NCBI GenBank assembly: GCA_016169945.1
Contig: JADLSH010000379.1
Span: 4,402,501-4,466,500 of the forward strand
Direction of reading: 5' to 3'
DNA from: Trachythela sp. YZ-2020
Lineage: Eukaryota > Cnidaria > Anthozoa > Malacalcyonacea > Clavulariidae
DNA length: 64,000 nucleotides
Below are positions 1-64,000 of the stretch, piece by piece (position 1 is the first letter of the stretch; every line of letters starts with the position of its first letter). A program made the position numbers and the translations under genes. The notes under the pieces are model-generated. The model was not told the DNA's origin. It did no database searches and saw only the letters and a program-made list of their open reading frames with translations.

Positions 1-35
1 ACAACAGCATATGCCAATTACTGTGGGCCCTTTTA

Positions 36-238
36 CCTAACCCACCCTGTCAACTTTCCCTGTGGGAGGAAACCGGAGTACCCGGAGAAAACCCACGACT
101 TTCGGCAGAGCGTTGACTTTACTCTTTTCACTTGAGGACTGGGTTCGAGTCGCATTGAGAAAGTTCTCACTGAGACTTGAACTCGCGGCCTTAGAGGTGA
201 AAGGCAAGTGCGCTAACCTCTTCGCCACCGAAGCCCCA
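36..238 (-). mobile_element. tRNA-derived SINE
   Basis: Read on the minus strand, the sequence starts with a tRNA-like head. An A-box-like TGGCGAAGAGG lies at 227-217 and a B-box-like GAGTTCAAGTC at 184-174, at the spacing expected of an RNA polymerase III promoter. The body ends with a GGGTTTTCTCCGGGTACTCC-type tail common in animal SINEs. It lies just left of the duplicated segment that begins at 241 and is absent from the second copy at 59.5 kb. It is not a functional tRNA, as no cloverleaf was traced. The exact ends are approximate. Confidence 0.6.
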
Positions 239-310
239 GTAAATAATGAACAAATCAACACTTTGGGATAAAAGGTTTGGAGGATATTTAGTGGCGCGGA
301 TATATATATG

Positions 311-442
311 TTATTTACCGGATGGGAGGTCCGTACTGAAAAAATATTTTCCAGAGGTCTCAAAAACGGCTCGAGGCCGAAGGCCGTTTTTGAGACCGAG
401 GGAAAATATTTTTTCAGTACGGACCGACCTAAACGGTAAATA
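311..442. repeat. Long hairpin with GGCCGAAGGCC turn
   Basis: This is a near-perfect palindrome of about 65 bp per arm. TTATTTACCG at the left pairs with CGGTAAATAA at the right, and the turn is at CTCGAGGCCGAAGG (371-384). The same hairpin recurs at 59,935-60,062, where the turn is shortened. No coding content is seen. Confidence 0.85.
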
Positions 443-600
443 ACGTTTTTATATTTTTATCGCTTATAACATAAAAATATACGGAAATTTAGGATACCGT
501 TGACCGTGGTCAGATATCGTAAAAAACCGCCCGCTCACGTAGCCAATCAAATTGCAGGAAAGCGTAGGATACCGCCCGCTCACAAAAAATAAAAAAATAA

Positions 601-693
601 ATGACTTTTATTTTCGAGTGGTGAAAACAATATTTTACGAACGAGTGAAATATGAGTCAAATATTGTTTTTAGCACGAGAAAATAAAAGTCAT
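601..693. repeat. Imperfect hairpin
   Basis: ATGACTTTTATTTTCG at the left pairs with CGAGAAAATAAAAGTCAT at the right, with mismatches toward the centre. It is also present in copy 2 at about 60.2-60.3 kb. Confidence 0.7.
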
Positions 694-1916
694 ATTTCCA
701 AAGCCACCGTTAAATGTTCTTTTTATTATATGGATAAACATTGACAAACTGTCGAGAAGTTGCCATATTGTGATACAAAACAGAAAAGACAAAATGGCGG
801 GAACCCGGTGTTCTCATCGGAACCCGGTGTTCTAGGCTTGCTACAAGTCGACTCGCATTAAAATTTGTTCTAGAGTATAATGACTGGGTTACTACGGACT
901 GGGTTAATACGGAGTAGGTTTATACGGGCGATCTCGAAAAATTGGGCTTAACTGCGCGCCTGGGCTTTACCGTGCGTCTAAATATCCGAATCGACTTGTA
1001 TAGCAAGTCTACCCGTGTTCATGTCATTCTTCTTATGTGCTGTAGAAATTTTATTATATAATGCATAAACGTTATAGATCGTGGAGCCGTAATTACTATT
1101 ATATACTCTTTTGAAAATATGTCACTTTATCACGAACAACATATTTTCAAAGAGTATAGTAGTAATTAACGACGTGAACATCGGCCCGGAGATTAATACA
1201 GACATACATACATTATCAATTCAGCTCACTCCCCGTTGGGGCTTTTCAGTGACCGATTACATCAAGTATCTAGCTTACCTATATTATGTACTTAACCTAC
1301 ATTATTTATTTTTACAATTGTGATATTACTTTCCTAATCTGTCTATCCTAACCCACCCAGTCAACTTTAATAATTAATAACGATTAATATAGTTTTGTTT
1401 TGACCGGCGGATCATGCAGGGGGGTGCGTACCGCGATGTTATTGGCTTTTGTTCGCTCTACACTAAAAACTAAGCGGAAAAGATCAATGAATTTCGAATA
1501 ATTCAATGCTCCTGGTACTAACGAAGAACGGCGTGAAATATTATAGCAAAACAGCTTTGCGTTGACCAGATATTCTGTTTCGTATGCGAAGGTCTTCCCT
1601 CTGTTTCGAGTTTGCGGCAGGTTGACGCGCTTCGACAAGACATGTTGTGCACGCAATATTTGCAAGACAGAATGACGTGGAAGGTCGAAAAATTATAGAA
1701 TTCATTGCTTTGATATTAATCAAGAACGGCATGAAACCGTTAAGGACTATGTCTCGCCGTTTTGGAGAAATACCACATTATGTCCGCGAAAAGAGTCTAG
1801 GTCTTTCAAATTTACACATGGCGGCGTATAATGACACTAATCGTCTGCGAGGACTACAGACAGAGGATACCGAACAAGTTGAAAACGTTTGGATTGCCTT
1901 ATTGAATTTTCTTTAG
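694..1916. other. Non-coding duplicated stretch with a conserved short frame
   Basis: A small hairpin lies at 1,090-1,169 (TAATTACTATTATATACTC pairing with its complement). A plus-strand open frame of 89 codons runs from 1,647 to 1,916 and is preserved in copy 2 (61,256-61,525). The two copies are so similar overall that this is weak evidence for coding. The frame has no recognisable domain. An overlapping minus-strand frame (1,384-1,665) is also open in both copies. I do not call a gene. Confidence 0.4.
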
Positions 1917-1929
1917 GATAGGATAGGAT

Positions 1930-2327
1930 AAAAAATTTATTTAACCACGGTAAGTCCTTTCAGTAAAATATAAATATAGGGTTACAAATACGAATATGAA
2001 AGAAAATTTCAAGTACAAAGAAACTAAATACAGACTACACTACAGACTACAGTACTGTTTTCCAAAGACGCCGTGCAGAAGTTATGTACATTACTTACTC
2101 AGTCTGAAACGTATGTCGACGTATCAAATTTTTGAATGATGATAATGTGGACGCATTTCTTATATTGTTAGGTAAACTATTCCACATAACCGTTCCACTG
2201 TAACTGAGACTTCTTTTATAGAAGTCAGTAGTGGAAAAATAACTGCAAGCATATTCTCAACATTTCTCAGGTTATATGAAGTTAAATCACTGCGATGAAT
2301 GAATCTGTAACTAAGATATTCAGGTGC
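1930..2327 (-). pseudogene. LINE reverse transcriptase C-terminal remnant
   Basis: On the minus strand the frame contains MWNSLPNNIRN followed by TLSSFK, the conserved tail of Jockey/CR1-group reverse transcriptases (WNxLPxxIxxxxSLxxFK). It is preceded by frameshifted traces of a YNLRN-type motif. It ends near the short tandem tail at about 1,917-1,935. The same remnant is in copy 2 at about 61.54-61.94 kb. It cannot encode a working protein. Confidence 0.75.
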
Positions 2328-2331
2328 TTAA

Positions 2332-5300
2332 GGTGGCTCCCTACAGTTAGTACAGTTTGAAACACGATCTATATAGATCAGATGGCGTCCTCGCGTCTCA
2401 CGCGTGGAATCTTCGTGATCCGGTAAAATTTTGAAACAAGCCGCGGGAAGTTATTTTCGAGATTTTTCTGCGAAGAAACCACAATCTTTTCATTATAATC
2501 GTAAATCTTTGAAATTCAAGCAGTACGTATGTTGTTAACCAGTTTCTAAGCTTTCTTTTAGTATGTTTTTTACGTATTTACGTTCAGTATTATCTTTTAT
2601 AATGTTCAAAATCTTCGACTTGTTGCAGTCTAAAAATTCTAAAATGATATTTTATACTCTGCTCAAGGCGGTCTAGAAACTGTCAGAGTAATATAATTCT
2701 TTAAAACAATCAAAAGTTTAAAAACTACTGCATACAACTACAGTACAGACAGTTACGACTTACGAGTTGTCTTTTGAAAAGTTTTCATACCGATTTCAAC
2801 AATATTAAGAGACGTTGGATTAATTCAATGGGTAAATCACTGACAAACCAGACCAGAAAAAAACCACCAACAAACAATCTTGGGTCCAACAAGCCAAGGG
2901 TAACGAAAACGAAGAGAATTTTGCTCGCAATTGTACACCATTTCGGAAAAAAACAGCCTGTTTTACAGCCAGCGAGTCACGCGAAAGACAAGGACATTAG
3001 TCTAGGACCTGTATAGGAGTTTGTATGCATTTCATTTAGCACAGGCAATCTCAACTGTTTTAGGGTAAAATGACCATGGCGGTCAACATGCATATGTGCG
3101 AAAACCTGAATCCGGGACGAAAGTCCTGAAATGACCCCGCCTTGAAACGGCAGTGCCGACATAGCTCTAACTTCCGAAAAGCAGAAGTGACAGCCTTTCT
3201 GAAGTGCTTATAGTGTTTAGAAGGTTGCTTTTAGGGGTAGTTATTGGAAGGAAAAATTTGTCTAAGTATAATATTTTACAAGAAAATGACCATGCACCAC
3301 CCCAGGTCAACTGCTAATTATCCATGAAATAACTAATATACCTGGCAGAGATTAAATTTTCTTATTTCCTAACAATTTTTATCATGGGATGAAAAACTAT
3401 GCTTAATTTAATATAATTATTGTAGATTTCATAAGGATTGACATTGTTTTGTTTAAATATAATACATTTTATTTCACTTACCCCCCACCAAAACACGATT
3501 TCAGCCATATTTTGCCGTCTTGTTTGCTTTTTATCGCCGAGTCTCGCAAGTATCATCCAATTGTTGTACTTTTACATAATGATAGATGGCTAAAGAAGAT
3601 TTCAACCAAGTTTCGTCAAGTTTTGAAGCAGTGCAGTGTATTTTATCTTCGATATTGTGTCCTTCGATATTTCGTCAAATAGCGGCCATTGCAATGCCTC
3701 GCCGCTTGTCTTCCCGATAAATGCCACTTCTTCGTCTTCATATGTATTTAGATTACAGTATCCAAGAGTACTTCATCGTAGAATAGTCCCAATCGAAAAA
3801 CTAGAGTAGTATAGTCCCACTTGAAAAGAAAAAACCTCCCATAACAAATTTAGGATCAGAATCAAAGACACAACTTTAAAAATAATTTGAAAGTCACGCG
3901 CAGAGTCACGCGCAATCTTCGCGAAAACTCCTCGTGGCTACTTGACTGGGGGGGCCAAATATTTTCACGAAACGCTGGTTCGCCACCACAGAACCCAGTA
4001 AATATATTATATTTATGGTATTTTTATGATTTATGATAAAAACAATAGAAAATACGCAAATATTTATTGTTTTTTTCATAAATTATAAAAATACAATAAA
4101 TATAATATATTTACTGGGTTCTGTGGTGGCGAACAGCGTTTCGTGAAAATATTTCCCGTCAAGTAGCCACGAGGAGTTTTCGCGAAGATTGCGCGTGACT
4201 TTCAAATTATTTTTAAAGTTGTGTCTTTGTTCTGATCCTAAATTTGTTATGGGAGGTTTTTTTCTTTTCAAGTGGGACTATACTACTCTAGTTTTTCGAT
4301 TGGGACTATTCTACAATGAAGTACTCTTGGATACTGTAATCTAAATACATATGAAGACGAAGAAGTGGCATTTATCGGGAAGACAAGCGGCGAGGCATTG
4401 CAATGGCCGCTATTTGACGAAATATCGAAGGACACAATATCGAAGATAAAATACACTGCACTGCTTCAAAACTTGACGAAACTTCTTGCTGAAATCTTCT
4501 TTAGCCATCTATCATTATGTAAAAGTACAACAATTGATGATACTTGCGAGACTCGGCGATAAAAAGCAAACAAGACGGCAAAATATGGCTGAAATCGTGT
4601 TTTGTGGGGTAAGTGAAATAAAATGTATTATATTTAAACAAAACAATGTCAATCCTTATGAAATCTACAATAATTATATTAAATTAAGCATAGTTTTTCA
4701 TCCCATGATAAAAATTGTTAGGAAATAAGAAAATTTATCTCTGCCAGGTATATTAGTTATTTCATGGATAATTAGCAGTTGACCTGGGGGTGGTGCATGG
4801 TCATTTCCTTGTAAAATATTATACTTAGACAAATTTTTCCTTCCAATAACTACCCCTAAAAGCAACCTTCTAAACACTATAAGCACTTCAGAAAGGCTGT
4901 CGTTTTTGCTTTTCGGAAGTTAGAGCTATGTCGGCACTGCCGTTTCAGGGCGGGGTCATTTTCAGGACTTTCGTCCCGGATTCAGGTTTTCGCACATATG
5001 CCATGTTGACCGCCATGGTCATTTTATCCTAAAACAGTTGAGATTGCCTGTGCTAAATGAAATGCATACAAACTCCTATACAGGTCCTAGACTACATGCG
5101 CAGATGCCGTTCTTGTCGAATTGAAATTCTGTTTGCCCGCGTAAGTTTTGTGCGTGGCTTAATGGCTTTAGTTTTAATTTCCTTCGGTGAAAATTCTTAA
5201 ATTTTTGTATAGTCAACTTACAAGTCGCCTTTTTTAATATATCCAAATTTTGGAAAAATTTACAGATAAGTTTTCTCAGAACAAAAATTTGCAAATATCT

Positions 5301-5639
5301 AAAAAACTTATCCTACAACCTACCTTAATTTTTTTATATAATGTTCCGCTTAGTATTCCAAATTTACTTGAAAATTTAAAAAAAAATTCACCGAAGGAAA
5401 TTCAAGTAATTTTATTTTTTGTCCAATTTATAGGATATGACTACTATAGTTCATACGCTGTTGTTACCATAGCAACGCGACTGTGGTATATTTAGAACCC
5501 ATAGGTTGGACACATAACAGTTATATTAATAGTTATTACCCAAAAAGCAACTATATATTTCACAAACATGAAGATATGTGTTGCAATAGGGAAAGCACAT
5601 TTTCACCCCTTGTTTTTATAATAACTGTAGGGAGCCACC
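2332..5639. mobile_element. TTAA-flanked DNA element with nested palindrome
   Basis: Terminal inverted repeats GGTGGCTCCCTACAGTTA (left) and TAACTGTAGGGAGCCACC (right) are bounded by TTAA at 2,328-2,331 and 5,640-5,643. The duplicated locus has a single TTAA at 61,937-61,940, which is the exact unoccupied site. A TTAA target is typical of the piggyBac and Kolobok superfamilies; these ends do not decide between them. No transposase frame is visible, so the element is non-autonomous. A second element (3,000-5,092) is nested inside. Confidence 0.92.
3000..5092. mobile_element. 2.1 kb near-perfect palindromic (foldback) element
   Basis: The two halves are reverse complements over about 1 kb each, meeting at about 4,046 with only a few tens of unpaired bases. 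The ends are GTCTAGGACCTGTATA and its complement, and each is flanked by TA (2,998-2,999; 5,093-5,094), consistent with a TA target duplication as in the Tc1/mariner group. A frame encoding MAEIVF...IYNNYIKLS appears in both arms (3,362-3,556 minus; 4,486-4,728 plus), followed in the DNA by GTAAGTG. It may be captured exon sequence. The terminal region of about 180 bp is shared with 55,866-58,236. Confidence 0.9.
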
Positions 5640-5643
5640 TTAA

Positions 5644-8110
5644 GCATTTAAAACTTTGTACATTATAAACGGTAATAATTGTCTCTAGAGGAACAAAGTT
5701 CCTAATGCGCTTCATGGCACTGATTCCAGAGGCAACCTTTTTAGAAATCTTTCCATGATCCAGATTTTTCCATGTCAAATTCGAATCAATTGTAAGTCCA
5801 AGTGTTTGGAAGAAAATACTTGTTTGATCAAATTATTATTTATCTCAATGCGTGGATTTTCCAAAGTATGAGAAAGACGTTGTCTAGAGCCAATAAGCAT
5901 GAACTCAGTTTTTTTCATATTTAATGTTAATTTATTTGCCGCAAGCCAAATATGAAGTTTTTCCAAATCATAATTGAGGCATTCGTTAATTTGGTCAGTG
6001 AAATGACTTGCATAAGTTAAACTGGTATAATCAGCGTACATTCTGGTTTGAGAATAGCGAAGACAGTTAGGTAAGTCATTAATATATAATAGAAACAAAA
6101 GAGACCCAAGGATGGTCCCTTGAGGCACACCAGTTTTAACAAAAGTTTTAGATGACTAACCATTACTTACAACGCAGGTTTGGGTACGGTCTTGGGGATA
6201 TGATTTAAACCAGCTTAATGCAAGACCAGTCACCCCATAGTACTCAAGTTTAGACAGCAGTATGGTATGGTCAACCGTATCAAAGGTCTTCTTTAAGTCC
6301 AGAAACACAACAGCATTAATATTGCCTTGGTCAATATTCAAGACCAACTATCAGTCGCTTCCAGTAGTGCAGGCAAGCTAGTAGAATGCATAGAACGAAA
6401 ACCAGATTGACAAGTTGACAATAACTTATTACCAACCAAGCAGTTATACATGCAGTTGGTCATAAATTATTCGTTTTGCAACTACTGGTTCGATTGATAT
6501 GGGTCTATAATTCGTTAAATCACAGCGCTTACCCAAGTTCTTATTTATCGGAGTAACTGTAGCATTTTTCCATTCGTCAGGGAAAATCCCTGTTTTGATA
6601 GAAAGATTAAATAAATATGCTAATGATTCAGAAATCAAGTCTGGGCATTCTTTAAGAAGTTTAGCTGAGATATTATCCAGGCCTGTAGATTTCGATTTAC
6701 ATAGCTTCGACAAAAGTGAAAAAACAGAGAATTGGTCTGTTTGCTGCAGAAAAAATCGATTGCTTGCTTGAGACAGATAATCTTTATAACAAGCATCGAT
6801 ATTTCCTACATTTTTTGCAAATTCAGGACCAATCTCGGCAAAGTATTGGTTAAAGCTCTCATGCAGCTATTCCATTTGGGTTATTTAACTTGGTGCCATC
6901 GACATTGATTTCGTTTGATCACTGGTTTAATGTTACGTGACATAACCTTATTAATAGTTTGCCAGGTTTTTCGTGAGTTGCCATCGCAGTTATTTAAGGC
7001 GCTGGTATAATAACGTTTTTTAGCACTCTTAATTTCATTATTAGCCTGATTTCTTGCTTTTCTAAAGCTTGACCAATCTATGGGGTCATTGAATTTCACT
7101 GCTTTAGTTCTTAAGCTATCTCTCTTGTAAATCTTTTACTTGGGAATTAATCCATGGACTTTTAGATTTACGTATGCGCCTACATCGAACTGGAGCATGT
7201 TTATCGCAGACTGCATGCTAAAACCATTGTTTTCCAATTAGACCACATTTCATTAGGATTTTCTAAATGTTTAAGAGCATTCCAAGGTTGAGAGCGAATA
7301 TCATCACGGAAATTATTCACATTAAAATTTTTAAATTGTCTATAACATTAACTTTCTTTACCCCTGTGGACACATGTGGTATAGACAGTCTACGACAAGC
7401 ATAAACCATGCAGTGATCGCTGATACCAATATGCGACTCTCCGCTGCACACAATTTTATTTAATTTGTGCAATTTGTAAATATAAGATCAATGAGCGAAC
7501 TACTTGTACTTGTAATCCACGTGGGCTCGTTAATTAATTGTTCTAAGTTGTAAATCTCCGAAATATTTTGAAGCTGATTTGTAGCTACATCAGTCATATT
7601 GGAGAATAATTACAATTCAGATCACCCAAAATGAAATGCTCAACATCTTCAGAATCAAGTTTACCAACTAGAGCCTCAAAATGTTGAAACAAATCTAGTG
7701 ATGAATTAGGAGGTCTATACCATGTGGTAACAACAAAAGGCTTTGATCTTCGTTTAGTTACCTCAATAGATAAAGCCATAAGATGTTCAAAGTCTAAATC
7801 ATTTCTAATATACTATAATTTATTGTCGATGGCACATAGATGCAAACTCCTCCCCCATTTCTATTTCTGTCGTGGCGTACAATAAAATAACCATCAATAT
7901 GAACCTCGTCATCACTGATGGTTTCGTCGAGCCGTGTTTCACTTATTGCTATTATGTCAAATAATTGACTGCCAAGTAAAACCCGCAGCTCATCAATATG
8001 TTTTGGTAAACTAGTAATGTTTAAACATCCCAATTTAAGGCCACGAATACTAGGAGATGGTTGGTGGGTTGCATAACTATAGGTGCTGTAGTCACAGGGT
8101 GAGTTGCTAG
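5644..8110 (-). pseudogene. LINE ORF2 remnant: endonuclease and reverse transcriptase
   Basis: This is the second ORF of the LINE, broken by many stops and frameshifts. The endonuclease (exonuclease-endonuclease-phosphatase fold) is seen from 8,110 to 7,594 with ISETRLD, NGGGVCIYV and GDLN motifs. Reverse-transcriptase blocks follow: [39 protein letters not shown] and a catalytic block reading YADY instead of YADD. The second aspartate is therefore lost. Copy 2 carries the same Asp-to-Tyr change (YDDY), so the element was dead before duplication. The frame runs off into the TTAA element at 5,639. LINE identity is certain; clade assignment is only to the Jockey/CR1 group. Confidence 0.88.
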
Positions 8111-8300
8111 TCAATTGTGTCTAACATGTGTAATAAAGTTAGAGGCCAGCTTCGTTGTCCCTACTGTTGATAAATGCAGTCCACTAAGATTAAGGTCTTC
8201 TTTTAAAATATTTGCGTTAGTAATGACAGACCAGCCACTTTGCTTTGCTAGCTTAGCAACAATTCGGTTGATTTCATTATTTAATGCATCGTTGGCTCTC
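8111..8300 (-). pseudogene. LINE ORF1 remnant: C-terminal part of SGNH hydrolase
   Basis: A minus-strand frame ends just before the endonuclease and contains LKEDLNLSGLHLSTVG followed by TTKLASNF. This resembles the last block of SGNH/GDSL esterases (DxxH, then a GxxxLA helix), a domain known in ORF1 proteins of CR1-type LINEs. The N-terminal part, with the GDS nucleophile, is missing. Upstream the frame runs straight into a 15-bp minisatellite, so the fragment looks truncated by, or fused to, that array. Confidence 0.6.
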
Positions 8301-8319
8301 AATATAGGCATGTTGTATA

Positions 8320-8457
8320 AAACATGGACTGGACTATGGATTGGACTGGACTTGTAAACTATGGACTGGACTTGTAAAACATGGACTTGTAAAACATGGA
8401 CTTGTAAAACATGGACTTGTAAAACATGGACTTGTAAAACATGGACTTGTAAAACAT
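8320..8457. repeat. 15-bp tandem repeat array
   Basis: The unit GTAAAACATGGACTT is repeated about six times almost perfectly from about 8,370, after two variant copies containing ATGGACTGGACTTGTAA. Because 15 is a multiple of three, all frames stay open, giving pseudo-protein repeats (CKTWT or VLQVH) that are not evidence of coding. Confidence 0.95.
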
Positions 8458-9083
8458 GTGCATTATTATATGCATTATATAATAAACATGTCGAGCACAT
8501 TAAACATTACGTGCACACAATACAACTACAAAATATCTTGTCACCCCCTGCCCCCACCTTATTTTGCCCTCGGAATTGGACAGACAATAACGAAATAGAT
8601 TGGACCGAGTCAACATAATTTAACTTCGAAAATATTTAATCCTTTTTGCATATCTATGTTAAATAGTTTTTTAACTAACATTTTGACAAGAAAACTTCTA
8701 CTATTTACAGGCATACAAAGGCATACATTTTCTATCATAGCTAGAATGTGGTAATTAAGCCTAATTTGCACAACATGAATTGCGATAATATATTTCATTG
8801 TCCTTAGTGCCCAACAAATAATTACTGGTATCCATTATTAAATATTCAATCGTATCCGTGTGAAGGAAAGCTTGGCTGTAGTGATGTCCGCAAACGGAAA
8901 TTGCCAACACAGTCAATCAAGATATATGTTATAGTCTGAAAACTCGATGGCTTACGATAAATATCCCTCCGTGCATGTACACTGTATAGTATGGTAGAGT
9001 TAATAATCGGCCTGTCACTAAGTTACTCATTTCCCAAAAATGTGTCTATGGTATAAAACCATGTACAAACGTCTTTTGCATCT
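8458..9083. other. Intergenic, nothing recognised
   Basis: This is AT-rich sequence with only short chance open frames. I see no motif, inverted repeat or tandem repeat worth naming. Confidence 0.5.
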
Positions 9084-9411
9084 TCAGTTAATTTGTTGAA
9101 AATTAAGTCCCAATTTAACAAATATCAAATCATAATGTTCTTGATGAAGAAATGGGATCAGATCGTCGGGGAAGTGGCAGGATGCAGGTGTAAATTCGGG
9201 TAGTGCATTTCGCGCACAATACTGGCTAATGTGTATATATACCGGTGAGATCGATGGAGAGACTTGCATTACCCCGTTCCTTGACATATTTTCGGTGGAG
9301 CCTGGTGATAAGAATAAGGTCGTGTGGTGGAGAAGGTATTGGTTTTAGCTGATCCCAGCATCCATAGCAACGCGATACTCTGCTATCAAGGAATGGCAAC
9401 CTCCCAAACAC
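9084..9411 (-). pseudogene. Fragment of a Cys/His C-terminal domain (CYGC type)
   Basis: Two overlapping minus-strand frames join into one plausible domain. The first reads SRCYGCWDQLKP followed by a PPHDLILITR block (9,411 to about 9,260). The second continues with VYIHISQYCARNA, FTPASCHFPDDL and LHQEHYDLIF and stops at 9,084. The pattern is CxxC, then PxDLV, then HxxxxC, then F-P-L-x-H. From memory it resembles the C-terminal domain of uncharacterised proteins abundant in cnidarian and other invertebrate genomes, often in transposon-like settings. One frameshift near 9,260 breaks it. No upstream coding part was found. Confidence 0.4.
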
Positions 9412-9414
9412 GAA

Positions 9415-9600
9415 TACGCCAGGGCTAGGCGAACGCGATTTGGCAACTGCGGCGCGAGCTTTCGATTTTCAATGACATTTAACGACATTTAACTTTAATC
9501 CTGTTCTATGCTATTCGAATATTCGGAAGCACTTTACAAATTTTTAGCTATTTGGTCTGCATATTTTGTAAAATTTCCTTCCATTGACGGTTTTTAATGA
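9415..9600. mobile_element. Diverged MITE-like fragment
   Basis: The minus strand resembles the MITE at 47,321-47,515. Both share the GGAAGGAAATTT block, CTTC(C/T)GAATATT, ACAGGATNAAAGTTA and an adjacent CG-rich end. The terminal inverted repeats are too degraded here to define ends. Confidence 0.45.
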
Positions 9601-9929
9601 CATTTCATTATAATTCCGCGTAAAGTCCGTAAAGAACAGGAAAACAAGCTAAGAAACACAGTTGCAAATACATCATTTTTATTTCAACATGAGTAGGATA
9701 ACTAAGTACAGTATATTACAAACAATGAAACAACTTAAACAAACAGGTTTTTATAACTTATAAACTCGCAGGCTCAGAGTCAGATTGAGTGCAAAAAAAT
9801 ATCAAAAAGTTGAGATGCTGCACTGGACAATCATCATTGCCAACGAGAAAAAAAAATAAAGAGAGCTTCCCATAAGCAAAAGACAAATAAGACATGGCAT
9901 ACTATTACGTTAACAATTAATTTAATAGA
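9601..9929. other. Intergenic, nothing recognised
   Basis: AT-rich sequence with stops in all frames. No repeat structure was noted except proximity to the inverted repeat starting at about 9,930. Confidence 0.4.
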
Positions 9930-10645
9930 CAATTTGCATTATAGACTAATTTTCTATCTAAGCAAAAAAAGTATATTGCCGGAAAGAACATACTAAAATT
10001 AGTAAAATTGCAAAGTTTGGTTGCGAAATGTTGTAAAATGCGGAAAATATAGCCTTACAAAGTTTGCAAATTTTGTATACTTTTGTATTACGTGCGGAAA
10101 TTCCTACCATATTTGGGCCGAAATGTGAGGAATTTCCGCACGTAAGGCCAATTAAAAAAAGTTTTTAGTTTTTCATCGCCGCCCGCCCTTGAAAAATTGG
10201 CCGCCCGAAAGATTTTTTATTATTATTATTAAATCGGAATTAGTCGGAAGTAGTCGGAAACCGAACCCATGTCTATTCTGTGACCGAACGTTGGTGGTCA
10301 TATTGTTTCAACATGCCTTTCGTTGTCGCACAAATACGAAGAGCTCTTGACTGTGACTATTTCTTGCGCAGACAAAATGTGTGAAATGGAAAACAACCTT
10401 TTAACCCGTTTTTAAAAGGGGAAATATACTACTTACGCTATTAAAAAATAAATAATAAAAGTAATAAAAATCCGCCCGCCCGCCCCACGTTTTTCAAAAA
10501 ATCTGATGAAAAACTAAAAACTTTTTTTAATTGGCCTAATACAAAAGTATACAAAATTTGCAAACTTTGCAAGGCTATATTTTCCGCATTTTACAACATT
10601 TCGCAACCAAACTTTGCAATTTTACTAATTTTCGTATGTTCTTTG
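9930..10645. repeat. Inverted repeat family, interrupted by a TAA MITE
   Basis: The left arm (9,930-10,145) and right arm (10,537-10,640) are inverted copies of one sequence containing GGCTATATTTTCCGCATTTT and AATTTCCGCACGTAA. A third copy stands at about 45,050-45,245. A tight hairpin (ACGTGCGGAAATTCCT pairing with AGGAATTTCCGCACGT) lies at 10,091-10,145. The 391 bp MITE 10,146-10,536 separates the arms. Confidence 0.8.
10146..10536. mobile_element. PIF/Harbinger-like MITE
   Basis: Terminal inverted repeats begin GGCCAATTAAAAAAAG (about 32 bp, nearly perfect) and are flanked by TAA (10,143-10,145 and 10,537-10,539). The related copy at 45,086-45,088 reads GCACG-TAA-TACAAAAG without the element, which confirms the 3-bp TAA duplication. 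TAA/TTA targets with GG-starting ends are typical of PIF/Harbinger. The interior is CCCGCC-rich near both ends and has no transposase. Confidence 0.88.
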
Positions 10646-10822
10646 TAGTTGTTGTGATTGATTCCCTTCTCCAGTATCTCCAGTAGTTGCTTGTAAATTT
10701 GGCATTGGCCGCTGCTTTACAATTATATTTTGCTCGCCAGATTGCCGAACAGAGAAAGGTTTCTTCAACAAATCGATTATAATATCTGCTTCCGTAGAAG
10801 CCGTCACGCTTGCTGAAGCCAT
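10625..10822 (-). CDS. Small unknown open frame
   Basis: A 65-codon minus-strand frame starts 13 bp downstream of the end of the 234-aa frame at 10,835. It contains an ADIIIDLLKKPFSVRQ stretch and a Gln-rich tail, and ends inside the repeat whose arm begins at about 10,640, so its C-terminus is repeat-derived. No family is recognised. It may be a second ORF of the same element as its neighbour, or a degraded continuation of it; it may also not be coding. Confidence 0.25.
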   Translation of the reverse strand: MASASVTASTEADIIIDLLKKPFSVRQSGEQNIIVKQRPMPNLQATTGDTGEGNQSQQLQRTYEN

Positions 10823-10834
10823 TGTTATGTAAAT

Positions 10835-11539
10835 TTAATAATAGAATGTAAAATCACTTACCTTGACCATAGTTAATATAGAACTATGGATTAGAAGGAC
10901 TCTTCTTAGCTTTCTTACGTTTCTTTCGCTTTTGCTTTGGAACTTTGATCCACCCATCCGAGTCGGTATTCTGTTTAACTTTCCCTTCTCTCTCGCCCTA
11001 GGCTTCATTGTTGTTTTGACACACACTGTCGATGGTGAAGTTTTGGTGCATGAACAGGGAGCAGAATTCAACAGTTTTATAACTTCATGTAGACTGCTGT
11101 TTGCACATTCAAGCTCTTGTATTCGTTTCCTGTACTGTTCAACTTCTGCTTGCAAATTCACTGGCCGCGACGTCGACATATGCTTCTTTATGCTGTTAAT
11201 TTCTAGCCATAGCTTGCATATTTCATTCCACACATCAAAGTTGTTTGAATCAGTATCGTTCACTAATATTTCTTCGCTGTGGGTTCCCGCTGTAGAATGA
11301 TTTTCGATAGTATTAACAGTCTTTTCAACTTCGAGTAGAAACTTAACGACACATTTTCGACTTTCAGGAGAGAACACGAGCCATATTACAGGACGTGGTG
11401 ATATTCCCTTGTCAATGGCCAATGTATTAGCCATAAAATCTGCTAAATCGTTGTCAGTACCTCTCCATTTGAACTGTTTATTACTCTTACAATAATTGTA
11501 CTGTGGTACCTTTGCTGGTGCCTTACTGTACGGTGGCAT
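10835..11539 (-). CDS. LINE ORF1-like protein with N-terminal FKW domain and coiled coil
   Basis: This intact 234-aa frame has an N-terminal part (about residues 10-75) built around QFKWRGTDNDLADFM and a later coiled-coil-like segment (about 115-165) containing EVEQYRKRIQELECANSSLH. A basic tail follows, with KPRAREKGK and RNVRKLRR. The layout matches the N-terminal half of the minus-strand gene at 58.2-59.2 kb (GRFKWLSG...LFERFV, then a coiled coil), which continues into an SGNH hydrolase. I infer an ORF1-type RNA-binding or structural protein of a retroelement, or a host relative of one. No SGNH domain or reverse transcriptase follows; the frame ends in apparently non-homologous residues, so it may be 3'-truncated. 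Function is unproven. Confidence 0.5.
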   Translation of the reverse strand: MPPYSKAPAKVPQYNYCKSNKQFKWRGTDNDLADFMANTLAIDKGISPRPVIWLVFSPESRKCVVKFLLEVEKTVNTIENHSTAGTHSEEILVNDTDSNNFDVWNEICKLWLEINSIKKHMSTSRPVNLQAEVEQYRKRIQELECANSSLHEVIKLLNSAPCSCTKTSPSTVCVKTTMKPRAREKGKLNRIPTRMGGSKFQSKSERNVRKLRRVLLIHSSILTMVKVSDFTFYY

Positions 11540-12163
11540 GAAACTATATTGCGATACATTCAGCCGTTTTAAAAATATATCGATTTTATTTCAGTCTTTA
11601 TTTGGATGTCTGCTTGTGCGCGACGGCATTTTAATTGACGTCGTATAACAACAAACCGTCTGCGAGGCCTCGAGAGAAAACTTTACAAGCTACAAACTTC
11701 TACAAACTTCTAGACTTCTATACTTTTAAAGCTAATGCAGAATGGCATTGAACGATTTTATTGTAAATTATTTCGTTCTTGAGATATAAGGTATTTTCCG
11801 TGAAGTTCACGACTCTGGCTCTACAATCGATCATGACCGCGCGTTATATTCTGCGAGGCCTCCAGAGAAAACCTGACAAGCTAAAAATGTCTAAATTATT
11901 TTATTCGATTCATTTAATATTGATGAAGAACGGCATTGAATATTTTCTCCATTGCTTAAACCATTCCGAAGTTATTGCGGTTTTATTATGAAAATTTCCT
12001 GTCTGGCTCTACATTCGAATGTGAATGTGAGCTGCGAATGTGAAACTAAAGCCATCTGTCTCATCGTAAATATAGAAGTATAAAACACAATCAAAATTGT
12101 CCTAACAACAAAGTAAATACAGGTCATGAGGCCTATAAGAAGCTAGTACGTTATCACTCTAAC
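11540..12163. repeat. Local diverged duplication, no gene
   Basis: Two diverged copies of about 200 bp follow each other. Each has CTGCGAGGCCTC(G/C)AGAGAAAAC, then an AATGGCATTGAA or AACGGCATTGAA block, then CTGGCTCTACA (about 11,655-11,825 and 11,850-12,015). No coding signal is convincing. A stretch at about 12,080-12,250 is related to 32,150-32,300. Confidence 0.5.
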
Positions 12164-12233
12164 CTGGAACGTTTTCACACCACAATTCTGTCTTTATAAA
12201 TTCCTCAAATTTTCGTTGTTTCTTGGTGTAAAT
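12164..12233 (-). CDS. Candidate internal exon (unknown gene)
   Basis: On the minus strand an acceptor-like TTTACTGGTGCAG precedes an open 70-nt stretch encoding YTKKQRKFEEFIKTELWC, and a donor-like CCAG/GTTAGAG follows. A related stretch at 32,224-32,292 keeps acceptor, donor and a KKQR motif in the corresponding place. I cannot connect either to further exons. They may be paralogous exon relics or a chance feature of a dispersed repeat. Confidence 0.25.
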
Positions 12234-12236
12234 CTG

Positions 12237-12776
12237 CACCAGTAAATTGCCAATTAGCGGTAGCAGTGTTGCCACAACTCGTTGATCAAAGGATCAAAGT
12301 TCAAATACCCTTTCGCTCGTAGAATTTCCAAGAATTCCATAAATTTCCTTGAACTTAAATCTAATTTCCTTGAAATTTCCTTGATGAAAATAAAGTCATT
12401 TTTATAGTTTAAAATCATTTTGAGCTAGTATTCAGGGAAGATGGGGTGTCCACGTGTTCTCCATGCAGCTTCTAGCTAGCAATACGTCATATAATTTACT
12501 GTAAGATGTCAAGTCGAGCGAGAATTTGTGTTTAACTAACGAACCCAATAGTGTTTCTAATACACTGTAGGCTAAAAGTTGAAACTGCTATTAGGTTAAG
12601 TAGGTTATATTAAGCCGTGGGCACTTAAGGGCTGACCAAGGAGAATCATCCTCCTCGGGGAAAATTTGAAATCTAGGACCTCGAAAATGCGATTTCCTGC
12701 GTTCTGAGCACTCAGGTCATCCGAGAGGTCCGTACTGGTGTGATATTAAAGGACCTTGTAAGTAGCCAATCAGAAT
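12237..12776. other. Intergenic with traces of a GGAAATTT-rich repeat
   Basis: At about 12,325-12,395 the sequence (AATTTCCTTGAAATTTCCTTG) resembles the interior of the hAT-like MITEs at 39,682 and 41,380. Nothing else is recognised. Confidence 0.4.
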
Positions 12777-13137
12777 CAGTGGCGTAACTACTATGAGTTC
12801 AGACCGGGCGAACCCGGGGGCCCCCAACAAAAATGGCCCAAAGGGGGCCCCCAGCCAGCCAAGCTCAGACTGTAGAGCAAAAACAAATTGACAGGGAAGA
12901 CTCTGAGAAACGAAAAATGCATGAACGCAACAACAAAATATATATTCTTTCTTGATATATTAAAATGTCGTTTTCTGACCATCAGAATTCTGTAAAATCT
13001 TCCCCCAAAGTCCAGGAAATGGCATTTCAGAGACTCTAGATTTAAACATTTTCCGGGGCGGCATGCCTCCGGACCCTCCAAGGGAGGCCTTCAAAAATTT
13101 TTAACCGGGGGGCCCCTGATATAATGTTACGCCACTG
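12777..13137. mobile_element. hAT-like MITE, 361 bp
   Basis: The ends are CAGTGGCGTAAC (left) and GTTACGCCACTG (right). They are flanked by the perfect 8-bp duplication ATCAGAAT at 12,769-12,776 and 13,138-13,145. CAG...CTG ends with 8-bp duplications are the hAT signature. The interior has no intact transposase; a minus-strand open frame across it reads Gly/Pro-rich low-complexity residues from the GGGGGCCC blocks and is not a gene. Confidence 0.9.
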
Positions 13138-13342
13138 ATCAGAATGCTTCATTTAGTTACGCATCTGAGAAAAAATAGGAAACAATTATTGAATGAGGCT
13201 GAGCATGATATAAAAAAATTATACAGAAGCTGAGTTGAATATTATACATTCAAAAACCAGACAAGAAAGCCAACAGACTTGCGGCCGGTTGGAAAGATGC
13301 AAAAATACATAAGTTAACATTAAATAAAATAGTACATACTTG

Positions 13343-13658
13343 TTAAAGATGGTTTTGCATTTTTCGCGGCCTTTTTGGTGCCGTCACGGACTTTATCTGA
13401 CAATAATTTGGACATTTCCTCAATTCCTCTTCGTTTAAATACGCAAATTTACAACAAGCCATTTTGTTTCGGATTTTAAAATTTCGCGGGCTTTTTATAC
13501 AAGCTGCCAAACGCTCAGGGGCTTGGGCTCTACAACGTGCAATAATTGCTTTTTTGGACCGAACTACCGGATAGTGAGAATTATCCGGGGCTTCTTGACC
13601 AATCAGGAACGAGAATAAAGTTTGAATGTGCTCGTGCTTTCTGACAGGCTCGTGCTTT
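13343..13658 (-). CDS. Last exon of the MULE/SWIM gene
   Basis: The minus-strand acceptor TTACTCAAACAG is followed by 105 open codons ending at TAA (13,345-13,343). The first base completes the codon left open by the exon at 13,777-13,916 (AG + A), so the phases agree. The encoded tail is basic and Cys-containing. Readable stretches are KHEPVRKHEHIQTLF, SKKAIIARCRAQAPERL and LNEEELRKCPNYCQIK, then KRPRK near the end. No named domain is recognised. An open run of this length with a matching phase is unlikely by chance, but transcripts are needed to prove it. Confidence 0.6.
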
Positions 13659-13776
13659 CTGTTTGAGTAAAAGAAATTTATTCAGAGAGCGTAGTTTTTA
13701 TAACAGGCAAAAGTTAAATTAAAAGTAATAGAGATCATTTATAATTAATGTAAATATTATTAGCTAGTTACGTTAC

Positions 13777-13916
13777 CTTTGTGAATTATTATCACATCCA
13801 ACGCTGTCACCAGGTTCAATTTTATTAATGCGTAGTTGGTCAGACCCATTGTGACAATCCGGCTGTCGATCGTCCTCAACGTCTAGAGTCAGGTCGATTA
13901 TCGTTTCTTCTGTTTT
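13777..13916 (-). CDS. Middle exon of the MULE/SWIM gene, SIM-like motif
   Basis: The acceptor TTTTTTTGTAG precedes KTEETIIDLTLDVEDD, and a donor AG/GTAACG closes the exon. It begins in phase 0, matching the GTAAGT donor of the large upstream exon at 14,267, and ends with two bases that pair in phase with the next exon. The IIDLTLDVEDD stretch has the hydrophobic core plus acidic tail of a SUMO-interaction motif. That is inference from pattern only. The remainder is acidic and polar with no fold recognised. Confidence 0.6.
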
Positions 13917-14266
13917 CTACAAAAAAAAGCGTATTCATAAAAATTAGGCAACTGTAATAGCTATGGCAGCAGTGAAATTTTATTAACATGTCCAATGTAA
14001 CGTACTCGAAATAGAACGGTTCCCCATTGTTCATTTTATGGTATTTCTGATATAGTTAAATATTTGGACGAATTTGGAATTTTTACATAGCTGTTCTAGT
14101 ACGCATATAATACAAATAGCTAGGCTATTATATTGTACTGTTTATGGAACCACCACCTATAACTCGGTCATTTCCGTATTACAGATATTAATATGACCTT
14201 GGGTAATATCCTAAAATCATGGATACATTCGAAATCTAAATCTTATTGATGTTCTAGAATACTTAC

Positions 14267-15919
14267 GATACTCTTGTTACGAGTCTCCCCTCTATTCTTC
14301 GTTTCCAACACCATTTCATCATCCTCGATTACAACCTTAACTGGTGAACCCCTCCTTCTCCATTTCTTCCGTTTTGGTAAATTTCTGTGGAAGACTTGAT
14401 GGTACTCTGTCTTATTTATCTTTAATTTCTTTTTGATAGGACTACTTCGGAGCGGGATACCGTTTTCTTTTGGGCACGAAATTGACAATTTCTGGTGGAT
14501 ACCATCGACAGATTCTATGGCCGTTTGAGTCAGCTTCCGTATCTACGAGATAAGAGAGATTCTTCAGAGCATCAAGTTTCTCGTGAAGAATTTTCCGTAA
14601 CTTGGAGTTGTCCTGATGTGGCAGACTTTCTTCACTCAAACCAGCTGAATTGGACTCTTTGAAATTGGAATCAGAAGATAAAGGTGGACTGCCATCTAGA
14701 TCCAAGGACCGGTCGACTTCCATGTCGTCCTTGATATTCTCTCGATCCAATACATTCGCTGAAGCATCGCCGTTCTTGATTTTGATGTGTTCATTGTCAA
14801 GAGTGATGAAAACGCTATTTTTGTAGTAATCTGGCAAAGAATCGAAACTCCATTCTACGTTGGCAGAAAATATTGCAAAAAAGTGCTTGCAAGGGTACTG
14901 GGTCTTCTTCCATACCTGACAGGAACACTTTGGTGTGGTCAAGTTCACAAGGTGCTTTTCTTTGGGGTTGGTCTTGCTTCTGACGTTAAATTCTCCCTTT
15001 TGAAAATTCACCGTTGAAATGTCAGAGCATTGGTATTCCGCCGCGGCATAACGACTTTTCAGACAATGTTTCACAAATTGCGGTGGCCTATCTCGCAAGT
15101 AAACCGGTACATTTTGATTATACCTCCGATATGAACTGCTATACATCAGGTTACTTTGCATATATTGCTGATACGAGTCAGGAATGAAACACTCCACAAT
15201 CGTGGTTGCAATACCATACACCGATTTATCTACCGACCGTGGTAAATACTCATATTTGAATAGTTTGTTCATTGCCTCCGTCCCATTGTTAGTATTGACA
15301 ACGTTCGCTGCTTGTTGCTGCCTAAACGCATGTGCCCAGCGTGACGAACATGAAAGCCAAGTGTTTTCAACGTAATCCTTAACTTTTTCATAAAGCTTAA
15401 GCTTCCTTAACAGGTCGACTTCGGCTTGAAACTCGCTTTCTCTATTTGCGTAAGAAATTATTTTCATTTGTTGCAAAAACCTTTCTTGTTCTTCCGTGGT
15501 AAGGTTGTTCTTCTTTGCTTTGGCCCATCGTTGCATAGCTTGAATTCTGTGGAAATCGCAGATGTAAACGGTCGTAGTAGGAAACTGTTCTTCAATTGCT
15601 CCAATCTCCGCTGTTGAATAGTCGATCATGAAATAGTTAGGGCTCCAGTCAGGGTTCCACGATTTTATAATGGCTTTTGCTTCACTGATCGATTGTTTTT
15701 CCTCCGTCTGGCTCATGAATTCAGCTACTACTTTGTAGCCAATATTTGTGTGAACACAAATAAAAAACAGGGGGATGGCGTACTTGGTTGTTTTGTATGT
15801 CGCATCCATCAAAACAAGCTCGTCTCCGTACCTTTTCAACAAGCGCTGCTGCCATGCCTCTTGGTGAACAAAGAACGGAATAGGAACATGTCCTCTGTTG
15901 TCTTCAAACACTGCATGCG
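14267..15919 (-). pseudogene. Main exon of a MULE-domain, SWIM zinc-finger protein, with one frameshift
   Basis: Counting from GTG at 15,911, a MULE-type DDE domain spans about residues 30-215. Candidate catalytic residues are D36 (LMDATYKT), D97 (FMIDYS) and E212 (NNGTEAMNK), with CDFH at 118-121. A SWIM zinc finger follows as C329-x-C331-x9-C341-x-H343. Then come an acidic linker and a basic, nuclear-signal-like PKRKRYP. An acceptor TTTATAG at about 15,920 suggests the exon starts earlier than any ATG. Near 14,450 one extra C shifts the frame to an early stop (489 aa). In the other frame the protein continues LRSSPIKKKL to a GTAAGT donor at 14,266, in phase with the next exon. The cause is either a real mutation or a sequence error. 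It resembles ZSWIM-type host genes and MULE transposases alike; no terminal inverted repeats were found. Confidence 0.8.
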
Positions 15920-16090
15920 CTATAAATTATTTTTGGAGAAATGTGTGGTAGTAACTTGTTTTATATTGAAAATGTTTGTAAATATTTTGTAAACAAGCAC
16001 AAGTTGTGCTTAATGGGATTAAGGATATAATTAAAGAGAAGAGAAACTGCCATCGGCGCTCATTCCAGAAAAGATCTAGAATCCCACTAC

Positions 16091-16189
16091 GGACGAAATT
16101 TATGCCGTCCGGAGAGGGCGGGTTGATCCACTTGATCCGTTCAATTTTTGTTACTTTCTTAGGCCTTGTTTGTTTAAAAAATTCGCAGT
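16091..16189 (-). CDS. Tentative upstream exon of the MULE/SWIM gene
   Basis: On the minus strand an acceptor-like TTTTCAGTAAG precedes an open stretch reading FFKQTRPKKVTKIERIKW then NPPSPDGINF, with a weak donor GTCC/GTAGTG. The single leftover base fits in phase with the two bases before HAVFEDN at 15,919. The weak donor and short length make this a suggestion only. Confidence 0.3.
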
Positions 16190-16199
16190 CTTACTGAAA

Positions 16200-16504
16200 A
16201 ATGATATGCTTAGGAATAATTTTCGTCAAAACTACAGAGTAAAGCCATATCAACGTATGTAAGGTGGACAAAAATTATCATATATCACATGCTTTTCCCT
16301 CTAATACAGTCATTATAACATTAGTGATTAGGTGTTTCGGAGCCGCCTGTTTAGAAGTAGGGAAAAGGGGGGGGGGTAGATTTTGTATTAGAATTCCGTA
16401 TTTCAATTTCAATGAGCGAGTTATCTTTATGCAGCGAAAGGGGGGGCATGGCCGGCTCCGCGCGGTCCCTGACATTTCAGCATAGAATCGTCTCATCTGA
16501 CACT
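16200..16504. other. Intergenic, nothing recognised
   Basis: It contains a G-run (16,370-16,378) and no convincing coding or repeat structure. Confidence 0.35.
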
Positions 16505-16780
16505 AAAGGCCGGGCTCCACTTGCACGTACGTACGCACAATTGCACGCACGTATGTGTTTATATTTTCGTGAAATTTGATTGGTTAAAAACTTGACGGCC
16601 GCACAGAAAGTAGAATACAGTTCTACTGTCATACGTACAAAAAGTTAGCCGCGACGGTCAAGATTAGCGATCATTTTGGAGTCACAGAGCATGCGCAAAA
16701 TCGGCCGCGCTGGCCGTACGTGCAAGTGCTCTGTGTCTCGAAAATGATCGCTAATCTTGACCGTGCGACAAACTTGGATT
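16505..16780. mobile_element. Inverted-repeat element rich in ACGTACGT
   Basis: GACGGTCAAGATTAGCGATC (about 16,656) pairs with GATCGCTAATCTTGACCGT (about 16,747) as arms of about 40 bp around CGGCCGCGCTGGCCG. A second pairing joins TTGCACGTACGT near 16,521 with CCGTACGTGCAA near 16,712. The start AAAGGCCGGGCTCC resembles the AAAGGCCCAGAC end of the MITE at 47,321. No target duplication was defined. Confidence 0.6.
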
Positions 16781-17094
16781 GGATGCTTAGCTCGCTTCAA
16801 TATTACTCAGTGTAATTGTTGGTGTCAATTTCCAAGGCAACAATATCGTGGAGGTTACCCCGATGACTGGTTTGGTGATTAGCTTGGTTTTTTGTTATAA
16901 TTCTCCGTCTCTGACAGTGACGGATGACTAGTTGCTATTGGGGATGGAGGAGGTACCATTGGTTGGGAAGGGATAATATTTATTCCAATGCTGGTGTTGG
17001 TGCTTGATTATTCATGCTGATGCATCGCGACCAGCCACGGATTCAACAACAATAATTTACCCATATATAAATCTTATATAAGGGTACTGACTTC

Positions 17095-17134
17095 CCAAAC
17101 TAATCAATTAGCTAAACTAGTTGGGAAGTCAGTA
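17095..17134. repeat. Short perfect hairpin
   Basis: TACTGACTTCCCAA pairs with TTGGGAAGTCAGTA around a 12-base loop. It lies about 120 bp upstream of the zinc-finger exon. Its function is unknown. Confidence 0.7.
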
Positions 17135-17256
17135 GATTCCATCTCTGTCGGCGACAGCGGGCATCTTAGTATAGTATATAAATATATTAAAATGTAGTGT
17201 TAATTGTCTCGCGTGTCTTGATATCGTATTCAATGTTAAGTTTTCTGTTTGTATAG

Positions 17257-17402
17257 CATACGGAGGTGCGACCTCAGGTCCGAGTGATCAACCCAAACAA
17301 TATTACTGTGGAATCTGTGATAAACAGCTGAATGGAACGAAACCTTATCAAGCACACATGGTAAGCAAGGCACATAAAGAAGAGGTCGACGCACAGTCAT
17401 GA
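17257..17402 (+). CDS. Last exon of a U1-type C2H2 zinc-finger gene
   Basis: The acceptor TTTGTATAG precedes an open frame that reads YGGATSGPSDQPKQYYCGIC, then DKQLNGTKPYQAH and SKAHKEEV, and stops at TGA (17,400-17,402). The C-x2-C-x12-H-x5-H spacing is that of U1/matrin-type zinc fingers, which bind double-stranded RNA or RNA-protein complexes in proteins such as ZNF346 and ZNF385. The finger is the last element of the protein. Upstream exons were not identified in 16.8-17.2 kb. The tandem duplication starts inside this exon (17,283), so its second copy lacks the acceptor. Confidence 0.7.
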
Positions 17403-18245
17403 ATAATGATGATGTATACTAGTGCTGTAGTGGGGGCACTGCAGTTGACAGAGTGCGGACTCTGTTCTAATGTTACGCGAGGGGCAAATCACTCCTAAAA
17501 AGTAGGACGGAACGTTTGGACTTTCGAAAGTCTGGGAATTATATAGTTGGACTTTGTCACCGACTTTTGTACGAAATAATACAATATTTTCGTATTTTTT
17601 TCAGTGTTCTGGTGAAGCTATGCAGTAATTATATCCGCTTTTTCTTCAACACTTGATCAAAAATACACAAATCTTACTAGAGCAATTGTCAGAATCCATA
17701 CTTTACTTCAGGATAATATTACATGAAGCAGATCGCATATTTATGAGACAGAATGTCAATTCCGTCATACTCTTTCAAATTTTGGGGTCTTTCGTTCAAT
17801 TCAGTCGTATATTTTAGATTTTAAGAGTATTTTTTTATGAATTTTAAGAATTGTCAAGTATATTTAAATGGTTTTGGGGACTTCTAGAGACTTTGGACTT
17901 TTCGTCCTAGTGTACGAGACCTTTAGAGTGATTTGCCCCTCGATGTTATGAGGTATAATGGTGGAGGCGCTGCGACTACTAGCCGGCTAGTCTGGAGGAG
18001 TGTGTCGCTATGCTTAACACTAACAGAGTGAGGAATCTGTAAGATTCAAGTTTTATAACGTTATGAAACTATGTCTTCAAATGCTCTGGTGGCCAGCACT
18101 GCTGCTACTAGATCGAGTGAAGACTCTACAGTCTACACGATTCAAGTTATGTTATAAATATATTGTTACGTTAACGAAACTATGGCTTTAGATGCATGCT
18201 TTTATGGGAACACAGCAGTATACAGAGGGAAGATTCAAGTATTAA
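17403..18245. other. Downstream of zinc-finger exon, no gene
   Basis: This stretch is duplicated in unit B (22,897-23,750). A direct-repeat-like GAAACTATG(T/G)CTT occurs around 18,065 and 18,177. It probably includes the 3' untranslated region of the zinc-finger gene. No other signal is seen. Confidence 0.4.
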
Positions 18246-18867
18246 AGGGATATGGCAATAAAAATTTAGTTTATCTCATTTGAAAGAACTTTTAAAATTA
18301 TATTTTAATCCACCTTGCCAACGTTTCGTATCTTGCTTAGTTCTTGAGATATTTTGACTGAAAACAATGAGCTGTCCGCCATCTTGGATTAATTTTTGAT
18401 CTCATTAACGGTGGTTTAGACGTTTAGTGACGTCACAAGCAGGGTTAGCCATATAAAACTACTCCTAGGTGACCAAATAACAATTAGTAGATGTTTAAAA
18501 AGTTGTCGGTCAATTTGTTATTTGAAATAGTGACCGAATTATAATTTTGGGCTCATAATGACCATTGACTTGGGTAAAGTACTTGCGTGTCCTTGCTTGT
18601 GGCGTAACATGCATATCCACAAAAATCCAAGATGGTGGACAGCTCGCTGATTTATGATTCGCTGAGTTCTGAAGCACCTTCAGCTGTGACGTCACCCCTA
18701 GGTCCCAGTCTCATACTACATCCGCGTTTTTTCTCGCTTGCTTCAGAACGGCGGGACTAGGCTGCTCAAGAACTAAGAAAGATACGAAAAATCGGTAAAG
18801 GAGATTTTTAAATAATTTTAAAAGTTCTTTCAAATGAGACAAACTAAATTTTTATTGCCATATCCCT
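18246..18867. mobile_element. TTAA-flanked MITE (Kolobok-like), unit A
   Basis: Long inverted ends (AGGGATATGGCAATAAAAAT and its complement, continuing for about 55 bp) are flanked by TTAA at 18,242-18,245 and 18,868-18,871. An AGGG start with a TTAA target is typical of Kolobok elements. A second inverted pair lies inside, around GCTGTCCGCCATCTTGGATT. No transposase is present. In unit B the same MITE is split by a LINE. Confidence 0.88.
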
Positions 18868-19630
18868 TTAAATGTTATAAAGATATTGTTACGTTTGCTT
18901 ACGTCACACAACTTCAATCCATATAAACATTAGGTATACGCAATGAAATGTGGGATACATGAAAGTAAAATATTCATGTTTGAAAGTGGCATGATGTAAG
19001 GACTTCTAAGGTCAATTGGCTCGGGGTGCTCTTTTGGGGAACTCAAAAAGTGGCGAAAATGGCCAGAAAAGGCTAACCCTTAACATTTTTTTCAACAAAA
19101 AGTTAAGGCTAACACCTCATAGGCTCAAACTCAAAAAGTGGCTAAAATCGCCAAAAAGTAAAGGCTAACCCTTAACTTTTCTTCGACAAAAAAGTAAAGG
19201 GTAAGTGGCCAAATTGCACGTGATTAAATTGGTACACACATGATTGAACAATTTCCTAAAGTATAATAATTGATATATATTTAAAAGTTATTGGTGCAGA
19301 ATTTAGTAGCTCTTCAGTAATGGTCGAGACTTAAAGTTGGTCTCAATCGAAGTCGTGTCTTACAGTGATGCTAAATTACACAATTCTTTAAAAATTAAAA
19401 GGTACTCGAATTGTTCTGTGTAACAGCGCCTACTAAACTATCTTTCTAAGTTACGGCGACCGGTTACTCGTTTTTCGTGTTAAAATAATATTTACGGATA
19501 CAGATACATAATACATTATAAGATTATTGATTTTAAAAACAAATGAGACAAACGGAACACATACACACATTTATAAAGTACTTTTTTAAACTTTGTCTTT
19601 GTGAAAACGTTGTTCACGTAATTCGTAAAA
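18868..19630. other. Fic gene A downstream region
   Basis: This is low-complexity sequence around 19,040-19,205, with repeated AAAAAGTGGC, GCCAAAAAGTAAAGGCTAAC and CCCTTAAC blocks. It is followed by sequence conserved in all three Fic copies (for example GGTCGAGACTTAAAGTTGG and GGTACTCGAATTGTTCTGTG). The conserved part probably includes the 3' untranslated region. Confidence 0.5.
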
Positions 19631-20596
19631 CTATGTTGCACCTTCCTCCAGATTGTCCAAAAATTTCTTCCAGCCAAAATAATTGCATTCAATAATCATT
19701 GTGGTCAAACTTGTGGGATGACGGGTTTCGGACTTCCTTGCAGCTACCAAAGCGTCTATATAATCATCTTTCTTCGATTCACTCCAAACATTATAAACCG
19801 GGGTAGGGAATGGTGTCATAGAAGATAATGCATAACTACAAAGTAATCGGCACAATCTACCATTGCCGTCGGAGAAGGGATGCAAGTCCAGAAGTTCAAA
19901 CAACAGCCAGCTACAAGTCTTGAACATCTTATAAACACCAACCTCCAAATCGTCCTCTTCTTTTACACAATATGTTATCAAATCATTATATCTGTCCAGT
20001 AATGTCTGCACGCTTCTTTCCATATCTTCCGGATTCTGATATTCATACCACTCTCCCTCAAACTGTGCAAATCGCGCCTTGTGACTCATTTCACCAGGCT
20101 TTGTTACGTTCTTGGGTAACTCCAGATCTTTCAGGATCAACTCGTGTGCACTCTTAATTAAACTTACATCTAGTAACCCATGCAATTTTTCGACTTCAGC
20201 ACTATCTTTTACTTTTTTGACTTCGTTCAGAAGAAACTTATAAGCTTCTAGTAAGTTTATAGTTTTCCTTTCTTGTTCAGATAAAGACCGCAGCACGGCC
20301 GACCGCTGTAAAGTGATATTTAAAACGTTGAGACAAGATTCAACGCCTTCCTTGGTAGTACATCCATGTCCTTCCTCGATGTTTACATGGTAAATAAATT
20401 GTATTAAGCAACCACGAAGCGCCTGGTTAAGACGTTTCTCATCAATAGAGTCCTTCCGCTGTTTCCATTTAATTTGGTATTCCACAATCTTTTTAACCAT
20501 TTCATTCACAGAAGGAACTTGTGTGTCTTTTTTCCGCCATTTCGGCCACTCGTCGGCTTCAAAATCAATTAAGCTTGGTACAGTACTAGTGGGCAT
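19631..20596 (-). CDS. Fic-domain protein A (putative AMP- or other nucleotidyl-transferase)
   Basis: This is an intact 321-aa, uninterrupted frame. The Fic core spans about residues 140-270. A flap-like stretch (RFAQFEGEWYEY, 175-186) is followed by the complete active-site motif HPFSDGNGR (239-247), with catalytic His239, Asp243 and Arg247. Fic enzymes usually transfer AMP from ATP to a protein hydroxyl. A canonical inhibitory (S/T)xxxE(G/N) helix is not obvious; the nearest match is NLLEAY at about 114-119. There is no signal peptide, membrane segment or TPR, so it is not an FICD orthologue in layout. A splice-acceptor-like TATATAG lies 15 bp upstream of the ATG (exon from 20,611), in the same place as CTTGCAG in copy C, suggesting a non-coding first exon. 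The target protein is unknown. Confidence 0.9.
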   Translation of the reverse strand: MPTSTVPSLIDFEADEWPKWRKKDTQVPSVNEMVKKIVEYQIKWKQRKDSIDEKRLNQALRGCLIQFIYHVNIEEGHGCTTKEGVESCLNVLNITLQRSAVLRSLSEQERKTINLLEAYKFLLNEVKKVKDSAEVEKLHGLLDVSLIKSAHELILKDLELPKNVTKPGEMSHKARFAQFEGEWYEYQNPEDMERSVQTLLDRYNDLITYCVKEEDDLEVGVYKMFKTCSWLLFELLDLHPFSDGNGRLCRLLCSYALSSMTPFPTPVYNVWSESKKDDYIDALVAARKSETRHPTSLTTMIIECNYFGWKKFLDNLEEGAT

Positions 20597-21700
20597 TGTC
20601 TGATTTTTTATCTATATAAGGACAAGGTGATATAAATTAACATCAGGCGTTACTTTTCACAACGCAGAGTCAGAAAAAATTTTCAATTTAAGGTTAATTA
20701 TTCGTCTATTATCTTTACTTTGTCCTATGAAAGAAAAGGCAGACGGTTGGCGATTTAGCAGTTTGAAAAAAGTCTGGGTTTTTTTCTCGCAAATGTCTCC
20801 CCTTCCAAAAAAATATCCAGACCCTCAGCAGAATATAGGATTTTATCAGTGATATATATGGCGAAGCACAAGGTGGCCATTAAAAGCACTGGCGGTAATG
20901 ACAGCTAGCAAATGATGCTAAATCTATTTATGTATTCGCTATAAAACAAAGGGTCATTGCATAATAGACATTACTGTGTGTAATAAAGAATTCACACACT
21001 CTTATAACTCACTGTATGATCTGACGACAATATAATGCACTGTCGCTGACTCACTATTACTGAAATCCAACTCATGCCCAATGCCGGCTAGCAGGGATCG
21101 AAAATTACGCTATTCCACTATACCGTATATAGTAAAATGCCGGACGGAATGGTAAACTTCACGATCTTGGTATTCCGTTTTTTTATCTCGTAGTGGAGTT
21201 TTTGCTCACTTGCCTATCTTATTTTGCTGTGTAATTTTAACTTTGCTACATGACAAACTGGCACCAACAGTAATGCATAACAGAGCAATGCATTTGACAG
21301 ATTATTGGTGTATAAGTAAAACCCTAATGTATAATGACAGAAGTGTTTGCTATTTTTGTCGGTTGATCTTTAGTTCTGGGGTCTTGGGAGGTACCTTAAC
21401 CACAGCACCACATTGACTACATATTTTGCTTTGGTCGGCTCCCCAAAATAGATGAGCTTCCTACACCCCTGAGAGGCTAGGGGGTTATTAAATTGCAATT
21501 TCCTCTGTGGGGGAGGTGTGGAGTTTTCTGGAATGACCCATCTCAACAAAGTGATTTTGAGAGAGAAATTTACATTCAAAGACATTCAATACGGTTATAA
21601 AAGTAAAGTGTTTTGCAGGCAAGATTTGGTATCACTTACTGATGTAAGTAAACACAATCAACATAGAGTATACGAGCCAAAGTAACTCAGTAAGTTGATT
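20597..21700. other. Upstream of Fic gene A, no gene
   Basis: It includes a TATATAG-type sequence at 20,612-20,618 that could be a splice acceptor or, less likely, a TATA element. No coding stretch is supported. It is duplicated in unit B. Confidence 0.4.
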
Positions 21701-21870
21701 CTATCTAGGGATCATGGATTTACTGGGGGTGCAGATTTTTCCGTGCGGGGGTTCACCCTTCCGGCACCAGCGCAAATTATGTCAAAGATGCCATATATTA
21801 GTGAAAATTTCAGTATGAACTCATTGATTCTGACTTGTTGTGCACCCCCCAGTAGATACGCCTATGGTGC
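21701..21870. mobile_element. MITE-like fragment with GGATTTACTGGGGG end
   Basis: GGATTTACTGGGGGTGCAG near 21,715 faces GTGCACCCCCCAGTAGATAC near 21,840 as imperfect inverted ends. The duplicate in unit B (about 30,005-30,165) has a few extra Gs. No target duplication was defined. Confidence 0.45.
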
Positions 21871-22776
21871 AGGTTCCCAATTTTGGATTTGACAGGGCAT
21901 TTATCAAACAAAAATATAATATTGGGCCATTGATGATGAGGCTCATCATTTTGACCATCTAGGCAATCTTATTTTTTTCTGACAAGGTGATCCTGCAGGG
22001 GTCCTCAGTGACGATTCATCCTGTCTCAGATGCCGGTCACGCCCTGATTCATGACGACCACCCGCTTAGCACCCCCCCCCCCCCCCTATCAGATGAAGCC
22101 AGCAATATTTGCCCGTTACATATACAATAATTATTTTGATACACATCTGAGAGCCTGATTTGCCTGTGATCGAAACTGGCCGGGTATTCTAAAGCTAAAG
22201 CTATACACATATTTTCTATAGACCTAACTGGTGTACAGTAACAGGAGAAATGGCTCCCCTGGCCAAATTTCCTAGGAAATATGAACTCCATTTGGAAATT
22301 TGGTCCTTTTACAAATATTGATCAATGTCCAAACATCTCCAACTTATGAGAGGCTTAACAGAACTACATCAAAACTTAGCAGATTAGAGTAAAAAGCAAT
22401 TTTGGTAGTTAAAAGAACTGGTTCGAAACGTGGTTAAAAGAAGTAAAACTTGACAGGAAAGTGTGAAATTCCACGATATATTTTGTCAAGTCTGCTAATG
22501 AAGGCTAATGAAAAAATCTTCATCTTTAAATATATAGCGAAAGAAACAGCGTAGTTCGGCGATGTCTACGTCTAATAACAGCTAACTATCATTAATATAC
22601 AGTAATATACGTTTTTCTGCACAAGGTCATCATTGACATACATGTCTAGTTTAGTTTATTGCCTTTAAATATACCACTCTGAGGTGGACAGAAAGCCTTA
22701 ATGTTCAGGTTTTACAACCCAATTGACAAAGGTTCCGAGGGTTAGTAAGTTAGTCACGTTAGGGGAAGGCCCTCAA
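21871..22776. other. Intergenic end of unit A
   Basis: It contains a poly-C run (about 22,072-22,086), partly shortened in unit B. No genes are seen. Confidence 0.4.
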
Positions 22777-22896
22777 AGTGATCAACCCAAACAATATTAC
22801 TGTGGAATCTGTGATAAACAGCTGAATGGAACGAAACCTTATCAAGCACACATGGTAAGCAAGGGACATAAAGAAGAGGTCGAAGCACAGTCATGA
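22777..22896 (+). pseudogene. Truncated copy of the U1-type zinc-finger exon
   Basis: The frame begins SDQPKQYYCGIC and ends with the same stop as the exon at 17,257-17,402. It lacks the first 26 bases and the acceptor, because the tandem duplication breakpoint lies inside the exon. The C-x2-C-x12-H-x5-H finger is intact, with small substitutions (SKGH for SKAH, VEAQS for VDAQS). It is presumably not expressed, unless splicing reads through from unit A. Confidence 0.7.
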
Positions 22897-23750
22897 ATAA
22901 TGATGATGTACTAGTGCTCTAGTGGGGGCACTGCAGTTGACAGAGTGCGGACTCTGTTCTAATGTTACGCGAGGGGCAAATCACTCCTAAAAAGTAGGAC
23001 GGAACGTTTGGACTTTCGAAAGTCTGGGAATTATATAGTGGGACTTTTTGGGAATTTGTCACTGACTTTTGAGTTTTTTACGAAATAATACAATATTTTC
23101 TTGTTGTTTCAGTGTTCTGGTGAAAGCTATGCAGTAATTATATCCGCTTTTTCTTCAACACTTGATAAAAAATACAATACTGGTACTAGAGCAAAATTGT
23201 CAGAATCCATACTTTACTTCAGGATAATATTACATGAAGCAGATCGCATATTTATGAGACAGAATGTCGATTCCGTCATACTCTTTCAAATTTTGGGGTC
23301 TTTCGTTCAATTCAGTCGTATATTTTAGATTTTAAGAGTGTTTTTTTATGAATTTTAAGAATTGTCAAGTATATTTAAATGGGTTTTGGGGACTTTTAGA
23401 GACTTTGGACTTTTCGTCCTAGTGTACGAGACCTTTAGAGTGATTTGCCCCTCGATGTTATGAGGTATAATGGTGGAGGCGCTGCGACTACTAGCCGGCT
23501 AGTCTTGAGGAGTGTGTCGCTATGCTTAACACTAACAGAGTGAGGAATCTGTAAGATTCAAGTTTTATAACGTTATGAAACTATGTCTTCAAATGCTCTG
23601 GTGGCCAGCACTGCTGCTACTAGATCGAGTGAAGACTCTACACGATTCAAGTTATGTTATAAATATATTGTTACGTTAACGAAACTATGGCTTTAGATGC
23701 ATGCTTTTATGGGAACACAGCAGTATACAGAGGGAAGATTCAAGTATTAA
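22897..23750. other. Duplicate of 17,403-18,245, no gene
   Basis: It follows the same sequence as unit A with minor indels. Nothing further is recognised. Confidence 0.4.
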
Positions 23751-23833
23751 AGGGATATGGCAATAAAAATTTAGTTTATCTCATTTGAAAGAACTTTTAA
23801 AATTATATTTTAATCCACCTTGCCAACGTTTCG

Positions 23834-26468
23834 ATAAAGCTGTGGCTGTTTCTGGAATGACATTGGTTAGAAATGATAGAACGTATGGTACAGGAGGGGG
23901 TGTTGCTTTATATGTGAACAACAAAATACCATTTAAAATTCGCAAGGACTTGAATGACCCCTTGTTTGAGTGTCAATGGGTTACATTACGTCCAAAATGG
24001 TTACCAAGAGCAATTTCAAAAATTGTGGTGTGCTGCGTATACCTACCACCGAGTCATAGCGAGATAGACAGTTTTTATGATTACTTTTATAATTGCTATG
24101 ACAAACTCTGTACTGAAAGTCCTAACTCAGCTTTCATTGTTTCGGGCGATTTTAACCCAACGAGTAACGGCTTTCAACAGAGTCGATTAAATAGACACTG
24201 TAGTCTCAAACAAGTTGTTAAGGTTCCGACACGGAATAACAATATACTTGATTTGATTTTTACAAATATCGCGCATTTCTATATAAATCCTGAGGTCTTG
24301 GCACCTCTATCAACATCAGATCATAACATTGTGTTGTGGAAAGCGAGAACTGATGCCTCTGTAGTAAAGGCTGGAAACATAGTAAAGGTAAAAGTGAGAG
24401 ATCTCAACCATACAAGTACGGAACAGTTTGGGGTTTTTCTAGAGAACTATGACTGGAGTGAACTTTTCTCTAACAAAGGACTCGATGAGAAAGTTGATGC
24501 TTTTCTTCATTTTACTAAAGTGATTATCAACGAGTTTTTTCCCGAAAGAATAATAAAAAAGCATACCAACGATAAACCCTTTATGACGCAAAAAATTAAA
24601 TCTCTGATGGATAAAAGAAATAAAGCTTTTAAAAACAATAAAACCGAGCTCTTCAAATATTTACGTAGACAAGTTTCAGCTGAGATAAAGAAAGCCAAGC
24701 TGCAGTTTTATGATAAAAAGGTAAGACCAAACCATAGTTCATGCCCAAAAGCATGGTGGAAGCAAGTTAAAAGATTAATTGGATCAAGGAAAAACGCTGT
24801 GACTCTAGTAGACTCCGAGACAAATCTCCAAATGAACGATAAACAATCGGCAGATTCAATTAATAACTTCTTTGCTAATTTAACGATAAATTATCCACAT
24901 ATATCAAACGAGTGGCTAGAAATGCAATGCCCGGATGATCTACCGTTAATCAGTGTTGAAGAAGTTGCTAGAGAATTGAATGCAATTAATGTTAACAAGG
25001 CACCTGGGCCAAATGATCCACCTTTGAAGATTCTGAAAATGTTTTCGAAATTGTTTGCCGTTCCCCTTGCTGAAATTTTTAATGAGTCATTTCAGACAAA
25101 GAAATTTCCTGAAACTTGGAAAAAATACAAAGTAACTGGGATTCCTAAGATCACACCATGTACAATCGCTGAAAACCTTAGACCGATTGCATTAACCAGT
25201 GTTTTATCAAAAGTTCAGGAATCCTTTACCAACAAGTGGATAAATGAAGATATAAATGGGAAAATTTCCAATTCCCAATATGGAGGGCTCCCAGGATCTT
25301 CGACTTTGTATGCCCTTCTAAATCTACTCCACAACTGGTATAGAGCAATGGACGAGCCACAAAGAGTAATACGAATAATTTTTCTTGACTTTAGAAAAGC
25401 GTTCGATCTAATTAATCATAATATACTGCTAAGAAATATGAAAGAGATGGGAGTTAGATTGGCCTTAATCCAATGGTTTGGAACATACCTCAATAAAAGA
25501 TCCCATTTTACTAAATTTGGGAATGATACGTCTGATTATGCATATATCAATGGCGGAGTGCCACAAGGAAGTAAACTCGGACCAATTGCCTTTGTAATAA
25601 AGATTGATAAACTTCCCTCTGTAATAAAAGAAGAAATCCAACTCATGATATCAACCAACATGGAAACTAATGTTATACTTGAACATGATACATTAATGTT
25701 TATGGATGACACTACATTATACGAGGTACTAGATGTCAGCCACCATATTTCTGGGAAGCAACTGGGTGGTGCTGAAAGTAAAGTTAAGAGCGTTTTAAGG
25801 TTTACTGAAGAAGATATGATGGAGTTAAATCAAACGAAATGCAAAGAAATGATAATTGACTTTCGAAAAAATGTAACTGTTATTCCACCGCTAGAAATCA
25901 ATAGACATGTATTTGAAAGGGTTAAATGTTACAAATTACTTGGTTTATGGATTGATGACAATTTGAAGTGGTCAACTAACACATGCTATATTGTTAAAAA
26001 GCGGTAAAAAGACTGTATTTTCTGAAGATGTTAAAAGGTTATGGTGCACCAAAGCAGGATTTAAAAGCCTTTTATATGGCTGTCATAAGATCGACACTTG
26101 AATATTGTGCTAAAATTTGGCACGGAAACTTAACCAAGGAACAGTCTACTGACATAGAACGAGTTCAGAAGCGTGCGCTTAGGATAATTTGTCCTGGTCT
26201 GACTTATGAAGAAGCATTACTGGACTGTAACCTTAAAACATTAAAGGCTCGCAGAGAAGAGATGTGCGGAAACCTTATAAAAACAATGACAGACCCTAGA
26301 CATAGATTACACAGTTTATTGCCAGAAACAGTTAATCAGATAAGACAGAGACAAACTAGATCAAATGGAGAAAAACTGTATAATTTTAGATATCGAACTG
26401 AACGATTTAAAAATAGCCCAATTGTGTATGGGATTGAATGTTTTAACCGAACGCTGGAGTCGAAGTAA
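23834..26468 (+). pseudogene. LINE ORF2: endonuclease and reverse transcriptase, one frameshift
   Basis: A long frame (23,834-26,007) begins inside the endonuclease. It shows TGGGVALYVNN, the GDFNP block, DLIFTN and STSDHNIV. The reverse transcriptase follows with NKAPGPNDPP, IFLDFRKAFD, GGVPQGSKLGP and the catalytic FMDDTTLYE (both aspartates kept). Near 26,000 a single frameshift separates the C-terminal part (26,028-26,468), which carries STLEYCAKIWHG, then IERVQKRALRII. With about the first 60-80 endonuclease residues missing and one frameshift, it is inactive but young. It belongs to the Jockey/CR1 group; the clade is not resolved. It differs clearly from the LINE at 1.9-8.3 kb. Confidence 0.9.
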
Positions 26469-26640
26469 ATTTATCGAATTCTATCAAAAAATTTTCAAAT
26501 TTTATTTAAGATTACTTGTAAATATTAACTCTTAACATTAGTCTTAGTATATTTTTTTATACAGTTTAAATGTAATTCACATTGTAAATTAGTATTTAGT
26601 ATTTACTATTTAATGTGAAATTCTAGAAAGATTAAAGAAG
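23834..26640 (+). mobile_element. 5'-truncated, nearly intact LINE inserted in unit B only
   Basis: In unit A the sequence runs ACGTTTCG-TATCTTGC with no insertion; in unit B the LINE lies between ACGTTTCG and ATCTTGC. No target-site duplication is visible, and one T appears lost. The element lacks the start of its endonuclease, carries the rest of ORF2 with one frameshift, and ends in GATTAAAGAAGA after an AT-rich 3' region of about 170 bp. Confidence 0.92.
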
Positions 26641-27198
26641 ATCTTGCTTAGTTCTTGAGATATTTTGACTGAAAACGATGAGCTGTCCGCCATCTTGGAT
26701 TAATTTTTGATCTCATTAACGGTGGTTTAGACGTTTAGTGACGTCACAAGCAGGGTTAGCCATATAAAACTACTCCTAGGTGACCAAATAACAATTAGTA
26801 GATGTTTAAAAAGTTGTCGGTCAATTTGTTATTTGAAATAGTGACCGAATTATAATTTTGGGCTCATAATGACCATTGACTTGGGTAAAGTACTTGCGTG
26901 TCCTTGCTTGTGGCGTAACATGCATATCCAGTTATCCACAAGAATCCAAGATGGTGGAGTGGTGGACAGCTCGCTGATTTATGATTCGCTGAGTTCTGAA
27001 GCACCTTCAGCTGTGACGTCACCCCTAGGTCCCAGTCTCATACTACATCCGCGTTTTTTCTCGCTTGCTTCAGAACGGCGGGACTAGGCTGCTCAAGAAC
27101 TAAGAAAGATACGAAAAATCGGTAAAGGAGATTTTTAAATAATTTTAAAAGTTCTTTCAAATGAGACAAACTAAATTTTTATTGCCATATCCCTTTAA

Positions 27199-27941
27199 AT
27201 GTTATAAAGATATTGTTACGTTTGCTTACGTCACACAACTTCAATCCATATAAACATTAGGTATACGCAATGAAATGTGGGATACATGTAAGTAAAATAT
27301 TCATGTTTGAAAGTGGCATGATGTAAGGACTTCTAAGGTCAATTGGCTCGAGGTGCTCTTTTGGGGAACTCAAAAAGTGGCGAAAATGGCCAGAAAAGGC
27401 TAACCCTTAACATTTTTTTCAACAAAAAGTTAAGGCTAACACCTCATAGGCTCAAACTCAAAAAGTGGCTAAAATCGCCAAAAAGTAAAGGCTAACTTTT
27501 CTTCGACAAAAAAGTAAAGGGTAAGTGGCCAAATTGCACGTGATTAAATTGGTACACATGATTGAACAATTTCCTAAAGTATAATAATTGATATATATTT
27601 AATTTGGTGCCGAATTTAGTAGCTCTTCAGCAATGGTCGAGACTTAAAGTTGGTCTCAATCCAAGTAGTGTCTTACAGTGATGCTAAATGACACAATTCT
27701 TTAAAAATTAAAAGGTACTCGAATTGTTCTGTGTAACATCGCCTTTAAACTAATCTATCTTTCTAAGTTACGGCGACCGGTTACTCGTTTTTCGTGTTAA
27801 AATAATATTTACGGATACAGATACATTTATAAGATTATTGATTTTAAAAACAAATGAGACAAACGGAACACATACACACATTTATAAAGTACTTTTTTAA
27901 ACTTTGTCTTTGTGAAAACTTTGTTCACGTAATTCGTAAAA
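27199..27941. other. Fic gene B downstream region
   Basis: It duplicates the region behind Fic gene A, with some AAAAAGTGGC/AGGCTAAC blocks missing and the stretch near 27,600 shortened. Confidence 0.5.
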
Positions 27942-28850
27942 CTATGTTGCACCTTCTTCCAGATTGTCCAAAAATTTCTTCCAGCCAAAATAATTGCATT
28001 CAATAATCATTGTGGTCAAACTTGTGGGATGACGGGTTTCTGACTTCCTTGCAGCTACCAAAGCGTCTATATAATCATCTTTCTTCGATTCACTCCAAAC
28101 ATTATAAACCGGGGTAGGGAATGGTGTCATAGAAGATAATGCATAACTACAAAGTAATCGGCACAATCTACCATTGCCGTCGGAGAAGGGATGCAAGTCC
28201 AGAAGTTCAAACAACAGCCAGCTACAAGTCTTGAACATCTTATAAACACCAACCTCCAAATCGTCCTCTTCTTTTACACAATATGTTATCAAATCATTAT
28301 ATCTGTCCAGCAATGTCTGCACGCTTCTTTCCATATCTTCCGGATTCTGATATTCATACCACTCTCCCTCAAACTGTGCAAATCGCGCCTTGTGACTCAT
28401 TTCACCAGGCTTTGTTACGTTCTTGGGTAACTCAAGATCTTTCAGGATCAACTCGTGTGCACTCTTGATTAAACTTACATCTAGTAACCCATGCAATTTT
28501 TCGACTTCAGCACTATCTTTTACTTTTTTGACTTCGTTCAGAAGAAACTTATAAGCTTCTAGTAAGTTTATAGTTTTCCTTTCTTGTTCAGATAAAGACC
28601 GCAGCACGGCCGACCGCTGTAAAGTGATATTTAAAACGTTGAGACAAGATTCAACGCCTTCCTTGGTAGTACATCCATGTCCTTCCTCGATGTTTACATG
28701 GTAAATAAATTGTATTAAGCAATCACGAAGCGCCTGGTTAAGACGTTTCTCATCAATAGAGTCCTTCCGCTGTTTCCATTTAATTTGGTATTCCACAATC
28801 TTTTTAACCATTTCATTCACAGAAGGAACTTGTGTGTATTTTTCCGCCAT
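27942..28850 (-). CDS. Fic-domain protein B, N-terminus changed by a one-base deletion
   Basis: This 302-aa frame is almost identical to Fic A from residue 25 onward. The active-site motif HPFSDGNGR is intact (residues 220-228), with all catalytic positions present. Relative to A, one base is missing in the T-run at about 28,835-28,840, so the original ATG now leads to a frameshift. The best remaining start is a downstream ATG at 28,850 (MAEKYTQVPS), which loses about 19 N-terminal residues but leaves the Fic core complete. It may be a functional shorter protein or the first step of decay. The flanks, including the acceptor-like TATATAG upstream, are shared with A. Confidence 0.75.
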   Translation of the reverse strand: MAEKYTQVPSVNEMVKKIVEYQIKWKQRKDSIDEKRLNQALRDCLIQFIYHVNIEEGHGCTTKEGVESCLNVLNITLQRSAVLRSLSEQERKTINLLEAYKFLLNEVKKVKDSAEVEKLHGLLDVSLIKSAHELILKDLELPKNVTKPGEMSHKARFAQFEGEWYEYQNPEDMERSVQTLLDRYNDLITYCVKEEDDLEVGVYKMFKTCSWLLFELLDLHPFSDGNGRLCRLLCSYALSSMTPFPTPVYNVWSESKKDDYIDALVAARKSETRHPTSLTTMIIECNYFGWKKFLDNLEEGAT

Positions 28851-31026
28851 TTCGGCGACTCGTCGGCTTCAAAATCAATTAAGCTTGGTACAGTACTAGT
28901 GGGCATTGTCTGATTTTTTTTCTATATAAGGACAAGGTGATATAAATTAACATCAGGCGTTACTTTTCACAACGCAGAGTCAGAAAAAACTTTTCAATTT
29001 AAGGTTAATTATTCGTCTATTATCTTTACTTTGTCCTATGAAAGAAAAGGCAGACGGTTGGCGATTTAGCAGTTTGAAAAAAGTCTCCCCCTCCCAAAAA
29101 AATATCCAGACCCTCAGCAGAATATAGGATTTTATCAGTGATATATATGGCGAAGCACAAGGTGGCCATTAAAAGCACTGGCGGTAATGACAGCTAGCAA
29201 ATGATGCTAAATCTATTTATGTATTCGCTACAAAACAAAGGTTCATTGCATAATAGACATTACTGTGTGTAATAAAGAATTCACGCTCTCTTATAACTCA
29301 CTGTATGATGATCTGACGACAATATAATGCACTGTCACTGACTCACTATTACTGAAACCCAACTCATGCCCAATGCCGGCTAGCAGGGGTCGAAAATTAC
29401 GCTATTCCACTATACCGTATATAGTAAAATGCCGGACGGAATGGTAAACTTCATGATCTTGGTATTCCGTTTTTTTATCTCGTAGTGGAGTTTTTGCTCA
29501 CTTGCCTATCTTATTTTGCTGTGTAATTTTAACTTTGCTACATGACAAACTGGCACCAACAGTAATGCATAACAGAGCAATGCATTTGACAGATTATTGG
29601 TGTATAAGTAAAACCCTGATAATGACAGAAGTGTTTGCTATTTTTGTGTTGATCTTTAGTTCTGGGGTCTTGGTAGGTACCTTAACCACGGCACCACATT
29701 GACTACATATTTTGCTTTGGTCGGCTCCCCAAAATAGATGAGCTTCCTACACCCCTGAGAGGCTAGGGGGTTATTAAATTGCAATTTCCTCTGTGGGGGA
29801 GGTGTGGAGTTTTCTGGAATGACCCATCTCAACAAAGTGATTTTGAGAGAGAAATTTACATTCAAAGACATTCAATACGGTTATAAAAGTAAAGTGTTTT
29901 GCAGGCAAGATGGTAAGATTTGGTATCACTTACTGATGTAAGTAAACACAATCAACATAGAGTATATGAGCCAAAGTAACTCAGTAAGTTGATTCTATCC
30001 AGGGATGGATTTACTGGGGGAGGGGGTGCAGATTTTTCTGTGCGGGGGCTCACCCTTCCGCCACCAGCGCAAATTATGTCAAAGATGCCATATATTAGTG
30101 AAAATTTCAGTATCAACTCATTGATTCTGACTTTGTTGTGCACCCCCCAGTAGATACGCCTATGGTGCAGGTTCCAAATTTTGGATTTGACAGGGCATTT
30201 ATCAAACAAAAATATAATATTGGGCCATTGATGATGAGGCTCATCATTTTGACCATCTAGGCAATCTTATTTTTTTCTGACAAGGTGATCCTGCAGGGGT
30301 CCTCAGTGACGACGATTCATGACGACCACCCGCTTAGCACCCCCCCCCCCCCTATCAGATGAAACCAGCATCCATCCCTGATTTTATCACATACGGTATT
30401 CAATGTTTACACCACTTTAAGTTAAAATATAGCAATATTTGCCCGTTACATATACAATAATTATTTTGATACACATCTGAGAGCCTGGTTTGCCTGTGAT
30501 CGAAACTGGCCGGGTATTCTAAAGCTAAAGCTATACACATATTTTCTATAGACTTAACTGGTGTACAGTAACAGGAGAAATGGCTCCCCTGGCCAAATTT
30601 CCTAGGAAATATGAACTCCATTTGGAAATTTGGCCCTTTTACAAATATTGATCAATGTCCAAACATCTCCAACTTATGAGAGGCTTAACAGAACTAAAAC
30701 TTGACAGGAAAGTGTGAAATTCCACGATATATTTTGTCAAGTCTGCTAATGAAGGCTAATGAAAAAATCTTCATCTTTAAATATATAGCGAAAGAAACAG
30801 CGTAGTTCGGCGATGTCTACGTCTAATAACAGCTAACTATCATTAATATACAGTAATATACGTTTTTCTGCACAAGGTCATCATTGACATACATGTCTAG
30901 TTTAGTTTATTGTCTTTAAATACCACTCTGAGGTGGACAGAAAGCCTTAATGTTCAGGTTTTACAACCCAATTGACAAAGGTTACGAGGGTTAGTAAGTT
31001 AGTCACGTTAAGGGGAAGGCCCTCAA
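28851..31026. other. Unit B region upstream of Fic gene B, no gene
   Basis: It is the duplicate of 20,597-22,776, including the GGATTTACTGGGGG MITE-like fragment (about 30,005-30,165) and a poly-C run (about 30,340-30,352). Confidence 0.45.
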
Positions 31027-31028
31027 AG

Positions 31029-32223
31029 CACAGGAGAGAACCAACCAGTCTCTACTTACATTAGTTTATCAAGTGCAGAGACATTACCCAACCTAAGTAA
31101 ATCCCTGTCCTCCACCTGATATATTGCAGGCTTAAGTCAGAGGTAAGCAGCAGCATGCTAACTGCATCTGCCACCCGTGCATGGATCATTGTATGTACAT
31201 TGTTGTTCCCTTTTGGACAAAAAAATCCCATCACAGTCATTAAACATGTGACCACACAACACTACTGGTTAATATACTGACACAAACTGTAGATCTTACA
31301 TAAAATCAAACTACCACACTGTAAATTTATTTGGCTTCACAACCACGACTTATCTATGGATTCTTTAATGAAACATTGCAAGTATGCGAAACTAAATTAT
31401 ACACTTTCAGGTAAATTTTAGGTAACCACGAGCTATGTGCCCACATGTCTGGAATTTCTGCATTTATCCCCTAAGTTGCCAACTATATATTTCATTTATA
31501 TATATTTCATTTAACATTTACAAGGCTTTAAAACAATGCTTATGTCATAACTATCTTTCCGAGACTGAGATTTCATGTGGACTTCGTGAAATAGGTTTAC
31601 GTATACGAGACATGGTGTTTGTACAACATGCTTACAAATTTCTGAAGAGGTGGCCATATTTCCTAGGGAATAACCATATTTAGGGGGGGGAGCGAATTTC
31701 CTACAGCTGACACTGGAAGCCACTCCGGGCCAGTTTTAAAGTATTTATATACTTTTCTTTCAAACCCTTTGTTGCCAAATACCTAGAATATTTCCTCTAT
31801 TAGCTTAGCCATTTATTTCTATTCTAAATTATACTGTATATACGGTTCAGCAAACATGGGAAATGAAAGATTGCAAGTGCCATGCAAACCATTCAATCAC
31901 TAAATTTGCAAAACTATTTTTAAAACCAAAGACTAACCACAAAGCCAACATGAATTTCGAGTAAGACAATATTCTAAATGTTATAGTTCATTCAGTTCAT
32001 TTGCCTTGGCTGCAATTTATGGTGCAATTCACTCTTTGGAAAGCATTAACTGCTTCATATTTCGCTTAAAAGCTATAAAATATTATCATGCTGGTATCTG
32101 AAATACTTGAATTCGCATATAAAAATATATTTGTCAACATATTTTCAAAATATAGAACACAATCAAAATTATCCTAACATCAAAGTAAATACAGGCGAAC
32201 ACGAAGTACGATATTCATCTAAC
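31029..32223. other. Intergenic, nothing recognised
   Basis: AT-rich sequence just after the tandem duplication. Only short chance frames are present. A G-run lies at about 31,683-31,690. Confidence 0.4.
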
Positions 32224-32292
32224 CTGAAACGTTTTGAAATCACAATTCTTTCTCTTTAAACTCTTCAAATATCTTCGTTGCTTCTTGCTGTT
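32224..32292 (-). CDS. Candidate exon related to 12,164-12,233
   Basis: The minus strand has ACACATAG (acceptor-like), an open stretch NSKKQRRYLKSLKRKN, and CAG/GTTAGATG (donor-like). Its position and KKQR motif match the stretch at 12.2 kb, and homology extends into the flanks (AACACAATCAAAATT(A/G)TCC). Because the similarity covers non-exonic sequence, both may just be copies of a dispersed repeat. Confidence 0.22.
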
Positions 32293-32299
32293 CTATGTG

Positions 32300-33300
32300 T
32301 AAATTGTCCGGTAAGTTTATGCGGCTGGTTCTGGCGGTAGAACTGCGAGGTCAAAATTAAAATTGGTGGGGATTACTTTGATTTATTCCTTCAATCGCTA
32401 TTGGTTAGTTGCAGCAACACCACGGATCAAATTTCATTGCGTATTTGCGTTGTCAGCGTGAGAGAAATGGCGACACACCCGCGTCGCGCGGTTTTCCCTT
32501 TCGTAATGCAAAATTAATAATGCTAAATAATAAAGCCTTCATCGAATTGCTTTATATATAATGAACCTGCCGAGGCGGACGTCTGCGAAAACAGCGCTTA
32601 TTTAATTGCTATATATTGGTTAGTTTATCAGCATTACAATTGGATTAATTGGGCCAATCGGCACAACTAATTTATTCCATAAATGGAATAAAATGATCCT
32701 CAAATTAATTTAAAAATGTATAATTTTTAATATTACAATAATTAGTAAATTACTACGTCATTTACCATTGATAACTACATTATTATGACAATTAAACATT
32801 TAAACTATTAAAGATTGATAAATTTTTTAAACATTTCTTTGAAATGAAGAGGCCAAAAAGTAGCCAATGGCCAATATTTTTTTTCGAGGCCAAACAAGAA
32901 AAAAAAAGGCCAAAATCGAGTTATTTGGCGTCAAAAAGGTCAATATACCAACCCTGTCTTCAGTTACGATCAGGGTCTTCAGTTGGATTCACAAATCGTG
33001 CGTCATATCCGGTGAATCTGAATTACGATATTAAATATGCGGAACACGCGGATACGATTAAATTAAACCCACACGTTTCCAGGGAGCCGTGTTACATAAT
33101 TATTATAAAATAGGTATAAAGTACAAAAAACTAAACTATAACTTAACTAACAATAAATTTAAAGTGAAGAATATTTTACAGATTATTTACAATATTTGAC
33201 AAACCCAGTTTAAATGAGCTTAAAGTTGAAGGGGTGTCCTTAAACTATTCAGTGTTTACACTTAAAATCCTTGTTATTTAATAGGTACCCTTAACGCATG
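32300..33300. other. Intergenic, nothing recognised
   Basis: AT-rich sequence with a low-complexity GGCCAAAA(A)-type stretch near 32,850-32,930. No supported genes. Confidence 0.4.
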
Positions 33301-33600
33301 GCTTCTTTATCATGTGATCATATCATTTATTTATAGAAAATATGATGTAATATCATATTATCACGTGAACAACACTATATAAGTCTTGAATAATGTGTAT
33401 TGTGATAAACGACTCTTTATTGATGCATTGTGCTAACCTACGTATGTGTATTAATTTAGGCTTTTTTTAGTTACATCTCGTTTGTATCATTCTATATTGT
33501 TGTTGACTAGAATAAAATATCATTTTTCTTGTTTCAGTGTATTCCTTCCTCCTTTTAAGCCGCCATCCAGTGTCCCAAGGGCTGGAGTCAAATTTATTTG
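33300..33600 (+). promoter_or_regulatory. TATA and polyadenylation-signal pair (possible solo LTR)
   Basis: ACTATATAAG (about 33,374) is followed about 140 bp downstream by GAATAAAA (about 33,510), the usual layout of an LTR promoter and polyA signal. No paired LTR, primer-binding site or internal retroelement sequence is seen, so a solo LTR is only one reading. Confidence 0.25.
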
Positions 33601-33650
33601 ATAGCTGGCGAGGGGAAGGATATTACTGTTTCTTATATGATTTATTCATG
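33538..33650 (+). CDS. Candidate internal exon (unknown gene)
   Basis: The acceptor TTTTTCTTGTTTCAG is followed by 37 open codons (reading LLLSRHPVSQGLESNLFDSW, then RGEGYYCFLYD) and then the strong donor ATG/GTAAGA. No family is recognised and no neighbouring exon was linked. Confidence 0.3.
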
Positions 33651-33817
33651 GTAAGATATCAATTTGTTTTTATTAAATGAGCTTAGGTTTGTCTGATCTC
33701 TAACCTCAACAGGGATTTTATTCCAAAGGACGGAGCCCCTATAATGAATGCTACATTTTCCTTTTTCAGATTTATATCTAGGAACGTGTAGCGGTTTTTT
33801 TTTCTGAATTTCTCACA

Positions 33818-33942
33818 TTCCAGGTAACCAAATTGAGTTCACTGGCCCATACTTGCCTGAAGCCAAGATGGCGGCCAATAGAAGCTCGTTACTATGGCGA
33901 TTGTAGGTATAAATCAGTGAACTCAATTTGGTTACCTGGAAC
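33818..33942. mobile_element. Short inverted-repeat MITE, 125 bp
   Basis: TTCCAGGTAACCAAATTGAG with TTCACTG pairs with CAGTGAA and CTCAATTTGGTTACCTGGAA. The interior has AAGATGGCGGCC. No clear target duplication was seen. Confidence 0.75.
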
Positions 33943-34473
33943 GATAACTGGCAGTGAAAAGTGAAGCCAAAATAACAGTGCCTACGCCATCAAACGTGAT
34001 TGATTTCACAACGGCGAAAGCACAGAATAAGTATATACCAGAAGTGTAACTTCATAGGGCTTTCGTGTCCTCAAATTTCCCAAAATGTACACGTCATGCA
34101 CACGCCATCGTGCTTGCTTGTAAGATGGCGACGTTTGATAGCGTCAGCACGAACAACTTTTCTATCATTGTTTTGCATTTTCTCGCGGCCTTTTCTGCCA
34201 TTTTAGTAGTAATTTGTTTAACTAATTGACATACATTGCAAGGCCAATGGTTTTTCTTCATTTCCGCAAATGTCAAGGCATGGTCAAAGGGCATGAAAGC
34301 AATGACGTAATAACAAATGACGAATACACGTCATGCACACGCCATCACAACTTGCCAGTAAGATGGCGACCGCGGGACGAGCTTTTTACAGAAGATAGAC
34401 ATCTGTTCATACTTAATCTGTGGCCAAAGTTCAAAATAAGTTCACGAAAATAGAAAAAAAACTTGAATATCTG
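33943..34473. other. Local direct repeat with AAGATGGCGAC
   Basis: CACGTCATGCACACGCCATC followed by AGATGGCGAC occurs twice (about 34,090-34,133 and 34,328-34,371). No gene is supported. Confidence 0.5.
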
Positions 34474-34480
34474 TTAAAAC

Positions 34481-36586
34481 CACAGGTAGCCCGCTATTTG
34501 GTTGCTTCAGAGCTGTTTAATTCAATAGATTCTATTGTAAAAACCACATGAAGTATCACCTTTCTTTATTCAACTGCTGACATAATAGCGCAGGCGCCGT
34601 TTTTTCTTTCAGCGCACGCCAATTGATCACTATAATACTATATGTATAATGTTTTCCTAAGGTTGGCAACTCTCAGCCAAATTTTCACATATACGGACTA
34701 TACACACAAACTTACACATGAAAATACTCGTACTTAAATGCAAAAATATACAAAAAAAACTATATCTACGTGGGCATTGACTTCCCTAAAACGTTTCCCA
34801 AACATTTTTTTGTTTTCAAGCAATTGCGAACACGAGAACTTTGCGAAAATACAAACTTTTGGGTTGAATTTTGTGAAAAATCGCCAGGATAATGATTGGT
34901 TGGTTGAAGTAAACAAAATTTTAGCAGGAACGTCAAAAAACAACATAAATTGGGTAAATACAGTAATTTCACTTACCATACAAAGCACCTTCTCGTCGGA
35001 AAAGCTTCTTTTCTTCGTTCTAGGTTGTCTTCCATCAAAAATACTATTAAAATTGGTTAAAATAATTTGTTTTTATGGCTTTCTTCCTCGTCCGCACGTA
35101 GGTCTTTTTGACGTACTTTAATGTCATTGCCCGAGTGAAATAGGACAAACTTCGTGAAATTTCAAAGATATTTGTGAGAATAAATACGAAAAAACAAATA
35201 TTTACTTACCGGTCAAAAGTCTTTCTTTCCAAATGTCCTCACATTTGTATTCGCGGTCGAATATAACCAAATTAAAAACTGATTTTCTCCTTCGCGGTCT
35301 AGCTGTCCAGCTCTTTTCGTTTAAAAAACTTCAAAGGAAAACCCCCCGGTTTGTGAGATTTTTGACGTTCCTGCTAAAATTTTGTTTACTTCAACCAACC
35401 AATCATTACTTCAGTTTTTTTGACGTCAGGCAGGATTTTGGATCCTGGCGATTTTTCACAAAATTCAACCCAAAAAAGTTTGTATTTTCGCAAAGTTCTC
35501 GTGTTCGCAATTGCTTGAAAACAAAAAAATGTTTGGGAAACGTTTTAGGGAAGTCAATGCCCACGTAGATATAGTTTTTTTTGTATATTTTTGCATTTAA
35601 GTACGAGTATTTTCATGTGTAAGTTTGTGTGTATAGTCCGTATATGTGAAAATTTGGCTGAGAGTTGCCAACCTTAGGAAAACATTATACATATAGTATT
35701 TTAGTAGAAATTTCCAGGTGACTATCGATTTTCCTGCATTCTGATTGGTCCAAATTGAGCCTCTAAAAAGTGATAGTCACTGGTCAGTGACTATCACTTT
35801 TTTTTTCAAAATGGCTTCTTCGCAAGCTGCCGAATTTAAAACAAAAATCGTTTTTTTGAGCCTGATTCAAAGTTTTAAATGAAAAAAACTGGCGCTAAAT
35901 TAAAGGAGGATATATTTTTGACATTTTTGAAGGTAAGCGATAACAAATACACTATTTTTCTTCCATGAAAGGCAACGTTTTCTCGCTGTTGAAATGAACA
36001 TGTATAAAACTTTTCCGTACGGCTCAACCACAAGTGTTTATTTTGAAAATTATTCGTTTTATCCTCATTTATATCGTTATATTCAGCAAAAACCTAGCTG
36101 TGATATATTTTTAAAACCATTCTACTTTGTATTTGAGCCTTTCCAAAGTATTTTTCTCATGAAATTGTTTGTTTTTGTTTCGCTTCGATATGTTTTTGAC
36201 ACTCGTCTTTTGCCGGCATGTTTTTAATAACCGGCCTCTGAGAAAAGCGCTGAATTTTGTCCTATAGCCTTTTCAACTGACCTCATAACTTTCTGTGTTT
36301 GTTTTTCTCTTTGAAATTTCTACTAAAACAATTAGTCGCCTCAGGCTCGGTGATTACAAGCCTATAGTCACTTCGCCTTCGGCTCAGTGACTATAGGCTT
36401 GTAATCACCTCGCCTTCGGCGACTAATTGTTAAATAGTGATCAATTGGCGTGCGCTGAAAGAAAAAACGACGCCTGCGCTATTATGTCAGCAGTTGAATA
36501 AAGAAAGGTGATACTTCATGTGGTTTTTACAATAGAATCTATTGAATTAAACAGCTCTGAAGCAACCAAATAGCGGGCTACCTGTG
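34481..36586. mobile_element. Composite of nested inverted-repeat elements
   Basis: The outer arms (34,481-34,633 and 36,435-36,586) begin CACAGGTAGCCCGC and are flanked by TTAAAAC on both sides. Three further inverted units line up inside. The first is 34,634-35,700 (AATACTATATGTATAATG ends, arms about 250 bp). The second is 35,698-36,328 (TTAGTAGAAATTTC ends). The third is a 100 bp hairpin at 36,328-36,431 with CGCCTTCGGC turns. Short open frames here are mirrored in both arms and are not genes. A small palindrome of AGTGATAGTCACTG type lies at about 35,765-35,800. Confidence 0.8.
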
Positions 36587-36599
36587 TTAAAACCTGCAC

Positions 36600-37215
36600 G
36601 ATAGCTTATCTTATCCCATATTTTTATGGCTTTCATAAACTTTTTGCACAAACTAGCTTATACGCCTTATACGACTGACAAAAAACAAAATATTTTCGCT
36701 GCTTGAACAAAAACACTGAGAAAACTTGCTTTAATTAACTTACTTCAGTGACAAAGATATGTTTTCCTCCTAGTTTTCCTTCTGTGATCTTTTTTAGCCA
36801 GTTACAAAGGAGAAACTGACTACTTCGATTTGTAAATAAGTTGTGGGGGACTGAAACTGACGTACGAACCGCGTAGTGATACGTGAAAGTGGACTGAAAC
36901 TGACGTACTGACCGCGTGAAATTGACTTTTGAGGGACTGAAACTGACGTACGGTACGCGCGAAGGACTGGGATTTAGGCTTCACTTTTTTCCGCCTGAAT
37001 GATTGAAATATATTATGGAAAGCAGGTATTTTTATTTTATAATTATTTCTATATTGAGCTTTATTATACAACTGTGTTAAAAAGTGTCCAAATAACGCTA
37101 AAAACGAGTACAAATATACAGCGATATTTGGATACTTGGTTATTTGTATAGTAGAAAACCGGTTTGACCGGTTTTTCTTCTCAATAAAAAATACTTTATA
37201 AGCAGTTGTATAATA
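36600..37215. other. Intergenic with a short tandem motif
   Basis: GGACTGAAACTGACGTAC occurs three times between 36,848 and 36,952, each followed by a variable CG-containing spacer. No gene is seen. Confidence 0.5.
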
Positions 37216-37216
37216 A

Positions 37217-37332
37217 ATATCTTATTAGATGTTTTGGTATGTAGTATCGCTGTACATTTTTACTCGTTGTTTGTACGGCACAACTCGTAAAAATATACAG
37301 CGATACTACATACCAAAACATCTAATAAGATA
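37217..37332. repeat. Hairpin, about 50 bp arms
   Basis: ATCTTATTAGATGTTTTGGT pairs with ACCAAAACATCTAATAAGAT, and the pairing continues through GTAGTATCGCTGTA inward. Part of the arm sequence (ATACAGCGATA) also occurs singly at about 37,117. Confidence 0.85.
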
Positions 37333-38244
37333 TATATAACTGTAATTTGTTAGTTTGTAAAATTTTGTATTAGTTAGTGTACCATATATGTAAATCCTGA
37401 TAAGTTCACCGTGGGTAAATAAAGATTCTATTCTAATGTTATCGTTCCAGATATTAAAAATTTATGGAGTTCACTGGAAGTTCACTGGTATTATTCACTG
37501 GTATAAATATGCGTGTTTTTTTGCGTGGGCTTGTCACGAAGAGTCGTCTGAGTCGGAGCACTGGAGCGAGTTAAAATTTGTTAAAAGTTTTTTCCAGTTT
37601 TTGCACGAAAATACTCATTTTTAGTGATACATAACCTATATATAAGACAAAAATTAAATGAAAAGCTAACATTGATGTAACTTTAGTCCATATTACTCTG
37701 TGTTCTTTTCAAATTCCTCACAGAAAGTCCTGAAAAAACAAAAGTTTGCCGATGTTTTTTGGCGCGAACTTGTTTTTCACTCATCAAATAAGTTGAGATA
37801 ACTTTGCTATCTATAACAAAATGTTTCTCAAATTTACTTATTCTGAAAGACCACTTTCTCTAGTTTCCCAGAGGCATAAAAAAGCTCGACTGAACAAACA
37901 GTACGCTCAAAAATTATAAAACTTTCACATAAAATGATGCACATTTTTCGTACGGAAAGTCGGAAATTTAGTGAATTTCCGCGCAGGGGCCTGGATCATA
38001 CCTACAAGACGAGCTTCAAAATTCGTGCCGTAGTTTGCCGTAGTTACCAAAGGATCGCAGGCTCGGGGGACGAGATTGTTGCGATAGTAACTCCTAGTAT
38101 GTCGGATAAACCTGTGGATAAACAAACACAACTTTTGTTGAACTGGGCTTTACCGCACGTCGATCTGTGCTTTACCGCGCGTCTAAAAAATTCAAGTCTA
38201 TCAGGCAGCTAGAGGTACGAAAAAGAGTGAACACTCACCAATCG
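37333..38244. other. Intergenic, nothing firmly recognised
   Basis: Near 38,145-38,190 the phrase CTGGGCTTTACCGCACGTC resembles CTGGGCTTTACCGTGCGTC at about 960 and in copy 2, pointing to a shared dispersed repeat. No genes. Confidence 0.4.
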
Positions 38245-38554
38245 AGGGGCAATTTCTTTTTATGATAGAAATGTTCTTCTAAGCCTCCTCAACCCATTTC
38301 CGGATGTTGGCAGTCCCAATTTTTCTTGTGGGACTTGTCCAACACACTTGCAAAACGCCACGTTGTTTAAAAATTTCGCGGGAAGAAATGAGCCAGCGGT
38401 ATTTCTGCCCAGCGCCAACCGAAATACTTCAAGTACGGTAAATAAAACGCCTAAATCATTTCCTTGCAAGTACTGCCAAACAAGATATTTTATTTTAGAA
38501 ATTATCGCCAAAGATGTAAATTTTAAAATTACGTTTAAAACAACAAACATATAA
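38245..38554 (+). other. Open stretch with two CxxC pairs, uncertain
   Basis: The plus strand is open for about 100 codons from about 38,228 and encodes NFSCGTCPTH and later FPCKYCQTRYF. The paired CxxC motifs could bind zinc. There is no start codon at a convincing place, and the opposite strand is also open. I recognise no family. Confidence 0.2.
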
Positions 38555-38559
38555 CAGAA

Positions 38560-39673
38560 TTTGAAGTTAATTTCACCGGCGGGGGTGGGACAACGCCCCT
38601 ACTGCGCAATATTATTGTCCTCCACTATGAATGCTTGCATTTCTTACAAAACCAATAGCGACATATCTGGACAACCTAAGTTTGCACCCCCAATATTTTT
38701 AAAGTGCTGCCACATTGCAATTGGCTAAAATTAAATATGTTACCACCCAAAAATCCGCTGGAAACGCTTGTATTCTTCAGCTAGCACATCTAAGTCTATG
38801 AAATGTCTGTAAAACTTCAAAGGAATCCGTGTATATAGCTGCCCAGCTACGAAATGAAGAATATTTCCATTGATTGATCGCATAATGATTATTAGCCAAA
38901 CATTCTTCACTTTGTTTGGTGCGCTACTGTTGAAATATGATTATTCATTGAAAATCGACCTCGTATGTTATGTTTAGAGACGATATGCTGAAACAACGTA
39001 CTTAAAGTTAATTATTATCTGAGCATTGGTCTCATGATTGATTGTTAACCAAACTACCAAAGATTACAAATGAGTGGAATCCGGAAGAAGGCAGGAGAAA
39101 CACTTGATGGAGCAGCAGTGACATGGAACTGGGCCAAGACTGTAGCCTTAGATAAAACAAACTGGTGAAAATTTGTGGTTCAATGTTCGCAGACGAACGA
39201 AAAAATAACCAACCTTCCCTGCGCTACTGTTTCAAACTGGTTATTTACTAAACATTGGTCTTATATCTGCTACAGTTTAAAGATGAATAATTACTGAACG
39301 TTCTAATTCCCTTTATGTGCTGCGCAAGTGAATAAAGGTGATTATTATAATTATTGTTCCTCGTTATTGCTTTCTTGTATTTCAAATTTTCAATTATCAT
39401 CTTAATTACTAATAAACGCATCAGATAAAGAAACGAATTTCCAAGTTAAAGATCGTCCATATCCTTAAACATCAGCGCACCAGATATTAGACCAATATTC
39501 AGTTAATTAATAATCAACTTTAAGAACGGGCGTACCAGATAAGGGGAGGTGGTTTTAGATAATAACTAGAAATACATGCATGCAGAATCCCCTCGCCCAT
39601 TTGAACCAAACACTTTACTCCCCAAAAGTTATTGTAACATGAAGTACTGAGTCGACCAACGTAACCATGGTAA
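38560..39673. other. Intergenic, nothing recognised
   Basis: AT-rich sequence without repeat structure or supported frames. Confidence 0.4.
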
Positions 39674-39681
39674 CACGCAGC

Positions 39682-40408
39682 CAGCGCTTCCACTTTGAAG
39701 GAAATTTCCTTTTGAAAGGAATTTTTTGCAAAATGAAGGAAATTTGAAGGAAATAAATTTTGAGGGAAATGTGAAGGAAATTCTAGAAGAACAAAGGAAA
39801 TTTGAAGGAAAATGCAAAATATTTAGTCATCTATAAAATGATCTAATGAATATGGCTCGGCCCAGAATAATTTGAAAGCGAATACTTCATGTAATATCAA
39901 TATTATAAAAATAATTGCATAAATCATAATAATTAAATCTTTGTTGATATAAATCTTTGTTGATATGCAACGTAAATTTCATATTTTTCAAACAATAACA
40001 TGTTTTAGTTATAATCACATTGTAATTCTTATTACTTTATTCTTACAAAAATAAGTACTCGATAAAGTGCAGAAAAAATATCATAATTTCTGACAAAGAT
40101 AATCGGTGTAGCTAATTATTCAATTTTGTCTCCCTGAATGACGTCATTCTGTTTATAGTTTTTGGTTATCTCACTTATCTGTACGGAAATAAAGTCATAT
40201 AATTGTGTTTAGACTTTAGAGCAATGATAAAATTGAACATCCAGATGATTGTTCTGTTGAGAAAAGGCTATTTTGGAGAATATTCAACGTAATTTGATTA
40301 AATTATTTAAAGGAAATTTGAAGGAAATTTCACAATTTTTTGAAGGAAATCTCGGTCAAACTAAGGAGAAAAAAAAGGATTTTTTTGTTTTTCAAAGTGG
40401 AAGCCCTG
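39682..40408. mobile_element. hAT-like non-autonomous element, 727 bp
   Basis: The ends are CAGCGCTTCCACTTTGAA and TTCAAAGTGGAAGCCCTG, flanked by the perfect 8-bp duplication CACGCAGC (39,674-39,681; 40,409-40,416). Subterminal regions are rich in GAAGGAAATTTGAAGGAAAT. No transposase was found. Confidence 0.9.
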
Positions 40409-40770
40409 CACGCAGCACCAGTGAACTATAAGTATACTGGAACGCTAACTCCTATGATCAAGGCCTATGATTCGTTGAAGCCAATGCGCGGGAATTTGAA
40501 CTTTCAAAAGGACTGAGGAGAGTTCCGAGGAGTGAGAAAAATTCCGTGAAAAGTTTGTTTTTGAGCGAAAATTTGCAAGAAAAATACTTTTCACATCGGA
40601 AGACTTCAATGTTTGGGATTCAAATGTGGTTTTCCGATTAGTTTTGACTGTTTTACATCTATCTGCAGCAAAAATGAGGCCGGATCGTTATCGTATGTGG
40701 AAAAAAATGACAAATGTTTGAACGTGCCGAAGCAAACTTTGCTCTTTAACTCAGAAAAAATATACTAGAA
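40409..40770. other. Intergenic, nothing recognised
   Basis: Unique-looking sequence between two related elements. No genes. Confidence 0.35.
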
Positions 40771-41494
40771 AACAATTTGGCCATTTCGAAGGAAAAGGGA
40801 AGGAAATTTTACAATTTAAACTTTTTCAGTAATTTCTAATAATTTAATAATGGTTAAACACTTTATTATGAACTTTTGAGTTAAAAAACATGTATAAAAA
40901 TAATACATCGAATATTTACATACCATCAAGGATGAATGGGGGTAATTTGGGACTTAACAGGTCTTCAGTGGGTGAGTAGAGTACTTGTACATAAATAACG
41001 CGGGCTCAATTTTTTTCGCGGGTTTTTATGAACTAAAAACAAACAGTCGAAAAAAGGGAAACTGTAATTTCTAAACCAATTGTAATTTGTAAATTATGAT
41101 GGCTTATATTGAGTCAACTTCTGAGTCAAGCTCATCAGAAGATGTTTTTTCAGGTTAATTATCCTTATTCAAATTAATTTTGAACGGTATAGACTAATGA
41201 CTATATACTACTCTACTCTGTAGTGATCTGGAACACTAATGTTGGATACTTGAATTTTGTACCGTACAATGGTTAATTATTTTTCTAATATTAAATTAGA
41301 GATTCACTATTTGAATACTGCAGTACACCTTCAATTTACATCGGGAGTACAGTACAATACAAAATTTATTATACTATTTTAAAAAAAATTGGAAGGAAAA
41401 ATGGAAGGAAATTTAGGATTTTGGGAAGGAAATTCTGCGAAAAAAAAGGACAAAAACGAGAAATTTTACTTTGCCAAAGTGGAAGCACTGAGCA
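40771..41494. mobile_element. Second, degraded member of the same hAT-like family
   Basis: Subterminal GAAGGAAATTT blocks occur at both ends (about 40,790-40,815 and 41,388-41,435). The right end reads CCAAAGTGGAAGCACTG. The left end is eroded and no target duplication was defined. Confidence 0.55.
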
Positions 41495-42480
41495 CTGTAT
41501 ATTTTTGTATTTTAATTTGTACAAAATATTGTTATTTTGTTTTTAACTATAAAATTATCAATTGCCCAACTAAAACCCCAACTATATAAAGTGGGTATGC
41601 TATTATGTACTATTTTAGCTTTGATTTACTGTAGCATTCAACCTTTAATAGACCTTCACAAAACGTTTCGAAATTTTCATAAAACTTCAACTGCTTTTCG
41701 AGCAGTATTTTTATACTTCGCACTTGCTTTTGAAATGAAATTTTTGAGATTTAATATTGTTTCTATTTGAATCAATACTAAAATACTCTTAAGATCAATC
41801 ACACAGAATGCTCTACACATTTTCAAATTCACAAACTATACTGCATGCTATAAATCGGCAAAGCAAGCATGCAAAATAGACACTTGCCCGTTTAAAACGC
41901 TCCTTTTTCGGTCTTTCGACTGTTTTTCCTCTTGTTAATTTGTCCTCTAAATAATTTTCATTTATCTCGTTTTGTAGACTCAACAACTTTCACGTCAGAA
42001 TAAACGTTTCACGTTTTTATCTGCAGCTGTTCGTCCGTAGTTGCAAACGACGGTACGTGAAACTAATATTAAGTTCACTTTGTACAATTAAATTATTATT
42101 GAAGGTCCTGGAGAGTGAGAGCGATTATGTTGAATACAGAAGTAGTTACTGCTAAACAATCTCGATATAATTGAATATTATTTTTACTCTTATACGTGGA
42201 TTATTGTATAATTCTTATTATTGCGTTTTATTGCTTCTTTAAAACAATGTTATTTTGAAAAGAAATTGAAACTTTTACTGTCCCTTTATCTACACTTTCA
42301 GCCTCGATTAGCCTTTGCTACTTGCAGAATAGTGTTAATTTTAAATAATTATGAATGAAAAATAGAACTTTATTGTTTGTTTGGAACAAAGTTTCCAAAA
42401 TATGAGCAATCTTTTGTCCAATATTCCATATATAGGAGGGTAAACTGAATATGAACAAGCAATATCATTTTTGACCACTT
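41495..42480. other. Intergenic, nothing recognised
   Basis: AT-rich sequence. Short frames only. Confidence 0.4.
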
Positions 42481-43570
42481 TTTCTAAAACTGAAAAAAGT
42501 GGCTGGAAATGCCAAAAAGTAAAGGCTAACCCTTAACTTTTCGTCGACAAGAAGGAAGGGCTAACCCTCTGAGTTTTCAAAAAGTTTTCAGGTTTTGTTA
42601 AAAGTTAAAACGAGGTTTTCAGTTTTCAAAAAGTGCTTAAAAAAGTGCTAACCATGTGAAAACGGAGCTCTTAGTCTGAATACAAGGCTGCCTTTGAATC
42701 TGAAAACGAGGCTTTAAATCTGAAAACGAGGCTTTGAGTCTCAAAACGAGGCTCATAGTTTGCATGAAAATGAGGGTTTCAATCTGAAAACGAGGTTCCC
42801 AGTCTTAAAACGAGGCTCTCAATATGAAAACGAGGCTAAAAATCTGAAAACGAGGCTTTGAATCTGAAAACGCGGCTAAAAATCTGAAAACGAGGCTTTG
42901 AATCTAGTTACGACACTAATGAGCATGCAGTATGTAATGAGCAGTATGTTTTTGAAAAAGTGTCCAAAAACAGACGAAAAGGTTAGCCTAAATTTGTTAA
43001 ATTTACGTTTCGACTAGAGTGTAGTCACCATCAGTTTGTAGTTCATAAAAATACTCAGTGGTTACGGCAAAAACCCCTTGACGTTTCATCAACTTTGGCC
43101 ACTTCATCCAAAACCTAAAAAGTGGCCAAAAATGGACAGACTCACCCCTCACATCTGAACGTGATCAAATTGGTACACATGATTGGACAATTTTCTAAAG
43201 AATAGTAATTCATATATTGGAAAACTATTGATATACGGTAGTCATATCCGTTATTGGTGCAGAATTTAGTAGCTCTTCAGTAATGGTCGAGACTCGAGAC
43301 TTAAAGTTGGTCTCAATCCAAGTAGTGTCTTACAGTGATGCTAAATGACGCAATTCCTTAAAAATTAAAAGGTACTCGAATTGTTCTGTGTAACAGCGCC
43401 TACTAAACTATCTTTCTAAGTTACGGCGACCGGTTGCTCGTTTTTCGTGTTAAAATAATATTTACGGATACATATACATTATAAGATTATTGATTTTAAA
43501 AACAAATGAGACAAACGGAACACATACACACATTTATAAAGTACTTTTTTAAACTTTGTCTTTGTGACCT
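42481..43570. repeat. Fic gene C downstream region with 20-bp minisatellite
   Basis: Homology to the Fic A/B flank starts at about 42,495 (GCCAAAAAGTAAAGGCTAAC) and resumes from about 43,150 (GTGATCAAATTGGTACACAT). Between them lies a tandem array at about 42,670-42,910 with the unit CGAGGCTTTGAATCTGAAAA, about 11 diverged copies. The array is absent in A and B. Confidence 0.8.
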
Positions 43571-44605
43571 TTAAACTTTGTGACCTTTAAACTTTGTTGC
43601 ACCTTCTTCCAGATTGTCCAAAAATTTCTTCCAGCCAAAATAATTGCATTCAATGATCATTGTGGTCAAACTTGTGGGATGACGGGTTTCGGACTTCCTT
43701 GCAGCCACCAAAGCGTCTATATAATCATCTTTCTTCGATTCACTCGGCCAAACATTATAAATCGGGGTAGGAAATGGTGTCATAGCAGATAATCCATAAC
43801 TACAAAGTAATCGGCACAATCTACCATTGCCGTCGGAGAAGGGATGCAAGTCCAGAAGTTCAAACAACAGCCAGCTACAAGTCTTGAACATCTTATAAAC
43901 ACAAGCTTTCGGATTTTTCTCCTTTTTTACACAATATTTTGTCAAATAATTGTATCTGTCCAGTAATGTCTGCACTGCTTTTTCCATATTTTCTGGGTTC
44001 GGATAGTCATACCTTTCACCCTTATACATTGTATATCGCTCTTTGTTACTAAATTCACCAGGCTTAGTTGCGTCCTTGCGTAAGTTAATATCTTTCAAGA
44101 TCAGCTTGTGTGCCTCCGTAGCTAAAGTTATTTCTAGTACCCCATGTAATTCTTCAATTTCATCACTATTATGGAGTTCCTTGACTTCTTTCTGAAGAAA
44201 CTTATAAGCTTCTTGTAGGTTTACAGTCAGTTTCCGGTTTTTTTCTTCACGTTCTAATGCTTCGGATTTCCCGTGTAATTCGTCGGCTTTCCCATTTAAT
44301 TCTTCGGCTTTTTCATGTAATTCTTCGTGGTTTCCCACGTTGGGGGAAGATTTAACGTCCTCATTGGTAGTACATCCTTGCCCTTCTTCGATGTTTACAT
44401 AGCGAAGAAATCGTGTTATACAACCGTCAAGTACGTCGTCAAGAATTTTCTCATCAATAGATTTCTTCTGCTCGTTCCAGTGACTATGGTATTTCACGAT
44501 TGCTTCAATCATTTCCTCCACCGTAGGAACTTCTGTGCCTTTTTTCCGCCATTTTGGCGACGTATCGGCTTCAAAATCAATAACGCTTTCAGCATTTGAC
44601 TGCAT
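43571..44605 (-). CDS. Fic-domain protein C (diverged paralogue)
   Basis: The frame is open from an upstream ATG at 44,644 (357 aa). I prefer the second ATG at 44,605 (MQSNAESVIDFEAD), which aligns with the start of Fic A and follows the acceptor-like AACTCTTGCAG at 44,620. Numbered from 44,644, HPFSDGNGR is at 267-275, complete with His, Asp and Arg. The C-terminal half is nearly identical to A and B, while the N-terminal half is diverged. It contains a seven-residue tandem repeat (EELHEKA, EELNGKA, DELHGKS, about 107-127) in place of the LNITLQRSAVLRS segment of A. The C-terminus is extended (KFKGHKV). As in A, no clear canonical inhibitory motif is seen; NLQEAY aligns with NLLEAY. It is a likely functional nucleotidyl-transferase with unknown targets. 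Confidence 0.88.
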   Translation of the reverse strand: MQSNAESVIDFEADTSPKWRKKGTEVPTVEEMIEAIVKYHSHWNEQKKSIDEKILDDVLDGCITRFLRYVNIEEGQGCTTNEDVKSSPNVGNHEELHEKAEELNGKADELHGKSEALEREEKNRKLTVNLQEAYKFLQKEVKELHNSDEIEELHGVLEITLATEAHKLILKDINLRKDATKPGEFSNKERYTMYKGERYDYPNPENMEKAVQTLLDRYNYLTKYCVKKEKNPKACVYKMFKTCSWLLFELLDLHPFSDGNGRLCRLLCSYGLSAMTPFPTPIYNVWPSESKKDDYIDALVAARKSETRHPTSLTTMIIECNYFGWKKFLDNLEEGATKFKGHKV

Positions 44606-44645
44606 TGCCCGATTTGTATCTGCAAGAGTTATAGAAAGTAACATC

Positions 44646-45049
44646 AGGTGTTACTTCACAACACAGAGCTAGAAAAACTGTTAACAGGTTAAGTATTATC
44701 TTTTATAAGTTGGTAACTTATAAGTTTGAAAAGTCGGTAGTATCGACAATCGTGACGCAGATTAAACATATATGGATATCCAACATTCCAACTCGCATTG
44801 CAACAATTTTTAGTCAAAGATAATTTTTAAAAATATTCTTTTAAAAAATGCTACATTGCCATTGCCTATATATTAAACACACAAGCTTCCACAACCTCAA
44901 AATTGTTAGTTCGCAGCCGTTGGTTTCATGCAAGGCGATCTTCAACGGTAACAAAGATTTATAACTATTGGTAGCCCATCTATAATGAAAATATCAAGCC
45001 TGCTCTGGCACCTTAAATGGTTTTAAATCGCCTTAGCTCGCAACCAAAA
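44646..45049. other. Fic gene C upstream region
   Basis: AACATCAGG(T/C)GTTACTT and CACAACRCAGAG are shared with the A and B upstream flanks. Similarity fades beyond about 44,710. No gene. Confidence 0.5.
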
Positions 45050-45245
45050 GTATTTCGGCCCAAATGTGGTAGGAATTTCCGCACGTAATACAAAAGTATA
45101 CAAAATTTGCAAGGCTATATTTTCCGCATTTTACAACATTTCGCAACCAAACATTGCAATTTTACTAATTTTAGTATGTTCTTTCGGCAATATACTTTTT
45201 TTTGTCTAGATCAAAAATTAGTCTATAATGCAAATTGTCTATTTG
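45050..45245. repeat. Copy of the 9,930-10,645 repeat family (empty site)
   Basis: It has the same sequence as the right arm at 10.54-10.64 kb and the inverted left arm at 9.93-10.13 kb. The site GCACGTAATACAAAAG lacks the TAA MITE found at 10,146-10,536. Confidence 0.85.
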
Positions 45246-45323
45246 TGCAGTGATAAATCAGATTGTGCAGGGATAAGTGAGATTTTGTGCAGTAATTAAT
45301 AACATTGCTTCGATAATATTTAT

Positions 45324-45465
45324 CACTTATTTACTGAGACGGAGTGAAACAGCGTATTTTGTGGCTCCGAGACCGCCGTTGTTGCCCGAGGCGAAGTCGA
45401 AGGCAACAACGGCGGTCGAGGGGCCACAAAACACGCTGTTTTCCCGAGGTCTCAGTAAATAAGTG
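45324..45465. repeat. Long hairpin with CGAAGTCGAAGG turn
   Basis: CACTTATTTACTGAGAC pairs with GTCTCAGTAAATAAGTG, and inner GCCGTTGTTGCC pairs with GGCAACAACGGC, around CGAGGCGAAGTCGAAGG (45,387-45,403). A further unpaired copy of its outer sequence, CACTTATTTACTGA, occurs at about 45,745. Confidence 0.85.
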
Positions 45466-45470
45466 TTTTA

Positions 45471-45737
45471 TTATATAGCAAGTGTCAAAGTCTCTATAGT
45501 TCACCTGGTATTCCGTCTTTATCTCTTAATAATAGATTAATATCTTGTTCTGAACGACTTGCAAACCGACCGGCAGACGCGAGCAGCTCGCGCCTCACTT
45601 CCGGTTTTATTGTTGACCGGTCAACAATTATTTCATTGTTGACCGGTTGACGAACATGACGTTTTGTGGACCGGCACGTGATATGGTTTTGTCCAATCGG
45701 CAAACAGGAAAATTGAACTTTGACACTTGCTATATAA
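45471..45737. mobile_element. Inverted-repeat MITE, 267 bp
   Basis: TTATATAGCAAGTGTCAAAG pairs with CTTTGACACTTGCTATATAA. Inside is a second palindrome around GTTGACCGGTCAACAAT. It sits between the hairpin at 45,324 and a repeat of that hairpin's edge, suggesting insertion into or beside it. Confidence 0.8.
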
Positions 45738-45804
45738 TAATTAACACTTATTTACTGACGCCGAGGCCAACAGGGCTATTACTATAACAAGGAATGGGGA
45801 ACGG

Positions 45805-46012
45805 GGAATACTAAAACGCGGAATCTCTAAAACAAGGAATACTAAAACGCGGAATCTCTAAAACAAGGAATACTAAAACGCGGAATCTCTAAAACAAGGA
45901 ATACTAAAACGCGGAATCTCTAAAACCAGGAATACTAAAACGCGGAATCTCTAAAACAAGGAATACTAAAACGCGGAATCTCTAAAACAAGGAATACTAA
46001 AACACTAAATTA
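45805..46012. repeat. 31-bp tandem repeat array
   Basis: The 31-bp unit consists of CTAAAACGCGGAATCT followed by CTAAAACAAGGAATA. It is repeated about 6.5 times, with one variant (ACCAGG). Confidence 0.95.
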
Positions 46013-46644
46013 TGTAATCTTTTATATAGACTTTATATTAATGTAAAAACGCGTAGCCGAAACCGAAATACGAACCCGAAACATCTTCACAATTTCGGGG
46101 TTTCAAGGCACATGATACTATATTGCTCGTAAAAATCTGTACAACATATCCGAATTTCTAAGCAATCGTTTAACTAGAATTTGCGCAAATCGTTTCTGAA
46201 TATAGTCTTAATCAGCGCTGTGATTCTATTGTCTGACACGATGTAAATACTAAGAATTTTATTGTGAATATCTATTTAAAATTCAGGTTTTATAGGCTTG
46301 CGCTTCATATCGCTAAAACGGGCGAGAAAATCTATACAACATAGTCTAATCTCTAAGCAATAGCATGAATGGATTTTGCGCAAATTGGTTCCGCTGAATA
46401 TAGATGTCTATACTAAAGCACGCGCTGTAATTCTATAGTCTGACAGATGCAAACACCCAGAATTGTACTGTATCTTAAAATTTCGGGTTTTATAGGCTTG
46501 CGTTGCTATGATGCTTTCCACCGCTAAAACGGCTGTGAAAATATATACAACATAGTCGGATTTCGAAGCAATAGTATGAATGGATTCTTGTTGGTCATTG
46601 AGTTTGCAACCAACTTACAGCACGGGCGCAGGGAGTTTGACTAA

Positions 46645-46775
46645 TAGTCGAGGGTCGAGGGTCGAGGGTAATAGGTCGAGGGCGAGGGTAATAGGTCGAG
46701 GGCGAGGGTATAATAGGTCGAGGGCGAGGGTATAATAGGTCGAGGGCGAGGGTAGAATGTCGAGGGTCGAAAAAT
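46645..46775. repeat. GTCGAGGG(C)GAGGGTAATA minisatellite, left arm
   Basis: The unit is about 18-21 bp, AATAGGTCGAGGGCGAGGGT with variants. It is mirrored at 49,030-49,172. Confidence 0.9.
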
Positions 46776-47320
46776 GCATGTCGAGGGTCGAAAATAGAAA
46801 AATATGGCGAGAGAAGTTCAAGAAATTGAAGAAATTTCTATATCTTTTTTATGAAAGAGGGGGCAAAATTTTTATATCTTTCTAGATCTTTATGAAAGAG
46901 GGGGCAAATTCTAGATACTTTTCTTTAGTACTTATACGTATAACAACACTGATGCGAGATTTTCGCGCAGTTTCAATTTGGACAATGGACATGGAAATAA
47001 ATATTATACATGCATGTCCTATAGAATAAATTCTAATTAGATTCCTAACTATCAATATTTTGTGTCACCGTGGCAAACATTCAAACACGGATTATCTTTC
47101 GCGCATGTTACGGCAGTAAACGTTTTTCGCACGGTCTGCTTGAATTCTAATACTGCGCGACGTTTTAAATACAAGTAACTATATTTTAGCTAATTTATCT
47201 ATCTGCATTCTATAGAGGGCTGGGTAATATAAACCCAGTTCAAACCTTTATCCAGACATTTTGCCGACAACTATGTGTGATAATCAATACAATAAAATCA
47301 ATGCAAAATGATATACCCGT

Positions 47321-47515
47321 AAAGGCCCAGACACACCGGACGCGATTCGGCAACGCGACGCGATTTTTCAGTTTTTAAAAGTAAATAAAACCGTCTATGG
47401 AAGGAAATTTATAACTCAAACTGTTATAGCGCTTCTGAATATTTGAAAAACATAAAACAGGATCAAAGTTATATGTCAGTCAAAATAGAAAAATCGCGCC
47501 GTGTGTCTGGGCCTT
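47321..47515. mobile_element. MITE inside the core of the 4.4 kb element
   Basis: AAAGGCCCAGACACAC faces GTGTGTCTGGGCCTT, with CG-rich stretches (CAACGCGACGCG, AATCGCGCC) just inside. It is related to 9,415-9,600. No target duplication was defined. Confidence 0.75.
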
Positions 47516-48199
47516 GCCCGTTGCGTCGCGTCCGCGCCCGTTGAGTATATGTGCTACGCAAGTGAAGTCTGAACAAAAGGAAATATTCATGTTCTATATG
47601 TTCTAAACCATACCCTGCATACCAAATTTTGATCGCTGCATGCATCAGCGGAAGTCGCTACTTTGTCATTGATATGGCATTAATGCATTATGAAACAAAA
47701 CATACTCCGAACAGAAGCGTCATGTGCTCGCAAGATTTGAGTTGACAACGAGAAACACGATAAACGGTAATATGCTATTAAGTATTCAAATTTTGAAATT
47801 ATTGATAGCTCAAATCTACAAGATGCTTTTAATCTCATTAATCATTAGTCTTCGGCTAGCACTCGGAACAGATTTTGACACTCACGTTATCATCCTAGTG
47901 ACAGATGTGACTTTGTTAGGCTAAATGCGCGTCAACCTATTCCACAATTATAAAAACTCGCATGCTTTGAGACTATCGCATCTGTGAAGCCAAGTTGAAG
48001 CGAAAAAAATACAATGAAAAATAGGCCCTTGGCATTGTAAATAGGTAGTTTTCATTCTCAGCCAGAAAATTCGAGAAGTTCCTCATTAATCATTGAGATA
48101 CAATATCTTGACAGAATGAACCAAAAAATTGTACAATATAAGGATATATTTAATATTTATAATTATATCTAAAATAAGAGGGTTTAACTAATGAATTAT
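47516..48199. other. Core of the 4.4 kb element, no recognised gene
   Basis: I looked here on the minus strand for a second OTU exon with the catalytic histidine and did not find one. Short plus-strand frames are not supported. Confidence 0.4.
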
Positions 48200-48262
48200 T
48201 TACATAATACTGGTACCGATCGCTAACAACGTATAAACAATGTAAAATACACTTACACTTAC

Positions 48263-48427
48263 ATCATAACGATTACTTTCCAAGTACTCGAACACCATAT
48301 TCTGCACGGTCATAGGCGACAACCCCAACTGAAAACAAGCAGCCGAATAAAAACATAGCCCATCGCCGGGAGGATCATACGAAATTCTAAGACCAGCCTC
48401 TTCTATTCTGCTTTGAAGTACTTCCAT
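48263..48427 (-). CDS. OTU-protease-like exon (N-terminal part)
   Basis: The frame starts at ATG 48,427 and reads 55 codons before a strong donor, GAT/GTAAGTGTAAGTG (exon end 48,263). Residues 18-36 show the OTU cysteine-protease signature: D22 and C25 in PPGDGLCFYSA, then FQLGL, followed by a hydrophobic helix and YLESN. OTU enzymes cleave ubiquitin or ubiquitin-like conjugates. The catalytic histidine region is not found downstream, so only the first part is present. The exon lies in the single-copy core between the inverted arms, as expected of element cargo or of an element gene. Confidence 0.6.
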
Positions 48428-49029
48428 TTTTGCTAGTTTTAATAACTACAAGGATGCGGCAACTGAATATTTTTAAAGAAACTTTGTTCGTACTCACTGT
48501 ATACTGCGTCAGCCAGAACTCGATCGCAAGTAAGGCTCGAATCGCAAGTTTTAATCCAGGACTAAATAATTATGCAAATCCCGACATCCTGCGCGACACT
48601 TGTGTTACCGGTATATCATTTTGCTGCGATTTTGTGGTATTGATTATCACACATACTTGTCGGCAAAATGTCTGCATAAAGGTTTGAACTGGGTTTATAT
48701 TACCCAGCCCTCTATAGAATGCAGATAGATAAATTAGCTAAAATATGGTTACTTGTATTTAAAACGTCGCGCAGTATTAGAATTCACGCAGACCGTGCGA
48801 AAAACGTTTACTGCCGTAACATGCGCGAAAGATAATCCGTGTGTGAATGTTTGCCACGGTGACACAAAATATTGATAGTTAGGAATCTAATTAGAATTTA
48901 TTCTATATATTCTATGTCCAGTGTCCAAATTGAAACTGCGCGAAAATCTCGCATCAGTATTGTTATACGTATATGTACTAAAGAAAAGTATCTAAAATGT
49001 GCCCCCTCTTTCATATTTTTCTATTTTCG

Positions 49030-49172
49030 ACCCTCGACATGCATTTTTCGACCCTCGACATTCTACCCTCGCCCTCGACCTATTATACCCTCGCCCTCGA
49101 CCTATTATACCCTCGCCCTCGACCTATTACCCTCGCCCTCGACCTATTACCCTCGACCCTCGACCCTCGACT
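49030..49172. repeat. CCCTCGACC minisatellite, right arm
   Basis: This is the reverse complement of the array at 46,645-46,775. The unit is ACCCTCGCCCTCGACCTATT with variants. Open frames across it are low-complexity artefacts. Confidence 0.9.
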
Positions 49173-50639
49173 ATTAGTCAAACTCGGGCGCAGGCTAACA
49201 TGGGATCCTCACTGCGCTAAATTTGTACATTTGTACATAACATTGAATTGGAGTTAGCTGGTTCGGTTTAGCAGCTGCATGTCCAATATTATTATCTTAT
49301 CCATACCTTATCCATATATTATGTAGCCAGGTACATAAACGCAGTTTCATCAAATGCGCTCCTTGTGACTGGAATTTATCTGATGCAGTCATAATAAGAT
49401 AGCTTCGAACTTCGACTATGTCTATGTTATTACGGTTTTTCCAATGATTTACAGCAATATTTTATCAGAATTGAAGTGCCGCTTTAGACTTCTAGATAAT
49501 TATTCAGAAAGACTTTACAATCTCTAAAACTCGCTTTTTTCAAGGGTCATACGTTTGCTTCTAAATTTGAGTATATTGTGCAGATTTTACGCTCCTTCCA
49601 ACTGTTCCAACGGTATAGAGCAACCATAACACAAACATATTCAAGCTACAATAATGCATACCTGTTTTACATCGTGTCTTACTAAATAAAAGAGCGGTGA
49701 TTTAGAGTTTCGATATTCAGAAACCATTTGCGCAAAATCCATTCATACTATTATAGATTTTCAAACCCGTTTTAGTGCTATAAAGCATCATAGCAGCACA
49801 ACCCTATAAAACCCGAAATTTTAGGATACAATAGTGGGTGTTTGCATCTATTAGCCAGAATTACAGCGCGTGTTTTTAATAGTATAGACATCTATACTCA
49901 GAAACAATTTGCGCAAAATCCATTCATACTATTGCTTAAAAATTCGACTAGGTTGTATAGATTTCCACACCCGTTTTAGCGATAGAAAGCATCATAGCAG
50001 CACAAGCCTATAAAATCCGAAATTTTAAGATACAAATCTGGGTGTTTGCATCTGTCAGACTATAGAATTACAGCGGTGATTTAAAGTTTCGATATTCAGA
50101 AACAATTTGCGCAAAATCCATTCATACTATTGCTTCGAAATCCGACTATGTTGTATAGATTTTCACAGCCGTTCTAGCGGTAGAAAGCATCATAGCAACG
50201 CAAGCCTACAAAACCCGAAATTTTAAGATACAATTCTGGGTGTTTGCATCTGTCAGACTATAGAATTACAGCGCGTGCTTTAGTATAGACATCTATATTC
50301 AGAAACAATTTGCGCAAAATCCATTCATGCTATTGCTTAGAAATTAGACTATGTTGTATAGATTTTCTCGCCCGTTTTAGCGATATAAAGCGCAAGCCTA
50401 TAAAACCTGAATTTTAAATAGATATTCACAATACAATTCTTAGTATTTACATCGTGTCACACAATAGAATTACAGCGCTGATTAAGACTATATTCAGAAA
50501 CGATTTGCGCAAATTCTAGTTAAAGGATTGCTTAGAAATTCGGATATGTTGAAATTCGGATATCCAGAAATTCAGGTAGTTTAGTACTGCACTGAACAAC
50601 TGGAAGCCACTGATGAATTAACAGAGCTATTTAGTGCTC

Positions 50640-51200
50640 CATGTCTCCATTGCTGATTAAATGTTAATAAAATATTTATAAATATAATGAAAGTGGCCGG
50701 ATAATGGTCTGACAAATCGCAATGTGTAGACGGTGTTTATGCGGAGCCGGGAGGCACGTATTGCGACAACATGAAGAGAAAATTTAAAACTAGCTAATGA
50801 GTTGGAAGATTTGACATGCGAAGGTAGAGTGTTCCAAAGTTCAACTGATCTAATGAAAAATGAATTTCTAAAATAGTCCTGCTTGTGTTTAATTAGAAGG
50901 TTATAGTTATTTGCATCGTAATTTCTCGATTGATATCCAGGTTCAAAAGTACGTATATAATTGTTCACATCCGTAGTAACTGCACCAATTCTAGATTTTA
51001 AAAGTAGGCATAAGTCTGAAATATCTCTTCTAAACTCAAGTGGGAGAATGTTAATCTTAGAAAGTCTGTCCGCGTACGATGAATCTTGTGGATAGTTGAG
51101 AATATATTTTGTTGCCCTCCGCTGGACATTTTGAGTATGGACCTTGTTTCATGTTTTATTTCATACTCTAAACTTAGGATTCCCAAGGAATGTGTTTGTT
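50640..51200 (-). pseudogene. LINE 3' fragment: reverse transcriptase C-terminus
   Basis: On the minus strand, NVQRRATKYILNYP, ILPLEFRRDISDL and SVELWNTLPSHVK follow in order, with one frameshift near 51,050. They are the standard C-terminal blocks of Jockey/CR1-group reverse transcriptases. The fragment is cut off at about 51,200, next to the Gypsy 3' end. It is a different subfamily from the LINEs at 1.9-8.3 and 23.8-26.6 kb. Confidence 0.85.
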
Positions 51201-51339
51201 CTAAAACTTCTATTTTCCGCCAGCTTCTTGTTTACATCGCACACCTCGCGCTAGACGGTAACTAATTTATACATAAAACAGGGCAGCAACCGCTGACCTG
51301 TTACATCCTCTTTTTTTCGATTTTTTAGCAAGGAAAGTT

Positions 51340-51480
51340 CCAATAAACCAAATAATGTTCTAAAAGTTCTACTATAATATTCTAACAGTTCTACTATAAT
51401 ATAATAAACCAAATAATGTTCTAAAAGTTCCACTATAATATTCTAACAGTTCTACTATACTTCCAATATAATAACTAAGG
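51340..51480. repeat. AT-rich direct repeats at the Gypsy 3' end
   Basis: CAAATAATGTTCTAAAAGTT and CTATAATATTCTAACAGTTC each occur twice. They lie between the pol stop and the polypurine tract. Confidence 0.85.
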
Positions 51481-51521
51481 AAAGTATATACTTCTTTCCT
51501 GTCCCTGTACCTACTAATATT

Positions 51522-54500
51522 TTACAAAGTCACCAAACGTTTCGGTTCCTTGATTACTCTTCCAAACCGACTGATCCGAGTTGAGGTTGTAGATATCTCT
51601 CTGTTTTGCTCCCCAGTACCCTTCGCTAGCGAATTCCCTGCCACAACTACAGGTTTATCTTCCTCGACCAAATCAGAGTAACAATTTTCATAGCTGCTAT
51701 GACTCCTTCTGAGATCTCTACGATTCCTTCGCAATACTTGTCCAGATTCAGTAATGACTTCAAACGACCTGGGACCTTTCTTGTTAACCACCGTAGCCTT
51801 TCTCCACTCTTGGTGTTTGTTTCGAACAGGGCAACTGACCGCAAACTCCCCCTTCTCCTAGAAGAAGAAAGGTCTTTGGCTGTTCGAAGCTTGTCTAGCT
51901 TGTCTACAAAGCTTGTCTAGATTGACTCTGCCTGATCTTTGTCGCAACATTCTTCACAACCTTTGGTTTCAGCAAACTGCCCCTGGTGGACAAGAGAGTT
52001 CTCGTTCGCCGACTCATCAGTCGCTGAGTTGAACTGGTTTCAAACCCTTGTGTAGGAGTATTCCTAAAATCGAGGATAGCCAAATACGGATCTCTCCCTG
52101 CTTTCTTAGCCTTTTTCATAAGCTGTTTCGCAGTTTTAACAGCACTTTCAGCTTTGCCGTTGCTCTGTGGGTATCTCGGTGACGAAGTAACATGTTGAAA
52201 GTCCCACTTTCTGCTGAACGTATGAAACATCTCAGAGGAAAACTGTGGCCCATTATCTGAGACACATATATCAGGGATTCCATATCGGGAAAACTGCATC
52301 TTCAGTTTTCTAGACCACTCCAGTCCGCGTATCTTCCAAACGATCAATTTCCCCAAAAGTTGAGAAATAATCAACAGTAACCAAATAGTTACGTTCTTCA
52401 AACACAAACAGATCAAGTCCGACCTTAGCCCACGGACGACTCGGAACATCATGAGAAATCAACGCTTGCTTTTGTTGTTTGTTATCGCAAGATCGACATA
52501 CATCACACTGACTCACATGATCTTTCACCTCTGAATTCATCCTAGTGGCATACAGGTACTCACGAGCACGGCGAAGGCATCCTTCGGTACCCATATGAGA
52601 TTAATGGATTCGCGTGAGCATTTCCTGTCGACAAGCGCTGGGAACAAGAACTATCTCCCCTCTAAGAATCACACCATCCTGTATACTCAGCTCGTCACGG
52701 ATATGAAAATATGGAGTGGCTTGCATCGGGACATCGTCCTTTCTTTCGGGCCAACCTCTCTGGATAACAGCCTACAACACTTGCAGACTGGCATCCGTCT
52801 CTGTGTGTTGTTGCATTTTCTTTAATTTAATGTCACTGAATTCTCGTGAGAATCTTCTTCGATTATAACATGCTCCAACAGGTTTACACTCCCAATTTCT
52901 TCTTCAAACGCAGTGGCTGGAACATCTGGCAAATAAGCCCGACTGAGAGTATCCGTGAGATACATCCACTTTCCTTTGTGGTATACCAGACTGAAATCAT
53001 AACATTGGAGCTTCAACAACATCCTTTGCAGGCGCTTTGGTGTTTGTTGGAGTGGCTTCGTCACAATGACTTCAAGAGGCTTGTGATCAGACTGCACGGT
53101 TACTTTCCTTCCAAGCGTATAACAGTGGAATCTTTCCATTCCAAAAACTACTGCGAGTAACTCCTTCTCTATCTGGGCATACCGAAACTCCGTTGGCGTC
53201 AACGCTCTGCTGGCATAAGCCACTGGTTTTCCATTCTGGGTTAGTGCTGCGCCAAGTCCAGTATCCGATGCATCACACTGTACGGTTAGTTCTTCATTCG
53301 GATTATAATAACAGAGCACAGGAGCACTGGTAGCCAACTTCTTTATTGCGTCAACAGCCTTCTGGTGGATCTTCAACCAATTCCATTCAGTGTCCTTGAC
53401 TGTAAGCCTCCGCAATGGTTCGCAGACATCAACTACCTTTGGAAGAAATTTGCTTAAATAATTAACGAATCCCAACAACCTTTGCACTCCAGCAACATCA
53501 ACTGGACTGGACATTTCTTCTACGGCTCGTAACTTCTCAGGATCAGGTTTTAACCTATGATCTGTTATCACATGTCCTAGAAACGACACTGACGTCATCC
53601 GAAGCTTAACTTTTTCCGCATTCAACTTGATATTTCTTTCTCTACATCTTTCAATCAATGCTCGTAACCTTGAATCGTGGTTTTCTATGGCTTCTTCGAC
53701 GGTTTCACCCTCACCAAACACTAGGATATCGTCATGTATCGACTTTACACCTAGTAGACCCTCAACAACCTGATGCTGCTGATGAAATTCTTCTGGCGCT
53801 GAAGAAATACCAAAGGGAACCAACGAAACCTTCCGAACGGAGTATTAAAGGTTGTTAAATCAGAACTGTCTTCGTCTAATTTAACGTGCCAAAATCCGTT
53901 CTTCGCATCCAATGTTGTAAAGACTTTTGCTTTTCCAAGATCTGGCAAATCTCCTCGACCGTAGGGATAGGATAATGGCTCCTTTTCAAGATCCTCATAT
54001 TTCCATTTGATTTGCTAACAACCACAAGACTTGATACCCATGGAGTCGGTTTGCTCACAGGTGCGATTATCTTTTGCTTTACCAGATCATCTAACTCTTC
54101 TTTCAGCCTTTCCTTTACAGCCACGGGCACCTTCCTTGGAGGATGGACAACTGGTTGAATCTTGTTATCAACTTCCAGATGATATTCACCTTCCAATTGA
54201 CCCGTACCGTGAAATACGTCATTATACTCTAGCAGTAGATTCTCCTTTGTGTGCATCCTGGGTTGCTGTTGTTGCTGTATATCACTTTGATTCTCCAGGG
54301 TCAAAATATTTTCATATTGTACAGTCACAAGTTCCATCTGCTGAATAGCAGTACTACCTAGTAAAGGTGTACAATTAATGTCAATAACAACAAAATTAAC
54401 TTTATATTTCTTATTGTTCTTTGGATTAACCATCTTAACCTGGCATCTTTCCAGAGGTTTTACAGTTGTCTTGTTAAAAATGGAAAGCATTTGATCAGTG

Positions 54501-54590
54501 GTCTTCAACTGATGATCTGCAAGATTGCCAAGTGTACCAACAGTGATAACATTACACGTCGCGCCGCTGTCAAGCTGGAACTGTACTGGC
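51522..54590 (-). pseudogene. Gypsy pol remnant
   Basis: The protease active-site DSGAT is at about 54,570, after an in-frame stop at about 54,591. The reverse transcriptase is broken by frameshifts near 53,980 and 53,830. Its catalytic block reads HDDILVFG. RNase H shows CDASDTGLGAAL, ELLAVVFGMERF and SDHKPLE. Frames then break near 52,820 and 52,600. The integrase zinc-binding part (HVSQCDVCRSC) and core (DNGPQFSSEM, then NGKAES) follow, and the C-terminal tail ends RISRFGRVIKEPKRL. Domain order with RNase H before integrase marks it as Gypsy rather than Copia. Confidence 0.9.
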
Positions 54591-55515
54591 TAATTGTTGA
54601 TTTTCATTGTTGCAAACAGCTGCCTAGCATATGGACTTTCTGAAAGGACCTTAATATGCTCTTCATCTGGTGTAAGCGTCAAGGATCTAACCTCTTCATA
54701 TTCCTCGCCATCACCTTCATCATGGCTAACCGAGTTGACTTGCTGCCTCTTCCCCTCAACGCGACATTGAACAGCGAAATGGTTTAACTTCTGACACTTT
54801 CGACCTCTTGCCAAATGCTGGACAAGATTCTTTCTTGAATTCATGCTTCCGACCACAGTACTTACACTTTGAATACTGCTTTAAATATAAATAACTCTCC
54901 TCCCGATCAGTCTTCTGGTTCTTCTCATCTCGCAACTTATAGACAGACGCAGCCTTCTCAAGATCTTTAAGCCTTCAAGCCTTCTCAAGATCTTGATCTT
55001 GACAGCTCTGCGGCTCGACAAATTTGCAGACATTTCTGCAAATCCATGTTAGCCTCTCTCAACAGCCTTTCTCTCAAGCTTAAATCAAGGATCCCACACA
55101 CCACACGATCACGAATCAATGATTCCTCCAGATCACCAAAGTTACAAGATGAAGCGAGTAACTTTATTTCTGTCACAAATTTTCCAAATACCTCTCCGGG
55201 TTCTTGATTTCTCCCGAAAAACTTATACCGTTCTACAGTTTCGTTTTTCTTCGGGTTGCAATACTCATCAAAAACAGTGAATAATTCGGTCACGGTTCTA
55301 TTTTTTTCTTCAGTTTCAAATTTCATCGTTGCATAAATTTCTCTTCCTTGACTCCCGATAAGATACTTGAACATTTTCACTTGCATGACTTCTGACTGCT
55401 CCGCCATTGCCAATTCTAAATACAAGCTTACTTCCTCTTTCCATCGTTTCCATGCTTGTGACAGATTATTAACATCAAAGTTCAGCGGTTGAGGTGATTT
55501 TATTTGCTCCATCAC
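54591..55515 (-). pseudogene. Gypsy gag remnant
   Basis: The frame from ATG at 55,512 reads MEQIKSPQPLNFD, then LSQAWKRWKEEV, FDEYCNPKKN and DRVVCGI, matching invertebrate Gypsy gag (capsid-like) proteins. After a repeated Leu/Lys stretch near 54,965 the frame breaks. A zinc-knuckle remnant follows (KCQKLNHFAVQCR, C-x2-C-x4-H-x4-C with one Cys altered by the frameshift). Confidence 0.85.
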
Positions 55516-55534
55516 AAACGAGACAAAATACGTG

Positions 55535-55863
55535 GAGCATGTCTTCGATGCTGGCTCCAGGGAAGGTCTTGATATTAGCTTTGCCGTTTATCCCTTGTTG
55601 CAATTTCCTAGGATTTAGATGCTTCAAGATTGAATCACCAACGATGACTGTATTAGTAGGGTGTTTTGATTTTGATTCGTCGAGATTGTTTTTGTCTGGA
55701 TAAGTCCTTCGTCGTTGTTTACCTGATTCTGTTTGAACTGCTTTGGTCTCTACCGCTTTTATCTTTACGCTATGCTCTTTACTGGTGTTTCGCCGATCGA
55801 TTTTTTTCTTTCTTGACTGACTAGCGTCATTACTCATCACTGCCTCATCGTCGTCTTCAATTT
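55535..55863 (-). pseudogene. LINE-type ORF1, SGNH part (second half of split gene)
   Basis: The frame reads SRKKKIDRRN, then TNTVIVGDSILKHLNPR and a TFPGASIEDML block. GDSIL holds the SGNH nucleophile serine (block I), and GAS(T)xEDM is the next conserved block of ORF1-type esterases. The frame is cut at about 55,535 by the Gypsy element, so the later Asn and His blocks are lost. Upstream (higher coordinates) it is cut by the palindromic element 55,866-58,236. Confidence 0.7.
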
Positions 55864-55865
55864 TA

Positions 55866-58236
55866 GTCTAGGACCTGTATATGAGTTTGTATGCATTTCA
55901 TTTAGGACAGATAATCTCAACTGTTTTAGGGCAAGTTGACCATGACGGTCAACATGGTAACGCTGCCCGAACCCCAATCCGGGACGAAACGTCCGAAACG
56001 GACCACACCTTCAAAAACGACGCTTTCGCCATGGTGCTATCTACCAAACCATAAAGCTTTGGCTATTCTGAGGTGCTTATATGGTTCAGAGATAGTGCTT
56101 TAGGGGGTCATTGGTAAGTGTGAAATGCCTAGCACTGATATTTCACAAGAAAATGACTATACAATACTCATGGTCAAACGTCAATTTGTGACTTACAACT
56201 TCAGGTAAACAGCAGTGGACCTACATTACATTTTTTCCTAAATCTTTTTGATAGAAACATAATTGGTACTTATTTAAGTATATTACCACTGTTTTGGTGT
56301 AAAATAGTAATATTTTGTGACATCGAAATAATAATTTGAAATGTACCTAACCTCCTGCAAATGGACGTGTTGGCCAAATTCGCCACTTTACTCCGCTGTT
56401 TATCACGATACTCGTTGAAATCCTTCCAAATATGTAAGTCAGTTCAGACATAATGGTATCAAGCACATTTTAAACAAGTTTAACTAGGTTTCAAAGTAGA
56501 TCCTAGCTGTTTAACCATCGACAAGGTAAAACCTCAACTTTGTTCAAATTCGCCATTGTGTCATCCGTGTCGGTTGTCAACAATCGGCCTCGTTATTCTT
56601 CCATCCAAGCCATTTCGATTACACTAGTAACAAATTTAACCCTTTATTATGGGTGTGAAGATAAAAATATGAATAAAAGATACGAAATGCAGCATTTACC
56701 TCCTGTAAAATGTTGCTACGATCTTTCAAAACATTCCGTACAAATCTCACGTGGGCAAAGTGACAGACGTGACAGGGTGATGTTTTTCACGAAGATAGGC
56801 AGGCTGCGTGTGACAACAGGGAACCCAAGCTGACTTAACTTTAGTTGAATATAGACTAAAAACTGAACTATTAGTGAACGCTAACTCCAAAATACATCCT
56901 AAACTATACTGTTATTTACGGAATACCACTTTTTAAACTAATAACATATTTTTCTACATTTTTGTCCAAATATATTATATAAAGTTCATATTTAACGTCA
57001 AGTATAAACTGCAACTCTGACTTGTTATTTTTAGAATAATATTATATTAATGAAAATAACTACAGGTATATATTATCAAACATTTATATTATTGGTTAGT
57101 AGTGTTGAACTTTTCCTGTTTATACTTTTACAAAACTGAGGACAGAAATGTGAAAAATATTTTATTAGTTTAAAAAGTAGTATTCAGTAAATAACAGTAT
57201 AGTTTAGGTATTTTAGAGTTAGCTTTCACTAATAGTTCAGTTTTTAGTCTATATTCAACTAATTAATTAAGTCAGCTTGGGTTCCTGTCACACGCAGCCT
57301 TCTTTCTATCTTCGTGAAAACATCACCCCTGTCACGTCCTGTCACTTTGCCCACGTGAGATTTGTACGGAATGTTTTGAAGACTCGTAAGCAACATTTAC
57401 AGGAGGTAAAATGCTGCATTTCGTATCTTTATTCATATTTTTATCTTCATACCCATAATAAAGGGTTAAATTTGTTACTAGTGTAATCGAAATGGCTTGA
57501 TGGAAGAATAACGAGGCCGAATTGTTGACAACCGACACGGGATGACACAATGGCGCCGAATTTGGACAAAGTTGAGGTTTTACCTTGTCGATGGTTAAAT
57601 AGCTAGGATCTACTTGAAACCTAGTTAAAACTTGTTTAACTTGATACCATTATGTCTGAACTGACTTACATATTTGGAAGGATTTCAACGAGTATCGGTG
57701 ATAAACAGCGGAGTAAAGTGGCGAATTTGGCCAAATACGTCCATTTGCAGGAGGTAGGTACATTTCAAATTATTATTTCGGTCACAAAATATTTACTATT
57801 TTACACCAAAACAGTGGTAATATACTTAAATAAGTACCAATTATGTTTCTATCAAAAAGATTTAGGAAAAAAGGTAATGTAGGTCCACTGCTGTTTACCT
57901 GAAGTTGTAAGCCACAAATTGACGTTTGACCATGAGTATTGTATAGTCATTTTCTTGTGAAATATCAGTGCTAGGCATTTCACACTTACCAATGACTCCT
58001 AAAAGCACTATCTCTGAACCATATAAGCACCTCAGAATAGCCAAAGCTTTTATGGTTTGGTAGATAGCACCATGGCGAAAGCGTCGTTTTTGGGTGTGGT
58101 CCGTTTCGGACGTTTCGTCCCGGATTGGGGTTCGGGCAGCGTTACCATGTTGACCGTCATGGTCAACTTGCCCTAAAACAGTTGAGATTATCTGTCCTAA
58201 ATGAAATGCATACAAACTCATATACAGGTCCTGGAC
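55866..58236. mobile_element. 2.4 kb palindromic (foldback) element, same family as 3,000-5,092
   Basis: The two halves are reverse complements over about 1.1 kb each, with the centre near 57,050 and a weaker pairing in the middle 200 bp. The ends GTCTAGGACCTGTATATGAG (left) and its near-complement with GGTCCTGGAC (right) are flanked by TA (55,864-55,865; 58,237-58,238). The terminal region of about 180 bp closely matches the palindrome at 3,000-5,092; the interiors differ. It interrupts a LINE-type ORF1 reading frame. No transposase is seen. Confidence 0.9.
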
Positions 58237-58238
58237 TA

Positions 58239-59160
58239 TTTGCAAGATAGATAACTTATTTCTCAAACTTGTATGTTGGTGACCAACACTTTGTCTTGTG
58301 GTTTTGAGGCCAGCCATTCGTGCTTGTTGCGCTTGACTAGATTCATCCTTATTTGAACTGATTACAGCGGCTTGCTCTTCATTCAGCAACCTAATAACAG
58401 TTAAGAGGCTTGATTTCTCACTTTCAGTATCCGTCAGCTTTGTATTTAGTTCAGTTAAAGTATCTTTACATTTTGTTAGCTCTGCTTGAAGAGCCTTGTT
58501 TTGTTCTTTCAATAATCTATTTTCCTCGGCAAGATTCTCAGTTGCCGCCGGACGTTTTTGATTTTCGTACATATTAACAAGTTCGTTTAGAACAACAGAC
58601 GTCTCAGTTCGGTGGTTTTCGAATTGGTGCGTTAATGAATCCAAACGTTTAACGACATTGTGAAGCACACTCTCTTCATCGTATGAAACGCTTTCTTCAC
58701 AGCCCTGAAAACTTCCATATGTTATATTGTTGTCAGATAGGCTGATAGCGTAAGAGTCCTCCAAATCCAACACTTCAACTCCCGCTAAGTTCGAATTTAC
58801 CATGAAGTCATTAATATTCTTTAGCGAAGCATTTTGCGGAGGCGTTGAATCCAAATCGTCTACGCCCAAATTGCATTCACTGTTCGGATCTATGGCTGCT
58901 ATTCTTTGCAGAAACTCTTTATATTATTTTAACCTACCGCCTTCTAACAGAACACTTTGGTTCTCGTACCAACGTATAGTAATATCGCTCGTCTTAAGCT
59001 GCTTGCAGCCCCCGCGAGGAACGGACCATTTCCCCTTGATATTTAGAATTTCTGCTACAAACCGTTCAAATAAAGTGAAACCGCTAAGCCATTTGAATCT
59101 ACCACTATTAAAAGTTAGTGGATTAACCTTCGCACTTTCGTTGCTATTATTAAGATCCAT
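58239..59160 (-). pseudogene. LINE-type ORF1, N-terminal FKW domain and coiled coil (first half)
   Basis: The frame starts MDLNNSNESAKVNPL (59,160). An N-terminal domain of about 75 residues has GRFKWLSGFTLFERFV, KGKWSVPRGGCKQLK and DITIRWYENQS. A single in-frame TAA at about 58,924 interrupts it right after LLEGGRLK. The frame then continues YKEFLQRIAAID and on into a coiled coil (LAEENRLLKEQNKALQAEL, about 58,535-58,400). It is cut at 58,239 by the palindromic element and resumes at 55,863 in a frame that is off by one if a single TA is kept. The layout (novel N-domain, coiled coil, SGNH) matches LINE ORF1 proteins; compare 10,835-11,539. Confidence 0.75.
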
Positions 59161-59521
59161 TTCAGACTAAGTAATGTAATAAGATAGCGGAGCTCAAAAT
59201 ACACGTCTTAACACTCCAACAAGACAAAGTCCTGTAAGACAAATTTCATGTAAGAAAGCAAAATAATGATAAAAAATATAAAACAAATAATAAATATAAA
59301 AGTGTCCGAAATGAGAAGTTTGCATACTTAGGTCTATTACCGTTCATTTCAACATATTGTTGAACGCTGATTATGTAAATGTCCTTATCCAATACTTTTA
59401 TATTTATTTTATATTTTTCATCATTATTTTGCTTTCTTACATGAAATAATGAACAAATCAACACTTTGGGATAAAGGGGAGGATAGGATTATGGTGGCGG
59501 CGCGGATTGCTTTCTTACATG
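59161..59521. mobile_element. Inverted-repeat MITE and 70-bp direct repeat
   Basis: CATGTAAGAAAGCAAAATAA (about 59,248) pairs with TTATTTTGCTTTCTTACATG (about 59,450), with arms of about 50 bp. Immediately after, TTTCTTACATGAAATAATGA and the following CAAATCAACACTTTGGG occur twice about 70 bp apart, the second time at the edge of the duplicated segment. Confidence 0.75.
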
Positions 59522-59591
59522 AAATAATGAACAAATCAACACTTTGGGATAAAAGGTTTGGAGGATATTTAACGGTGGCGCGGATATATAT

Positions 59592-59923
59592 CAGACCCGT
59601 AGCTGAGGGGGGCCTGGGGGGCATTGCCCCCCAACCGGATAATTGTGCCCCCCCAACCGAAATTGTGCCCCCCTCCCCCCCAACAACGATAACCGTAACG
59701 TAATTTTTGTTTGAAAAATTTCATTTATAGGCAAAAAGTATGTTATATATTTTAAGTAATAAACTACAAATGAAATATTGAGTGTTATCCGAAATTATTT
59801 TTTTTAAACCCCTCCCCCCCCTCCCCCGACGACAGGAAAAGAACTGGAACATTTTTTTGACAAACGCGGACTGACATCCAAAAGTGCCCCCCCCCAAAAA
59901 ATTGAGAGCCAGCTACGGGCCTG
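59592..59923. mobile_element. hAT-like MITE, 332 bp, only in copy 2
   Basis: The ends CAGACCCGTAGCTGAGGGGG and CCAGCTACGGGCCTG sit inside a TA run. ATATATAT is present on both sides, and copy 1 has one uninterrupted TA run at 299-309. An 8-bp duplication with CAG...CTG ends fits hAT, though the TA run makes its length ambiguous. The interior is rich in G or C runs. Confidence 0.88.
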
Positions 59924-61525
59924 ATATATATATGTTATTTACCGGATGGGAGGTGCGTACTGAAAAAATATTTTCCAGAGGTCTCAAAAACGGCCGAGGG
60001 CCGTTTTTGAGACCGAGGGAAAATATTTTTTCAGTACGGACCGACCTAAACGGTAAATAACATTTTTATTTTTTTATCGCTTATAACTGAAAAATATACG
60101 GAAATTTAGGATACCGTTGACCGTGGTCAGATATCGTAAAAAACCGCCCGCTCACGCAGCCAATCAAATTGCAGGAAAGCGTAGGATACCGCCCGCTCAC
60201 AAAAAATAAAAAAATAAATTACTTTTATTTTCGAGTGGTGAAAACAATATTTTACGAACGAGTGAAATATGAGTAAAATATTGTTTTTAGCACGAGAAAA
60301 TAAAAGTCATATTTCCAAAGCCACCGTTAAATGTTCTTTTTATTATATGGATAAACATTGACAAACTGTCGAGAAGTTGCCATATTGTGATACAAAACAG
60401 AAAAGACAAAATGGCGGGAACCCGGTGTTCTCATCGGAACCCGGTGTTCTAGGCTTGCTACAAGTCGACTCGCATTAAAATTTGTTCTAGAGTATAATGA
60501 CTGGGTTACTACGGACTGGGTTAATACGGAGTAGGTTTATACGGGCGATCTCGAAAAATTGGGCTTAACTGCGCGCCTGGGCTTTACCGTGCGTCTAAAT
60601 ATCCGAGTCGACTTGTATAGCAAGTCTACCCGTGTTCATGTCATTCTTCTTATGTGCTGTAGAAATTTTATTATATAATGCATAAACGTTATAGATCGTG
60701 GAGCCGTAATTACTATTATATACTCTTTGAAAATATGTCACTTTATCACGAACATATTTTCAAAGAGTATAGTAGTAATTAACGACGTGAACATCGGCCC
60801 GGAGATTAATACATACATACATACATTATTCAGCTCACTCCCCGTTGGGGCTTTTCAGTGACCGATTACATCAAGTATCTAGCTTACCTATATTATGTAC
60901 TTAACCTACATTATTTATTTTTACAATTGTGATATTACTTTCCTAATCTGTCTATCCTAACCCACCCAGTCAACTTTAATAATTAATAACGATTAATATA
61001 GTTTTGTTTTGACCGGCGGATCATGCAGGGGGGTGCGTACCGCGATGTTATTGGCTTTTGTTCGCTCTACACTAAAAACTAAGCGGAAAAGATCAATGAA
61101 TTTCGAATAATTCAATGCTCCTGGTACTAACGAAGAACGGCGTGAAATATTATAGCAAAACAGCTTTGCGTTGACCAGATATTCTGTTTCGTATGCGAAG
61201 GTCTTCGCTCTGTTTCGAGTTTGCGGCAGGTTGACGCGCTTCGACAAGACATGTTGTGCACGCAATATTTGCAAGACAGAATGACGTGGAAGGTCGAAAA
61301 ATTATAGAATTCATTGCTTTGATATTAATCAAGAACGGCATGAAACCGTTAAGGACTATGTCTCGCCGTTTTGGAGAAATACCACATTATGTCCGCGAAA
61401 AGAGTCTAGGTCTTTCAAATTTACACATGGCGGCGTATAATGACACGAATCGTCTGCGAGGACTACAGACAGAGGATACCGAACAAGTTGAAAACGTTTG
61501 GATTGCCTTATTGAATTTTCTTTAG

Positions 61526-64000
61526 GATAGGATAGGATAAAAAATTTATTTAACCACGGTAAGTCCTTTCAATAAAATATAAATATAGGGTTACAAATAC
61601 GAATATGAAAGAAAATTACAAGTACAAAGAAACTAAATACAAACTACACTACAGACTACAGTACTGTTTTCCAAAGACGCCGTGCAGAAGTTATGTACAT
61701 TACTTACTCAGTCTGAAACGTATGTCGACGTATCAAATTTTTGAATGATGATAATGTGGACGCATTTCTTATATTGTTAGGTAAACTATTCCACATAACC
61801 GTTCCACTGTAACTGAGACTTCTTTTATAGAAGTCAGTAGTGGAAAAAGAACTGCAAGCATATTCTCAACATTTCTCAGGTTATATGAAGTTAAATCACT
61901 GCGATGAATGAATCTGTAACTAAGATATTCAGGTGCTTAAGCATTTAAAACTTTGTACATTATAAACGGTAATAATTGTCTCTAGAGGAACAAAGTTCCT
62001 AATGCGCTTCATGGCACTGATTCCAGAGGCAACCTTTTTAGAAATCTTTCCATGATCCAGATTTTTCCATGTCAAATTCGAATCAATTGTAAGTCCAAGT
62101 GTTTGGAAGAAAATACTTGTTTGATCAAATTATTATTTATCTCAATGCGTGGATTTTCCAAAGTATGAGAAAGACGTTGTCTAGAGCCAATAAGCATGAA
62201 CTCAGTTTTTTTCCATATTTAATGTTAATTTATTTGCCGCAAGCCAAATATGAAGTTTTTCCAAATCATCATTGAGGCATTCGTTAATTTGGTCAGTGAA
62301 ATGACTTGCATAAGTTAAACTGGTATAATCATCGTACATTCTGGTTTGAGAATAGCGAAGACAGTTAGGTAAGTCATTAATATATAATAGAAACAAAAGA
62401 GACCCAAGGATGGTCCCTTGAGGCACACCAGTTTTAACAAAAGTTTTAGATGACTTACCATTACTTACAACGCAGGTTTGGGTACGGTCTTGGAGATATG
62501 ATTTAAACCAGCTTAATGCAAGACCAGTCACCCCATAGTACTCAAGTTTAGACAGCAGTATATATGGTATGGTCAACCGTATCAAAGGTCTTCTTTAAGT
62601 CCAGAAACACAACAGCATTACTATTGCCTTGGTCAATATTCAAGACCAACTATCAGTCGCTTCCAGTAGTGCAGTCAAGCTAGTAGAATGTATAGAACGA
62701 AAACCAGATTGACAAGTTGACAATAACTTATTACCAACCAAGTAGTTATACATGCAGTTGGTCATAAATTATTCGTTTTGCAACTACTGGTTCGATTGAT
62801 ATGGGTCTATAATTCGTTAAATCACAGCGCTTACCCGAGTTCTTATTTATCGGAGTAACTGTAGCATTTTTCCATTCATCAGGGAAAATCCCTGTTTTGA
62901 TAGAAAGATTAAATAAATATGCTAATGATTCAGAAATCAAGTCTGGGCATTCTTTAAGAAGTTTAGCTGAGATATTATCCAGGCCTGTAGATTTCGATTT
63001 ACATAGCTTCGACAAAAGTGTAAAAACAGAGAATTGGTCTGTTTGCTGCAGAAAAAATCGATTGCTTGCTTGAGACAGATAATCTTTATAACAAGCATCG
63101 ATATTTCCTACATTTTTTGAAAATTCAGGACCAATCTCGGCAAAGTATTGGTTAAAGCTCTCAGCTATTCCATTTGGGTTATTTAACTTGGTGCCATCGA
63201 CATTGATTTCGTTTGATCACTGGTTTAATGTTACGTGAGATAACCTTATTAATAGTTTGCCAGGTTTTTCGTGAGTTGCCATCGCAGTTATTTAAGGCGC
63301 TGGTATAATAACGTTTTTTAGCACTCTTAATTTCATTATTAGCCTGATTTCTTGCTTTTCTAAAGCTTGACCAATCTATGGGGTCATTGGATTTCACTGC
63401 TTTAGTTCTTAAGCTATCTCTCTTGTAAATCTTTTACTTGGGAATTAATCCATGGACTTTTAGATTTACGTATGCGCCTACATCGAACTGGAGCATGTTT
63501 ATCGCAGACTGCATGCTAAAACCATTGTTTTCCAATTAGACCACATTTCATTAGGATTTTCTAAATGTTTAAGAGCATTCCAAGGTTGAGAGCGAATATC
63601 ATCACGGAAATTATTCACATTAAAATTTTTAAATTGTCTAACATTAACTTTCTTTACCCCTGTGGACACATGTGGTATAGACAGTCTACGACAAGCATAA
63701 ACCATGCAGTGATCGCTGATACCATGCAATATGCGACTCTCCGCTGCACACAATTTTATTTAATTTGTGCAATTTGTAAATATAAGATCAATGAGCGAAC
63801 TACTTGTACTTGTAATCCACGTGGGCTCGTTAATTAATTGTTCTAAGTTGTAAATCTCCGAAATATTTTGAAGCTGATTTGTAGCTACATCAGTCATATT
63901 GGAGAATAATTACAATTCAGATCACCCAAAATGATATGCTCAACATCTTCAGAATCAAGTTTACCAACTATAGAGCCTCAAAATGTTGAAACAAATCTAG
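61526..64000 (-). mobile_element. Degenerate LINE, copy 2 (partial)
   Basis: This is the same LINE as at 1,917-8,320, here without the TTAA element, so the junction from the YNVQSFK block straight into the C-terminal remnant is visible at about 61,940. The reverse transcriptase keeps GVPQGTILGSLLF and shows YDDY at the catalytic block (62,341-62,330 region). Endonuclease sequence continues past the window edge. Confidence 0.88.

Follow-up and report, generated by a model that had tools for sequence, protein, structure and literature searches.

Does the cluster of Fic genes in Trachythela sp. YZ-2020 encode deregulated AMP-transferases that lack an inhibitory helix, as a first-pass annotation had proposed, or a regulated family of animal Fic enzymes other than FICD? 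The window, meaning the whole stretch of 64,000 nucleotides that was analysed, contains three Fic open reading frames (ORFs), F1 to F3, with these features:

19631..20596, minus strand: F1, class II-type Fic protein of 321 aa (Pfam, ORF list, model and profile alignment)
20366..20386, minus strand: candidate inhibitory motif VNIEEGH of F1, residues 71-77 (coordinates from the F1 ORF)
19847..19882, minus strand: catalytic motif HPFSDGNGRLCR of F1, residues 239-250 (coordinates from the F1 ORF)
27942..28850, minus strand: F2, Fic ORF of 302 aa, near-identical to F1, 5' end out of frame
28841..28906, minus strand: F1-type N-terminus, residues 1-22 (95% identical), in a frame that differs from the F2 ORF
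43571..44644, minus strand: F3, Fic ORF of 357 aa, paralogue of F1

Membership in Fic/Fido was assigned by a Pfam score above the curated cut-off together with the motif HPFx[D/E]GN[G/K]R. F1, F2 and F3 scored 39.1, 39.2 and 43.5 bits against PF02661 (cut-off 24) and all three, on the minus strand, keep HPFSDGNGR, as the first-pass annotation had stated. F3, which the genome search put at 69% identity to F1, has a heptad-like insert C-terminal of the inhibitory helix; its more likely start is position 44605, a Met 13 codons inside its ORF. Fic was the sole Pfam family in these ORFs, with no match to TPR (further exons may lie upstream), and the top Kyte-Doolittle mean over 19 residues was only 0.81 in F1 and 0.91 in F3, so that neither a TPR nor a membrane-helix candidate was detected; the layout is indeed unlike that of FICD, as had been noted.

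The claim that the inhibitory motif is missing did not hold, since the sequence VNIEEG(H/Q)G had been overlooked. A profile alignment to FICD and to the bacterial structure 3cuc puts Glu75 of F1, the second Glu of this motif, at the inhibitory position, over the Glu of FICD TVAIEGN, and in the models, made for F1 and F3, the same residue ends an N-terminal helix (53-75 in F1, 65-87 in F3). The register of Glu75 against FICD is given by the profile only and the aligned spans may contain gaps; in a single-sequence F1-FICD comparison the N-terminal stretch scored 0.0 bits and took another register, with FICD EG over F1 Glu83-Gly84. By alignment and model, a helix thus precedes the Fic core and has its Glu where FICD has Glu234, which is the class II arrangement, and in F1 and F3 it lies within the same ORF, not on a separate small protein as in class I. 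The literal signature (S/T)xxxE(G/N) is absent from F1-F3, where VNIEEG has the Glu and Gly right and Val in place of Ser/Thr. Among 184 aligned rows (F1-F3 and 181 proteins, from the best 120 of 197 matches of one search plus further matches of another), 6 carry the full signature, 18 have S/T at position 71 and 61 have G/N at position 76; the family motif, mostly V/C/I-N-x-E-E-E/G/D-H-G, would be a divergent form of it that, being mostly off consensus at these two positions, may behave differently. The Glu itself is present in F1, F2 and F3, nearly invariant (at least 90%) in a 122-row alignment and invariant in a 15-row one. NLLEAY/NLQEAY, previously placed at roughly the inhibitory site, was rejected as the inhibitory motif: it lies in a different, long helix (residues 107-130 as modelled for F1), with Glu in 29 of the 184 rows. 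Because structure prediction yielded a candidate inhibitory helix with a Glu for F1 and F3, an outcome that the first-pass annotation had itself named as refuting its idea, the term deregulated is not supported for F1-F3, which on these models appear to keep a built-in inhibitory switch.

We consider it very probable that F1-F3 represent a second animal Fic family apart from FICD, made up of single-domain, probably cytosolic, class II AMP-transferases that are autoinhibited by Glu75 and amplified by duplication and gene conversion. AMPylation activity, autoinhibition and cytosolic location are what we infer from homology, residues and models. The Fic core (His239, Asp243, Arg247 and Arg250) would bind Mg-ATP and move AMP onto a hydroxyl of a target protein, which would be positioned by the flap, a beta-hairpin modelled in F1 as strands 176-179 and 182-185. 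Glu75, at the end of helix 53-75, would pair with Arg250, by analogy with Glu234-Arg374 of FICD, and block docking of the ATP gamma-phosphate, so that by default, as long as the helix stays in place, the enzyme would be off or work in deAMPylation.

Self-comparison of the window delimited three units that carry these genes:

17283..22778, no strand assigned: first tandem duplication unit, about 5.5 kb, containing F1
22777..31028, no strand assigned: second duplication unit, containing F2, interrupted at about 23834-26640, where a LINE-like element is inserted
43156..44706, no strand assigned: F3-type unit, diverged from the F1/F2 units (73-86% identity)

As the first-pass annotation had seen, copies spread together with their flanks: 18330-22104 matches 26641-30370 at 95.6% identity and the direct repeat 17283-18328 matches 22777-23833 at 95.4%. 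At the insertion, a reverse transcriptase ORF (23785-26007) matches PF00078 (E 3e-25). Multiplication throughout the genome was not supported, as the long Fic-family copies found in the genome search lie in one cluster on contig C183, the others being a half copy and stop-bearing relics (the counts are lower bounds, the best candidates alone being scored). In this genome the family was probably amplified by duplications, some in tandem and some of larger segments, after which gene conversion would have acted between the copies.

Outside Trachythela, we assign to the same family proteins labelled 'Fido domain-containing' or 'uncharacterized' in Dendronephthya, Paramuricea, Oculina, Asterias, Acanthaster and others; among the matches listed, the named relatives cover 96-99% of F1 at 43-70% identity, and the literature searched gave no functional description of them. 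Scoring was limited to the 7993 candidates with the most shared words when the divergent set A2 served as the profile, and for that reason this search returned 7 proteins. The closest known systems differ in several respects. FICD/HYPE (human), FIC-1 (C. elegans) and CG9523 (Drosophila; named in PMC2686095) are metazoan class II enzymes, whereas F1-F3 have no TPR match or membrane-helix candidate; compared with FICD, the family shows 14-20% identity in the structural alignments listed, a usually divergent motif around the Glu, several copies in this genome and a clade of its own. BT_2513 of Bacteroides (PDB 3cuc), a free-standing class II-type Fic at 19% identity, is bacterial and has a canonical motif, unlike F1-F3.

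That F1-F3 could be FICD orthologues that dropped the TPR and the membrane anchor is suggested by FICD being a top structural match among those listed, and by an AU test that keeps FICD as a possible nearest neighbour (p 0.081 and 0.058). However, the same assembly holds a separate FICD gene (L005), whose best PDB match is FICD (E 7e-124, residues 2-326) and to which F1 aligns over only 60 residues (37% identity), while the family branch excludes FICD with support of 100/99 and 100/100, long branches being flagged. Neither a TPR with an ER membrane anchor nor a grouping with FICD that leaves out the family was found, and since both gene types coexist in one genome we reject FICD membership and regard such orthology as extremely improbable. 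The first-pass annotation was right that this animal genome has a duplicated, TPR-less, non-FICD Fic set whose catalytic motifs are intact, and the phylogeny it had suggested separates the family clade from FICD and from the bacterial rows used. Its idea of an acquired system would fit the patchy occurrence among animals, the ORFs, which are about 1 kb long and show no evident intron where they code, and the frequent horizontal movement of Fic genes reported in PMC4454073, where the four eukaryotic groups, called E1-E4 in its Fic/Doc tree, do not cluster together. Yet one scan of the prokaryote collection with three peptide patterns, of limited sensitivity, gave 90 candidate stretches, of which 4 code for a relative that matches part of the query at 24-37% identity. 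The 17 named species among the listed matches are all animals (most matches carry no species name), and the tree gives the octocorals, stony corals and sea stars that bear names a set each, the bacterial rows falling outside the family clade. Recent acquisition from bacteria is accordingly not supported and seems highly improbable, while a transfer in the distant past is conceivable. At the bacterial locus L004, the match had no ORF of 150 aa.

Copies that have lost the Glu bear on whether F1-F3 might be constitutively active weapons of a defence or toxin-like kind. Among the 169 rows long enough (15 short ones dropped), 10 lack E/D at the inhibitory position and 6 of these keep the catalytic Asp, which together with the off-consensus positions 71 and 76, the tandem copies and a higher F1-F3 dN/dS in the first 110 residues (0.70) than in the last 106 (0.39) would agree with deregulation. 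Against it stand the Glu in all three proteins, its conservation in both alignments, the helix in both models and a Nei-Gojobori dN/dS (F1-F3 and F2-F3) that reached 1 in none of the five segments compared, and we hold this reading to be very unlikely. The Asp is lost in 4 of the 10 Glu-less rows and in 9 of the 159 others (Fisher p 0.0035, kinship ignored); since kinship is uncorrected and three of the four double-change rows fall in one clade (the fourth, P0156, is outside the tree's sample), this association is only a hint. Copies without the Glu and the Mg-binding Asp in the octocoral set, a label taken from its named members as most members of the tree sets have no species name, are P0023, P0026, P0112 and P0031, the last too short for the count.

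It is also conceivable, though rather unlikely, that the duplicates are in part unmerged haplotypes assembled in tandem, or decaying pseudogenes, which would be compatible with the preferred reading. C183:4334956-4397693, near a contig end, is block-collinear with 16769-55532 of the window at 89-99.5%, and the genome holds the half copy and relics noted above. In addition, F2 differs from F1 by one base in length near the 5' end, its ORF starting downstream of the displaced first 22 residues, so that coding is not uninterrupted as had been stated; the difference could be genuine, or could stem from a sequencing error in a homopolymer. F1 and F2, however, lie 8 kb apart with the LINE-like element between them, F1, L009, F3 and L008 are open over their full length, and F1-F2 differences in 297 shared-frame codons are 5 synonymous and 1 non-synonymous (5 and 5 over the whole F2 ORF, out-of-frame start included). 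The dN/dS of 0.69 (F1-F3) and 0.73 (F3-L008) points to weak constraint outside the catalytic half, which counts against the preferred reading. Overall, the ORFs, catalytic motif, flank duplication and non-FICD nature reported by the first-pass annotation stood; the missing motif, the NLLEAY placement and the intact frames did not, and its main point, deregulation, and acquisition as a recent event were not supported.

Extra Fic domains in animals are not new as such, because PMC4454073 reports the four eukaryotic groups, to one of which the family could correspond, and PMC2686095 a Branchiostoma protein with two Fic domains. A 2021 review (PMC8097203) credits most metazoans with one functional fic allele. 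By titles and abstract starts, no paper on a second animal Fic family was found among the matches listed, in a search mostly outside subscription journals and bioRxiv. In the present case one genome contains FICD and, apart from it, a Fic family in several copies, of which named relatives occur in several phyla. More speculatively, there may be two old animal lineages, ER FICD and a cytosolic double-Glu-motif family that duplication and gene conversion have expanded in anthozoans and sea stars and that perhaps serves as a switch in stress or immunity, with brake-less copies tolerated where catalysis is also crippled, a combination we think doubtful. Retention of the Asp in most Glu-less rows counts against such tolerance. 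An active family would mean that AMPylation in the animal cytosol has a source besides FICD, and the family's divergent inhibitory motif would provide a natural set of variants showing which residues beyond the Glu are needed for Fic autoinhibition.

The three Fic ORFs of the window, F1, F2 and F3, all contain HPFSDGNGRLCR (3/3), and the first-pass annotation was right that these ORFs, their duplication and their distinctness from FICD are real.

Fic and reverse transcriptase ORFs of the window
19631-20596, minus strand: F1, 321 aa, Pfam Fic E 1.4e-9
23785-26007: LINE-like reverse transcriptase ORF
27942-28850, minus strand: F2, 302 aa, Pfam Fic E 1.3e-9
43571-44644, minus strand: F3, 357 aa, Pfam Fic E 5.7e-11
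52822-53823: reverse transcriptase ORF with retroviral-type RNase H

The surrounding DNA is rich in repeats, with reverse transcriptase ORFs and a MULE-type transposase identified by Pfam. A 489-aa ORF (14442-15911) combines MULE transposase, ZSWIM RNaseH-like and SWIM domains, and both window ends carry repeats of about 98% identity (299-2332 matching 59923-61941, and 5639-7698 matching 61936-64000), which have more copies (93-98%) at the end of the contig, C183:4468841-4472456, and in parts of which reverse transcriptase-like frames were seen by eye. A tandem array with a 31-base unit (45769-46047) lies on the 5' side of F3. On the minus strand, some 15 bases ahead of the ATG codons of F1 and F3, there is a stretch whose terminal AG directly precedes the ATG and which is alike in the alignment of F1, F2 and F3; by eye it resembles a 3' splice acceptor and would suggest a 5' UTR intron.

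It had also been claimed that F1-F3 have no obvious inhibitory helix and lack the motif (S/T)xxxE(G/N), with only NLLEAY or NLQEAY near the right place, and are possibly deregulated. The absence of the helix proved not to be real. The family alignment (184 rows: 181 database proteins plus F1-F3) puts the candidate motif at HVNIEEGHG, residues 70-78 of F1, whose numbering is used for the family positions below; at the Glu of NLLEAY, only 29 of the 184 rows have E. Both a single-sequence search and a 122-sequence profile aligned HVNIEEGHG to NSNHLEGNT of 3cuc, the structure of the class II-type Bacteroides protein BT_2513, and the profile also placed it on FICD HTVAIEGNT in 4 of the 5 alignments printed. 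The single-sequence comparison of F1 with FICD gave a different register for the N-terminal stretch, at 0.0 bits, so for FICD the placement comes from the profile and from the tree alignment, in which TTAIEGN of L005 (the FICD encoded in this genome) and SNAIEGN of a Fic protein from Mucispirillum share the Glu75 column.

Position 75 is E in 164 rows, D in 4, a gap in 9 and another residue in 7, and in a 15-row set, in which the first row shares 21-26% identity with the others, Glu75 never varies. Its flanks are mostly non-canonical across the family (position 71: V 95, C 26, I 19, T 12, M 10, S 6; position 74: E 136, G 28; position 76: E 86, G 57, D 18, N 4), and the literal motif occurs in 6 of 184 rows, including two relatives, P0002 and P0003, that read TNIEEG and are each 70% identical to F1. 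Of the 169 rows whose length allowed a judgement, 10 have no E/D at position 75; Asp243 is changed in 4 of these and kept in 6, versus 9 changed of the 159 others (p 0.0035, uncorrected for kinship). Three of the rows that keep the Asp (P0084, P0128, P0131) have a Glu immediately on either side, so an alignment shift may account for their loss; the loss in P0009, P0118 and P0121 may be real.

One FICD gene, L005, is present in this 578-Mb assembly. It has TTAIEGN, HPFTDGNGR and weak TPR matches under the Pfam cut-off; its best PDB matches are FICD chains (E 7e-124, residues 2-326), and its alignment to F1 spans only 60 residues at 37% identity. When FICD and bacterial rows were included in the trees, the family formed a clade with support of 100/99 and 100/100, and a constraint making FICD its nearest neighbour was not rejected (AU p 0.081 and 0.058), with long branches flagged.

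Searching the genome with F1 protein returned at least 13 matches. Five are ORFs of full or nearly full length (F1, F2, F3, L008 and L009), all on C183, where there is also a half copy (218-aa frame); further matches are six stop-bearing fragments on contigs C92 and C306 and the out-of-frame 5' end of F2. The region C183:4337640-4447099 contains all the long copies. F1 and F2 stand in a tandem duplication with a unit of about 5.5 kb, the second unit being split by a LINE-like element; a one-base length difference from F1 puts the F2 5' end out of frame, and L009, the most similar copy outside the window, is open there. A larger stretch, C183:4334956-4397693, aligns with window 16769-55532 in collinear blocks (89-99.5%, matches over 400 bases), and the two may be unmerged haplotypes. 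The decayed, stop-bearing fragments at C92:486424-492075 and C306:98171-106337 match each other and are perhaps two haplotypes of a single old relic. A further stretch, L021 (G000:C94:171000-180999), has close-packed ORFs in bacterial style, including genes for ABC transporters, a HipA-like protein, a SWIM protein and a Fic protein of a different type; the contig probably comes from a symbiont or contaminant, so Fic genes in this assembly should be counted with caution.

F1, F3 and L008 are nearly identical over alignment codons 241-320, synonymous sites included; between F1 and F3, dS is 0.09 over residues 216-321 versus 0.61 over residues 1-110. Past codon 320, F3 is F1-like (53/54 bases) and L008 is not (41/54), whereas at codons 201-220 L008 carries an F1-like tract (59/60 bases, versus 49/60 to F3). 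This pattern points to gene conversion. By the Nei-Gojobori method, dN/dS comes to 0.69 between F1 and F3 and to 0.73 between F3 and L008. F3 and L008, unlike F1 and F2, contain a heptad-like insert (LHEKAEE LNGKADE LHGKSEA in F3, one seven-residue unit less in L008), within or adjoining the modelled F3 helices 103-116 and 120-158.

The best protein match of F1 is from Dendronephthya gigantea (70%), ahead of proteins without an organism name and of Paramuricea clavata, which makes an octocoral the probable source of the window. Matches with a named organism, a minority, came from 17 species, all animals (two listings, the best 120 of 197 and 119): the cnidarians Dendronephthya, Paramuricea, Oculina, Orbicella, Desmophyllum, Montipora, Acropora and Stylophora, together with Patiria, Asterias (two species), Acanthaster, Haliotis, Potamilus, Owenia, Tubulanus and Centruroides. 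When prokaryote species genomes were scanned once with three peptide patterns, 4 of 90 candidate stretches encoded a weak relative. In a 59-row family tree (bacterial root, short search), the window proteins and named octocorals formed one set of 17 (support 100), the named sea stars one of 6 (98) and the named stony corals used one of 15 (99), so that within groups the pattern looks vertical, with local expansion. The order between groups departs from animal phylogeny: 41 rows, of sea stars and cnidarians, group together (97) and leave out the molluscs, annelid, nemertean and scorpion, whose branching is partly unresolved. This is compatible with an old family and many losses, or with old transfers.

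A review gives most metazoans a single functional fic allele (PMC8097203), but several eukaryotic Fic groups are reported in two other papers (PMC4454073; PMC2686095); among the literature matches listed, no paper on the family of F1-F3 was found. The best description of these proteins is an animal family of class II Fic enzymes that is divergent and probably autoinhibited.
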